Origin: Xanthostigma xanthostigma
Lineage: Eukaryota > Arthropoda > Insecta > Raphidioptera > Raphidiidae
Assembly: GCA_963575645.1 (NCBI GenBank)
Contig: OY754464.1
Span: 82,558,948-82,622,947 of the forward strand
DNA length: 64,000 nt
Reading direction: 5' to 3'
Each line of letters begins with the position of its first letter. Positions within the stretch are counted from its first letter, which is position 1. The notes beneath the pieces are model-generated. The model did not search any database. It was not told the DNA's origin and was given only the letters and a program-made list of their open reading frames with translations. A program made the position numbers and the translations under genes. Positions 1 to 64,000 of the stretch are shown here, in pieces.

Positions 1-456
1 CAGCCAGGAAATTGGACTTATGCCTAGAGAAAAAGCTACAGTAAATATCAGTACACACAGAAGCGGAATCCAATCGTGTTCGCCGCCGGACGCCATGTTT
101 GTTGTGTCGCTGTTCAAGCGCATGCGCTGATGGCTCTCGTAGTAGGCGCACGAACCGAAGCCGGCCAAAGCTAGCGACATGAACACACTACTGGCGATTA
201 GAAGAGGCAAGCGGCCGGCCGTGTCGATAAGTAGGCCGGACAGCAGCGACGCGAGCAACTGAACGAAACCGACAGCTATGGCCGCCCCGTGTGGATTCAT
301 GCCGCCGAATGTCTGGCGAAAGATTGGCACGGCGTAAAAACTGAACGCATTCGCGCCGGAGAAGCGTTGAAAGAACATCAGTCCGCACGTTGTTAACGCC
401 GGCTGCCATAGTTTATGGAATATGTCGCGTGTCGCTGGCGGACGCATCACGTGAAT
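1..456 (-). CDS. Tret1-like sugar transporter, exon 4 (partial)
   Basis: Part of a facilitated trehalose/sugar transporter of the major facilitator superfamily, a plasma-membrane uniporter. Read on the minus strand from an acceptor (…GCATATAG) at 458-457, this gives 152 codons with no stop and continues past the left edge. It begins IHVMRPPATRDIFHKLWQPA, the cytosolic loop leading into TM7. Next comes LMFFQRFSGANAFSFY, matching the family QQxSGxNAxxFY substrate-site motif, then IDTAGRLPLLI (family DxxGRRxLL), two more hydrophobic segments, and SLGISPISWL at about TM10. Two residues depart from the usual motifs: QR where QQ is common, and GRL where GRR is common. The reading frame joins in phase 0 to the exon at 2527-2844. 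Codons are GC-rich in third position, unlike the AT-rich surroundings. Family assignment is secure; the physiological substrate is inferred. Confidence 0.88.
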   Translation of the reverse strand, partial: MHVMRPPATRDIFHKLWQPALTTCGLMFFQRFSGANAFSFYAVPIFRQTFGGMNPHGAAIAVGFVQLLASLLSGLLIDTAGRLPLLIASSVFMSLALAGFGSCAYYESHQRMRLNSDTTNMASGGEHDWIPLLCVLIFTVAFSLGISPISWL

Positions 457-573
457 CTATATGCAGAACAGAGTTGTTTATTAGCTGGACGATCCCATTT
501 ATGGCAACTAATACGCTCTATATTGCTAGCAAAGATCGGGAGAAAGACTTAAACACTACGGTGCAGACATATA

Positions 574-1126
574 CAGTATGTAAACACGTAAGGTGCACAC
601 AGGGAAATTAACATTGGGAAAAAATGACTGGATCAGAGTGAGCCTTGAAATCTTGTTTTTCAATTTGACAGATAATATAAATGGATGTGTATACTACCGA
701 AGAAAATATTCAAATGATTACAACATAACCGGACTTTTTTTATTAATGGGACATTAAATTCCCAAAAATACTTAAATATGATGCGAGATCAAATATCTCC
801 GCATATTCGTGTTGAACCTAAAGATATGGGGTCACTGATTTACCAACGCGCATACGTCATACCAGTCAGACAATTTTTGAATGAAAAGTTTCCAAACAGA
901 TGGTTTTATTTTTGTACAAAAAAAAACTAAAATAATGATTTATAAGAGCTTTTTATTATTAAAAAAGCTAAGTAAAATAAAAATAAATCAAAATAAAATA
1001 GAAATCCTCAAGATTACCTCGATAATTCAATAGAAATAACAATTAATGCAGTCATGGCTAACTATGATCCAAGTATTTTTTTCCAATGCTAATTTCCCTA
1101 TGTGCACCTTACGCGTTTACATACTG
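574..1126. mobile_element. Non-autonomous Tc1/mariner-like element with decayed transposase
   Basis: The terminal inverted repeats start CAGTATGTAAAC and extend about 65 bp (to near 640, and from near 1060). They are flanked by TA target duplications at 572-573 and 1127-1128. A transposase remnant lies inside. A partial inverted copy is at 63517-64000. TA duplication plus the transposase fragment support the Tc1/mariner (IS630) superfamily. Confidence 0.8.
742..930 (+). pseudogene. Mariner-type transposase fragment
   Basis: The reading frame starting at 742 reads INGTLNSQKYLNMMRDQISP and later VRQFLNEKFPNRW. These match two separated stretches of insect mariner-like DDE transposases (…FNGxLNSQxYLNxL… and …VRxFLNExFPNRWIGRRGP…). 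The segment between them, which should hold the second catalytic Asp (QQDGAPPH region), is replaced by unrelated residues, and there is no start codon. It is a non-functional remnant. The related copy on the minus strand at 63663-63968 reads the same way. Confidence 0.7.
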
Positions 1127-1137
1127 TATACGTCTCA

Positions 1138-1430
1138 AATCTTCCTGGTTTCCGGGCTTGTATGCCGTGGTCCATTGGTATTTCTACCTGACGTTTCGTC
1201 TACAACTGCAGTAGACATTATCAAAGACGATGTGGTAGCGGACGAAGTGTCCTTCTAGGCTGTGTGTCGACAAGTGTGATACTTCCGTCTTTTATGGTCA
1301 GAGTGCTCGTGTTCTCTACTCGGTCGTAGTATGCTCTTCTGTGATTGGTCGTTCCATTCAGTGGGTTGGTATTACGCAGTGCTGGTGTCCAGGTTTTTTA
1401 CTTGGATTAAAACCTTCATCTTTACGGTTG
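1138..1430 (-). repeat. Penelope-like repeat with hammerhead-like core
   Basis: Related copies occur at 12155-12392 (+) and 19946-20045 (+). On the minus strand a 6-bp stem GTCTAC/GTAGAC is followed by GAAAC and GTC, and preceded by TTGATAA in place of the hammerhead CUGANGA box. The layout recalls the terminal repeats of Penelope-like retroelements. The core base C3 is replaced, so ribozyme activity is unlikely in this copy. Confidence 0.45.
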
Positions 1431-1564
1431 AAATTATTTGTGTGTTTGTGTATTTCTATGGCCTTTCTGTATTTGCGTGGGTAGTAACTCGATGTTCTGT
1501 CTATAACTTTGATTTCTTCAAAAAGAAGATAATTGTAGACAAAAATATGTGAGATCGACGTATA

Positions 1565-2442
1565 CAGGGTGAGTCAGACCACCCGTATCAGTTGTTTTTT
1601 TCGAAAACGGTTAGTCGTAGAGAGTTGTGTCAAAAATCTGTATTATAAAAGCCCTAATGAAGAATCGAATGGTGATATTTTTTCCCCCCGGAAAGGTCGG
1701 CTTCCCTGTTAGTTTTCTCCGGAATGTTCAGAACTCCGGAATATTAAATGGCACGATAGGTCGAAAGTGGTATTGTTGAAAAGATCTTTAAAAAATAAGC
1801 AAGTAGGACATTTTTTTTTGTTACTGCCACCCCTGTTAAGTAATATTCGTTTGAAATTATTAAATTAATATGTCAGAATAACAAACTTAATTTTAAAAGT
1901 CGAAATTTAAAATCTAGATATCTAATTAAACAATGTCACAATAAGTTTTCAATAATTGCAATTGCTTTTTTTTTTGTCGGAAAATTCTTCCAGGTACTCA
2001 TAACTCATAACATATCTAGAAGAGCTCCGCAGTGTTTAGAAGTAAATTGAAGACAGTTTGAACATTTGTGACATTGTTTAATTAGGTAACTAGATTTTAA
2101 ATGCCGACTTTTAAAATTAAGTTTGTTATTCTGACATGTTAATTTAATAATTTCAAACGAATATTACTTAACAGGGGTGGCAGTAACAAAAAAAAATGTC
2201 CTACAAAACTTGCTTATTCTTTAAAGATCTTTTCAACAATACCACTTTTGACCTATCGTGCTATTTAATATTCCGGAGTTCTGAACATTCCGGAGCAAAC
2301 AGGGAAGCCGACCTTTCCGGGGGGAAAAAATATCACCATTCGATTCTTCATTAGGGCTTTTATAATACAGATTTTTGACACAACTCTCTACGACTAACCG
2401 TTTTCGAAAAAAACGACTGATACGGGTGGTCTGACTCACCTG
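1565..2442. mobile_element. Long fold-back element, CAGGGTGAGTC family
   Basis: An 878-bp near-perfect palindrome: arms of roughly 400 bp around a short centre near 1990-2050. Ends are CAGGGTGAGTCAGACC and its complement, with TA on both sides (1563-1564 and 2443-2444). No transposase is encoded; open frames inside are shadows of the arms. Shares the CAG…GTGAG ends and TA target with the elements at 5554-6033 and 27622-28079. Confidence 0.8.
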
Positions 2443-2526
2443 TATATGTCTGCACCGTGGTGTTTAAGTCTTTCTCCCGATCTTTGGTAGCAATATAGAG
2501 GATATAAAATATATGGTTTCTCTTAC

Positions 2527-2844
2527 CTGTCTACTTGCGAGCACGTTTGTTCGTATCGTGGCCAGTTCTATCCGGACATCGGCGTCTGGTCCGCGTAGCC
2601 ATTGTAGAGACTTGGCGGCGTCGTCGTCACGTCCACACAGCACCAGGTAGCTGGGTGTTTCGGGCACGTACATTGCGGACACGCACAGCATTAGCGGTGC
2701 GACGGCGACAACCATCGCCAGCTGACGCCAATCGACGTACGCGCCGACGGCGTACGATATCAACACGCCGACGTGACCGACTATCTTAAGGACTGCGCTC
2801 AAGACGCCTCGAATGTCGGGCAAGGCTATTTCACTTATGTACAC
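2527..2844 (-). CDS. Tret1-like sugar transporter, exon 3
   Basis: A 106-codon internal exon with acceptor TTCTAG before GTG TAC and donor ACAG|GTAAGA after codon CAG, phase 0 at both ends. It begins VYISEIALPDIRG, the family motif after TM4 (YIxEIxxPxxRG). Two hydrophobic segments follow (TM5 and TM6), then MYVPETPSYLVLCGRDDDA, matching the sugar-transporter signature PETPxYLxxxGRDxxA at the start of the large central loop, and KSLQWLRG, typical of insect Tret1. It continues directly from VTQ of the 6103-6462 exon and into IHVMRPP of the 1-456 exon. GTG is an internal codon, not a start. Confidence 0.92.
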
Positions 2845-2892
2845 CTAGAACAAAAGGATGGTATCAAATTAACGACGGGCGTTTATAAACTG

Positions 2893-3560
2893 AAAAAAAT
2901 TGGTTGTCTGTAAAGTCGGTTTACGGACGATAGTTTTACGTGATAACGTATTCCGTAATACATAACCTAAACCTCCCAAAATTTGGTTTCAATCCGCTTA
3001 TCCTTGGTGTCGGAATGATAAGAAATGTCAAAAGTGACGTTTGCAACTGTCAAAGTATTATGTTCTAATAATAATTAGTTATTCCAATACTTAACTTAGA
3101 AGGCGTTGCATTTCACAAAATACTAATGTCAAAAAATTGAATTAAACATAAGAAATGCAGCCGTTTTCATGTTAAGACAAGACATACGTTATTTTCTAAT
3201 TTCCATGTACGGCAAACAAAGACGACCGACCGCGTCGCGCCATGCATTAGACAACATTGCATTTATACAGCTATTTTTCTATATAAATTTGTATAAAAAA
3301 ACTGTTTAGGCTAATTCTGTTATACGAAATCTATGTAAAATGTTCTCCTCTTTCGTTTAAGACTGGTTTCAAACCGATCTGATTTAAATTGAGCGAGAAA
3401 TTAGCAAAAAGCACGCACAGGGTCAGGCGGAACGTTACGCGTTACGCGTTACGAACGTTAGGAACGTTACGTTACACTTTTTCGTGCGTGCAGTCGGTGT
3501 TTTATCAATTTATAAGATTGGTGATTCATCAATTTATAAGACGTTATCACGTCAAAAAAA
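2893..3560. repeat. GTGATAACG-ended interspersed element
   Basis: One end reads TTGGTTGTCTGTAAAGTCGG…TTACGTGATAACGTATTCCG; the other reads …TTTATAAGACGTTATCACGTCAAAA, so the inner ACGTGATAACGT blocks form short terminal inverted repeats. Related copies: 39192-39352 (partial), 40641-40840, 45927-46510 and 52911-53108. Its interior also matches 38290-39080 in inverse orientation. No coding capacity is seen; superfamily not assigned. Confidence 0.65.
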
Positions 3561-3818
3561 ATGACACCTTAAAACAGCATCGTTCTATGACAATAGGCAT
3601 GATGAGAGTATAAAAGAGTCAAAGAAAAATATATGTTGAAAGGATTGTAAAAAATGGCCTAGTGTTAATATTTAAACATTGAGATTTATGGCACGTCGTT
3701 TGACTATTTAATAGTAAAATATTTATCCAAAAATTATAAAAATATTTAACAATTTTAATTTCAGAAAAAAAATTTTGAGTGAATTTTTTATGTGGTGACA
3801 ATAAAAATACATTATTAT

Positions 3819-3995
3819 TATATCATGACATAATTAAAATACATTATTTTATGTCATGACATAAAATTAAATGCTTATACATAGGAAGAGATAGGAAAAA
3901 CGACGAATTATAATTATGTCATGACATAAAAATAATGTATTTTAATTATGTCATGACATAATAATAATGTATTTTTATTATGTCATGACATAATA
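3819..3995. repeat. Array of TTATGTCATGACATAA palindromes
   Basis: The perfect 16-bp palindrome occurs at 3849-3864, 3914-3929, 3946-3961 and 3978-3993, with a one-base variant at 3819-3834. The last three are spaced exactly 32 bp apart and separated by AATAATGTATTTT. The segment between the first two copies is unrelated, so part of the array is interrupted. Confidence 0.8.
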
Positions 3996-4012
3996 ATAAT
4001 GTATTTTTAAGT

Positions 4013-4113
4013 TGGCATATAATTTTAATTCAAACATTTTTATTATGTACATAATTTTAATTCAAACATTTTTATTATGTACTTACATAATTTTAATTCA
4101 AACATTTTTATTA
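4013..4113. repeat. Short tandem repeat, about 33 bp
   Basis: Three imperfect copies of ATAATTTTAATTCAAACATT followed by TTTATTATGTAC stand directly after the palindrome array. AT-rich, non-coding. Confidence 0.65.
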
Positions 4114-4359
4114 AAAAATTTATTAAAAAATTATTTCTGTTTTGACTTTTTAAATTTCAGATAATTTTTCTTCTACTATTGAATAGTAAAACGGCGTGCC
4201 ATAGAGATTAATAAGATTTTTAATAAAATAAAAGTATAAAATACTGCAATCGGCCATGTTGACTGAAACATCGAATGACGTCACGCCTTCTTAAATCAAA
4301 GAATATATAAAAACTTGAAGTAACTATTCACCGTGTAGGTGACACTAGAGAATAGTCTG

Positions 4360-4577
4360 CAAGCTAACAAACCATTTTTAGACATTTTACAGATTAGTTA
4401 TAAGGCTTTAAGAAAATTAATAAGATCATGAATTTATGATTTAGATATTAGAAATATTTTTATAACGTGTTTTTCTTTTCTTTTTTTAACATGTATTCAT
4501 TTTCTGTAATTTGTAATTTCCCTGTTATTGGAGTTATATCTGTTGGGAAATAAATATTTATTATTATTATTATTAAA
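4360..4577 (+). repeat. Probable 3' tail of a non-LTR retrotransposon
   Basis: An AT-rich segment ending GGGAAATAAATATT followed by a (TTA)n run. The same ending (GAAATAAAACG then (TAT)n) closes the reverse-transcriptase remnant at 20770-22257. No coding part is preserved here. The left limit is a guess. Confidence 0.35.
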
Positions 4578-5029
4578 TTTTTCTTGCTACATTCACTCCT
4601 GCATCATTTAATTAGTTGATTTGTTGTTTATTCGGTTTTTGTGATTTTTATAACACTTATGTCATAGATTATATTTGAGGTTAGTTAACTTGCAACTAAA
4701 GAAAACCGTACTATTTTTACTACTAAGTACCTATTTTAAGTAAATACTTAATATAAATCATGTCACTAAGTAAATTTGCATACCTTTCTACGAAATACCT
4801 CTGCACGACAACTCAACACACATAAATACAACATTTCTAATGCCAGCTGTCACTGAGGCGTGATGTCACAAGCGTTTTCGCGGTTACTTCAAACAGGAAA
4901 GATAAAAATATGCAATAATTTGCGTTAAAATTTTATTGAATGCTAAAATTTTTTTTTCGGAAATAGTACATTATAGTATTGGATTTAAAAATCTCTCATC
5001 ATGCCTATTAAAGATGGGAAATGGTAAAA

Positions 5030-5424
5030 TCTATATAAAATTCCCGTGTCACAATTTTGGCCGCGTTAATCTCCGAAACCACTGAACATATTTTAATGAA
5101 ATTTTGTAAATGTGTCTCGCTTGGTGCAACTTACGCTATAGGATAGTTTTTATTAAACATTTTGTACAAAATTACGGTATTTTCTCAAAAAACCTTTTTT
5201 TAGTAACACGTAACGACATCTGTTCTATCAGAAGTCAGTTTTGTTTGTTTGCTTGTGAACTAATAGTTCAGAAGCAAACCAACAACACTGTTTAGTACCA
5301 AATAGCGACATCTGTTAGAACTTGCAATTTGCTCAAAGCTATTAGTTCAGACGCCGGGCCACAAACGAAATACATTTTGCAGAATTATATCTATCGCACC
5401 CTGGTGAAACCGGGACTGAGCGCT
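5030..5424 (+). mobile_element. Helitron remnant, TCTATATAAAATTCCCGTGT family
   Basis: Begins TCTATATAAAATTCCCGTGT and ends near CCTGGTGAAACCGGGACTGAGCGCTAT, which keeps the 3' hairpin and a damaged CTAG end. A second 5' part of the same family is at 34905-35170, and a related 5' end is at about 17075. Non-autonomous; no Rep/helicase sequence. Confidence 0.55.
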
Positions 5425-5553
5425 ATAATATTATAAAGAAGTAAAGTTTGTAAGTTTGGATGTAGGAGGTAATCTCCGAAACTACTCATTCGATTTCAAC
5501 ATTTTTTTCACCAATATTTAGAATGGACCTTCAGGATGGATATAGGCTATATA

Positions 5554-6033
5554 CAGAGTGAGTTTTAAGTTGATGCTTTTGTTTTTACAGCGTGTAAAAA
5601 TCAAATAGACGAGCAAATATTTCAAATAGTTTTTTTATCAAAACTCAAAAATAAGAGAGAAACAGCCTTTCGAAGTTTAAATAAATTTTATTAAATTTTC
5701 TTTAATTTTGAGGTCGGTCCTGGGGTTATATTATGTCACTATGGAAATAAGTTGTTATTATCAAGTATGTGTATTGTTCTGTTTTTGAGAGAATTGTGTG
5801 TGCCTCAATTATTTCTGTGAATACTTGATAATAATAACATATTTCCATAGTGACATAATATAACCCCAGGACCGACCTCAAAATTAAAGAAAATTTAATA
5901 AAATTTATTTAAACTTCGAAAGGCTGTTTCTCTTTTATTTTTGAGTTTTGATAAAAAAACTATTTGAAATATTTGCTCGTCTATTTGATTTTTACACGCT
6001 GTAAAAAAAAGCATCAACTTAAAACTCAGCCTG
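5554..6033. mobile_element. Fold-back element, CAG(A)GTGAGTTTTAAG family
   Basis: A 480-bp palindrome with ends CAGAGTGAGTTTTAAGTTGA and its near complement, TA at 5552-5553 and 6034-6035. It is the same family as 27622-28079, with a degenerate copy at 51706-52216. It lies 70 bp downstream of the donor of the 6103-6462 exon. Confidence 0.8.
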
Positions 6034-6102
6034 TATTATCGCGTTTAAATAAAAAAGCGACCAATATTGCAACGCAAGTCATAAGTTAATAATATTTCTT
6101 AC

Positions 6103-6462
6103 TTGTGTAACCATCTGCACAATGGAACAGCAGAAACCGCCCAGGAAAGCGGCTACGAACATCATTTCGACGCAAGTAGCGAACATTGTGGCAACCCACG
6201 ACATTGAGAATGGAACCGACGCGGCTAGCAAAATCTTGCGTCTGCCGAAGCGCATGAAGAATCCACCGAGGAGACCTCCGAACAAAGCGCCCAGGAGCGA
6301 TAAACTCGCAACCCACGATACCTGCTGTTGAGTGACTGTGAACGTGGTAGCGTTTTGCCACGTGCCTTGGTGATCTTGAAGAGAAGCGATTGCCGGCGAA
6401 CTGTATCCCTTGCCTAGACCTGCCGCGAACGGGCCGAGCGATACGGCCAATGCGGCCAATAC
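6103..6462 (-). CDS. Tret1-like sugar transporter, exon 2
   Basis: A 120-codon exon with acceptor TTTTTTCTAG before GTA TTG GCC and donor ACACAA|GTAAGA, phase 0 on both sides. It starts VLAALAVSLGPFAAGLGKGY, typical of TM1 of insect Tret1, followed by SSPAIASLQ and a short extracellular loop with one N-glycosylation sequon (NAT). Next are QQQVSWVASLSLLGALFGG (TM2), the conserved cytosolic RFGRRKILL motif and TM3. It ends VQMVTQ and joins to VYISEIALP. The frame is clean and GC-rich. TTG here is an internal Leu codon, not a start, because homologous proteins continue upstream of it. Confidence 0.93.
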
Positions 6463-6588
6463 CTAGAAAAAAGAAAATGGCGCTATAGAAATCGACTCCG
6501 CTCTTAAAAATATTTCACACTAAAAATAAAATCATTTTTGAAGTAAAACTTCCTTAGGCACGCTTGACTTGGAGAGTGAGCTGGTAAA

Positions 6589-6661
6589 TGCCTGACGAAA
6601 TCGTTTACGGAAGTGCATCATCGCGATGCCTGACGAAATCGTTTACGGAAGTGCATCATCG
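6589..6661. repeat. 38-bp direct duplication
   Basis: The block beginning TGCCTGACGAAATCGTTTAC is repeated once with a 38-bp period and almost no change. It lies about 130 bp upstream of the TM1 exon acceptor. Confidence 0.85.
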
Positions 6662-9439
6662 GAGTTGAGAGGGAGATATAAGTTAGTGAGTGCGACAAAG
6701 ACGGAGCATTAATACAACTATTTGACGTTTAAAATGAAAACAACTGTTTTTTGTATCAAAAATACATTTCATCGAATTTTGCTGCATTTTGTAACGGAAA
6801 ATAATATAGGTTAGTTAATAAATCATTTTAAATGTATTATAAATTATGCTATTAAATATATATACATATTTTGCCTATTAATTAATCAAAAATTATTTTT
6901 TGTAGATATGTGCTACAGAGTGAGGTTATATTGTGTTCGATAAACTTTAAGACGAACCGACTGCATATTATTGTTCGTTTATGAATTTAACATGAGCAAA
7001 TTCGAGGTATTTACGCATTATTCTTAATAAATATATTTAAAATAATTATGGCAGGAAGAAGTTTTACTTCAGTCGTGTGGTCTAAAGCACAACGCTTTTT
7101 TTTTTTTAATTACGACTTTCAGATACCTGTATCGAGTCAACACTAATATAAAATAGCGCAAATGGGGGTTTCCTTTGTTTTTATATGAGAAATCAAAAAA
7201 AAATATATAAAAAAATTTGGTCTGAAAATTACAAAAAAATTCTGGATCTCGACAACAGCACCACCTACCGTGCCCAACTATAGCTAAGAACCATCAAGGT
7301 GATCCTATATGAGTACAAAAAAGTGTCATCAAAATCGGTCAAGCCGTTCAGGAGGAGAAGAAGTACAAACACGCACACCGGAATTTTTTATATACATAAT
7401 ATAAAGGTGAAATTATTTTCATATTGTGTTTCTGTAATAATAGTACACATGGTGGTGATTACGGGTCATGGTGGAAGTACGGGCTTAAATGGTGGGAGTA
7501 CGTATCTGCAGAGTCTCTAAATACGTATAATAAATAATAATGTATTTTATTTTGTATAGTCATATTTCGGTTAATCAGACTGCACTAGCTGGAATAAAGG
7601 ACTTCGCTGAAACGGACAAATATGATTTATTTTATGAAAACTGGCGTATGTATTGTGGTCATGATAGATAGTATTATATTTTACATAAGTTTAATTATAT
7701 AAATCATTCAGAATATAAAATGGCACTCTGTTATATGGTTGGTCCTTTTAAGACAGAGATCTAGATTATACACGCACGGGTATTAAGGTCTTTAGCAAAA
7801 GAGATATATTATTATGCTATAACGGTGTATACTTTTCATAACGGCTTATTATTCTATTTATTTTTTCAAGAAAGTTTCGTTAAAAACATTTATTTCAGAA
7901 ATATTTTAAAAATAAAAAAAACAGCTGTTCTATTTTAATTTGTAGATCTGTCACAAATAAACTAGTTAAGGTGGTTTGGTAGCCAAATGACTTAAACTTG
8001 ACCCTACATTTTTTTATATTTATTCAAAAGATTATAATTAAAGACACCTACAGAAAAAGAGTCAGATTTTTTTACCACACCATTTAAGAGATATAATTAA
8101 TTAAAGTTATGCAAAAATACACAAGCCGTTATGGGTGTCCTTGTTCAATAACTCCGGAAATTGAGGGTTTGTATAAAATTGACAAACTTGGCCCCACAAA
8201 ATAAACTTTTTAATGGATAGAACGATGTCTGAAATACACACTGCAAAAATTTCAGAATACTTTTGATTTTATTAATTTTTTTATACTCTATCTCTGTTGT
8301 TTATCTCTGTTGTTGTAGTGACGGTGACTAGTGACAGCTGAGTACTAATCAATTAGTATTTTATTAATTACAGTACTATAATTATTTAATTATAATTCGC
8401 ATTAAATTAAATCAAATAAATTTTTATTAATTATTATAGCATGATTTGGGTAATTATTTGAGGAAAAAAAAAACAAAGTTATTTATTTGATTTGGGATTG
8501 CGGCTCCCAAACTACCTAAAGTACGCTTTGATTAATTTTTACATGACGTGGAACATATTATGTAGGTAACCATAGCAACGACTAGCAAATATATCATATT
8601 TAATACTAGCCATTACCCGCGCCACCTCACGCGATATCAGAATTTTTATTCTCTTTCTTATACTATATCAAACGTCAATATTTTTTAAGTTGGAATGGTC
8701 CCGTCGCCCAATTGGCTGGACTTTTTTTTCATAGTTTATATCAATGTTCATTAGAACAATAGTGTACCCTGTAAACAATGTCAATCTGTTGTAAATAATT
8801 TAATCTGCGAAGAATGCGAAGTAAAGCTACGTATATATAGGAGATACGGAATGTAAAGAAATTCCTTAAGGAACATAATATCCAGTCAATATATTTCGTT
8901 GTACGCTGGGACAAGAATTTGCCATCCCCTTTCACTCGACGGCTCTCTCATTCTTCTTTTGTTTTTATATATATAGATACACTTATCGGATGACAAGTAA
9001 AAGATCTGCTAATATAAGTAGAAGGATAGAATAAACAGTCTAGAGAAATGTTGTTGATTATTGTGTTGACAAGAAAAAAAATCTTTTTCTTCATACCTCG
9101 ATCGAAAGTACATACTTTCGGCATCAATTGCGCAAGGCAGGAAGTCTGACATTTATGCATTGGTGGAATTACACGCACTGATGCGGGAAGTACGTACGTT
9201 CGGGCGGCAGTAAAGCAAAAATAACCTATCGACTGTTGTTTAGATGTCGTTTCCATAGCAACCCTATTACATTTTAGCTAATAGTCGCGAACAGCTGTCA
9301 TTCATGTTTTTACGAGTACCTTCAAAGCTGATTGCTTGCAATTTATGTGTTTTTATTTAATTAATAAGGGGGAATTATAAAACGGTCGAATAAAAAAAAA
9401 TTGGTGACTGATGATGAGATACTGTTTTTTTAATAACTT
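6662..9439. other. Intronic AT-rich stretch without recognised genes
   Basis: No gene is seen. At 7280-7395 is a segment typical of insect interspersed repeats (…ATCAAAATCGGTCAAGCCGT…). At 8541-8720 a stretch matches, inverted, the sequence at 14281-14450 (both carry TAATACTAGCCATTACCCGC or its equivalent). The 102-residue open frame at 8948-9256 (-) has no recognisable motif. Confidence 0.5.
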
Positions 9440-10310
9440 GAGATATTAAAATAATAGTTGGATGACTAAATTATTAAGTGAGCGACTAAATTACTAAGTG
9501 AGCGACTAGAATGCCTTCGGTAATTTTGAAGCAGTTATCTTCTTTTGTTTTACTTTTTATTTATTTTTTTCACTTTGAGATTAAAAGTTAAAACTCACAT
9601 TTTCATGAAGATTGAAAAAAACCGCTTTTTTTGATAAAGGGGTATGCGAATTGTCTCGCAGTGAAACACGATGGGGCAAAAGTGGAATTTTTAAAAAAAT
9701 AATTCCGGGGTGAACGATAAACGGGTATGCGAATTGTAATTCGGGGGTGAACGATAAAGGGGTATGCGAATTGTCTTGCAGGGAAACGGGAAGGGGCAAA
9801 TGTGGAGTAAAAAAAAAAACGATTCCGGGGTGAACGATAACGGGTTATGCGAATTAAATAGTTAATTGTTTCAATAGAACTGCGTTTTCTAAAGAATGTA
9901 TATTTAATTGACAGTCAATTAAATATATATTTTTTAGAAAAAGCAGTTCTATTCAAACAATTAACTATTAACAAAATGCCGCTCAGAATAAATAAATCAT
10001 TTACCAAATTTTGAAAAAATGCAGGACGTAACGTTGACACTCAAACAAATATTAGGTCGCTCAAATATTATGAAGTTTCCCATTTTGTATTTCAAGTAAC
10101 TCAAATGGATGTTTGTAAGTTGCTGTTCTGTTGATTTCTCGTCACACGCAGTCAGTCGCTCACTTAGTAATTTAATCGCTCACTTAGTAATTTAGTCACC
10201 CAACTATTATTTTCTCGTCACGCGGAGTCAGTCGCTCACTTAGTAATATACAGTAACCCAAATTGATTATTTTTGTCACTCAAAATTGTAATTTACAGTC
10301 ACTCGTTTAA
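9440..10310. repeat. Inverted-repeat element with internal tandem repeats
   Basis: Arms near 9443-9507 and 10150-10207 carry tandem copies of GTGAGCGACTAAATTACTAA in opposite orientation. Between them 9640-9860 holds imperfect repeats of GGGGTATGCGAATTG and TTCCGGGGTGAACGATAA, and 9857-9968 is an interrupted palindrome. No transposase; exact ends not determined. Confidence 0.55.
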
Positions 10311-10771
10311 ATACTACCCATTAATAAGTAATTAATTAATTAATGTATTTAATAAGCGTACTTACGACCAAGGTATGAAGAAAAATAGTATACACTACAA
10401 GGGCCGAAAGTTTGTTTCTTCCTGATAAAGTCCAAATATTAAAGGTTTTATTAAAACATGTCCTTTTACCCGACATTGATATCTCCATATTTAATTATTT
10501 TATCCAAGCTTTTCAATAATTTTTGGCCACCCGGTTTGCGATTGTAATTTCATTAGTGAGCCCCGATAATTATACGCCATTAAAGAAATAATGTTATCAA
10601 ACGAATTGTCGGAATTCCAAAGAGAACGGAATAATAAACGCTTGCGTCGGTAAATTCACGTTCGCATTTTATGTGGCACGAAAAGTATAAAACTCGAAAC
10701 TAAAGATGTCTGCCTTTAGAATTCAAATGTTCAGAGATCATAATTTTCATATGGCGGTTATCGGGAGGTAG

Positions 10772-11380
10772 CTTAAGGCCTCTTGTTAACGACAACGGAT
10801 TACGGCCCGATTTTTGTGACGGGCGACGGGCCGACGCGCAGTGTTCAATAGGTCAGTGTGGGTGTTTGTTAACGCGACGGGCATGTAACCGTTGCAACAA
10901 AACTCAACGGATACCCGCACGTCGCTCCTCGGCGCGACGGTGGTTGGTCCGATGCAGTGTACCACGTCATTTCATAGAAGTCTGTTGACGACGACAGATG
11001 TGCGCGCACGTTTTTACCTATACCTACCTACCTTTTGCTGCTCATTGTAAATAGCATGTCAGCATGTCTTAATTCATCATGTACCGGTTCTAATAATTTG
11101 CAAAAATTGTCATGAGTCATTCGAAAGAAGTTAAAAAACTTTCTCTCATCTTTATTTAAATCCTCCATGAGATTATGGAATACTCTATAAGACTCTCTTT
11201 CTAATAAAGTAGGATGAACCCACAGCTTCCTCCTTTTTTCGGAGCTGCTGTTTTTTATAATATATAAATAGTAGGCCAGAATAAGTTTTTTCTTTGCATT
11301 TCTTCGCCCTTCAAGTATAGAACTGATATCGATAACAAGCGGATTTGTAGAGGGGAGTTCAGACTACACGAGGAGAGCGT
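10772..11380 (-). mobile_element. PIF/Harbinger-like element, partial
   Basis: Begins at a TTAA with GGCCTCTTGTTAACGACAAC, a GC-rich terminus, and carries a PIF/Harbinger transposase fragment pointing toward that terminus. The other end was not found. Other TTAA/GGCCGC-ended elements in the window (23768, 49406, 53533) may belong to the same superfamily. Confidence 0.5.
11031..11363 (-). pseudogene. PIF/Harbinger transposase N-terminal fragment
   Basis: An open frame of about 110 codons on the minus strand without an initiator ATG. It includes EGRRNAKKKLILAYYLYI, then RRKLWVHPTLLERESYRVFH, then DERKFFNFFRMTHDNFCKLL. The pattern WVHP…R…G/YxFHxLxxxLxxDxxKFFxFFRMxxxxFxxLL is the N-terminal region of insect PIF/Harbinger transposases (the HARBI1 family nuclease). 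It ends at AAAAG|GTAGGT, a possible splice donor, or at the TAG just after. The DDE catalytic part is absent. It is a remnant in the first intron of the transporter gene. Confidence 0.72.
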
Positions 11381-12154
11381 TTCTGCCATCGAGTGCTCCT
11401 TGACCATTTCTGTCGTCATCTCCCCAGCTATTACATCAAACCATCAAGAAATCTGGTAAACTCGATACCGTTATAAGTGTGCTGAAGACAGACTTGCTCG
11501 CATCCGAAGACAAATACAATAAGTTCTGTATTCTCTACGCCTGAATAAACATTGAATATATTGTGCTTCTGCAGAATATCGGTATATATAGAAGCGTTTA
11601 GAATGCTTATCAGACACTGCCATAATATATAAAACTTAAATCAAGCGGAACGTAGCCAAATTACAATGTGTGAACGGAGTCACTGGGTCTCGGGAACAGT
11701 ATGCTTCAACAAGGACTACCCGCAGGATTCTCTGTGTCATACATGGCGTACGTGTATTGTTGTCATTGTTCAATACTGCAGAACGGATTACGACTGTTTT
11801 CATCTAAAATTTATCGCTATAAAGTTATCTTCACACACACGCAGCAGAGCACAAGAGAAGTTGCAGAAAAATCTGCAATAGCCGAACACAATTTGACACT
11901 AAGGCATAGGAAAAGTCGTTACTCTGTGATCACAGCGACTGTTATTCCAGTTACACAAAAATCACAGTGACTTTCATCATGTCGATCCCGACCAAGCAAA
12001 CACTCGGTTGGACGTTACGTCGGCGTTGGTTCGGCTACTCGGTTGGAGCGACCATCGTCATTGCGGTGACATGGAACAACATACGTTAAGTTGGAACGTA
12101 GTTACCTCTTGTCAGATCACAGTGATCATTTTAGACGAACAGGAGAAGACTTGA

Positions 12155-12392
12155 ATCTAAGTAAAACCTGGGTACGGGCATACCAATCCACTGAATGGGA
12201 CGACCAATCACAGGAGAACAAACTACGATCAAGCAGAGAACACACTGAGCATAAAAGAAGGGAAAACAGCAGTCGTCGGCACACTTACCTGTGAGCAGTC
12301 CAGAAGGACACTTCTCCCGCTACCCTATCGCCTTTGACGACGTCTACCGCAGTTGTAGACGAAATACTACAAGCCTGGAAACCAGGAAGACT
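12155..12392 (+). repeat. Penelope-like repeat with hammerhead-like fold
   Basis: Homologous to 1138-1430 (inverse) and 19946-20045. Contains TTTGACGACGTCTAC, a short loop, GTTGTAGAC and GAAAT, the same stem II arrangement as the other copies but with the C3 and final GAAAC bases changed. Confidence 0.4.
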
Positions 12393-12510
12393 TGAAAGAC
12401 CTGATATCTCTGTGACGTGTGTTGGTATGATTATTCTGCGATACTGGAGAAAAATGTAGGAATTTTTTGGTCGGTAAGAACCCAACACTACCCTCGCTGG
12501 GTGTCTCATA

Positions 12511-12830
12511 ATACGCGCCACGAATCTAAAAGGCTCGGAAGTTAGATGCGAATGCGGGCTTGCGCTCGTACAGTTTATTGAAAAACTACAAACTCGCAAC
12601 TTAACTAAACTAACATAGCAATAACAACTTGACAATAGCGTACTCGACTGTACTTTAAAGCAGGAAAGTGACAAGTGACAAAGGCAACGAGCGATCACGG
12701 CCAATCACCGACGAGCGCACGTTCCGTGCAGGTAGCTGGGAGGTGGTGGGAGTATCAACGGCTCTAAAATGTGCCTTTGCGACGCTGTTTGTGACTAACT
12801 TTCGAACCTTTTAGATCCGTGGCGCGTATT
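12511..12830. mobile_element. MITE with ATACGCGCCACG termini
   Basis: Starts ATACGCGCCACGAATCTAAA and ends in the inverse (…GATCCGTGGCGCGTAT). An inverted relative is at 58506-58793 with the same ends. The shared open frame beginning MAVIARCLCHLSL is conserved only because the copies are similar; no protein family is recognised. Confidence 0.7.
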
Positions 12831-13185
12831 ATAGTAGCAACTACATAATATAAAACACATCATTGTGGCAATTCCTCCTTAAAAAAATATTTTTACGGAG
12901 GAAGAAGAAAAAATATAGATTGTCCTCTCATTTCGTAAAAAATTGTCCTTGAAAACTTGTTCATAAGTTAAAAAATAAAGGTTGGTTTACATTATTTGTT
13001 TGCGGATGTTTACAGTTCGACATTATCAAATTCCGATGACCCCATTGTAAATTGGCGAGTGTAAGTTTTTAGATGATTGGTGGAACGGTATAGAAACAGC
13101 ATTATCCATGGTAGTGTAGCAATTGCCCGCAGCTCGATGTTCGCTGGCTCCCTCGCAAGAATCGATAACATCTGCTCCTGTATAT

Positions 13186-14055
13186 ATGTTACGGTCTATA
13201 CCCGAATTCGGTAAATGACCGAAATAAATGCGCAAAACTAGTTTCGACCAACGAATATTGCCCAAACGCGAAATCTTACATTTAAACGGGTATTGAGTGT
13301 TATTCAAATATTTCAAATATTTATTGTCAAAAGGAAAATTACATTTCGTATGACTTGTCAAGTACAAAAGCTAATAATCAATATTTAAAATCATTTACTG
13401 AATATAAACAAAGAGAGCAATACTAGTTTTGCGCATTTTCAATTGGACAAAACTAGTTCTGTCCATTTTTGAACGGACAATACTAGTTCTGCTTGTTTCA
13501 TTCAATCAACGTCCGAACCCGAATAAAAGTAGGGTTATGTTCTTGTTTACCTATTGAATATTATTGTTCTCCTGAATTAATATAATGGTGGGGTAGGTAT
13601 TCAGTGTAATAATTAATTAAGTAAAAATGCAAGGTGAATTCGAGTCTCAACTAGTTCGGCTATTGGAGGCTTCTGAAACATAATTTTATGACGAAATATA
13701 ATTACCTTACTACACTAAGTGAGGTTAAGAAAGCAAAATTGAAAGCTGAATTAAAACCTCTGTCTGCTAAACAATACAGAAGAATAAATCACTTTGATAT
13801 AATAAGTATCGTTGATGTGGAAAAGTTAATTAAAAAACGCAAAGAAGATTCCGATGCCATACTAGTATTGTCCGTTCAGAAATGGACAGAACTAGTTTTG
13901 TCCAATTGAAAATGCGCAAAACTAGTTTTGCTCATTTTATAACTCTCAATACCCGTTTAAATGTAAGATTTCGGGTTTGGGCAATATTCGTTGGTCAAAA
14001 CTAGTTTTGCGCATTTATTTCGGTCATTGGCCGAATTCGGGTTTAGACCGTAACA
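13186..14055. mobile_element. TIR element with integrase-like fragment
   Basis: Terminal inverted repeats are TATGTTACGGTCTATACCCG at the left and CGGGTTTAGACCGTAACATA at the right. Subterminal arms at 13209-13500 and 13860-14040 repeat the palindromic block GCGCAAAACTAGTTTTGCGC and variants about eight times. The centre carries a decayed coding fragment (13627-13909). This architecture fits a DNA transposon. Confidence 0.65.
13627..13909 (+). pseudogene. Fragment resembling KRBA2-like/Ginger integrase N-terminus
   Basis: ATG at 13627 opens MQGEFESQLVRLLEASET and then stops at TAA 13681. A second frame from 13688 continues with TLSEVKKAKLKAELKPLSAK, then QYRRINHFDIISIVDVEKLI and KKRKEDSDAI, ending at 13909. 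The pattern (EVKxAK…S/TxxQYRRxxxYDxxxVxxVEKLI…) resembles the region before the integrase core in insect KRAB-A-domain-2-like/Ginger-type proteins. The break needs a frameshift and the DDE core is missing. Family assignment is from memory of the motif and is moderate. Confidence 0.5.
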
Positions 14056-15097
14056 TATACATACATACAACAAACACACATAAAGCTGGAGTGTCACAAA
14101 CTTTACTACTGAGTCCCGTTTAATACTGTGTACACAAAGTCGATACAGACTAATTCACAAAAATAGGCATAATCAAATTTTATTTCAGTTTTTAGTGTTC
14201 CGCGCAAAACGGAACATATATGGAATTATTTCGATGTTCGTCCGTCCGTCCGGGCGATTTTATCTAAAACTATATGACTTTAAAAAAAATGGGCGACGGG
14301 ACCATTCCAGCTTCAAAATGTTGACATTTGATACAGTATAATAAAGAAAATAAAATTTCTGAAATCGCGTGAGATGACGCGGGTAATGGCTAGTATTCAA
14401 TATTACATTTGCTATTCGTTGCCATGGTTACATAATATGTTAAAACTTTCTTGAAAAAATAAATAGATTAATATGAAAAGTATACCATTATTATATAAAA
14501 AAAAACATCGTTATAGCATATCCCTGCTGCGCATGCGCCTTTTTTCCCCAAAAACAATAGGGCCCTTCCTATTTGCATACCAAACATCATCACAAAATTT
14601 GGTTTCAATCCGCTCATCCGTTTGCCCTGTATCGTGCTCACAGATCGTTCATAGAGAGGTTGGAACAAAGCTTTTTTATTACGACGAATAGACACGATAA
14701 GCTACGAAGGTAGTTCATTTATTAAAGCATTGGAGATACAGACAGAATAATCCGTCGTCCTCAACTTTCATTTTACTTTTTATTTGGGTTATTTTTTTTA
14801 AATTAAAAATGGGACATTTTTCCTTGAATCACACTGTATGTGCTCGTACAGTATTGTGCCATTTTCGCAGAGAAAGTAGAGAAAGTTTTAGTGCTCCATA
14901 TCAACAAACGTGCCCATAAATTTATAGTAAAAATCAGGATAAATTTTGTTGCAAGGTATTTTTAAATTTTTTCGATAAAACTTTGAGTCATAAATAACTT
15001 CAAATATTGTGATACTATTTAAGATCCTTGATGATGTAAATAATTTAATAAAAATCAGAGGAATAGGATCAGGAAATCAGTCAAAACTTCATGCTTA

Positions 15098-15136
15098 CTC
15101 GCGACGTTTCGGCTTTAATTAAGTATTCCTCAGGCG
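15098..15136 (-). ncRNA. Hammerhead-like motif (Penelope-type)
   Basis: On the minus strand: CGC, CTGAGGA, a short hairpin around TTAATTAA, CGAAAC, GTC, GCG. The outer CGC/GCG can pair as helix I, and CTGAGGA and GAAA match the hammerhead boxes. The short ACGT after GAAA fits the minimal helix III described for Penelope-like elements. There are extra bases between the CUGANGA box and helix II. Confidence 0.4.
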
Positions 15137-15537
15137 TTCTGAAAATACATCACAACATAGTACACATTAGTTTAAATCTTAAAACAACAATTAAAATAAA
15201 ATAAAATAAATTATTTCATACCATAAACTATCGTTTTAACATAGTCAACCATGTAAACCTTGTCATGATTTATTAATAAATACAGTATAGAAATAACGTA
15301 AATATAAGTTTTTAAAATAAATAATAATTGACAAATATAAGGTGTAATTAATATTGTTAAAAAACACATGTCCAATATAACCTCCTCTACTTTCTATATT
15401 TCTCGTTTGGAACGAACTTATATAGTAGCAAGGTGGGGATGCATATTGCATAATAAGAAGAGTGGGAAAACCGATCAGTAGTGGCATGATTTCTAATTTC
15501 AGGCGCAATCATACGTCAATGGTCAATGATGTAGTAT

Positions 15538-16635
15538 CTCGCCCATAGATATATATATTAATAGATAGCGGATGCCTATCCTTGAGCATTGTGCGGAATG
15601 GTTCCAATTAGAAGCCTTATGGAAGCCATAAAAGCCGTAAAAAGCGCGCGGGATTCAAAAAGATTATATATTCTATAATATGATGTTGATGGAAAAACAA
15701 TAAAACTCGCAATAAACAGTGATATTTCGCTCCAAAACCTATTTTTATATTGAAACGTTTCAAAAATTACAAAACTGAGCATAAATATAATATAAAAGCT
15801 TAGAATATTTTACATTGTCATATTGGCATCAATGCTTGTCAACCTTGATGCCAAATTGACAATGTAAAATGTTCTAAGCTTTTACATGATATTTATGCTC
15901 AATTTTGTAATTTTTGAAACGTTTCAGTATAAAAATAGGTTTTGGAGCGAAATATCACTGTTTACTGTGAGTTTTGTCGTTTTTCTCTATAAAATCGTAT
16001 TATAAGATAATTAATATTTTTGAATCTCGCGCTTTTTTTACGGCGTTTTCCACGTACAAAATGGCTTTTAAAAGGTACAGGAGGCGCTAGTGTATCCGCA
16101 ATCTATTAATAGTATATTGTGCGACTAGTGAGAGAAGGAGAAGATTCCATGAGCGTGAAATTTGCCGCACGAGCGTAGCGAGTGCGGTAAAACGCACGCG
16201 AGTGGAATATTCTCTTTCGATCAATGGTCGCACATAATATTTTATTCAACTAGCACGAGTAATATGTAATCGGGGCCCTGATAAAAGAGGGAAAAATAAT
16301 AAATCACTTCATTGATTGACGTACCCAGCGCCCTCGATGCACACAAGATAGCCATGACTTTCGCTGAATTGCGATGCTGTTTTCATATATACAATACCGC
16401 CTACCACGTTCCTATTGGTCCAGAAGCTGGGTGCAGTTTTTTTTCATTATTGCACGCTCGGGCTTGCTACTGCGTTTCTATTGGTCCAGAAAATTCATTA
16501 TCACACTGTACGGCTCATTATTAGCACTCTACGCGTCAACATGAAATAATCTATTATTTCTCCCGAATTTAGCAGGGCCCCGAAATTACATATTACTCAC
16601 GCGTGTTGAATTAATATATATATCTATGATCTCGC
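15538..16635. repeat. Nested palindromes (about 1.1 kb)
   Basis: The outermost arms are CTCGCCCATAGATATATATA (15538) and its complement near 16610-16635. Inside is a palindrome of about 545 bp (15562-16105) centred near 15840. Next to it is a second inverted-repeat unit (about 16237-16612) with ends TTCAACTAGCACGAGTAATA. No transposase is seen. Confidence 0.7.
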
Positions 16636-17410
16636 CTAGCGACGAACAACTGAATGATCACATCCACACGACCACCCCTTAAGGCTTAAAACATGGACTT
16701 GTCCAACCCGAAACTCGTTTGTTGCACAGAAATGACGTTACTATCTTCTCTAAACGGTACTGCTATAGTGGTGAATCAAAAAGCGGCAATCCGCCGACCA
16801 CAGTATCAATGTATCACGTGACGGGATAGCCGAGAATGAAGAAGGATGGCGCATGATCGGGATTTACTATCTTTCAGTCGACCGGATTGAAATTTATGAC
16901 TCAATTTCTTCTCGTTTACCACCAACGGATGACCCGATTGGCTTGCACCTCATTTGTAATACAGCCTGGAATGCGGTACTTGATTCTACAACTATAATAG
17001 ATCCCGATTTGGCTTGATCTCCAACCATCGAGTTTTCTGATGAAATTTTGATTATCTACATAATACTTAATATATAAAAATCTCGTGTCACAGTGTTTGT
17101 TATCGAACTCCTCCGAAACGGCTTGACCGATTTTTATGAAATTTTTTTGTGTATACTTGGTAGATCTGAGAATAGGTCGTAGGCTATTTTCTATACCCCT
17201 AGGTGATAAGGGTGGCCCTCTTCAGAATTTTTTTTTATTTTTTGGACAATTTTTTTTTAATTTTTTTATGATTTGCCATTAAAAATACTTATAACCCTAA
17301 ATTTTCACCGTTCTATCACTAACCTCTATTTTTTAATAGCGATATTAGTATTTTTACTTTCATCCACAGATGCGCAATAGGGTTGCAAGATGGCAACATA
17401 ACGGCAATTT

Positions 17411-17872
17411 TTTTTTATGGATAGCCCATTTATCGAGGAAGATTATAGGCTATATAATATCACTCTGCGACCAATAGGAGTGGAGCATCAATGAAAAATG
17501 TTGCGGGACGGCTAGTAACTAATATATAAAGTTGAAGAGTTTGTTTATTTGTTTGGTTGAACGCGCTAATCTCAGGAACTACTGGTTCGAATTGAAAATT
17601 TTTTTTTTGTTGGATAGCCCATTTATCGAGGAAGGCTATAGGCTATATAATATCACGCTATGACCAATAGGAGCGGAGCATCAATGAAAAATGTTGCAAA
17701 ATGTATCTCAAAATTTATCCGTCCGACAAAAACTTTTGAACGGTAACTCCGATCATCATGAAATTTGGACACAACATTCATCTCGGTAAACTAAGATGAA
17801 CGCGCGTTCTCATGTCTCTCCCCCCCATTCGTTCTTTTGCACCCGGGTGAAACCGGGCGGAATCGCACAGCT
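17411..17872 (+). mobile_element. Two adjoining Helitron copies (family 1)
   Basis: 17411-17515 is a 3' fragment ending GGGACGGCTAG, followed at once by a second copy (17516-17872) starting AACTAATATATAAAGTTGAA and ending in the hairpin CACCCGGGTGAAACCGGGCG. Family 1 copies share TCTATACTAATATATAAA 5' ends and CCGGGCGGGACCGCTAG 3' ends, inserted between A and T. None here encodes Rep/helicase. Confidence 0.75.
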
Positions 17873-18349
17873 ATTTTGAATAAAAAATTTAAGTTATTAA
17901 TTTTATCTCTGAAATGTAGTTCTTGAGTGCTTTATTTCGTGTTAATAGCTTTTCTGCTGTGAGTTTTAAAATTATTGTTGGTACACTTTTTTTTTAAAAA
18001 TTGCAGGTTATATAAATATTTATTTAATAATGTCATTTAATTTAACCTGGAAATGTAACATTAGCCACTATGTAACTCGAGTAGAAAAGGGTTAAATCGA
18101 AGTGTCTTCCTGTAAGATTAATGATAGGTTGAAAGTAAATGTAAGCCTCAGTCAAAAACGTTCGAAATTTATTAAAATTACTATTTTTATGTTACCTTGA
18201 CCAACTTCGAAGTTCGCAAAAAACGACTTTTTTTTTTGCTTTACCGTGTTTAACAAAAGAAACTTCAGACGGTGATCTATTAGTATTATTACTATGCAAT
18301 ATTTTATAAAGCATTTTACTATAGAATATATATTTTTATACAATCTTAC

Positions 18350-18952
18350 TAGTGATGTGTCCACATAACTCTTTATTGGGAGCTGGCTCCGTGCGCTCCG
18401 CTCACTAAAAATAGTCGCTCACAGTGAATCGTTCAAAGGAGCGACACTAGACAGTACGCACTACACAAGAGTGTAGACTGCAGAGGTGTGAACCGTCATC
18501 ATGCATGCTCAGGAGTCACTTAGCATTGCACAGCACAATACACACACTCAGCTCTGAGCTCATATTAATATGATTCTGATCTTAATATATTATTCGCATT
18601 TCGGATATTAACTATAAAGTATAATAAAAGCTTAACAATAATAATGTTTAATGTTACAATATTATATCTTTGTCAACGACGTCAATGTGAATGGTTTAAG
18701 TCACTGTAAGCTTAGTACTATTACATTTATAGTATGTTATTCAACATTAAATGATTCGGGTGCAAAATTCACTAGTGCCTCTGTGGCCTGTGCTGTGTGC
18801 GCTCTGTAAATGTGCGAATGCAACAGTACAGAAGAGCTCAGCACAGAGCAATGGTGCTCGGAGTGAGTCATTCACAAAAAAAGAGCGACTCATTCGCTCC
18901 GAGAAAGGAGCCGTTCATTATGAACGACTCGCTCAATAGCGACACGTCACTA
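18350..18952. mobile_element. hAT-type MITE
   Basis: Terminal repeats TAGTGATGTGTC and GACACGTCACTA (11 of 12 matching), with candidate 8-bp target duplications AATCTTAC (18342-18349) and AATCTTGT (18953-18960), matching at 6 of 8 positions. Subterminal regions are rich in GAGCG/CGCTC motifs. A second, interrupted copy begins at 49197. Confidence 0.72.
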
Positions 18953-19140
18953 AATCTTGTACATTTATTTCACTGGTTAGAGAGAAAATTCTCATTTGTC
19001 TGTGAAACGCGCGTCAAGTTTTTTAATTTCACGGTGTTTCGAATATAAGTCTACAAGTTTATAGATCATGACGTAAGGAATTCAGACTACTAAAACTATA
19101 CAAGTTGGTATTTTCCAAAACACGTATTATTATTATTATA

Positions 19141-19737
19141 CTAGAGTGACCCGTGCGAATTATTCGCACTAAATAAGTATAATAATTATCACTTTACAAA
19201 ATTATTTTTTAAATATGATTGCAGGTATTCAATTCGTTTCTAATTTTGCACACTGCTTATAACGTTCTTCTTTTTGTTGTATTACAATATGAAGCTCAGA
19301 TGACTGATCGAAGAAATATTTTACTAAAATTGTCATATAGAGGCGCAAGTAGCGAAAGCGTTGAGCTAGGCCGTCAGATGGCATCATGCAGCATTGCTGT
19401 GACGTTGTTCAGCGTTGCTCGCTGTTTCAAAATTAAAGCCGTCAGATGGCAGTTTGCAGTATTGTGTCTGTTGTATTACAATGTGAAGGTCAGGTGACAG
19501 ATCGAAGTGTTGACGTTGTTTCACAATTAAAGCCGTCAGACGGCAGATGTTGTTCAGCGTTGCTGTATTTTAATTAATTTACAAAACCAAAAGCAATAAT
19601 AAATTTTTTAGTTGTCGATGTCAGTAGAGCAAGCAATTATCTGTAAAATGATATATAAATTATGTGGAGAAATTGTGAGGTTTTTTCTAAAAAGGGAGGC
19701 AAACATCTTAACCTTAGCGTATTAATATATATTATGA
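19141..19737 (-). mobile_element. Helitron family B copy
   Basis: Read on the minus strand it starts TCATAATATATATTAATACG and ends with the hairpin GTGCGAATAATTCGCAC, about 10 bases, then CTAG with T following. These are Helitron hallmarks (5' TC, 3' hairpin, CTRR, A|T target). Other copies: 24058-24597 (+, 5'-truncated) and 54055-54646 (-). The interior repeats GCCGTCAGATGGCAG. The frame MQVFNSFLILHTAYNVLLFV, read opposite to the Helitron, recurs in all copies but matches no known family. Confidence 0.75.
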
Positions 19738-19945
19738 TTTGTAAAAAAAAGTATTCCAAATATTATGATAACCAGCTTTTGTCAGGTTTAAAAAATGTAA
19801 GAGGTATCTTTTGATGTATTACAGGTTGGTCAAACAATAGTAATAAGTGATGAATTGGAAAATATTGATCGACTTATAAAAGGACAGTAATGGAAGATTC
19901 TCAAAAATTTAATCCTCAGATGGTCAACTCTGTTTTAAATATTTT

Positions 19946-20045
19946 TCTAAAACATCGTCTTTGACAATGTCTACGCAGTTTTAGACGAAAGTCCAGGTAG
20001 AAATACCAATGGACCACTGCCTACAAGCCCGAAAACCAAGAAGAT
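19946..20045 (+). repeat. Penelope-like repeat fragment
   Basis: Third, shortest copy of the repeat at 1138-1430 and 12155-12392, containing GTCTACGCAGTTTTAGACGA. Confidence 0.4.
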
Positions 20046-20239
20046 TTGTTTAGGATACTGTTTAGCCGTTAAAGGTGATATTTTTGCATTTTTTTAATTA
20101 AAATATTTGTTGTAAAGTATGTTCATTTTCGATCTATCTTGCATTTTATGTGAAACGATTTTCTGTAATGCATTAATGATAGCTACTATAACAACAAAAG
20201 TCATGTATATACTGCGTCCATGAAATTCATTGTATAATG

Positions 20240-20512
20240 CAGGGGTGGCAAACCTTTCTACACCTACGTCCCAATTTTTTTCAAGCAGCCAAAAATATTC
20301 AGTTATCAAAAAAAAAATGAATCAAACATAGATAAAAATAATAATTTTGATAATACATTGAGCGCCATGACACTTTTTCGTATTTGTTTTTTAGTGACAG
20401 TCAATTATTTTCGGCATCTAGCATATATTTTTAATTATTTCGATATTGCACCTCAATCAATAATCTGATGCGTGCCACCTGTGGCACGCGTGCCATAGGT
20501 TTGCCACCCCTG
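20240..20512. mobile_element. hAT-like MITE
   Basis: Perfect terminal inverted repeats CAGGGGTGGCAAACCT and AGGTTTGCCACCCCTG. This type of end is common in hAT MITEs. An exact 8-bp duplication is not evident directly at the ends (TATAATG occurs at the left end and again a few bases beyond the right end). Confidence 0.65.
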
Positions 20513-20861
20513 GGTCACTATAATGAATTGCGTTGTTTACAAAAGCAACAGTATAATCTATAATTTAGAATTGCGAAAATATCTTTCTAAACGCTACTTC
20601 ATCAAGAGACAGTTCTCTCTCCGGGAGCATCATCAGCAGTTTTATGTGCCTAAAGGGTTCGAATGTCCATAAAACAGAACATATAAATGGCAATTATCGA
20701 GAAAATATGTTTCCTTTTATCACCGCGTCCTCTGCTATACTGTTTCTTGTTTACTCCATTCATTATTACAGTTCAAAAAAAACGTAAAAGATATTGTTAC
20801 ATTTTTTAAAGAAAAATTGTTCATTGTTGGGCACACACATGACGATTTCGTAGTGTTCCTA

Positions 20862-21480
20862 TCTATACTAATATATAAAACTGAAGAGTTTGTTTGTTTG
20901 TTTGAACGCGCTAATCTCAGGAGCTACTGGTTCAAATTGAAAAAAAAATTTTTTTGTTGGATAGCCCATTTATCGAGGAAGGTTATAGGCTATATAAAAT
21001 CAGGCTACGACCATTAGGAGCGGAGCATTAATGAAAAATGTTGCAAAATGTATCTCAAAAATAAACTTCTATTCAGGTGAAATGCACTAACTAAATATAC
21101 TCATATTAGCGTTGTCAGAATACAACGCCGGCTAGCTCAGTCGGTAGAGCACACGACTGTCAATATCAGGGTCTTGAGTTCGAGCCCTACGTTGGGCGAA
21201 TACATTTTTATTTTTTTTTTTTTATTTTCTACATTGCTTTCTTCTAAGGCTTACATTTAAATTTATTTTAATTTTATTTAATTAATTAAAAAAAAATTAT
21301 TAGTTAAAAAAAATATAAATGCTGCTTTTGATCGACAAAAGCTTTTGAACGGTAACTCCGATCATCATGAAATTTGGACACAACATTCATCTCGGTAAAC
21401 TAAGATGAATGTGTGTACTCATGTTCCTCCCTTCCACATTCGTTCTTTTACACCCAGATGAAACCGGACAGGACCGCTAG
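20862..21480 (+). mobile_element. Helitron with tRNA-like cassette (family 1)
   Basis: Starts TCTATACTAATATATAAAAC after A at 20861 and ends GGACAGGACCGCTAG before T at 21481, the exact A|T insertion of Helitrons, with no target duplication. It carries a 73-nt tRNA-like insert (21126-21198). Relative to copies without it (17516, 32873, 44013), a cassette of about 300 bp sits between ATGTATCTCAAAA and ACTTTTGAACGGTAACTCC. No replicase is encoded. Confidence 0.88.
21126..21198 (+). tRNA. tRNA-Lys-derived pseudo-tRNA inside a Helitron
   Basis: Contains A box TAGCTCAGTCGG and B box GTTCGAGCCC and ends GTTGGGCG, as tRNA-Lys(CTT) does. The anticodon arm is altered to ACGACTGTCAATATC, so the stem is mispaired and the anticodon would be GTC. 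T-runs follow downstream. Likely not a functional tRNA. Confidence 0.7.
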
Positions 21481-22316
21481 TAGGATCATGTATCTCTCCA
21501 AGCTAAAGTATACAGTTGTATAAATTCACTAAAGACCTGGTTCTATAAAAACAGTATAAATGTCAATATTTCCAAAACTGAAATTATAACATTTGGAAAA
21601 TATTTTTACTTTCCTCAAACAGTAAAATTGCTAAGCACTGATCTGGATCTGAAGAATATAATAAAATTTCTGGGAATTACAATAGATAAGGATTTGAATT
21701 GGAAACCCCAGATAGACTCCATTATTCCTAAATTAAACAAAGCCACATATCTAATTTATATGTTAAAAAATTATGTTGGCACAGATATCTTAAAGTCGGT
21801 TTATACTGCCCATTTCCAGTCAATTTTACAGTTTGGTTTGCTGTTCTGGGGGAACTCCTCCCATACCAAAAAAATTTTTATTATTCAAAAGCGGTGTATC
21901 CGTATTATGGCGGGCGTACCTCCCCGTACTAGCTGTCGCAACATTTTTAAACATTTAAATCTACTTACAGTCTACGATTTATATATATTAGAATGTATGA
22001 AATTCTTTCGATCTCATCCGCATTTATTTGCGAATCATATAATTGACCACAAGTATGAGACAAGACACAGAAATGATTTCAAGACTGAAAACACGACTCT
22101 TGCTGTAGCGTACAGGGGTGTACGCAACGCTATAATACGGATACACAATACTATCCCCCAAAATGTAAAATCTATTCGGAATGCAGGAACTTTTAAAAAA
22201 GAATTAAAAACATTTTTAATAGCCCAGACAAATTATGATCTGAAAAAATATATATAGAAATTTGTACCAATTTTTGACTTGTTTCACGGCTCTGTAGTCA
22301 TAATATGAAATAAAAC

Positions 22317-22318
<2 letters not shown>

Positions 22319-22360
<42 letters not shown>
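22319..22360 (+). repeat. (TAT)n microsatellite, retrotransposon 3' tail
   Basis: Fourteen TAT units directly after the GAAATAAAACG end of the retrotransposon remnant, as is typical for the 3' tail of CR1/Jockey-type elements. Confidence 0.85.
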
Positions 22361-22363
<3 letters not shown>

Positions 22364-23070
22364 GAGCTATTTATTGGTTGCATTCGTTGAAAAACTACCG
22401 CTGTGGAGGATCCGGTTTGGCTTTTCTTCATTTATCTTCTAAAAGTAAAAAATGTTGGTGACTGATAGTCTTGAAATATTAACAGTGAGAGAGAAAGCAA
22501 TAAAATTCCTTCTCACAACCGACGGAAAACTCATTCAATTTTGAATTTTTAGCGCCTTCCAAATTTTTGTCATCTTTCAAATTTAAATCGGTTTTAAATT
22601 GTTAGTTGCAAAATGTTGCCGCTCCAGGAATTGTGGGAAGTCCAAGCCTAAATCCTGCTCTGTGAACAAAGCTGTAGAAGACCAGTAAAACAAACTACGA
22701 TTTGAAGATAAAAATCAACAATTAAAAGCGAATAAACGAAGATTAATTGTTTCATCTGAGTGAGTTTGGTCTCGCAGAATAGTACGTTACTTGAAAACAC
22801 AGATGGCATTGTAGTTGTGTATTATAGTTAAAATGAATAGCTGTTATGGAAACATAACGTCAATTCAGAATGATTAATGTATTTTTCGTAAAAATATGTT
22901 TTCGCATTCATTAAATTAGCGCTGAACGTTCGCTTTCCAGATTTATTAACTTTATCTCTATTTATTTTAATATATTTAAACCATTAATCAACGCCTAGAA
23001 AGCTATACACGCGGTTTATATCGACCAAAAGTTACAAACTATCCTCTGTACGAATTAAATCAAGTCTTAA

Positions 23071-23767
23071 GGAGGTTGAGCCGTTTTACGAAGATAATGA
23101 CAAAAATCTGAAATAAAGTTTTTTTAATAGATTTTTTTATGACAAAATTTTCTGTAAAAAATCCAAAATAATTAGGAGACTTATAAAGTTAAAAATTAAA
23201 AAAAACTTTTACATGTAGTCTTATGGAAAATATGTCAACCTAGCATGCAAACTGTTCATTTTAATTTTTTGCAAATAAGCAAATAATGTCAACAGTTCCG
23301 AAAACTATCTATGTAAAGCATCAATGTCTCTTACGCATATTTTAATATTTTTTCCAATTTAATTAGGAGACTTTTAATCAATAAAAAAAATTATTAAACC
23401 TTAGCACTTTTCGATTATGGACTTTTATTATTGACAGATTTAACAAATTTTAACTGAATTTTCAACTTTTTAATGATTTAATTTTAATTTTTATTACTTC
23501 TAATTTCTTTTTTCAATTATTTACTGCAAAAAAATGTAAAATACAGATGTTTACATAAATGTATTTTTTTTAACCTAACTTTGTACAAAAAATACAAAAG
23601 CTAGTTCATTAAGTATAAAGTACTGAAATAATTAATTAATATTAAAAAAAAATATTTATTTATGCCTTTATGACAATAATTTATTGGTATCATCGACTTA
23701 TAAACTATAAAAGTTCCCATTTAGAATTCGACTTACTTTTGATTGGGACTGTAACGGATCAACCTCC
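23071..23767. mobile_element. TTAA-flanked non-autonomous element A
   Basis: A 697-bp element with ends GGAGGTTGAGCCGTT and AACGGATCAACCTCC, flanked by TTAA on both sides (23067-23070 and 23768-23771). TTAA duplication is typical of piggyBac-type transposition. A second copy is at 42694-43304. It is inserted at the terminal TTAA of the Harbinger-like MITE that follows. Confidence 0.8.
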
Positions 23768-24057
23768 TTAAGACCGCTGCACACTAGGCTAGAAACGCTG
23801 CTAGGAGTTCTGTTAGCCGGTAGGCTGGGTACGAAGCTAGAAATGACGTCACTGCGAGCTGGCCTGCTAGCTCAAAAGATAGGTTTTAAAATTGGAACAA
23901 GGGCTATTTTTCCTGCGAGATTTGCTGCTAGGTATGAGCAAGAACCAATCAGGAAGCGGTATCGTGTCACGTGGGCACTTGAACAAACACCCACAAATCA
24001 ACATGGTGTCGCACTCTGTTCAGAGTCAGACAACAGACACGTTTTGCTCTGTGTTTA
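23768..24057. mobile_element. Harbinger-like MITE (TTAAGRCCGCTG family), partial
   Basis: Begins TTAAGACCGCTGCACACTAG. Related copies are at 53533-53935 and, in part, 55390-55690. All share AACCAATCAGGAAGC and an open frame starting MTSLRAGLLA that is read in opposite orientations in two copies. Superfamily inferred from the TTAA/GGCCGC terminus only. Confidence 0.5.
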
Positions 24058-24597
24058 CCTCACAATTTCTCCACATAAATTATATATCATTTTACAGATA
24101 ATTGCTTGCTCTACTGACATCGACAACTAAAAAATTTATTATTGCTTTTGTTTTTGTAAATTAATTAAAATACAGCAACGCTGAACAACGTCTGCCATCT
24201 GACGGCTTCAATTTTGAAACAACGTCAACACTTCGATCGGTCATCTGACCTTCATATTGTAATACAACAGACACAATACTGCATACTGTCATCTGACGGC
24301 TTTAATTTTGAAACAGCGATCAACGCTGAACAACGTCACAGCAATGCTGCATGATGCCATCTGACGGCTTAGCTCAACGCTTTTGCTACTTGCGCCTCTA
24401 TATGACAATTTTAGTAAAATATTTCTTCGATCTGTCATCTGAGCTTCATATTGTAATACAACAAAAAGAAGAACGTTATAAGCAGTGTGCAAAATTAGAA
24501 ACGAATTGAATACCTGCAATCATATTTAAAAAATAATTTTGTAAAGTGATAATTATTGTACTTATTTAGTGCGAATAATTCGCACAGGTCGCTCTAG
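24058..24597 (+). mobile_element. Helitron family B copy, 5'-truncated
   Basis: Ends GTGCGAATAATTCGCAC, GGTCGCT and CTAG before T (24598). The 5' part is lost where it meets the MITE at 23768-24057. Same family as 19141-19737. Confidence 0.75.
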
Positions 24598-24922
24598 TAT
24601 TAATTATAATAAGAATCGAACTACAATTTTTCAGTTAAACCAGACACATGAAAGTATTATATCCAACCAACGACATCTGAAGTGTGTCTGAACTCTGAAG
24701 AGTATGAGTTTAAACACACGAAGCTATTTTATGTATCAAAGCCATGTTTATTAATTTTTTTTATCATAGAGCTATAAATATAGGTGTCAAGGTACGAGGA
24801 AAGTGTTTATACGAGTATGAATCAAAATTGTTCGAGAAAATACACAAAAAAAATCTCTCTGAAGTCAAAAATAAACTATTTATTCTATTCTATATCTATA
24901 TTATACTAATGATATTAGGCTT

Positions 24923-25056
24923 GTTCCAAGCAGCCAGCAAACGGTTTCGAAACCCGCATGCGCAGTAGCTAAAACGTGTTCTAAAATCGCCATTAACATC
25001 TTCGTTTTACCTACTGCGCATGCGGGTTTCGAAACCGTTTGCTGGCTGCTTGGAAC
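24923..25056. mobile_element. 134-bp MITE with 46-bp perfect arms
   Basis: Arms begin GTTCCAAGCAGCCAGCAAAC and include GCATGCGCAGTAG; the spacer is about 42 bp. The right arm is directly next to the start of the Helitron at 25057. Confidence 0.8.
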
Positions 25057-25786
25057 GAACTTATATAAAACTGAAGAGTTTGTTTGTTTGTTTAATTGAA
25101 CGCGCTAATCTCAGGAACTACTGGTTCAAATTGAAAACAATTTTTTTTGTTGGATAGCCCATTTATCGAGGAAGGCTATAGGTTATAATATCACGCTACG
25201 ACCAATAGGAGCGGATCATCAATGAAAAATGTTGCAAAATGTATCTCAAAAATAGCTTGAAATGCCGTAACTACATATATCAATATTAGGTCGTACATTC
25301 ACAAGCCCGGCTGGGTCAGTCGGTAGAGCATGCGACTGTTAATATCAGGGTTGCGGGTTCGAGCCCCACGTTGGACGAATATATTTTTAATTTTTTTTAT
25401 TTTTTACATTGCTTTCTTGTAAGGCTTACATTTAAATTTATTTTAATTTTATTTACGACTAATTAAAATTGAATAAATCTAATTAATAGCTCATTTGAAA
25501 ACTGTTATAACTATAGGTACCTATATAAAAATAATTATGTTTTAAATTAAATATTTAATATATATTTTATTAATTACAGTAATTATTGATTTAAAAGAAA
25601 TGTATTACTTAAAAAAAGTATAAATACTGCTTATTATTGACAAAAACTTTTGAACGGTAACTCCGATCATCATGAAATTTAGACACAACATTCATCTCGG
25701 TCAACTAAGATGAATGTGCGTACTCATGTTCCTCTCTTCCCCATTCGTTCTTTTACACCCGGGTGAAACCGGGCGGGATCGCCCAA
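25057..25786 (+). mobile_element. Helitron with tRNA-like cassette (family 1)
   Basis: Starts within AACTTATATAAAACTGAAGA (5' end damaged) and ends GGGTGAAACCGGGCGGGATCGC, with the CTAG lost. It includes the tRNA-like insert at 25305-25377. Confidence 0.78.
25305..25377 (+). tRNA. tRNA-Lys-derived pseudo-tRNA inside a Helitron
   Basis: Sequence starts GCCCGGCTGGGTCAGTCGG and ends CCCCACGTTGGACG; the B box GGTTCGAGCCC is intact. The anticodon arm GCGACTGTTAATATC matches the other three Helitron copies rather than tRNA-Lys. Confidence 0.72.
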
Positions 25787-26098
25787 TCCAACACCAGGTA
25801 ATACAATCCACTATTATACTTAATTGGTAAGTCTTAAACAAAACCAATGAATTTATTTATAGTGCCATGGCGTACACTTTAATTCAAATGCCATCAATAA
25901 ATCAGAGTCGGTAAGTAACCACTGTTCGGCATTCTTTGAGGAGTAGGCTGCAATCATCAGCGTCCATTAAGGATTATCAGACCAATAACTCTTAGCTTAC
26001 AAACAAGTCAGGAATACTAAATAATGCAATAAGAAAACAAGCGCCAATGGCTAATAATCAATGATCATTGATGCGTGCAGGTTAAATATCGACAAATA
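25787..26098. other. Unassigned intronic sequence
   Basis: About 310 bp with no open frame, repeat or RNA gene that I recognise. Confidence 0.4.
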
Positions 26099-26709
26099 CA
26101 CCCATCCCCCGATTTACACGGTACTTGTTTTCGCTTTTACACGGTTTTCCAAATAAGTTTTTTTTTGTTTTTATCGCACTCTACTAAATGCTACTGTGAT
26201 TGAACACGTGCGCTGTGTACACATCTCACGGGGAATCCCGAGCTTATGTGCTGACTTGCTGCACACGCACACTGTGTCTGTATTTATTTAAAATTAAAGT
26301 TTTATCTACGGAAAATTGTATTTGAGTGAAAGTTTCACAGTTTCAGAAAGATTTCATTTTCCGTATTCGTAAATTACAAGTGAGTGCATAATTTAGATTA
26401 TTATAAATTAACGGCTGTGATTAAAGTAAAATTCAGAGGGAAAAAATGCGGGAAATTTTGGAGGGAAATGATGGCAATTTACCAAATAGGTTTAATTAAA
26501 ATAAAAAAATTAAAACATTTTAATTTGAATAAAAATTAATTATTAAACTTTTGTTAAAAATATTGAAAAAAATCACAACTGTTAAATAGCAAAATTATGC
26601 AATTTCTGCAAGCTTTTCGATTTACACGGTTTTGACTTGAAAATTTTTATTTTTCGATTTACACGTTTTTCTCTGGAACGTATCTACCGTGTAAATCGGG
26701 GGATAGGTG
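26099..26709. mobile_element. TA-flanked TIR element
   Basis: 611 bp with terminal repeats CACCCATCCCCCGATTTACA and its complement, one mismatch in 25, flanked by TA (26097-26098 and 26710-26711). The motif TTTTCGATTTACACG recurs near the right end. No coding sequence. Confidence 0.8.
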
Positions 26710-26920
26710 TACTAATAAATGTTGTATCGATTTGTTAAAGATGTTTTATGAATGCCAGCTAGAAGTGCCGTGCGTTCAATTTTTTACCTAAAGTGTGTAA
26801 AAATGTTCTCAATTAACAAGATAACGGAAAGTATGCCTATAGAGTAATTTTTATTATTATAGTACCTAGCCGCGATTGCAGCAACAGTAGTGAAGCCTTC
26901 GGCGCCACCGTATTAATTGA

Positions 26921-27175
26921 GCTGATACAAATCATCGAAAAAGAAATTTCCTTGAAGGGGAACGTAGATTTAATGCCGGAAATATCATAAAATTAGGCAA
27001 AAATTCAATTGAAACAGAACCATCAATTAAGGTGAATTTTAATGCTTTCTGTTTACTAACTTTCGATTTAAAGAGTAATCCGCAAGAAATAAAAGTGGTA
27101 AATAGAGATATTATATCAATGCAGTGTTGATGAACATTGCAAACATATTATTGAAACATTACTTTATTGCAACAG
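26921..27175 (+). pseudogene. SWIM zinc-finger exon remnant
   Basis: The open frame from 26921 (no ATG) reads HRKRNFLEGERRFNAGNIIK, then FNAFCLLTFDLKSNPQEIKV and VVNRDIISMQC, then stops at TGA 27128. Shifting the frame at 27129 continues DEHCKHIIETLLYCN to a splice-donor-like CAG|GTAAGT at 27176. The pattern E…NAGxIIxxG…CLLTxxLKxNPxxI…C-…-CKHxxxxLLYCNR is that of SWIM zinc-finger proteins in arthropods, often joined to a YqaJ-type nuclease. The second metal-binding Cys (CxC) is lost with the frameshift. It is probably a decayed exon of a mobile or multicopy gene. Confidence 0.6.
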
Positions 27176-27420
27176 GTAAGTTCCTAACCTAAAAATAGTC
27201 ATCTGTCAAAATGTATTTTTAACTTTACTTTTTTTTCTGTCAAAATTATAAATTAAGTTTTCAATACCTAAATACTTGGTAAAATAACTAACCATCTGCA
27301 TTGAAATGACGTGGTACTATTACAACCTTTTACTAACTTTTTATTTGTGTTAGCACGAGGTCAAAACTTCGCAGGTGCCATAATAAGTCATTTATTAATT
27401 CGTTTTTTTTATTATTATTA

Positions 27421-27537
27421 TAAAAAAATCATGATTAACAGTATTCATTGACAATACGATTCATATACTTGTTTCTCACATGTTAGTTAGCAAGTTTTGC
27501 CGCCAGATAGAGTAGTCCACATCGCGGATCCCCATAG
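27421..27537. repeat. Inverted-repeat partner of 31300-31414
   Basis: About 115 bp, including GATTCATATACTTGTTTCTC, recurs inverted at 31300-31414 with few changes. The pair bounds about 3.9 kb containing two fold-back elements, a MITE and a pogo-like MITE, and could be the ends of one long decayed element. Confidence 0.6.
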
Positions 27538-27621
27538 GTACTCTCTATGTATAGCATTTCTGGAATTATAAAGAACCTTTAAAAAAAAGGTTTCACGTTC
27601 ATACATACAAAGAACTTTATA

Positions 27622-28079
27622 CAGGTGAGTTTTAAATTGATGCTTTTTTTTTACAGCGTGTAAAAATCAAATAGACGAGCAAATATTTCAAATAGTTTTT
27701 TTATCAAAACTCAAAAATAAGAGAGAAACAGCCTTTCGAAGTTTAAATAAATTTTATTAAATTTTCTTTAATTTTGAGGTCGGTCCTGGGGTTATATTAT
27801 GTCACTATGGAAATAAGTTGTTATTATCAAGTATGTGTATTGTTCTGTTTTTGAGAGAATTGTGTGTGCCTCAATTATTTTTGATAATAACAACATATTT
27901 CCATTGTGACATAATATAACCCCAGGACCGACCTCAAAATTAAAGAAAATTTATTTAAACTTCGAAAGGCTGTTTCTCTCTTATTTTTGAGTTTTGATAA
28001 AAAAAACTATTTGGAATATTTGCTCGTCTATTTGATTTTTACACGCTGTAAAAAAAAGCATCAACTTAAAACTCACCTG
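27622..28079. mobile_element. Fold-back element, CAGGTGAGTTTTAA family
   Basis: A 458-bp palindrome with ends CAGGTGAGTTTTAAATTGAT and its complement, TA at 27620-27621 and 28080-28081. It is very similar along its length to 5554-6033 and retains the same arms. Confidence 0.82.
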
Positions 28080-28081
28080 TA

Positions 28082-29176
28082 TATTAGTAAAGATATATTT
28101 ATTAAAAAAATCAAACTAACAAAATAAAAACCAATTTCGATATAAAAGACGGTATCTAATAGTTATTTCCGTTCACAAAAGTTCATTTCTTATCGAGAAA
28201 TCGAGTGTATTTTAGTCATGCCGTACGTATATTGATATTTTTTTTACGTAAAATACGATATTGACAAGATAGCGCGGTGCGTCCAACATTGAATATTTTT
28301 CTTGCATAAATGTAGGTATTCGTTTTTGCCTCGACAATACATGGTAATGTATTCTATCTACACTTAAAAATAGAATAGAAAATTAAAATAAGCGCACACA
28401 AGAAAATACCAGCTGAGAGTGCTTTTAAATTTTATGCTATAGTGTCAGTGGCGGATTCATACTTGACAGACTCGGTTCGATTCTAAGTGAACTTTTTATT
28501 AAAGAAATGAAATATGCTTTTGGAAAGTTTGCTTGGTTTAAGAAATCATGAGTGAAATTTGAAAAATCCGAGCCCTAAAAAAAGTAGCGACATCTGATAG
28601 AATTTGCTAAAAGCTAGTAGTTCAGAAGCAAACAAATAAAAAAACTGTCTTGTAACATGTAGCCGGTTGCCGGTGCTGGTCTAATATGAGCTTCTGCGTT
28701 AAATTAGTATCTATAGGTACGTACACGAACAGTTTTTTTTTTTTGTTTTTTTAAGCTACAAAGTAACAAAACGTGCATGCATACGTCTCTGAACTGTCAG
28801 GTTGGCGTCGAGCGTGTGTAGAAAAAAAAGGAAAAAAGAAAAAACGCACTTTATCCTGATCCTTTTTCCGTAATGAACGCAAACAATAGGGAAATGTGTT
28901 ATGATATGGCGTTCCGTAAATGGCACAGCTCTGAGCTATAACTGTTATAAAAAAAGGTACTCTTTTAATTCTTGGCCGTAGTATATAATATCTACCTATT
29001 TAATATTATTATAATGTTCTTATTAAAAATATTACATTGAATAGCATTTCCCGACGTTTTTGAAGTGAAAACTTCTTTAGCGGCGTTGTACACTTTTTTT
29101 GTAATGGGTAAAAATGTTAAATTCGCGTCAGGCGTCAGGGTCACGTGACCCTGACGAGTTGTTGAGACGGTCTACC
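28082..29176. other. Intronic stretch with repeat fragments
   Basis: No gene. Contains a Helitron family-2 fragment (28585-28650) and a segment (29060-29145) repeated at 60990-61080 (…GAAAACTTCTTTAGCGGCG…). Confidence 0.45.
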
Positions 29177-29208
29177 GTACTTGCTTCGGCAGTACATATA
29201 CTAAAATT
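29177..29208 (+). ncRNA. U6 snRNA 5'-domain fragment
   Basis: The 32-nt segment reads GTACTTGCTTCGGCAGTACA then TATACTAAAATT. It matches the 5' stem-loop and following single strand of U6 snRNA. The stem GTACTTGC/GCAGTAC stays paired, with a compensatory change relative to the fly GTTCTTGC/GCAGAAC. The match stops before the GGAACGAT of U6. It is a truncated pseudogene or a chimeric retrotransposition junction, not a functional gene. Confidence 0.7.
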
Positions 29209-29220
29209 CGCTAGATGTCA

Positions 29221-29468
29221 GTAGCAATATAAGTTACATGCAGTGCAAAAAATTATAAGCTATAAGCTTTAACAAAACCTTAAGAGATGTCGCCATGTAC
29301 TCAGGTTTTGTAAAACTACAAATTTAAAAAATTACATCCAGTGACTGGCTGCGTGTAATTTTATAAATGTGTAGTTTTACGAAACCTGGATGCATAGCGA
29401 CATCTCTTAATGTTTTGTCAAAGCTTATAGCTTAAAATTTTTGCACTGCATGTAACTTATATTGCTAC
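29221..29468. mobile_element. Palindromic MITE, 248 bp
   Basis: Arms begin GTAGCAATATAAGTTACATG; inner arms include GAGATGTCGC and AGGTTT…AAACTA, around a short centre near 29345. It directly follows the U6 fragment. Confidence 0.72.
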
Positions 29469-29757
29469 TAGCGAAATTTAGTTTAAGTACATCTAGATTT
29501 TCACTTCTGCAGGCACTCCCGGAGTGCAACCCGTCTTTTTTTTATTAATTCAAATTTTGTTCGCACTTTTACGCCATGGTTAATATCATTAACACCAAAA
29601 CTGTACCAAAAACATAAATGTGAAAAAATGACATATAGTTAAAGCGGGATCTTTGTCGTAAAATTAGGGTTAAGAGCATTATTATTTACGGAAAATAATA
29701 AAGAAACATTAAAATCGAAAGGTATACAAGTTTCCATATTAAATTCAAAAGTAACTA

Positions 29758-30054
29758 CAGTAGAACGCCGATTAACCAAATCGCCAATTATCCGAATCGG
29801 TCCTAAGCGTAATATAAAAAAATTAAAACCAAGTAATTTTTCAACAAAAACATGTTTTGTGGGGACGCAAGAATATAAAAATGCGAGTGACAATTGCCGT
29901 GTAAACGCTACAATGGTATCAGCACACATCGAAGTTGGAACTCGCTGGAGTCCAGATATATTTCAACGGTTGAAAGCTAGGGGCAAGACACTACATGTCC
30001 GATTATCCGAATCGACCCCGGTCTCAATTAATTCGGATAATCGGCGTTCTACTG
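29758..30054. mobile_element. pogo/Tigger-like MITE
   Basis: 297 bp with ends CAGTAGAACGCCGATTA and its complement (TAATCGGCGTTCTACTG, with ATCCGAAT motifs inside), flanked by TA. CAGTAGAAC…GATTATCCG ends are characteristic of the pogo/Tigger group. Confidence 0.82.
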
Positions 30055-30369
30055 TACTTGCACTTGAATTAGTTTAAAATTGTTATAAAATTTTCCACGG
30101 CAGTTAAGAAATCAATTAACAATGTCAACAAAATATAAACGTGCAAGAAACACGTGTAATTAAATTGTTATTTCAATAAAAGAAAAAAAATGTTTGAAGC
30201 TATAAAAACTTAATGTGTTTTCCAGCTTGAAAGTCGACAGGAGTAGAATGAAGTAAGCTCCGGCAACCATAAAGAGTAAGTCAAGAACTTCACAACAGTG
30301 GTGAAGTTCTACTTAGTTTTGTATTCTTGTTTCTCCTTTACCTACAGTACGAGCTTCCATGCAGGTATA

Positions 30370-31131
30370 CAGGGTGTCCCATTAAGAATGGGACATAGAA
30401 CAACCGCAGATTCTCCAATTCAAAATAAAACGATTAAGCGAAATATGCTTAGATAAAATGTTACTCGTTTCCGAAATACGGGGTGTTGAAGTTGAAAACT
30501 GAAAAATTATTAATGTCCATAATTTTTTTAATACACCGTATAATTTTACTCAAATCGGCACACTTGTTAAATATCATAAAATGCACCTAACAATAAAAAA
30601 AATAGTTCAGTACGCTCTACCAGTGGCGTACGGCAGGAGTAAGTAATGCTTGTACCCCTTCTAAATGTTACGCCGCTGTCTAAATTTTAATTTTGACTAT
30701 AATTTTAATTTTTTGATATTTTCTAAGTCAATAATGTACACTTGTTAGTTTGGTGTAAAGTCATTGGTTTTCGAGATATTCGCAGTTTTTTTAAGACAAA
30801 ATTGTAAAAATGAATATTATTAATAATAATACAAATTAAAAGTACATGTCTATCTATCTTTAACTGCGAATATCTCGAAAACCAATGACTTTACAACAAA
30901 CTAACAAGTGTACATTATTGACTTAGAAAATATCAAAAAAATTAAAATTATAGTCAAAATTAAAATTTAGACAGCGGCGTAACATTTAGAAGGGGTACAA
31001 GCATTACTTACTCCTGCCGTACGCCACTGGTAGAGCGAGTAACATTTTATCTAAGCATATTTCGCTTAATCGTTTTTTTTGAATTGGAAAATCTGCGGTT
31101 GTTCTATGTCCCATTCTTAATGGGACACCTG
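30370..31131. mobile_element. Fold-back element, CAGGGTGTCCCATT family
   Basis: A 762-bp palindrome with ends CAGGGTGTCCCATTAAGAAT and its near complement, TA at 30368-30369 and 31132-31133. Shares the CAGGGTG start and TA target with 1565-2442 but has a different interior. Confidence 0.82.
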
Positions 31132-31411
31132 TATATCGTATATACGAAATATAGCTGGTGTTGCTTTAAGGAACTGGTTTTGTCGCTAGATTCCTTGCTA
31201 GTTTTCAAGCGTTGGTTTTCGTGATGGCTTTTATGTGTTCGCTTCACACGATGCATGTATTGAAGTTTGCTTTTTAGATGGGTTATTATTGTACTAATAT
31301 ATGGGGATCCGCAATATGGACTACTCTATCTGACGGCGAAACTTACTAACTAACATGTGAGAAACAAGTATATGAATCGTACTGTCAATGAATACTAATA
31401 ATCGTGATTTT

Positions 31412-32008
31412 TTTTGTTTGTCTGTTTGGTTGAACGCGCTAAACTCAGGAACTACTGGTTCAAATTGAAATTTTTTTTTTTTTGGATAGCCCATTTATCG
31501 AGGAAGGCTATAGGCTATATAATATCACGCTACGACCAATAGGAGCGGAGCTTTAATGAAAAATGTTGCAAAATGTATCTCAAAAATAAGCTTCTATTCA
31601 TGTGAAATGCACTAACTAGATATACTCATATAAGCGTTGTGAGAACACAACCTTAGGTGGATCAATCGGTAGAGCATGCGACTGTCAATATCAGGGTCGT
31701 GGGTTCGAGCCCCACGTTGGGCGAATATATTTTTATTTTTTTGTTTTTTATTTTCTACATTGCTTTCTTCTAAGGCTGACAATTAAATTTATTTTAATTT
31801 TATTTAATCAATTAAAAAAAATTATTAGTTAAAAAAAGTTTAAATACTGCCTTTTGTCGACAAAAACTTTTGAACGGTAACTCCGATCATCATGCAATTT
31901 GGACACAACATTCATCTCGGTAAACTAAGGTGAATGTGTGTACTCATGTTCCTCCCTTCCCCGCATTCGTTCTTTTAACACCCGGGTGAAACCGGACGGG
32001 ACCGCTAG
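31412..32008 (+). mobile_element. Helitron with tRNA-like cassette (family 1), 5'-damaged
   Basis: Begins inside the 5' part (GTTTGTCTGTTTGGTTGAAC) and ends CCGGACGGGACCGCTAG before T at 32009. Carries the tRNA-like insert at 31651-31723. The 393-bp repeat at 32010 starts immediately after it. Confidence 0.8.
31651..31723 (+). tRNA. tRNA-Lys-derived pseudo-tRNA inside a Helitron
   Basis: The 5' half is degraded (CCTTAGGTGGATCAATCGGT). The anticodon arm GCGACTGTCAATATC, B box GGTTCGAGCCC and 3' end CCCCACGTTGGGCG are intact. Confidence 0.65.
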
Positions 32009-32009
32009 T

Positions 32010-32402
32010 TTACTATATGAATCATTGTCTATCTACTCAACATGCGGTGAGTGAAAGCAACAAAGCGTATCGAAAACATATCAGCGTCTCTTTCTACGAT
32101 GTAATTCCCTGATTTCTCCGATGATAGGATTGGTTGATGTACTTGCATTCAATCTGAATAAAGTATCTCTGTTTCAAAAACTTTGTCTTTTTCTATGACG
32201 TTAACATGAGCGTACCCAGCTTTTGGTCCATGAGGGGGCAAATTAGAAATTTCTTAAGCCGGGTCCCCCGTACTTGTTTTGCCCTCCTGGATACGCCAGT
32301 GCTTACGGCGTTAAAAAAGACAGAAGTATATGTTTGCACCCTAATCGTTCGATTGCGATTTTATTCCTATGCTCAGTATAGAATAAAAGTATATGGTATA
32401 AG
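32010..32402 (+). repeat. 393-bp interspersed repeat, copy 1
   Basis: Highly similar to 42155-42545 in the same orientation, including GCGTACCCAGCTTTTGG and GGATACGCCAGTGCTT, which form a short inverted pair. Non-coding; family unknown. Confidence 0.75.
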
Positions 32403-32872
32403 CATTGACAAATTATCATGGAAAGACTCACGCCGCAACAACGTTTAGAAATTGTTGAAATTTATACGGATTTGTAGAATATTTAGTTTGTTGTTGTTCT
32501 GTGATGTTAATGTAGCCAAAACTAGGTTATAAAATGAAAATAATTATCCACTCATTAGACCTATTTGCTTTAAATAAAAACTGTTAAAACATCCTGTATG
32601 TATAAAAAATGCGACCTAGTTACTCTTTGAATTTGTCCTCGAACAAAGACACTTGGCAAGCTTCATTTTTATGCTGTCTAATGTAAAAAATTATGCTCCG
32701 AGTCCTTTCAGTTTCCACAACAAAAAATAAAAATGCAAAAATGATAATAACACATGCACACAGATTTCTAAAGGAATAAAATACAGTCATGCTAGGTATT
32801 ACAGTGGATTATGGACTAATTTCATGCAAGTATTATATGGCATAATATTATCATGAATATTGTAGAGAACTA

Positions 32873-33230
32873 CAGCGGTCCCGCCCGGTTTCATCCGGGT
32901 TCAGAAGAACGAATGGGGGGGGGGGATAAATGAGTACGCACGTTCAATTTAGTTCACCGAGATGAATGTTGTGTCCAAATTTCATGATGATCGGAGTTAC
33001 CGTTCAGAAGTTTTTGTCGGACGGACAAATTTTGAGTTATATTTTGCAACATTTTTCATTGATGCTCCGCTCCTATTGGTCGTAGCGTGATATTTTATAG
33101 TCTATAGCCTTCCTCGATAAATGTACTATCCAACAAAAAAATTTTTTTCAATTCGAGCCAGTAGTTCCTGAGATTAGCGCGTTCAAACAAACAAACAAAC
33201 AAACTCTTCAGCTTTGTATATTAGTATAGA
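32873..33230 (-). mobile_element. Helitron without cassette (family 1)
   Basis: On the minus strand it starts TCTATACTAATATACAAAGC and ends CGGGCGGGACCGCTG, with the CTAG damaged. It lacks the tRNA cassette. Confidence 0.8.
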
Positions 33231-35349
33231 TATAGAATTTTAATTACAGAGTTTCTATTTGTGGAAATGCCAGAGCGGTTGGTTTTTTTTAATGTAAGAA
33301 AATACCTATGTCAAATTTTGTTGAATGTCGAGTTATCGTGTTTTTGCTTGCAATTTTTATAATCACTAAATTCTTGTAACAGTATTTAAATTATCTATAA
33401 CAAATAATAGGTACATGAAACATTATTAGACAAGTTGAAGTGATTTAACTATAATATCAATATAATTAAAACTATGTGATATAACTTATCACTTGTCCCA
33501 TCTTGCATAATTAGTTTTGTTAAAATCTATAAAATTCCAATTTGTAAAATAATTCTTCGCTGTATTTCAAACAAAAAACAATTTATTTAAACAAATTAAT
33601 AATTTATTTACGCTAAAAATTAACTTAATAATTATTTGCAACATATTCATTTCATTTAATTTCAACAAGGTTGCGAAAATACGAAAACCAACTTTCCTCC
33701 TTAGTTCTAGAATAAAAAAATTGACAATCAACCCGCTCAGTCGTCTCAATAATCGTGTCTGACAATGCGGGTCTATTTTTACAAAATTAATCGTTAAAAA
33801 TCGGTGTTTTCGGCGATACAAAATGTACAAAGTGTGAATCAACATCTCGGGTACCCGTGTTGCATATTTTCAAAACGGGGGGCAATGCAAAATCGTTATT
33901 TTGAGTGAAAATAAAAAAGGACAGCAATACAATTAGTCAGGCGTGAATACAGGTACAGATGAAACCCTGTCACATATAGCTAGTGCCTTCATACTTATGT
34001 TGGCCAATCTGACAAGTGAAAGTGTCTATTGTTTTAGGATTAATTTTTTGAGGTTATACAATTTTGATTTTAATTACAAGACAGTTCGTGTAATAAACAA
34101 ATGTTTAATTATACGTTTTTTATAATAATTTGAAGTGATTTGCTGTGAAATATGTGTTTTATTTGGAGACTTATTGGAACTGTCATTAAAGATTGGAGTT
34201 AACGGCCGTTTAATGCAGTTTCGTCTGCATACAATAATAAGGTAAATCTTTTTTATTACTGTTTTTCATAAATGCGTTTTTCTTATACTGTTTGGTAAAA
34301 GCATGATTGAGAGTTAGAATGCAATTTCATAGCTGGACACATGTTTTTTTTGAGGTTAAAACTTGCATAATATAGACTGTGTAGATACGGTGGTCATTTT
34401 TTCACGGGTTTGTGATGCTTTTTTTGCGACAGAAGAAGATAAAAAATGAGTTCTGTAACTGTTCTAAAACACTTGATTCATCATAAAACATTTATCTGGA
34501 AGACGCAAGTGTCAAACTATCTTTTTACAAATTGTATTTTACCAAAAGCTAACATTTTACAGAATGGACAGCTACGATTCACACGAAAAATAACAAATTA
34601 TTTATTATAAACAAACCAAACCTCGTGTGTAGCGGTCTTAATATTCCGACATCACGGCGTTTTGGCAACACTGCAATACTTGGTAAAAATGTTTTGAATA
34701 GTCTGAACATGTCTCGGCGTTCGACATAAAAGTATCACGTAATACCAATTTTGTACAAATCGTTTTTTGAAACACGGGGTGTGTTTGTGTGTTAAGTTTG
34801 AAACTAGGCCATATTATAGATAAACAGATTAGAAACTATGAACTATGCATGTTTATTGTTCCATACCCTGCTGGACTTTAAAACATTCTTTGTCTATAAT
34901 AGAATATCTATCTATCTAAAATTCCCGTGTCACAATTTTGGCCGCGCTAGTCTCCGAAATCACTGAACTGATTTTAATGAATATTTTTTTTGTAAATGTA
35001 GCTTTCTTGGTGCAACTTACGCTATAGGACAGTTTTTATTTAATATTTTGCACAAAATTACGGTGTTTTCTCAAAAAACTGTTTTATTAACATGTAACGT
35101 CATCTAAAAGCTATTAATTCAGAAGCAAACAAAAAAAACTGTTGGCATTTTCTCAAAAAACTAAAAAAATCTAACAGATACGCGACTACGGGGTGAAAAG
35201 CGGGGTGGAAATACTTAAACGGTGCACATATGTATCTCTGAAACATCACTCTTCTAAAAATTGTAAAGTAGGTTACATGTTCGACGGTTTCTCGGAAAAA
35301 CTGGAAAACAAGGAGTCTAACCATTTCAAATGATCAAACATTGTAAACG
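33231..35349. other. Intronic AT-rich stretch
   Basis: No gene recognised. A Helitron family-2 5' segment lies at 34905-35170 (AAAATTCCCGTGTCACAATT). The rest is unassigned. Confidence 0.45.
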
Positions 35350-35424
35350 TTAGTAAAGAAGAATATTAACGGGTGAAATAGCCAATTTAGAGTTCTAGAG
35401 AATTTTTATTTTTAAAGTATAGTA

Positions 35425-35457
35425 GACGTTTCGCCAACGTTTGTTAGCATCCTCAGG
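35425..35457 (-). ncRNA. Hammerhead-like motif
   Basis: Minus strand: CTGAGGA, T, GCTAAC-AAAC-GTTGGC (6-bp stem with one G·U), GAAAC, GTC. Both conserved boxes are present. There is one extra base between the CUGANGA box and the stem, and helix I is weak. Confidence 0.42.
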
Positions 35458-35467
35458 ACCTAAGGAT

Positions 35468-36569
35468 CAGGGCCTTCGCGCCCTATAGTGCGATGTGTGC
35501 GATGCACGCGGGCGGCACATTCAAGGGGCGGCAAATGGCCTAGTTGTGATATGTTTTTTGTGCTGTATAGAAAAAATATATAACTGATATTATTTCAATT
35601 TTATTTGCATACTCAAGCCTGCGTGACAAACTCTTACGAGTAGTTATTTATTTTTTAATGAAATTCGAATTCGAAATATTTCGCGCGCAGTTTTCGATTC
35701 GATAGTTAGTTCACATCAGCGCGTAGACAGGGCGCCCCTATCGGGAGACTCCCGCGTATGTTTATATCTTGATTTTTTCCTGTCGATTCCTGCAAGATGG
35801 GAGTGAAGTAAAGTATTTTTCAATCAACAAATACTTTTTACTAATTGATAAACTAATAATTATTTTGACTTAATGAATTTTCTCAGCTCAGCGGTAAAAC
35901 TAAATTTTTCTCTCATTCATAAGTACGACAGGAGAAGAACACCGTGAAAAATCGCACGGAGTAAACTGTTTTTGTAGAGAACAGTTTACTCCGCGGAGTG
36001 ATTTTTTTTAGAGTGAAGAGAGAATTTTTGAAGTTCACTCTGTACGGAGTGAATTTTCAAAATTCACTGTTTAATGTGTTTCATTTTAATTGAATATATT
36101 TCATTATTTCATCCCGCTTTTGTCCTGATTAAAAATTTGACTCGTTTTCACTTTTAGCCTATCATTTGTAAAGTATCTTTCACTGTTACATTTTTCACAT
36201 TTTTATTTGTTTCAAAAAATTAATTATCTTATTAGTATTTTTACCTGTCCAAATCGTTTTGTAATGACGATGTGAAGTGAAGCATTGTTGCATTTCAGGA
36301 AAGTAATGAAAGAAAAAAACCTTCGGGTGCACAATTTCGGCAACTTAAGAAAATTAGGCAAGAAGAAAAAAACAGAATGTCTGATTCTATGAAGAAGTAT
36401 TTGCAAAAAGACAAGGAAACAAAGTTTCTATTAATTGCACTTACAGTATTAGTTATTTAGGATTTTTAACGTTTTTCAATTTGACGTATCGTCTAGTGAG
36501 TTTATCCCCAATAAGGGGCGTCAATTATGAATCCGCACGCGGGCGGCGTGAGGCCTTACGAGGGCCCTG
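35468..36569. mobile_element. hAT element with perfect 8-bp target duplication
   Basis: Ends CAGGGCC and GGCCCTG with identical 8-bp duplications CTAAGGAT at 35460-35467 and 36570-36577. Length 1,102 bp. It keeps a short coding exon at its right side (36299-36460) and an internal hairpin around GGAGTAAACTGTT. Confidence 0.88.
36299..36460 (+). pseudogene. hAT transposase N-terminal fragment
   Basis: After an acceptor-like TTTCAG at 36298, the frame reads ESNERKKPSGAQFRQLKKIR, then QEEKNRMSDSMKKYLQK, and ends at TAG 36460. The motif KRKKPSGAQFRKxRxxxEE is the usual start of hAT transposases of the ZMYM/P52rIPK-like type. After about 40 codons the similarity stops, indicating an internal deletion. 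Confidence 0.68.
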
Positions 36570-36874
36570 CTAAGGATCATAGGAATATAAACAATATAAG
36601 TACAGTAATTATCAGAAATACATAAACCGAAATAATAAAAGTACAAAAAAGACAATTCTTACCAACTAAGATATAAAAATTTTACTCTTAATATTATTTT
36701 ACAAACTCTAAATTGGCTATTTCACATTCTTCTTTACTATCAATAACACAGCCGTCATCGTATCAACACATTGAAGAGTTCTAATCAGACGTTAATCAAA
36801 GATTTGAATGTTGTTTAATTTATGTATTGCCCAATAATTTATGAACTCCGCAAATTAAGCCGAAGCGAACGTGA

Positions 36875-36945
36875 GCATCGGTGGTTCAGTGGTAGAATGC
36901 TCGCCTGCCACGCGGGCGGCCCGGGTTCGATTCCCGGCCGATGCA
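36875..36945 (+). tRNA. tRNA-Gly(GCC)
   Basis: A 71-nt complete cloverleaf: acceptor GCATCGG/CCGATGC with discriminator A, A box TGGTTCAGTGG, anticodon loop CTGCCAC (anticodon GCC), and T arm CCGGGTTCGATTCCCGG. No mismatch is visible in any stem. It is a functional-looking nuclear tRNA gene, transcribed by RNA polymerase III from its internal A and B boxes, and delivers glycine at GGC/GGT codons. It lies opposite to the transporter transcript, inside its first intron. Confidence 0.97.
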
Positions 36946-36949
36946 GTCG

Positions 36950-36955
36950 TTTTTT
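36950..36955 (+). terminator. Pol III terminator of tRNA-Gly
   Basis: Six T residues begin 5 bases after the tRNA 3' end, enough to terminate RNA polymerase III. Confidence 0.9.
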
Positions 36956-37321
36956 ATACGATTCAATACTACAACATTCTAATAGAAGACACCTGCATTT
37001 TTCAAAAATATACGTTTTTTATATTAGAATATTTTTTCTTGGAATAGAACAGAATAATTTACGATTTTTATTTAAAACGACATAGAGAGATAGATATATA
37101 TTTACACAATAAGATAGTACAATACATACATAATATGTGACGTCAAATTTACACATTAAAATTCATAATTAAAAAATTCATCTATAGTGTAAAAACAGTT
37201 TTTGGTTAGAATTTGTTAGAAGGCTCCTCAGTGATTTTTTAAAAGTTTTTAATACTAATTTTTGTAAATTATTTTAAAAAAATTATTTTGAAGAATCCAA
37301 GGCAGCTACGTATTACAGTTT

Positions 37322-37574
37322 AATAGCCTATTTATCGAGAAAGGCTATAAGCTATATAATATCACGCTACGACCAATAGGAGCGGAGCATCAATAAATGT
37401 TGAAAATATAACTAAAAATTTGTCCGTCTGACAAAAACTTTTGAACGGTAACTCCGATCATCATGAAATTTGAACACAACATTCATCTTGGTAAAGTAAG
37501 ATGAACGCGCGTACTCATGTCCCTCCAGCCTATTCGTTTTTTTGCACCCGGATGAAACCGGGCGGGACCGCTAG
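37322..37574 (+). mobile_element. Helitron 3' part (family 1)
   Basis: 5'-truncated copy beginning AATAGCCTATTTATCGAG and ending GGGCGGGACCGCTAG before T. No tRNA cassette. Confidence 0.8.
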
Positions 37575-38083
37575 TATATGTATAATCTCTAAAGAAAATA
37601 AATCACTCTCTTATATAAATTCCTTAAAAATCTCTACTGTGCTAGTATAGGTAAAAAAACCATGTACCTATAGTTGTCCACAAGGTCTAATAATTCTGCA
37701 CGTATTTAGTGTGCCATGTGCATGTTCGTACGTCGCTAAAACCGAAACCATATAACTAAAAAGTCGTTATAACCGATTTAACGTTCTAGCCAGTGTCAAT
37801 ATTTATTACGGAAATCCATAGGTAATTGTCCATGTGAAAATCAGACGGGCTTCTTGTTTGGTCGTTATAGCCGACGTATCGTTATACCCGATATACTGTG
37901 AAACATGCTCTTATTATCCAAACATTTAATAAAATACAGCTTGGCATTTTTCCAAGTTGACAAAATTTATTTGCGAGCGCGAAAATGAAAAGCTATTTCG
38001 AATTATTGATTGATACAGATAGACAACGGGAGTTTTTAGGCGCGAATAGCGTAAGCTAAAGCGCCTATATGTACTCGCTTTGT
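37575..38083. other. Intronic stretch, no gene
   Basis: At 37733-37910 are repeated CGTTATAACCGA and CGTTATACCCGATATACTG motifs recalling the ends of Tigger-type elements, but no complete element could be delimited. Confidence 0.4.
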
Positions 38084-38145
38084 CTGTGAATCTGTGAATC
38101 TGTGAATCTGTGAATCTGTGAATCTGTGAATCTGTGAATCTGTGA
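38084..38145 (+). repeat. (CTGTGAAT)n octamer microsatellite
   Basis: About 7.6 near-perfect copies of an 8-bp unit, the last one changed to CTGTGAGT. Confidence 0.95.
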
Positions 38146-39191
38146 GTCACGCTTTTTGTATCCAGCGTACAGCCCAAACGCCTTAACCGATTTTAAAAAA
38201 CTTTTTTTTGTTCGATTCGTCTCCGGGTAACTTAAATCCTAACGTCGCCCGATTTTTGAATTTTTGTCCCAGAGGGGAGAAAATTAGGAAAAAAAAAGTT
38301 TTTTGCTTATTTCTCGCTCAATTTAAATCAGATCGGTTTGAAACCAGTCTTAAACGAAAGAGGAGAACATTTTACATATATTTCGTGTAACAGAATTTGC
38401 CCAAACAGTTTTTTTATCCCGATTTATATAGAAATAAATTCATTTTATACATAATTATATAGAAATGAATTCAATTTAATTGTTGCACGGTTTAACATGA
38501 CAATTTAAAATACGAGCACCAAGGTAATTTGAAATAGAAAGGATTGATTTTTTTTTAAGTTGGACTAAGTCTAAACCAATTCTGAAAATTTTAGGGGGGG
38601 TTGCCCGATTATTTATATAAATAAATGACTTCAAAAGTAGGCATATTTAAAATTGGCTTTATGGTAAAACGGTAGATGGATGATATGTTTTCATTGATTT
38701 CTCCAAAACTAGTCGGTGGAAATTAAAAAAAAACTATTTAAATTAAAATTAAAACATTAATAAATTATTGAAAACAAAAAAACCCGTTGTGCCCGACTAA
38801 TTAAAAAGATATTTAATTAAATAAATATCTTTTTAATTATAAATAAATATTAAAAAAAGGCAAGCCTTTCATTTAAAATTGCCTTGGTAGTACTAAAATA
38901 AAAAGTTTGCATTTGTTCAAAAACGAATGCCATTATAAATATTGGTAAAATGCAACGCCTTCTGAGTTAACAATTTGAATAACTAATTTAGAACATAAAA
39001 CTTTGACAGTTGCAAACGTCATTTTTGACATTTCTTACCATTCCGACACAACGGATGATCGGATTGTAACCAAATTTTGGGAGGATGTTTGATATGCAAA
39101 TATAAAGTGATTTATTGTTTTTTTGGGAACATCGGCGCATGCGCAAAAGAGTATATCTTTTATAATGTTGTTTTATAAAATAATAATATAG

Positions 39192-39352
39192 TTTTTGACG
39201 TGATAACGTCTTATAAATTGATGAAACACCAATCTTATAAATTGATAAAACACCGGCTGCATGTACGAAAAAGTGTCACGTTCCGAAATCTGTCCCGTTC
39301 CGAAATCTGTACCGTTCCAAAATCTGTCCCGTTCCGAAATGTGTCACGTTCC
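39192..39352. repeat. GTGATAACG-family fragment with 17-bp tandem repeat
   Basis: Starts TTTTTGACGTGATAACGTCT. Its GTTCCG end has expanded into about four copies of a 17-bp unit (CCGTTCCGAAATCTGTC and variants) at 39278-39352. Confidence 0.75.
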
Positions 39353-39379
39353 GCCTGACTTAAATATGATATTCGAGCG

Positions 39380-40606
39380 GCAGATATCATCAACCGATTG
39401 AGATGAAAATGTGTATACACGTTTAGTTTGAATGACAATGCATGGTTAGCTGTATGACGTCACTCTAAATCCAATATGGCGGACTTCTAAAGATGGCGGA
39501 AATGCCTTCGGTAATTTTGAAGCAGATATCATCAACCGATTGAGATGAAAATTTGTATACAGGTTTAGTTTGAATGACAATGCATTGTTAGCTGTGTGAC
39601 GTCACTCTAAATCAAATATGGCGAACTTCTAAAGATGGCGGACTAATTTTATTATGCTTTCCTACAATATGGGTATCAAATGAAAGGGCTTGCTGAGAAT
39701 AACTCGAAAAATATAGTGACGTCACTCTAAATCCAATATGGCGGACTTCTAAAGATGGCGGACTAATTTTATTATGCTTTCCTACAATATGGGTATCAAA
39801 TGAAAGGGCTTGCTGAGAATAACTCGAAAAATATAGTGACGTCACTCTAAATCCAATATGGCGGACTTCTAAAGATGGCGGAATAATTTTATTATGCTTT
39901 CCTACAATATGGGTATCAAATGAAAGGGCTTGCTGAGAATAGCCCGAAAAATAAACTGACGTCACTCTAAATCCAATATGGCGGACTTTTAAAGATGGCG
40001 GACTAATTTTATTATGCTTTCCTACAATATGGGTATCAAATGAAAGGGCTTGCTGAGAATAACTCGAAAAATAAAGTGACGTTACACTAAATCCAATATG
40101 GCGGACTTCTAAAGATGGCGGACTAATTTTATTATGCTTTCTTACAATATGGGTATCAAATGAAAGGGCTTGCTAGGAATAACTCGAAAAATATAGTGAC
40201 GTCACTCTAATTCCAATATGGCGGACTTCTAAAGATGGCGGACTAATTTTATTATGCTTTCCTATAATATGGGTATCAAATGAAAGGGCTTGCTGAGAAT
40301 AACTCGAAAAATAAAGTGACGGCACTCTAAATCCAATATGGCGGAATTCTAAAGATGGCGGACTAATTTTATTATGCTTTCCTACAATATGGGTATCAAA
40401 TGAAAGGGCTTTCTGAGAATAACTCGAAAAATAAAGTGACGTCACTCTTAATCCAATATGGCGGACTTCTAAAGATGGCGGACTAATTTTATTATACTTT
40501 CCTACAATATGGGTATCAAATGAAAGGGCTTGCTGAGAATAACTCGAAAAATAAAGTGACTTTAGTTTAAATCCAATATGGCGGACTTCTAAAGATGGCG
40601 GACTAA
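39380..40606. repeat. 120-bp satellite array with CRE and ATGGCGG motifs
   Basis: Eight full 120-bp units and one part unit run from 39597 to 40606. They are preceded by two diverged units with a 143-bp period (39380, 39523). The unit is GTGACGTCACTCTAAATCCA…ATATGGCGGACTT…AAAGATGGCGGAC… and ends AACTCGAAAAATA. The palindrome TGACGTCA is intact at 39455, 39597, 39717, 39837, 39957, 40197 and 40437 and altered at 40077, 40317 and 40557. Open frames here exist only because 120 is a multiple of three. Confidence 0.95.
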
Positions 40607-40640
40607 GTTTTTGACGTCAAGAGGGGTTTAAAAAAAAAAG

Positions 40641-40840
40641 TTTTTGACGTGATAACGTCTTATAAATTGATGAAACACCAACTGCACGCACGAAAAAGTG
40701 TAACGTTCCGTAACATTCCGCCTGACCCTGTGCGTGCAAGCGAGAGCGCAGTAATGTATTATTAAATATGATATTGAGCGGAATACGTTATCACGTAAAA
40801 CTATCGTCCGTAAACCGACTTAACAGACAACCAATTTTTT
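40641..40840. repeat. GTGATAACG-ended element, complete short copy
   Basis: Exactly 200 bp from TTTTTGACGTGATAACGTCT to CCGACTTAACAGACAACCAA plus T-run. It shows both ends of the family together with a minimal interior. Confidence 0.75.
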
Positions 40841-42154
40841 ATAACGGCTTATTATTCTGCATATTTTACTAGAAATTTTTGTAATTTTTTTTGGGGATAA
40901 TCGGCGCATGCGCAAAAGATATTATATGCTATGATGTTTTTTATATAATAATAGTAAACTTTTCATAAATGATTATTATTCTATATGTTTTACAAGAAAG
41001 TTTTGTAATTTATTTTTCGGGAAAATCGGCGCATGCGCAACATAGAAAGAAGTACCTACCTTTCAATGTTGTTTTTTTATAATTATGATATACTTACATG
41101 TCATAACAGTTTATTAGCCTGTATATTTTTACAAGATAGTCATGAAAAAATGTGTTTTTCTAAATTTGTACTTAGTTTCAGAAATATTTTGAAAATAAAA
41201 AAAATCTAATGTTAGTTTGTTCCGTAGATGTTAGTTAGGTATTTGACAAGCATTCTTTGTTTATTTTTAACATCATAACGTGATAACATATAGAAAACCA
41301 TGAACACGAACAGCAAATTTTATAATGTTTAGTGGTAACTATACGCGTTAACGGAAATTTTATTTTCTTTGTTATTATATGTCAAATGTCAATATTATAA
41401 TTTATTAGTTGGAAAGGCCCCATAATCTAATTGCTGCAATTTGTTCGACTAGATTAAATTAACTAAAGCTTTGAAATTTCACACACATGCAAGTCTGGTG
41501 ACAATGTATATATCCAATATGGCGGATGCCCCAAGATGACGGAATACCTTTTCCTTCTCAACCATCTTGAATAAAATAATCAAATAATTTTTATAATTTA
41601 TTGTCATAATAGTTAAAATTTTGAAAGACTATAAAAACAAGAAAAATAAAATACTAATAAAAAGAAAGTTTTTATTGAAATGTACCAAAAAGAAAATATA
41701 ATTTTTATAATTTAGGGTCACAATTATATTATTAATTGTGACTAATAAACGATCATAGAGTTTACAGTTAACGCTTTTATATTTATGAACCTAAATTAAT
41801 TATTAATAAATTATTAAAATGATTTTTTCCTTTCTGTGTTTCATTACTTTCAACTGTTATTTTTTTATTAGATTAAGTTAATTAAATTATATTATTAAGC
41901 TCAAAGTGTCGTTAAAAATATACATCAATTTTCGAACATAACGTTGGGGTATATTATGTAAAATTCGCGCCTTGTAATTCTTGAATTACTTGTGTCTTCA
42001 GACAATATTTTTATCATATACAAATGAACATATTGTCTGACTGAAGAAAGCACGTCAACCAAAAGAGTAAGCATAGGGTACCTTATTTAGGGAAAGTGGC
42101 ACGACAACAAAACGAACATGCGCTAAGATATACAGATATCCATATATCTATTAA
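40841..42154. other. Intronic AT-rich stretch
   Basis: No gene. Contains repeated blocks with GGCGCATGCGCAA (40906, 41029) and a degenerate relative of the satellite near 41510 (CCAATATGGCGGATGCC). Confidence 0.45.
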
Positions 42155-42545
42155 TTAACTATATGAATCATTGCCTATCTACTCAATGTGCGGTGAGTGA
42201 AGGCAATAAAGCGTATCGAAAATATATCTGCGTCTCTTTCTTCAATGTAATTCCCTGATTTCTCCGATGATAGGATTGGTTGATGTACTTGCATTCAATC
42301 TGAATAAAGTATCTCTGTTTCAAAATTTTTGTTTTTTTCTATGACGTTAACATGGGCGTACCCAGCTTTTGGCCCAGGAGGGGGCAAATTGGAAATTTCT
42401 TAAGCCGGGTCCTCCGTGCTTGTTATTGCCCTCCTGGATATGCCAGTGCTTAAACGGCGTAAAAAAAGACAGAAGTATATGTTTGCACCCAAATCGTTCG
42501 ATTGCGATTTTATTTCTATGCTCAGTATAGAATAAAAGTATATGG
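42155..42545 (+). repeat. 393-bp interspersed repeat, copy 2
   Basis: Direct-orientation relative of 32010-32402, with scattered differences. Confidence 0.75.
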
Positions 42546-42693
42546 TTGGATCATTGATTTAACTGAAGTACCAGTGTCAGTGGCAAATGAGTAATTGACC
42601 GAACTTGTAGTTGATGAGATTCATTGTAGAGATTTGTTCAAATAGAAAAAATAACCACAAAACACAAAAAATTATTATTTACAAGTTTTTTTA

Positions 42694-43304
42694 GGAGGTT
42701 GAGCTGTTTTACGAAGATAATGAAAAAATCTGAAATAAAGTTTTTTTTAAAAGATTTTTTTATGACAAAATTTTCTGTAAAAAATCCAAAACCATTATGA
42801 GATTTATAAAGTTAAAAATTAAAAAAAACTTTTACATGTAGTCTTATGGAAAATATGTCAAGCTAGCATGCAAACTACTGTTCATTTTAATTTTTTGCAA
42901 ATAACCAAATAATGTCAACAGTTCCGAAAACTAAGTATGTAAAGCATGTCTTACGCATATTTTAATATTTTTTCCAATTTAATCAGGAGACTTTTAATCA
43001 ATAAAAAAAAATATTAAACCTTAGCACTTTTCGATTATGGACTTTTATTCTTGACAGATTTAACAATTTTAACTGAATTTTTAACTTTTTAATTATTTAA
43101 TTTTAATTTTTATTACTTCTAATTTCTTTTTTCAATTATTTACTGCAAAAAATATGTAAAATACAGATATTTACATAAATTAAAAAAAAATATTTATTTA
43201 TGCCTTTATAACAATAATTTATTGGTATCATCGACTTATAAACTATAAAAGTTCCCATTTAGAATTCGACTTACTTTTGACTGGGACTGTAACGGATCAA
43301 CCTC
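42694..43304. mobile_element. TTAA-type element A, second copy
   Basis: Starts GGAGGTTGAGCTGTTTTACG and ends AACGGATCAACCTC. Similar throughout to 23071-23767, with internal deletions and lost TTAA flanks. Confidence 0.78.
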
Positions 43305-44012
43305 ATGCGGGAACCATATATTTAATAACTTCTATATAGCTAGTGGCCGTAAGTGGAAGCGTGGCCCATGAAGCGAGACAGCAAATGACTGTTTTCTATC
43401 TCTTTCTTTTTACTTGACCCGTTGTGCGCACAGTGTCGCGTCTGTAGTGGGGCAATTAGTGAGTGGAATAGAGCAAGCCACCTCCCTTTCACAGCTTAGT
43501 CCATGTACAAACTGATGCTGCAGTTAACGCGCATCCATTCACGGACATGCGCATGAGACTCAGAGTATAATAAGTGAGACAGACGTATATAATATGTCTG
43601 CACCGTAGTGTTTAAGTCTTTCTCCCGATCTTTGCTAGCAATACAAATGGTATTAAATATATATGATTTACAAAAGTTTTCTTTTGGCAATAATATGCGG
43701 GAACACCCTCTCCACATTTTAGTTGTTGCAAGCGATTCCACTCCCCTTCCGTATAGACGTAGTATTATCGTCGGTCACACAATAAACGCAGAGACATTAA
43801 ATTAGACACGCATCGAAAATAAACAAACGACGTGTCGCCATACTCTCTATATGTATGCATTTAAGTAAAGTGATGTTTTAACACATTATCTGACACGCCC
43901 TCCCACTGTCATGCCATCTGTGTTATATCATTGTATTTACAGCATACAGACAATGCAGACGGATTATTGTACAGCAAGGTATCGCAAATTGCACAAAATT
44001 ATCATGAATTTA

Positions 44013-44354
44013 TCTGTACTAATATATAAATCTGAAGAGTTTGTTTGTTTGTTTGGTTGAACGCGCTAATCTCAGGAACTACTGGTTCAAATTGAAAAAA
44101 AATTTTTTAGCCCATTTATTGAGGAAGGCTATAGGCTATATAATATCACGCTACGACCAATTGGAGCGGAGCATCAATGAAAAATGTTGCAAAATGTAAC
44201 TTAAAATTTGTCCATCCGACAAAAACTTTTCAACGGTAACTCCGATCATCATGAAATTTGGACACAACATTCATCTCGGTAAACTAAGATGAATGTGCGT
44301 ACTCATGTCAATCCCTTCCCCATTCGTTCTTTTGCATCCGGGCGGGACCGCTAT
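44013..44354 (+). mobile_element. Helitron without cassette (family 1)
   Basis: Starts TCTGTACTAATATATAAATC and ends GGGCGGGACCGCTAT, with the last base of CTAG changed and the hairpin partly deleted. Confidence 0.8.
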
Positions 44355-44479
44355 TCAAAATAAAAGAGAGATGAATATCATCAGGGTATCTTCAAAAGAC
44401 TCATTGCATTAGGTTTAAAATAAAAAATAATTTAATGAAAGGTGACACTATCATTGGCCATATGAATAATAACATTAAA

Positions 44480-44900
44480 CAAATCTTTGATTAACGTCTG
44501 AATAGAACTCTTCAAATAAATAAAATTGTCGACCAATTTTTCTCAGACCAATATAGTGACAAAAAATAATAAAATTACAAATCAATATAACACAAGATGA
44601 CGTTTCGATCCGGATTTGGATCTTCTTCAGAAAAATATAAAAATTATTAGTATTAGTTATTTAATATTATGTAATAGAATGTACGATGATTGGAAATATA
44701 TTCAATCATCGTGCATTCTATTACATAATATTAGATAACTAATACTAATAATTTTTATATTTTTTAGATTTTTCTGAAGAAGATCCAAATCCGGATCGAA
44801 ACGTCATCTTGTGTTATATTGATTTGTTATTTTTTTATTTTTTTTAATTTTTTGTCAATATATTGGTCTGAGAAAAATTGGTCGACAATTTTATTTATTT
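44480..44900. mobile_element. Penelope-like palindrome with paired hammerhead-like motifs
   Basis: Arms of about 185 bp face each other around about 44700. Each arm carries CTGAAGA, A, GATCC-AAATCC-GGATC, GAAAC, GTC: plus strand 44775-44806, minus strand 44599-44630. The palindrome interrupts a reverse-transcriptase remnant (44902-45018). Confidence 0.6.
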
Positions 44901-44901
44901 G

Positions 44902-45018
44902 AATAACATTAAACTCCAAAGCTCTGTAAAATTTTTGGGGGTAATTCTTGATGAAAACCCGAAATGGATAGCCCATGTTAGCAACGTGTGTAAAAAATTA
45001 AACTTTTGCTATTATCGC
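44902..45018 (+). pseudogene. Non-LTR reverse transcriptase fragment
   Basis: Frame reads NNIKLQSSVKFLGVILDENP, then KWIAHVSNVCKKLNFCYYR. The motif VKFLGVxLDxxLxWxxHVxxVCKKLxxxYY lies C-terminal to the catalytic core of Jockey/I-type reverse transcriptases. Similarity ends there. Part of the upstream frame may lie at 44430-44475, on the other side of the Penelope-like palindrome. Confidence 0.68.
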
Positions 45019-45838
45019 CCGATCACACTTCCGTAAATCTCTCGTCACGCATTCACCAGCTTACTCCCCAAGTCAAGCGTGCGTAAAGAAGTTTTATTTC
45101 AAAAATGTACATCTTTTTAAATTGTTCCTCAACCAAGCTTTTCCGCCGCGTATAATATTTATTGGAACAAAACTTAGTACGGACAACATAAAATAATGCA
45201 TTGCAATCTTTTCAGAAGTCTAACTGTAGTCAAGTACTCGTATTTTTAGCAGCCTTCGTTTCGGTGGGACAAATTCCTTACTACCGTTTATTTGTAAAAA
45301 AAGAAAATAAAAATTGTACGTGCCAACGTACATTCTACAGAACTATGGCCGTCACACGTCATCTGTGTAGCGGTCTACTTTTTGTTTTATTTATGTCTGT
45401 GAAACATTATTAACTTTTTCTATTAAAAAAAAAAAAACATTTAAAATAACTGACTACCGAATAACAAGGAAAATAATAAACGCAACTTGTATAAAAACTG
45501 TGAATGAAAGAAATAAAATACTTAATATAAATTAACATTAAAAATAATTATTATATTAATTGTAGCCACAAACAATTAATTACAGGGTTTTATCAAGTTT
45601 CACCTGTCCCGGTGTCTGTCTGTCTGTCTGTAATCAAATCTTGCAAGTTAAATTTGACCCACTTCCCGGTTTCCGATTGAGCTGAAATTTTGCATACGCA
45701 TGTAGTTCCGATGACAATACAATATTATAATAACTAACTGATATAGGTCCGGGTTTCGCCTGGTTGCAAATCGCTTTTTTAATAAAGCACACTAAAAACT
45801 TAAAAATATATTAACGAAAAAATGTTTTTTAAAACGAG

Positions 45839-46678
45839 CTTTTATTAGTTGTTAATAAAAACAGAAAAAAATTATTTTATTCTGATTAGAAATAAGCCGT
45901 TTTATATGTACTTGTCACAGTCTCAATTTTGACGTGATAACGTCTTATAAATTGATGAATCACCAATCTTATAAATTGATGAAACACCGGCTGCATGCAC
46001 GAAAAAGTGTAACGTTCCTAACGTTCCGCCTGACCCTGTGCGTGCTTTTCTCGAAAACGGCCCTAACGATTTGGATGAAATTTACTGAAAAGGGATTTTG
46101 GGGGGCAAAAAATCGTTTTAGCTAGGTCTCATCTCTCGAAAAAATCGTTTTCATACAAATTTTATCATTATAAAAATCAATTTTTTGACGTATGAAAATA
46201 CTTAAATATTGTAAGTAGGTTTTGGAATTTTATATAAACAGTGAAACAATTGTTTTCAAAATATTATGACAATTAATCTTTGAGACTTAAAATAAATACG
46301 AAAGAAAGAAAGTTAAAAAAAAACAATTATTATTATAGGTGGTGAGTATTTTAATACATAAAATTAACCTAAATTTGAAGCGAAAGATGCAATATCATAG
46401 ATTCGAATTATTATAATTATTATATGTAGAATTTAGGTTATGTATTACGGAATACGTTATCACGTAAAACTATCGTCCGTAAACCGACTTTACAGACAAC
46501 CATTTTTTTTAAATAAAAGCGTGTTACATTTTAATAGCAAGATAGAAGAAAAAGGGTATAACACGCATTTATTTTAAAATTGAGACTCTGAAGTACGTAT
46601 AAAACGACTTATTTCTAATCGGAGTAAAATTATTTTAACTTTTTAGATCTTTATTATTACCAACTAATAAAAGCCTTT
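45839..46678. repeat. Palindromic element interrupted by a GTGATAACG element
   Basis: Arms 45839-45926 and 46572-46678 (…TTATTTCTAATC…GAGTCTCAATTTT and complement) belong to one older element. The GTGATAACG-family element (45927-46510) sits between them. Confidence 0.65.
45927..46510. repeat. GTGATAACG-ended element, 584 bp
   Basis: From TTTTGACGTGATAACGTCTT to CGACTTTACAGACAACCATT plus T-run. The duplicated CTTATAAATTGATGA motif is present near the left end. Confidence 0.7.
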
Positions 46679-46866
46679 AAAAAAATCGTTCATTTATTTT
46701 AGTTATTTGTACAAAAATATCTTAAAATATTTCATTAAAATTCAGGACAACAGTTTTTAAATTACTGACTTGATATATAAATTGTTTAATTAAAAAAAAT
46801 CGCAGCTACAATTAACATACTTGTAATTATAGTTCATAAAAAAACTTGCCAAAAGTGTAATATGTA

Positions 46867-47070
46867 CAGTAGAGTCTCACTAATCCGGCACTTCAGTAGT
46901 CCAGTACGTCCAATAATCCGGCACCCTCCGCTCATGCCTCACACCCCTCCCTACTATTATCTATTTATGAAATGCTTTATTTTATTATATTATGAATCCA
47001 GTAATCCGAACATTCCAATAATCCGGCACCTCCTAGTTTTTAAAAGTGCCGGATTAATGAGACTCTGCTG
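46867..47070. mobile_element. pogo/Tigger-like MITE
   Basis: 204 bp with ends CAGTAGAGTCTCACTAATCC and its near complement, TA at 46865-46866 and CA on the right. It lies about 140 bp from the proposed first coding exon, within the intron. Confidence 0.82.
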
Positions 47071-47213
47071 CATTGTAAGATCATTGTTGCAATTGCATTC
47101 ACGAGCGTAATTTTCCAGCAAGTTCCTTTATAAACTTTAAAATAAAAAGAAATGAAACTATAAATAAATAAATAAAAAAAAAGAAAATCAGTACTGACAA
47201 TATTCTGATTCAC

Positions 47214-47303
47214 CTGCGACGCATGCTGCGGTTTATTGGCCACATGCACTGTCGACGCCCGTCCCATCTTTGTGATGGACCCCGGATGTGGATGTGTCGT
47301 CAA
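47214..47303 (-). CDS. Tret1-like sugar transporter, proposed first coding exon
   Basis: On the minus strand an acceptor-like TTTGTTCCAG (47313-47304) precedes a 90-nt open segment ending at donor TCGCAG|GTGAAT. ATG at 47267-47265 has a favourable context (AAAGATGG) and gives MGRASTVHVANKPQHASQ, 18 codons in phase 0. Insect Tret1 proteins usually have a short polar N-terminus ending in Q directly before VLAALAVSLG, which is exactly what the exon at 6103-6462 starts with. Strand, phase, GC-rich codons and sequence all agree. The frame is also open upstream of the ATG to the acceptor (LTTHPHPGSITK), which could be 5' UTR or extra N-terminus. The join across about 40.8 kb is inferred, not seen in a transcript. 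Confidence 0.62.
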
Positions 47304-47353
47304 CTGGAACAAATCAAACAAAATTGTACCATTAGTGGAACACGCAATCATAA

Positions 47354-48002
47354 CGCACGTTGAAAACAATAGTGACACTATATAAAAAAGTTAACTTTTC
47401 ACCTTTTGTAAGATTCATGTTTTATTGCAAAAGTGTCACTATACGAAAATTTCCGTTTGCTTATAAATCCACTTACTTCCGCTAGACTGAGCTAGTTTCA
47501 CTTTATATTTTGAAAGAATTGCCCATGGCCATGACTGATATAACGACACTATTTTAATTGTGTCAATTTATTGTCAAAGCAGTTGTTTGGTACGCACGTC
47601 GCTGTAAGTGAAAAAGTGACACATTTTGTTAAACGACAGTTTACTGATTACAGTTGCTACAAAAATTAATGCAAGTAAGTAAATACATAAAATGACACAT
47701 TTTGTTTAGTGACACTTTTTGCAGTTGAAGTCTGCAACTTACTGATTATAGGTTATGACAACAATGACACTAAACAAAAAATTATTGTAAAAAGGTCTTT
47801 TTTTTAATAACTTTATTTTTAACATTGTGGTCAACAAATAAATTAAAACAATAATAAATTGTCTCATTATTAACAAAAGAATCTCTATAAGCAGTATTTT
47901 AATAGTAACTTTTTTAGGACAAAACAATAATATTAAAACTAAAAAATGCTCTACTGTAAAATGCCATTTTTTGCATAATGCCACTTTTGTTTTCAACGTG
48001 CG
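47354..48002. mobile_element. TIR element with ATAA flanks
   Basis: 649 bp with ends CGCACGTTGAAAACAATAGT and …AACAAAAGTGGCAT in inverse, ATAA on both sides. The interior repeats AGTGACAC and TTTTG motifs many times. It lies 51 bp upstream of the proposed first coding exon. Confidence 0.7.
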
Positions 48003-48041
48003 ATAATATACGGCCATTCAGATCATACTATATACTTTAAA

Positions 48042-48169
48042 TAGTATATTACACTACATTGGCCGAAAATTTGATATTCTTGCATTGCGCGCCATGATAC
48101 CCAATGAAGCCAAGGGCATCATGACGCGCAGTGCAAGATATCAAACTTTCGGCCAGTGTGGCGTATACT
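48042..48169. mobile_element. Short palindromic MITE
   Basis: Arms AGTATATTACACTACATTGG and AGTGTGGCGTATACT with TTGCATTGCGCGCCATGAT in the stem. A related single end is at 10385-10425. Confidence 0.65.
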
Positions 48170-48476
48170 ATTTTTTTTTCATACTTCTGTCGTAAGTACA
48201 CTTTTTAAATACATCAATTAATTAATTACATAAAAACTAGATAAAATAAAAGACAAGTCCACTTATTTGCCCAGTCTGGCACATCCCAAGTGGAGGAAAG
48301 TCAGTCTGGCTGAAAATTTGTGGATGCAAAAATTTGAACGATTTTTGAAATCCATAACCCTTACGCGCTGTTAATAAAAAAAAACAGTTGTGTGGTTTTA
48401 AGAAACTACGACGCAAGTGAAACTTTTATTGGATTGTAGGCACTTATCCATCACGATTAATTATAAACAACAATAT

Positions 48477-49020
48477 TCACATGAATACACGAATAAAAAC
48501 ATGTAAACACTGTACAGCACTTGCCCGCATGACAGACTGACTATGTCTTATACATACTACACGGTCAGCTGATGCTAACCATGGGCGCCGCCATATTGGC
48601 CTTGGCTGCTCTACCGAGCGCCTACTCCGAGCGCCTTTCACTTTACCCCTACTCCGCGGCCGCCAGTAATGCGACATGCAACAGACGGCCAGAAAAATTC
48701 GGGGCGATAGAATAAAAGTTTCATTTAAAAAAAAAATCAAATTAAAAGTCACGCTGTATAGCTCAGATGTTTCCACAATCGTGAAATAGAGTTTGGTGGT
48801 CGGCCGGGAGTACGTAACATTATTTATTCTTGGAGCCTGCCAGTTGCCACAGACTGTGAATGATACAGTCGTGGCAGTTGGGACAGACGCGGCCCAAACT
48901 CGAAAGTCACGTGTGAAAACATACACACACATACATTCGCGCGGGCACACATTATTCATGGCCGATGTGACAGCTTTAAACAGAAACCGAGAAGAGAGCT
49001 TCTCGTTTCAGGGATGAAAT
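48477..49020. other. GC-richer unassigned segment upstream of the transporter
   Basis: A locally GC-rich region (…CCGAGCGCCTACTCCGAGC…, TACTCCGCGGCCGCC). It holds the longest complete open frame outside repeats apart from the reverse transcriptase (160 residues, minus strand, 48477-48959), but that frame shows no domain, signal or biased composition suggesting a protein. It could be promoter or 5' untranslated sequence of the transporter gene; no evidence decides this. Confidence 0.3.
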
Positions 49021-49405
49021 ATTATATGCAGTGGCGTGAAAACGACAAAAAATTATGGTGCTGTGTGCACAATAACTTTTTAACCTTCCTGCGTTCAGTG
49101 ATCGATGTGTAAATGTTCGCAGTTTGGGCTTGGTAGCATTTATTCCTCGAGAGCGGGCGTCGAGTTTGCTCTCGCTTAAAGTTGAGACTTATCTATTAGG
49201 ATGTGTTGACATTAATGATGTGCCGGATCGTAAATGATGTATATCCGCGGATACGGATCTGAATACGGATATTTGGTTTCAAGATCCGCGGATACGGATA
49301 CGGATCTTAACTTTCTTAGAGTACGCGGCGGTAAATATTGCACATCGACCTTTGGAAAGAAACTATCTGTTATGGGAAAAAGTTATTGACTTCTTTAAGA
49401 GTTAA

Positions 49406-50503
49406 TGGTCGCCATACACGCTAGGGTTTGCATGATGGTTTTAACCTTGCATGCATAACCAACAGGTATAACCAAGTTAGATATAACACATACACGTTAG
49501 GGTTTGCATGAGCAGTTTTGCCATTTACTCTCAGTTAAAGACAGTTGGAACTACGTGACGGTGTGTGTAGGACATTTATCTAAACTACTGTGCACTTTAT
49601 ATCAACAATGGACGACGACGATATGATAGCTGTACTTGGCTTAACACTTGTTCTACAGAACAGAATAAAATATTTTTAACAAAAAAATTGAACCGACTTC
49701 AAAAAAGGCACTAAAAAGTAAAAAAAAATTGCGTGTTGAAATGTTTTGGAGTCGGTGTAGTTCTTGGAATAGATTTCATTTTGGCTGACACCGACTCCAA
49801 AACATTTCAATACGCAATTTTTTTTTACTTTTTAGTGCCTTTTTTGAAGTCGGTTCAATTTTCTTGTTAAAAATATTTTATTTTTCTCTTTTTAGTGTTA
49901 ATCTAACACTAAAAATCGGTGAACATACATAAAAAACATTATGCATGCCTTTGAAATTTGAGAGTTTCCCTCGATTTCTCCGGGATCCACCATCAGATCC
50001 TGACTTGGTTCCGATGGGACCACCTCGGAAGTGCACTCTTTCGAATAAAAAAAAAAATTGAAAATCGGTCCATAATTGATGGAGAAATCGGTGAACATAC
50101 ATAAAAAAAAATATACAGACGAACACAGAACCTCCTCCTTAAAAAGAAAAAGAGATCGCACTGAATGGTGTAAACAATGGTTATTGAAAAAAAAAGCAGT
50201 TGTCTCACGTAAATTTGATAAATGAATTGAGAATTACACCAAAAGATTATAAAAATGATTTACGAATGGATGAAAAACTTTATTTGAAACTGTGCATGCA
50301 AGCATGCTGGGTGCCACACACGCTCGGTTATGCATGCGCGCAAATATAACCGAGCGGCAAAAAATATCAATTTTGATATTTGCTAGGTTGCATGTACATG
50401 CACCAATAACTGTACAGTTTTATCACATACACGTTAGGGTTTGCCTGTTGGTTATGCATGCAAGGCTAAAACCATCATGCAAACCCTAACGTGTATGGCG
50501 GCC
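49406..50503. mobile_element. Harbinger-like element nested in the hAT
   Basis: Ends (T)GGTCGCCATACACG and CGTGTATGGCGGCC with TTAA at 49402-49405 and 50504-50507; the inverted repeat continues through GGGTTTGCATGATGGTTTTA. ATG at 49608 starts a short frame MDDDDMIAVLGLTLVLQNR that resembles the acidic N-terminus of Harbinger transposases and is cut by an inserted palindrome at 49663-49880. Confidence 0.6.
49663..49880. repeat. Palindromic MITE, about 218 bp
   Basis: Arms start TTAACAAAAAAATTGAACCG (with GACTTCAAAAAAGGCACTAA further in) and close on each other around 49775. This is the innermost of four nesting levels. Confidence 0.75.
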
Positions 50504-51491
50504 TTAACTCTCATAACAGATTGTCTCTTTCCAAAGATCGATGTGCAATATCTCATTAACATTATAAAGATAGTTTTTTATTAGTACCTTTGAGTTACGT
50601 ACTATTGGTATGGTACTCACTACGATTTTTTGCAATATAAAGGTGCCAAATACGATTATAAAAAATAAAAAATAATCTGAATGGAATTTAACAGTTTTTC
50701 ATTATTACCTAATCACCTATATATATAAAATTTCATCTATGAATTGAAAATTAATAAGGTAAAAGATCCGCCATAAAACTAACGGATACGGTTCTTCTTC
50801 TCCCTCGGATATCCGCGGATAATGATACGGATATCCGGCACATCACTAGTTCACATGATTCTTTATTGGGAGCTGGCTATCCGTGCGCTCCGCTCACTAA
50901 AAAGAGTCGCCCAGAGGGAGTCGTTCAAAGGAGCGACACAAGAGTGCAGACTGCATGCATGATCGGGAGTAACGTAGCATTGCACAGCACAATACACACA
51001 TTCAGCTCTGAGCTCACTTTAATATGATTCTGATCTTATATTATTCGCATTTCGGATAAACTATAAAGTATAATAAAAGCTTAACAAGAACTAGTAAAAA
51101 TATCATTTCATTTTATTATTAAAGAAACAATAAACTGGATATATATGAATCGGTACCGTGCCTAAGTAAAGCTAACTGCTGGTGGATAAATAAATAAAAA
51201 ATTCATTCCAAGTAGATATAAGTGTCAGAATGTGTTGTTTCTTTCTAATTAGTAATCATAATTTTATCATGAACGATAAGAGTTTGAGTATTAAATTTCT
51301 TTATTAAAAGATTAAAAAATTCGCATCGGTGGTCAAATCCATTATTTTTACCAATTATTTACTGCATGGGCGACATTATCATTAATTATTATACCTATCA
51401 TATTATATTAATGAAGTGTAACATCTTAACGCATTAAAAATTTAACTGTGTAACCATGAGAACAAAAAACTAATATATTTTCTTGCATTGA

Positions 51492-51530
51492 GGCCCTGAT
51501 GATGAAAATATATTTTTCGAAACGTTGGCC
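51492..51530 (+). ncRNA. Hammerhead-like motif, best-formed copy
   Basis: 39 nt: GGCC, CTGATGA, T, GAAAA-TATAT-TTTTC, GAAAC, GTT, GGCC. The outer GGCC/GGCC can form helix I, CTGATGA and GAAA match the catalytic boxes, and GTT is an allowed cleavage triplet. ACGT after GAA is self-complementary and could pair between two copies. One extra T lies between the CUGAUGA box and stem II. The flanking TGTTCCTCAACC…TTGGAACAAAACTT recurs near 45120-45170. Confidence 0.5.
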
Positions 51531-51705
51531 ACAAGCGATACACTGGTAAAGCTTATTTTCAATTGTTCCTCAACCAAAAAAAACCCCTTCAATACATATT
51601 TTGGAACAAAACTTCTACCAATATATTTTCTGTAAATATCAATAATAATAGTAATTTATTATAATCAATGCCGTAACGCATTTTTTGCGCTGGGCGCAAG
51701 CTTCT

Positions 51706-52216
51706 ACAGAATGATTTTTAAGTTGATTCTTCTTTTTTAACAGCGTGTACAAATCAAACAGACGAACAAATATTTTAAGTAACTTTTTTATCAAAACTCA
51801 AAAATATGAGAGAAACAGCCGTTCAAAGTTTAATTAAATTTTATTTAATTAGTTCAAAAGCCCGGTTAATACACGCGAATAAATGATAGCACGAATCGGA
51901 AATGCATCCCAAATAATTCGCGGAAGGCCCTTATCGCTACTACAAGCATGGCTACGAGGCACGCATATTTGTGTCCAAAAAAAACGGGGAACAATTTCTG
52001 TGAATACTTGATAATGACATAACATAATTCCATAGTGATATAACATAACTCCATAGTGACATAACATAACTCCATAGTGACATAACATAACTCCAGGACC
52101 TCAAAATTTAATAAAACTTTGAAATCCCGTTTCTCTTTCATTTTTGAGTTTTGATAAAAAAGTTACTTGAAATATTTGTTCGTCTATTTGATTTCTACAC
52201 GCTGTTAAAAAAAAAA
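51706..52216. mobile_element. Degenerate fold-back element
   Basis: Diverged relative of 5554-6033. Arms such as CAGCGTGTACAAATCAAACA are recognisable, and the middle repeats CATAACTCCATAGTGACATAA. Terminal CAG is kept on the left only. Confidence 0.6.
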
Positions 52217-52345
52217 GAATTTCTGCGCCTTGTGTCTGGGCACCGCCATATACGGCACCGATTGTAATTAATAAGGTCCGTGTCAACATGAAATTTCGTA
52301 CAAAATGACGGTTTTACACGCTTTATATTAACTTCACTTGTAAGT

Positions 52346-52418
52346 TTGTATGTATGTATGTATGTATGTATGCATGTATGTATGTATGTATGGATGTATG
52401 TATGTATGTGTGTTTGTA
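52346..52418 (+). repeat. (TATG)n microsatellite
   Basis: About 18 units with a few substitutions (GCATG, GGATG). Confidence 0.9.
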
Positions 52419-52482
52419 ACCTTCGTTTGGACTACAGCAAGTGGTTTATTACTGTAGTATAATATGCCGGCACTGTAACTAC

Positions 52483-52568
52483 AGTTGTTAGCCGTGCGGT
52501 CTAGGCACAGGTCTTCGCTGACGTCAACTCTCGGATCACGTGTCGTGGGTTCTAATCCCGTCCACGCC
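52483..52568 (+). tRNA. tRNA-derived sequence followed by poly(A)
   Basis: Has an A-box-like TTAGCCGTGCGGTC and a B-box-like GGTTCTAATCC, with spacing suited to a long-variable-arm (Leu/Ser-type) tRNA, and runs straight into a 14-bp A stretch. No clean cloverleaf is seen. More likely a SINE head or tRNA pseudogene than a gene. Confidence 0.45.
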
Positions 52569-52756
52569 AAAAAAAAAAAAAATTTTTTTTCGGCAAATTT
52601 TTGACAATAAATCGAACTAAAAAGTGGAAAATATAGTTTAAAAAAAACTAAAAAACACGCTTTATATCAAACTAAAAAGTGAAAAATAAATATAGTTTAA
52701 AAAAAACTAAAAAACACGCTTTATATCGAACTAAAAAGTAAAAAATATTTTTTTTA

Positions 52757-52906
52757 AAATAAGCTTTAACAAAAATGAATAAAAAATACTAGTATTATTG
52801 TGAAAAAAGCGTGGGGCACTTTGTTCCACATTTTCGTACATCGAGCGCCCCACGCTTTTTTCACAATAATACTAGTATATTTTATTCATTATTGTTTTAA
52901 GCTTAT
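52757..52906. repeat. 150-bp interrupted palindrome
   Basis: Arms AATAAGCTTTAACAA…ATACTAGTATTATTGTG and GAAAAAAGCGTGGGGC with exact inverse on the right; centre near 52840. Confidence 0.8.
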
Positions 52907-52910
52907 TTAA

Positions 52911-53108
52911 AAAAAAAAATTGGTTGTCTGTAAAGTCGGTTTACGGACGATAGTTTTACGTGATAGCGTATTCCGCTCGAATATCATATTAATTAATAAT
53001 ACATTACTGCGCTCTCGCTTGCACGCATAGGGTCAGGCGGAACGTTACACTTTTTCGTGCGTGCAGCTGGTGTTTCATCAATTTATAAGACGTTAACACG
53101 TCAAAAAA
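52911..53108. repeat. GTGATAACG-ended element, complete short copy
   Basis: 198 bp in the reverse orientation to 40641-40840, with which it shares both ends and the CGAATATCAT/CTGCGCTCTCGCTTG interior. Confidence 0.75.
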
Positions 53109-53532
53109 TTATTTTTTACTTTTTAGTTCGATATAAAGCGTGTTTTTTAGTTTTTTTTTAAACTATATTTATTTTTTTTTTAAAAGGTGAACTATTCCGA
53201 ATACTAAATACTGAGAGGTGTTTTAGAAAATTATGACACCCTCTGGCCATTTTCTTAAGTTCCGCCGCTGTTATTTTGTTGCAGACATAAGTATTATTTT
53301 AAAACCTCGTAAGCGACTTAACAGTTTTATTTATCTGGTTAAATATGATATATGTTTCTACACCAGTATACCACTGGATATGGTGGAATTATGGTACCGT
53401 GTGTGTGGTAACTAGTATGGAATTATGTAATATATTATAATGAAACATTGTTGTGTTTACAACTCTAAACACAGGATAATAAACAAATGTATTATCTGTT
53501 TATCTCAAATCCAAAACAACTTTTATTTGTTA

Positions 53533-53935
53533 AGGCCGCTGTACACTAGGCTTAAAACGCTGCGAGATTTGCCTACTAGTTTTCTAGCGCTGGTTTTCTT
53601 GATTGCTGTTGAGTGCTCGCTTCACACGAGACTGTTTTTCAAGCTTGATTTGTGGATAGATCTGGTGCGCGCGCAGTGACAGTTCGAATATAAACACAGA
53701 GCAAAACGTGTCTGTTGTCTGACTCTGAACAGAATGCGACACCATGTTGGTTTGTGTGTGTTTGTTCAAGTGCCCACATGACACGATAGTGCTTCCTGAT
53801 TAAAATAGCCGTTCTAATTTTTAAACCTATCTTGTGAGCTAGCAGGCCAGCCCGCAGTGACGTCATTTCCAGCTTCATACCCAGCCTACCGGATAGCAGA
53901 AATCCTAGCAGCGTTTCTAGCATCGTGCCAACCCT
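53533..53935. mobile_element. Harbinger-like MITE (GGCCGCTGTACACTAGG)
   Basis: Left end TTAAGGCCGCTGTACACTAG; near the right end CCTAGCAGCGTTTCTAGC, partly inverse to the left. Shares interior with 23768-24057 in opposite orientation. Confidence 0.55.
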
Positions 53936-54054
53936 AATTTTAGAAAAGTGGTAGATGAACTGCAAAAAATTGGTAGATTTGAAAAAGGAAAATCGGTAGA
54001 TATTCATCTACCTTAATATGTATTATTTTATGTATTAAACATAATTATATAACA

Positions 54055-54646
54055 CTAGTGTGACCTGTGCGAATTATTCGCACTAAATAAGTATAATAAT
54101 TATCACTATAAAATTATTTTTTAAATATGATTGCAGGTATTCAATTCGTTTCTAATTTTGTACACTGCAGCTTATAACGTTCTTCTTTTTGTTGCATTAC
54201 AATATGAAGCTCAGATGACAGATTGAAGAAATATTTTACTAAAATTGTCATATAGAGGCGCAAGTAGCAAAAGCGTTGAGCTAAGCCGTCAGATGGCATT
54301 GCTGTGACGTTGTTCAGCGTTGCTCGCTGTTTCAAAATTAAAGCCGTCAGATGGCAGTATGCAGTATTGTGTCTGTTGTATTACAATATGAAGGTCAGAT
54401 GACAGATCGAAGTGTTGACGTTGTTTCAAAATTAAAGCCGTTAGATGGCAGACGTTGTTCAGCGTTGCTGTATTTTAATTAATTTACAAAAACAAAAGCA
54501 ATAATAAATTTTTTAGTTGTCGATGTCAGTAGAGCAAGCAATTATCTGTAAAATGATATATAATTTATGTGGAGAAATTGTGAGGTTTTTTCTAAAAAGG
54601 GAGGCAAACATCTTTACCTAACCTTAGCGTATTAATATATATATGA
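54055..54646 (-). mobile_element. Helitron family B copy
   Basis: Minus strand: TCATATATATATTAATACGC at the start, hairpin GTGCGAATAATTCGCAC and CTAG at the end with T following. Nearly full-length relative of 19141-19737. Confidence 0.78.
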
Positions 54647-56057
54647 TTATTTTATATATTAAACATAAATAATTTATATGTATTACATATCTGTTAATTA
54701 TAATGTTTGTACATGTTTTTGTTAAACAGTTTTAAGTACCTACTCAGAGCTAGGCTCCCTGTTTTTGGTTAAGGTTAGTTCGCAATAGGCTAGTAATGTA
54801 GTCAAATAGTGTGCAATTTAGTTACTAAAATACTCGCTACTTGACTTGCTTAATCCGTAATCCGTTACTTATATGGTTTATGTAATTCAAACGTTGGTAA
54901 AATTTGATTTTTAATGGATTGTTTAGATAGATTTATAAATATGTTGGTAGACTAGGAGCGAAATAGGTAGATCTACCAAAAAGTTGGCTGCCCGCACATG
55001 ATTTTTTTTAAGAAAGTATAGTTGGAACAATGTCCCAAATTAATGGCACATGATTCTTCTGTTAGCCAAAATCAATGAAACATAGCCGTGCAACAATTTC
55101 TAATAGTTTTGTACATTGCGTGTTGTCTGGGGTACACCGTACACGGTATAGCATTACGATTGATTCAATTCTTATTGTGAATGTATTTTGCTAACTTCTT
55201 GTATTGAATAAGTAGATCGTGTTCCAGTGCATACAAGTGTTGCAACGTGCACCACAGAACCGCGTCCTGTTGCCACAGTCCTCTTGTTAAAGCGTCTAGG
55301 ACAGGGTTTCACAAACGTGCGTGCCGCAAGGCTCAACTTGCTCAAAACTGTAATTCCGAATTTCTTGTTGAGCGGGCTGGTTCCAGGTAACGTATTTCCG
55401 TTTGCTCTGAGCAAGAACCAATCAGGAAGCAGTATTTTGTCACGTGGGCGACTTGAAAAAACGCCCAAAAACACTATACCACTATGTTCTGTTCAGAGAC
55501 AATAAACATGCACTTTTATTACCGTTCTATCACTGCGCGCGCACCGAATCTACCTGTAGAGCAAGCTTGTAAAGACGTCTCGCGTGAAGCGAGCACAATA
55601 GCAATCAAGAAAACCAGCTTTAAAAAATTAGCAGTGAAATCTAGCAAGGAACCTAGCGGCAAGTCCCCAGCCTCTTGTGCAGCGCACTTACGGTATTCTC
55701 ACCCTGACAGCTTTCGTTCATATAGGCAACGATACGATATATAGAAGTGAAGCGAAACCGTAACTAAAATTGTGGACTTGATGCATTCAGTCACTTCTAT
55801 ATCCCTCTACGTGCGCAAGAAAGAGAAGACGTGAGCGGAGAATGTTTCATGATCTATGAGAGTATGGAGTTACGTGAGGGTGCCACTGAGAACTGACTTA
55901 TGTGCTCAAGTCAGACAATCGAAGTGCCAACGATTGGTTGTCAAGAATAATTTACATCGTATGCTACAAAAGTCACTTTTGGAATCTTAAAAACAATAGG
56001 GTCAGCCGGCCTATCAAAATTTGATAATTTTGAATAGTGCACATTGTCTATTATACT
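54647..56057. other. Upstream stretch, no gene
   Basis: Contains a partial Harbinger-like MITE copy at 55390-55690. The open frames at 55172-55505 lie partly in it and show no known domain. Confidence 0.45.
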
Positions 56058-56742
56058 TCTATACTAATATATAAAGCTGAAGAGTTTGTTTGTTTGTTTG
56101 TTTGAACGCGCTAATCTCAGGAACTACTGGTTCAAATTGAAAAACATTTTTTGTTGGATAGCCCATTTACCGAGGAAGGCCATAGGCTATATAATATCAC
56201 GCTACGACCAATAGGAGCGGAGCATCAATGAAAAATGTTGCAAAATGTAATTCAAAAATACCTTCTATTGTCGTAACTACATATTATATCAATATTAGGT
56301 CGTACATTCACAAGCCCGGCTAGGTTAATCGGTACAGTATGCGACTGTTAATATCAGGGTCGTGGGTTCGAGCCCCACGTTGGGCGAGTATATTTTTATT
56401 TTATTTTCCACATAGCTTTCTTCTAAGGATTACATTTAATTTTGTTTACGACTAATTAAAATTAAATATAAATCTAATTAATAGCTGATTTGAAAACTGT
56501 TACAATTATAGGTACCTATATAAAAATAATTTTCCTACAGTGTTTACAATTAAATATTTATTATATTAAAAAAAGTATAAATACTGCTTTTTAACGACAA
56601 AAGTTTTTGAACGGTAACTCCGATCATTATGAAGTTTAGACGCAACATTTATCTCGGTAAACTAAGATTAATGTGCGTACTCATGCCCCTTCCTTTCCCA
56701 TTCGTTCTTTTGCACCCGGGTGAAACCGGGCGGGACCGCTAG
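56058..56742 (+). mobile_element. Helitron with tRNA-like cassette (family 1), full length
   Basis: 685 bp from TCTATACTAATATATAAAGC to CGGGCGGGACCGCTAG, followed by T. The best-preserved cassette-bearing copy; tRNA-like insert at 56314-56386. Confidence 0.88.
56314..56386 (+). tRNA. tRNA-Lys-derived pseudo-tRNA inside a Helitron
   Basis: Starts GCCCGGCTAGGTTAATCGGT and ends CCCCACGTTGGGCG. A box partly changed, B box intact, anticodon arm GCGACTGTTAATATC as in the 25305 copy. Confidence 0.7.
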
Positions 56743-57032
56743 TATATTTATAACTGCAGTTAACATAATCATGATTGGTGAATTGAATTATCGCTATTTA
56801 TTCGGAGGAACAAATGAACCGAATAAATAATTACTTTCAATCGGTGAATATGGCCATTAGCCAAATATTTCGTTCCTATGGGCTATGTGCACGGAGGCGG
56901 AGCTACAAATTTTTCAGTGCGAGCGTTTGTGGTGAGCACTAGGGGAAACTTCGAACTCCAATTTTCCATATGTCAGTGAGCAATGTTTATTAAAAGTGAA
57001 AATAGTTATAACTTTATGAAGTTTTTTAATTA

Positions 57033-57140
57033 CAAAGAAAACATAGGAAAACTAAGCGATCTGAAAATGCTTGTTGTGTTCCGGGCTGTTGCGCTGATGG
57101 CGATTTAAGTAAAATAAAGACCATTGGCGCCCTGATTTGA
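57033..57140 (+). pseudogene. Possible THAP-dom start
   Basis: A 35-codon open segment without ATG reads KTKRSENACCVPGCCADGDL and then a stop at 57138. CCVPGC after a basic stretch resembles the first zinc-binding Cys pair of THAP domains, as found in P-element-type transposases. The rest of the domain is not visible. Weak call. Confidence 0.22.
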
Positions 57141-57347
57141 CGTTCCGCTGTCAGTGTTAACAAATTAACATCAGTTTTCCTTATTACCTACATTTTTTTT
57201 GACACATCATGGCCAACTAAAGTTTTTGACTTATCACCTTAGAAACATGTCGCGATTTCCATAAAAAGTTAGTTCAATAATTTCTCTATTACCCACTAAC
57301 GGCGCTAATAGGCTTCATGCACACAGCCTATATATCTTTGCTCTTAA

Positions 57348-58034
57348 GGAAGTACCCTCGGTACGCAGTAAGTCAAAGAATTTCAGTCTTCTACTTGAGT
57401 AACGTAGTATATAATTTGGCAAAACCGCATGCCTTGCCATAGTTACAAGTGCTTATGTACGCAGCATAAGTCAGCACGCGGTGTCAAATTGGCATTAATT
57501 TATGAAAATGCTTTTCTTTATTCCTGTCATTTCGGAAATAATAATATATTATCATTTTTTTGGAATACTATGCTTTTAGCATTTACTCAATTTACGTATG
57601 TTTTTACGATATCAAAACTGCTGCAGTTTCGTAACTTACCTTTGAATGACGCGCCACAAACTATAATATTGCGGTGTTGCCATGTTTATGTATTGCTAAA
57701 AAGCTCGGCTTTGTTTTAGTTATTTCTATTAACATAAGCAAGCTTTATACGTTTTGGAAAAAGAAAAATCTTCATAGAATATTCGTTTATATTTCCTGAA
57801 AATTTTATCAAAATCTGTTTGTCAATTCCAACGTAATAAATGATGGAGTGCGTCAAAATCACAGATTTCCATAAGACTCCATGTTAAGTGCAGCGAAATA
57901 AAATTATCAATATCTTTTTTCAAAGTCAACCAAAAATCACAAAAATTTAACTGAGTCATTTTTGAAAAGGTTTTGACATATTTGCAAATTTTCGTAATTT
58001 TCTGTTTGTTAATTCATTTATCGAGGGTACTTCC
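57348..58034. mobile_element. TTAA-flanked non-autonomous element B
   Basis: 687 bp with perfect 13-bp ends GGAAGTACCCTCG and CGAGGGTACTTCC, TTAA on both sides (57344-57347 and 58035-58038). Similar in size and style to element A at 23071-23767; both contain a CCATAAGACT-type motif. Confidence 0.8.
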
Positions 58035-58505
58035 TTAATTGCAAACAAGAATTTAAAAAAATGTATTCATTTAGAACGGTTGAGCTTAACGCCACAATAT
58101 GATGGCGGCAAAGTTCGCGTAGAGAGGCCGAGAACAAAAGACATACAACGTATTGTAAAGTTGTCTTCAGTTAAGTACATTGATGGGCGTTTGTTATATC
58201 ACTTCAACATTCTTGCATATCACCCTGTGTTGGTGTGTACGTACATTGCATAATGGAATTACTTGTACTTAGCGTTCTAATACGTAGGTACGTACGTGTA
58301 TTAAATAACACGGAACTGGGGCGACTCGACTCACAACACGGTGCTAAATATCTAGACACTTCTAATTAGCCACATCAAGGACTTCAAATGATTTCAATTA
58401 CACGCTCTTTCATTTCAAAATGCAAATGTTTAGATGATCTAAAACAGGTTTGAATGTTTTATATGGAATTTAATACGATCACGTACCCAATTACAGTACG
58501 TGTAT

Positions 58506-58793
58506 AATACGCGCCACGCAAACAGCGTCGCAAAGGCACATTTTAGAGCCGTTGAGACTCCCACCAGCTACATGCACGGAACGTGCGCTCGTCGGTGATT
58601 GGCCGTGATCGCTCGTTGCCTTTGTCACTTGTCGCTTTCCTGCTTTAAAGTACAGTCGAGTACGCTATTGCCAAGTTGTTATTGTTATTTCAGTTTTGTT
58701 GAGTTGCGAGTTTGTAGTTTTTCAACAGACTGTACATGCGGAAGCCCGCATTCGCAGCTAACTTCCGAGCCTTTTAGATTCGTGGCGCGTATT
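58506..58793. mobile_element. MITE with ATACGCGCCACG termini, second copy
   Basis: Inverted relative of 12511-12830. Ends AATACGCGCCACG and CGTGGCGCGTATT. Confidence 0.72.
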
Positions 58794-59107
58794 GTACCCA
58801 TATATTGAAACACTCTATATTGCCACTCTCAATAGCGAAACAATACGTCATTATTTAGACCTCAACAATGGGATTCATAGAAATGTGTTCATTTGTTTGT
58901 TGTAAAAAAAAGTGCAAAAAACGACAAAGTCAGATTATACTTTTGTTATGTAACTACATTTTTTTCACTTAATTTAGTCAAAGTTAAATCCACTTATTCG
59001 TAAAATTATATTGTTTTCTTTTACTCTCCATTTAACAAAAACTTAAAACTCGACTTTTAACGGAATAAAATACCAGGGCCCTCCAATTTCGCTATATAGC
59101 TTTACAC

Positions 59108-59644
59108 CAGAGGTCCCCAAACTTTTTTGTCTCGTAGACTGCACTTGCCATGTTTTCGGTTGTGGGTAGACCCCCTGCCTATCTGATATTGATTTTTTGC
59201 AAATTCATTAATTTCAAATGTATTTTTGACAACCGGTATAGTGCTACTCACTTTGAACGATTTAAATTTATAACGGTAGTGAAATGTAGTGTGAAATGTT
59301 TAGTTTTATACATTTATTAATTAGATTCAAATTAAACGAATCGAATTAAAATTTACTTTCTGTTACATAAAATAACTAAGCAAAAAATAAATGCTTTTAG
59401 TGTGAGGGATGAACCTGATGCTTTAATAATAAATTTTCAACATTTGGCATCAATTTAGTAAGATTTAATCTTAAATCTCTTCGGTTAACGATGTCCAGTT
59501 TGTTCCTTTTTTTGTTAGGAGATTCACTATCGTTGACCCCCATTTTCATTTCATAGACCCCTAATTTTTTTCCCGCTGACATGGACCCCTTGCAAGTTGT
59601 CGTCGACCCCTGGGGGTCGATATAGACCACTTTGGGATTCACTG
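59108..59644. mobile_element. hAT-like MITE
   Basis: Ends CAGAGGTCCCCAAACTTTTT and …CCACTTTGGGATTCACTG, a pattern well known for hAT MITEs. Eight-bp flanks CTTTACAC (59100-59107) and GTTTACAC (59645-59652) match at 7 of 8. Repeated ACCCCC-type motifs occur near the right end. Confidence 0.8.
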
Positions 59645-59784
59645 GTTTACACTGTATATAGATTAGTTATATCCTCAAAACGAAACATTTACAATGCAAA
59701 CTTGAAGTTCGATATCAAGTTTCGAGAATGTATAGCAAGAATAAAATTAATAGAACAAAAAATAAAATCAGTATTTTATAAAGC

Positions 59785-59961
59785 ATTAGCGGCCCGACCC
59801 GGTTTCACCCGGGTGCGACAGATATATTTATAGCCTTCCTCGATAAATGTACTATCCAACACAAAAATAATTTTTCAATTCGAACCAGTAGTTCCTGAGA
59901 TTAGCGTGTTCAAACAAACAAACAAACAAACTCTTCAGCTTTATATATTAGTAGGTATAGA
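59785..59961 (-). mobile_element. Short deletion copy of Helitron family 1
   Basis: Minus strand starts TCTATACCTACTAATATATA and ends CCGGGTCGGGCCGCTAA. About 180 bp of the interior is missing, leaving both ends. Confidence 0.78.
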
Positions 59962-59974
59962 TATATTTTCTGTC

Positions 59975-60132
59975 GTCGATCGATGAGTTTGTTCTATTAA
60001 TTTTGTAGTTACTACACTCTCGGCGAGAGGCAGTAGGAAAAAATTTCATCCACATCTGCGCCCGCCGGGATTCGATCCCAATATCACTCGATTGCGAGAC
60101 TAGTGCTCTCACCACTGCGCTACATCGCTCGG
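59975..60132 (-). repeat. SINE-like element with tRNA-Ala-like head
   Basis: Minus strand 60132-60059 reads CCGAGCGATGTAGCGCAGTG then …GGATCGAATCCCGGCGGGC, with A and B boxes and an anticodon loop CTCGCAA, as in tRNA-Ala(CGC) but with stem mismatches. A non-tRNA body (…GATGTGGATGAAATTTTTTC…) follows. Confidence 0.55.
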
Positions 60133-60244
60133 TACACATTTTCTATTTTACATTCCTAAATGTAAAAGAAATTTCATTCGCTTTACATCAAAGTTACGGT
60201 ACAGTTTATTCCTGCAATATCAAAGTTAGTGTAGAGATGTTATA

Positions 60245-60436
60245 GTGAACGATCATCATCATTATCTGCAGGATGGTTCTATCGTATGTAGCAGGACGAT
60301 GAGATTCGCAGGAAGTAAGGATGTGGAAACCGTTCTGTCACAGTTGTATGCACCAGTTAACATAATGTTACATGCAAATGCATACTTAATATCGTCACAG
60401 GATAATGGAACGGTTTTGGAACAAAGGTTGAGATAA
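60245..60436 (+). other. Unassigned open frame, possible exon
   Basis: Sixty-three codons opening directly after an acceptor-like GTTATAG, reading NDHHHYLQDGSIVCSRTMRF and later SQLYAPVNIMLHANAYLI, with a varied, protein-like composition. No family is recognised and no donor site or continuation was found. Confidence 0.2.
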
Positions 60437-63400
60437 TGTGGATTTATTATGTTCAATAACGGCTTTCCACCAGAATCACACATTGATGCTGATTTGCAGA
60501 AAGCGTTGTCAAAAGATCTTATTTGACAATAACTTTAGATTGTGAACATATACAGAGTGACCGGTAATTGCTCGTATTCCTCTCGGAAGAAGAAACTATT
60601 ACTATAATTTGGAATGATTTAACCTCTATCGCTTGGGGGTCGGAAATGCGTATTTTTTGAGAAAATCTACCTCGGTTGTATATTTACAAAAATCCGAATT
60701 TTTGAAGTTAAAAATTAAAAAAAAAATTATTCCCTCTTTTTGGCCTGAATTTTTCCATGATCTGATAGCTTACTAACTGGCCAACCTTACTAAAGCTAAA
60801 AACCACGAAATTTATTGTTAGATTTTATATTGTGTGTTAAAACAAGCTCTAGGGCAAAGTGCATCACGCTATACATCTATATGTGAGATGGCATACGACC
60901 ACGGCTATCCTCAGATGAGAATATTTTCTTGTTTCATACTTTTCAGTAGTCGGGTTTAGTTTTTGAACTTATTTTTTATTTAAATTATTTTTGAAGTGAA
61001 AACTTCTTTAGCGGCGATGTACACTTTTTTTGTAATGGGTAAAAAATGTTAAACTCGCGTCAGGCGTCAGGTAAAGTAAGAACTGGGTGAGCGAGAAAAC
61101 TCTCTAATTTATACAACGTTAGACATCTAGCGTTGAAATATCGTACCTACATAAAAACGCAATCTATGATACAAACCATTTTGATCGAAAATTCGTCAGA
61201 CGTTAATATTCAAGTTTTCACTTCTCCCGGCACTCCCGGAGTGCAAACATTTTTTTTGAACGTTCCCCTCTGGGACCTAAATTCAAAAATAAATGTAGCC
61301 TATGTTACCCGGGCCATAATAACGAATCGATTGACACCTTATTTATCAAAATCGGATGAATAGTTTAGGCGCTACGGTAGAACATCCGTAAATACAAACA
61401 TACATACATAGATTGCTAAACTCATAACCCTTCCTTTTGACTTTTCAAATGAAATGGAAGTATAAACAATATATGTATTCGTTATAAATAAATCACAGAT
61501 TCTCAACAAAAATCATTAAATTGCAAAAAATAATTCATACATTTTTTCGGGAAAGATGTAAAATAAGACTTTGAAAAATGTTGATCAGGCACGTAATAAC
61601 GAATTGTTGGCTTTGGTTCAACCATCCCTGCATTCTAAGATAATTACAGAGAATCCCGGCACCTTATTCACAGGAAGCGATTAATTGCAAAGCTGAATGT
61701 ATGTTGAACCTTAGGTGAACCGCTTCTGTCAGATAATGTTTTGAAATAACAATCTTCATTAAGTCAACTCCAGTATGTTGCACATTACCGTATTCAGAGT
61801 TGAAAGATTCTTTTACACTATTCTATGCTCACTTTTGCCAAATTATTATTTTATTTTATTTTACCATTCCAATTCACAAGTGGGAAATGGTACTGGTTTA
61901 GGTCAAAATTCACTTTTCAAAATTTTACAATATTTTTTCTTCTGGAGGTCTCTCGAAATCTGCAACTTTTTAAGACACTAAACGATGTTTGGTCTGTTTT
62001 ATATTAACCCAACTTATAGAAAAAGTTAAGCTGAATCGATTCCGACAACCCGCAATCTTATATCACTTTTTGTTTGAGAGATACGGGCATTTATTTATAT
62101 TTTTTGAGCAAAACTAAAAACGCCATAACTTCTAAATGACTAATGATACAGAGGTGGGAGTAGTCAGAATCGATTCAGCGCAATTTTACCTTTCCAACCC
62201 ACATGTGGGGAATGGTACCGGTTTAGGTCAAAATTCACTCTTCAAAAATTTTACAATATTTTTTGTTCTGGAGGTCCCTCGAATCCAAAAAAACATATTT
62301 TTGGAAAAACTCTGTGCGTTTGTTTGTGAACACGATACACTCAAACGGATTGAAACCAAATTTTGGATGTTTGATACGCAAATATGAAGAGCCTTATTGT
62401 TTTTGAGATAAATTGGCGCATGCGCAAAAGATATATATGCTATAACGTTGTTATAATAATGGTAGGTATACTTTTCATAACGATTTATTATTCTATTTAT
62501 TTTTCCAAGAAAGTTTTATTAAAACATTTTTTTTCTAAACTTTATAGTTACGGAAATATTTTGAAAATTTAAAAAAAATAGCTATTCTTCTGTTCTGTAC
62601 ATCTATCAAAAAGAAATTAATTAAGAATGCTTTGATTAATTTTAACACGACGTGGAACATATTATGTACATACGAATAAAAAATTATTTCATGCATGTCA
62701 ATTAAATATTTGTATAATTTTTAATTTAAAACTAATACGTTCCTGTATGATTATAAAATCAAATCACGTAAAAATTTTCTGTGCTATTTTAAAACTGTAT
62801 AAAAAAATAAAGAAGTGGGTACATAAAAACAATAATAAACGAGTAAAGTTTCAAATATTCCCAGTAATTCCATAACAATAAAGTCGTTAAAATATTATTT
62901 CAGACCATCCCAATCACATTCTGAGTGTATAAAATAAGCATAATAGTGTGTCTCTACAGTTTAGACTGTAATTATTAAAAAAAGAGCAGTTTACAAAAAA
63001 TATTATTTCATTTTATCTTACAGTCACATTCATATAGTTTGATCGGCCGAGTCAGTCAGTGAAAGTATCGCTTAGACTGTATGTTTTAAAACATTAAAAA
63101 GAAGATGAGTTTTGGCTTCCGTTAATGACTGAGCCACATTCAAGTGGTTTTTATTGATACATAAAACGCTAGCTCTATGCAGATTTCGCGAATAAAACAC
63201 ACTTCCATAGAAGTGTATCTTTTTCTGTCTTTCTGTTTCGTGTACACTTGCTATCTTTTTCTAAAGGATTTCTTCTTATTTTTCGTATTTTTCGGACAAA
63301 GACTGAGCACTGCAATTTGTAATAATCTTTTATTGATTACATGATGACAGGCTGATGCACTTACGAAGATCAAATGTACACTAGGGAACAAAAATATCAA

Positions 63401-63516
63401 TTCAATGCTCATGACATTAAAATTTAATAGTAATTTATATATCGAGAACGTAATGAAAGTTATTATGTAAGGAATTTTGACATTATGTAAAAACGAGCGT
63501 CCACGATATTTTTATA
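60437..63516. other. Right-hand stretch, repeats only
   Basis: No gene. 60990-61080 repeats 29060-29145; 61210-61390 is a common insect repeat motif (CACTCCCGGAGTGCAA…GTTACCCGGGCC). A 97-bp block at 61866-61962 recurs at about 62195-62290 (GTTTAGGTCAAAATTCACT). 62410-62520 shares GGCGCATGCGCAAAAG sequence with 40890-41040. Confidence 0.45.
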
Positions 63517-64000
63517 CAAAATGTAAACGCGTAAGGTGCACATAAGGAAATTAGAATTGGGAAAAAATACTTGGATCAGAGCTAGCCATGACTGCATTAA
63601 TTGTTATTTCTATTGAATTATCGTGGTAATCTTGAGGATTTCTATTTTATTTCGATTGATTTTTATTTTATTTGGCTTTTTAACAATAAAAAGCTCTTAT
63701 AAATCATTATTTTAATTTTTTTGTACAAAAATAAAACAAAAAAACTACTCCATCTGTTTGGAAACATTTCATTCAAAAATTGTCTGACTGGTATGACGTA
63801 TGCGCGTTGGTAAATCAGTGACCCAATGTCTTTAGGTTCAACACGAATAGGCGGAGATATTTGATCTCGCACCATATTTAAGTATTTTTGGGAATTTAAT
63901 GTCCCATTATTAAAAAAAGTCCGATTATGTTGTAATCGTTTGAATATTTTCTTCGGTAGTATACACATTCATTTTGCAAAAGAATATTATCTGTCAAATT
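63517..64000 (-). mobile_element. Mariner-like element, inverted copy, runs off the right edge
   Basis: Inverted relative of 574-1126. Its minus-strand frame (63968-63663) reads NGTLNSQKYLNMVRDQISPP and PVRQFLNEMFPNRW. The outer end is CAAAATGTAAACGCGTAAGG; the other end lies beyond the window. Confidence 0.78.

Follow-up and report, generated by a model that had tools for sequence, protein, structure and literature searches.

The window, by which we mean the whole 64-kb stretch of DNA analysed, contains one short Helitron-like family, present as ten copies or fragments, the number given in an earlier note on this DNA. Helitrons are assigned to the same family when their terminal sequence is 80% alike to the family consensus over 30 bp. 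At one internal site the family splits into four copies that carry a cassette (B, C, D and H), four that do not (A, E, F and G) and two that are uninformative. The cassette-plus copies all lie on the + strand: B (20862..21480) has both termini (TC preceded by A, CTAG followed by T), C (25062..25785) is degenerate at both extreme ends, D (31413..32008) has a replaced 5' end and a 3' CTAG followed by T, and H (56058..56742) has both termini, with T and not A as its 5' neighbour. The cassette-minus copies are A (17518..17869, +) and E (32873..33230, -), both with a degenerate 3' end, the 5'-truncated F (37323..37574, +), and G (44013..44353, +), which has lost its 3' hairpin. The cassette state is unreadable in fragment A' (17405..17515, +), where the 5' part of the family is fused to the 3' end GGGACGGCTAG, and in copy I (59786..59961, -), which is internally deleted and has both termini.

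Five of the ten copies have a 5' start fitting TCT(A/G)TAC, a pattern whose TC was itself part of the search, and the preceding base is A in four of these five starts and T in copy H. CTRR (CTAG or CTAA) is found at six of the ten 3' ends (A', B, D, F, H and I), followed by T in each, and is absent from those of A, C, E and G. Folding of six 3' ends gave a CCCGG/CCGGG stem in H, F, E and C, a 4-bp stem in D and none in B, with hairpin energies no better than those of shuffled sequences in all six (z -0.16 to 1.06). Judged by these ends, the starts after A and the CTRR ends before T are signs of what is probably a non-autonomous Helitron, a kind of element that an autonomous Rep/helicase element would mobilise, in a partly degenerate set.

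The earlier note had placed tRNA-Lys-like stretches at 21126, 25305, 31651 and 56314, and all four are there, on the + strand: 21126..21198 in B (anticodon GTC, one of five anticodon-stem pairs), 25305..25377 in C (GTT, three of five), 31651..31723 in D (GTC, three of five) and 56314..56386 in H (GTT). These 73-nt stretches share 84-89% of their nucleotides with human tRNA-Lys(CTT), which served as reference in place of the insect's own tRNA-Lys, with 11 (B), 8 (C), 12 (D) and 8 (H) mismatches. A blastn search of the window with the human sequence returned the four stretches with E values from 1.3e-20 to 2.5e-23, next to a following match at E 0.46, so that chance resemblance to tRNA-Lys can be rejected. 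None of the tRNA-Lys matches that this search found in the window stands free; all four lie inside Helitron copies, in one orientation and at one internal place. The abnormal anticodon arm that the earlier note described as common to the four stretches, GACTGTYAATATC, is exact in each. Relative to the human tRNA, the changes A29C, C34G and C40A in the anticodon arm are common to all four, and none of the four keeps the stem pairs 29-41 and 30-40. The Rfam tRNA model scores B at 12.8, C at 24.3, D at 21.8 (partial match) and H at 30.2 bits, placing H alone above the cutoff of 29. ARAGORN, run with its bacterial setting, called no tRNA in any of the four stretches. A functional tRNA-Lys gene was rejected on the anticodons (GTT or GTC and not CTT or TTT), the one or three stem pairs of five and the ARAGORN result. 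CCA is missing after position 73 in all four, for which a retroposed mature tRNA was rejected, and a run of five T lies 7 nt downstream of the tRNA-like part in each.

Comparison of plus and minus copies shows both states of the site, as the earlier note had said, and gives a larger cassette than the 73 nt it had proposed: the inserts measure 273 nt in B (21061..21333) and D (31586..31858), 387 nt in C (25252..25638) and 338 nt in H (56258..56595), all on the + strand, the last two with a long right part. Each comprises 53-65 nt ahead of the tRNA-like part and 135-261 nt behind it. In all four minus copies the site holds 11 nt, TTTGTCCGTCC or one change away from it (17714-17724 in A, 33029-33019 in E, 37419-37429 in F and 44207-44217 in G). 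The inserts begin with ATA after (C/T)TCAAAA and stop before GACAAAA in all four plus copies. Boundaries varying from copy to copy, with separate target duplications, had been named in the earlier note as the mark of independent SINE insertions; we looked for this pattern and did not find it, both boundaries agreeing in the four inserts. In no copy do direct repeats at the edges of the insert exceed chance (P 0.25, 0.37, 0.46 and 0.43; 300 shuffles each), the longest words shared by the edges being AAAAATA, CAAAAA, CAAAAA and AAATAC, in AT-rich DNA that could hide a short duplication. A tRNA-derived SINE would start with its tRNA part and be flanked by target duplications; in these inserts the 53-65 nt come first, and the edges show no duplication above the shuffles, nor, above chance, the target duplication of 4-6 bp that would be expected of a Helenus solo LTR. 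Independent SINE or solo-LTR insertions are disfavoured by the agreeing boundaries and the chance-level duplications. One acquisition at the DNA level, spread with the Helitron, fits better than four SINE insertions, because the boundaries agree, target duplications and CCA are lacking, the T run is present and the changes are common to all copies.

It is very unlikely that a tRNA-Lys-derived SINE, or a Helenus-like solo LTR bearing tRNA-Lys, entered the Helitron once and hitch-hiked with it. Suitable elements are on record in the parts of the papers available, where the LTRs of wasp Helenus hold a tRNA-Lys-CTT-like sequence (PMC10886601) and tRNA-derived SINEs are described from a moth (PMC3272025), and in copy B the 6-nt word AATACA flanks the tRNA part on both sides (P 0.05). 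This pair is missing in the other three cassette copies (C, D and H), however, and the junction between plus and minus states shows no target duplication above chance in any of the four; the nucleotides standing before the tRNA part inside the insert and the window's want of a free-standing tRNA-Lys match also argue against such an entry.

The earlier note had reported A and B boxes in the cassette. Measured against consensus motifs, the B box fits fully in three of the four (mismatches 1, 0, 0, 0 in B, C, D and H); the A box fits fully in B alone (0, 1, 1, 1). Variable columns are more frequent in the tRNA part than in the Helitron backbone (21 of 73 against 50 of 315, one-sided P 0.01), which agrees with what is expected of a passenger. 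Selection on the Pol III boxes was not seen: one of the 11 B-box columns varies, a constancy within chance (P 0.11), as do four of the 12 A-box columns. The mobile Pol III promoter of the earlier note appears weak in view of the anticodon stem broken in every copy, the single full A box and the excess variability of the tRNA part, which looks like a decaying passenger as far as its sequence can tell; any Pol III activity would have been at most transient. A tRNA part that is or was functional cargo, its Pol III passage aiding the element through transcription, exposure of single-stranded DNA or chromatin, is highly improbable. The zero or one mismatch of each box in all four copies and the T run at +7 speak for it; the broken anticodon stems, the variability in excess of the backbone and the chance-level constancy of the B box speak against it. 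We would give just as little credence to the idea that a tRNA-Lys gene with its terminator was caught while transcribable, that Pol III helped a master element by opening DNA or resisting silencing, and that copies with the cassette came to outnumber the others, the tRNA part decaying only afterwards, in dead copies. If it were true, a dispersed tRNA gene carried by a Helitron would be of a kind for which we recognised no report among the literature matches listed.

The cassettes are of two types, B/D and C/H, the long right part being confined to C and H. Gap-free site patterns in the left part of the cassette are 11:0:0 for BD against CH. The left flank differs by 30-38% between types and by 9% within them; in blastn, B matches D, aligns with C over only 32 nt (E 7.6e-4) and has no match to H at E 0.01, and H matches only C. 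The right flank is alike across all four plus copies. Backbone divergence among the plus copies is 6-15% against the 30-38% of the left flank between types, a gap that is more than simple co-descent predicts, though it is partly alignment-dependent. We built a backbone tree from a trimmed alignment of eight rows (A-H) and repeated it without F. The plus copies form a clade in 22% of bootstraps (p-AU 0.45, eight rows), or 16% without F (p-AU 0.10), and cassette state changes twice on the best tree; the backbone tree neither supports nor rejects a single plus clade. B and D group with modest support (86/83, under the 95 mark), and pairing of C with H is marginally rejected (p-AU 0.046 with eight rows, 0.084 without F). 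The C and H cassettes pair clearly although their backbones do not.

Two acquisitions, one for B/D and one for C/H, from related tRNA-Lys pseudogene loci into one weak spot of the Helitron, are possible since the left flanks of the two types are barely alike, and we consider them unlikely. The distance between those flanks, the lack of a blastn match between B and H, the long right part of C and H and the failure of these two to pair on the backbone are all as such a history would have it. Outer boundaries that agree across types, three identical anticodon-arm changes and the common right flank argue instead for a single event. The earlier note had derived the cassette from one capture that then spread: common origin and spread stand on the boundaries and the three common changes, while the number of captures is less sure given left flanks that barely match.

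The reverse history, in which the cassette is ancestral, its tRNA-containing middle original to the element and the minus copies products of one internal deletion, is rather unlikely. The 11-nt alternative, of the same type in all four minus copies, suits one deletion as well as a pre-insertion state. Against deletion, G is placed with the plus copies and apart from A, E and F by a weak split (57/82; 56/71 without F), and this position would require a pair of deletions that share their breakpoints. At the junction between the two states gain and loss are on a par, as in our reading either direction also needs a few bases lost or added.

Helitrons are known for picking up host DNA, but tRNA genes are unusual among the sequences they carry. 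We consider it probable that the cassette was acquired once inside the Helitron, spread by rolling-circle transposition and later decayed. A short non-autonomous insect Helitron would have taken in a block of host DNA at an internal site in a single event, as a gain and not a loss, the block consisting of a tRNA-Lys gene or pseudogene with its 5' flank and a 3' flank bearing the T-run terminator. The likely route would be filler-DNA repair at a break near the inverted repeat TTTGTC...GACAAA. Rolling-circle transposition may then have multiplied the enlarged element together with its cassette, at least two cassette subfamilies, B/D and C/H, would have diverged, and the tRNA part presumably decayed as a neutral passenger. 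With plus and minus states of the element side by side, the direction of the change and the effect of the promoter on the Helitron become testable. Since one of the four stretches exceeds the Rfam cutoff, our results suggest that pseudogenes carried by Helitrons could raise the number of tRNAs counted in such genomes.

Six cassette or Helitron patterns and one tRNA-Lys pattern gave no match in viral contigs, where little insect DNA is expected; pattern scans of genome contigs and a comparison of copy H with phages and plasmids gave none either, and carry little weight because insect DNA is presumably scarce there. Among the literature matches listed, which covered few subscription papers and some papers only in part, we recognised no report of an insect Helitron that carries a tRNA gene. 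Lep1, Hel-2 and Hel1 (PMC4038834, PMC4344730, PMC6544945) are described, in the portions available, as short non-autonomous insect Helitrons with acquired sequence; compared by description, they resemble the present family in their 5' TC, CTRR-type 3' end and A/T target. Hel1 of Spodoptera frugiperda has extra captured regions in otherwise matching elements, ascribed in the passages available to filler-DNA repair (PMC6544945). In contrast to the present case, the word tRNA occurs 0 times in the main text of each of these three papers. The silkworm survey, as far as its text was available, counts 3,724 gene fragments captured by Helitrons in one insect (PMC3789558), and in that text, too, the word tRNA occurs 0 times, unlike in the case described here. 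Because it used BLASTX it could see protein-coding fragments only, so small RNA genes as Helitron cargo would have been missed by at least one large insect survey. Helenus, in the part of its description available (PMC10886601), is likewise an insect mobile element with a tRNA-Lys-like sequence; it is an LTR retrotransposon with LTRs and target duplications of 4-6 bp, whereas the present insert has none above chance. In Arabidopsis, a tRNA-Cys cluster overlaps annotated Helitrons, and three Helitron-finding programs returned no reliable element over the tRNA-Cys genes (PMC10701932). The available text of that paper states that a Helitron-captured non-coding RNA would be a first example; the Arabidopsis case is itself uncertain. 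The Arabidopsis genes form a tandem cluster, whereas the copies described here are dispersed, several of them with Helitron-type ends.

The window's DNA is AT-rich and is judged to be insect from its repeats and its probable sugar-transporter exons. It holds ten occurrences of one short repeat family, whose ends, judged by their sequence, have the Helitron pattern known from insects and set out in PMC4344730 and PMC6544945. Four copies carry a cassette with a tRNA-Lys-like stretch (plus copies, all on the + strand: B, 20862-21480; C, 25062-25785; D, 31413-32008; H, 56058-56742) and four do not (minus copies: A, 17518-17869, +; E, 33230-32873, -; F, 37323-37574, +; G, 44013-44353, +); fragment A' (17405-17515, +) and copy I (59961-59786, -) are uninformative in this respect. 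A TCT(A/G)TAC-type start is found in 5 of the 10, preceded by A in 4 of these 5, and six end in CTAG or CTAA, each time followed by T; in A, C, E and G the 3' end departs from this form. A CCCGG/CCGGG hairpin lies ahead of the 3' end in four of the six ends folded, and hairpin energy was no better than that of shuffled sequence in all six.

The copies lie among other features. An inverted repeat (24916-25063; 61-nt arms, 93% complementary) adjoins the 5' end of copy C, and an open frame of 257 codons (21484-22257, +), without a match in a Pfam search, begins directly at the 3' end of copy B; by eye it resembles a LINE reverse-transcriptase end. An element at 20242-20512 with ends GGGGTGGCAAACCT / AGGTTTGCCACCCC resembles, by eye, a hAT-type inverted-repeat transposon. 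Two similar long inverted repeats (5708-5882 and 27774-27938), with a below-cutoff match to the MIR400 family, are likely a short inverted-repeat transposon. A tandem array (39596-40611; 120-bp unit, 8.5 copies, 95% matches) is mostly covered by a pair of directly neighbouring open stretches that share one minus-strand frame, and a near-perfect hairpin (49718-49828, arms of about 41 nt) matches mir-3913 below its cutoff. Two of five open frames searched with Pfam (2464-2844 and 6079-6462, -) match Sugar_tr and are probably exons of a major-facilitator-type sugar transporter.

In all four minus copies the 11 nt ahead of the common word GACAAAA are TTTGTCCGTCC or one change from it. At this site the plus copies have 273 (B, D), 387 (C) and 338 (H) nt, lengths that take in about 10 bases corresponding to those 11 nt. 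On the 5' side of the tRNA-like part lie 65, 53, 65 and 56 nt of cassette in B, C, D and H, and on the 3' side 135, 261, 135 and 209 nt, giving two types, B/D and C/H, of which C/H has the longer right part. On the right flank B matches D, C and H; its left flank matches D, C across just 32 nt (E 7.6e-4), and H not at all at E 0.01, and the sole match of the left flank of H is C. Left flanks of one type diverge by about 9%, those of different types by 30-38% (partly dependent on gap placement, owing to different small deletions in C and H), against 6-15% in the backbone, the Helitron sequence outside the cassette. Elsewhere in the window the left flank has no matches and the AT-rich right flank only short, weak ones.

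A search of the window with human tRNA-Lys(CTT), as printed in PMC8216282, hit four places, exactly where an earlier note had put four tRNA-Lys-like stretches, with E values no higher than 1.3e-20; any other hit lay at E 0.46 or above. They differ from the human sequence at 11 (B), 8 (C), 12 (D) and 8 (H) of 73 positions. Common to all are A29C, C34G and C40A, some of which may be host differences, the reference being human; these changes yield the anticodon GTT in C and H and GTC in B and D, and disrupt two pairs of the anticodon stem in every copy; B has lost two more, keeping 1 of 5. The Rfam tRNA model gave 12.8 (B), 24.3 (C), 21.8 (D) and 30.2 (H) bits against a cutoff of 29, and ARAGORN called none of the four, though it called a tRNA-Gly(GCC) at 36875-36945 (+, 66.7 bits), about 380 nt ahead of copy F. 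The stretches look like pseudogenes. Since none is followed by CCA and all have a T5 run at +7, they point to a tRNA gene locus acquired as DNA. Compared with consensus motifs, the A box is complete in one stretch and one mismatch away in the other three, and the B box is complete in three; the B box is no more constant than chance allows (P 0.11). The tRNA part may, less probably, once have had a Pol III role. Another tRNA-like stretch (60057-60128, -; 26.9 bits, cutoff 29), 95 nt upstream of copy I, does not match the tRNA-Lys query and is possibly a SINE head.

The earlier note, which favoured a single capture, had expected independent insertions to leave differing boundaries with separate target duplications. 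Instead the boundaries agree, and duplications at the insert edges are at chance in all four copies (P 0.25-0.46, 300 shuffles); AATACA flanks the tRNA part in B alone (P 0.05). Given the agreeing boundaries, the common right flank and the three shared changes, four separate insertions seem unlikely. PMC6544945 describes captured regions inside otherwise matching Helitrons and ascribes them to filler-DNA repair of breaks. An inverted repeat, TTTGTC...GACAAA, lies at the cassette site and would be suited to a break, through whose filler-DNA repair the cassette may have been taken up. Since then the tRNA part seems to have ridden along as a passenger: its variable columns number 21 of 73, compared with 50 of 315 for the backbone (one-sided P 0.01), and the right flank varies like the backbone (19/91, P 0.17).

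The backbone tree resolves little: a branch separates the plus copies from the rest in 22% of bootstraps (16% when F is left out), and the AU test does not reject their grouping (p-AU 0.45, or 0.10 when F is left out). B and D pair with support of 86/83, below the 95 mark. As cassettes, C and H form a clear pair (left-part site patterns 11:0:0), whereas their pairing as backbones is marginally rejected (p-AU 0.046, or 0.084 when F is left out). This hints that copies have exchanged sequence; the conflict could also come from two acquisitions. In this tree of the window's own copies a weak split (57/82) joins minus copy G to the plus copies, which may lean towards gain of the cassette rather than loss; the junction bases fit neither better.

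In Arabidopsis, according to PMC10701932, tRNA-Cys genes overlap annotated Helitrons, no reliable element was obtained at that place with three Helitron finders, and a Helitron-captured non-coding RNA would be a first. Among the matches listed in an incomplete literature collection, represented by partial texts, we found no report of a tRNA gene within an insect Helitron. A Helitron with captured DNA is of a known kind; the tRNA cargo is unusual.
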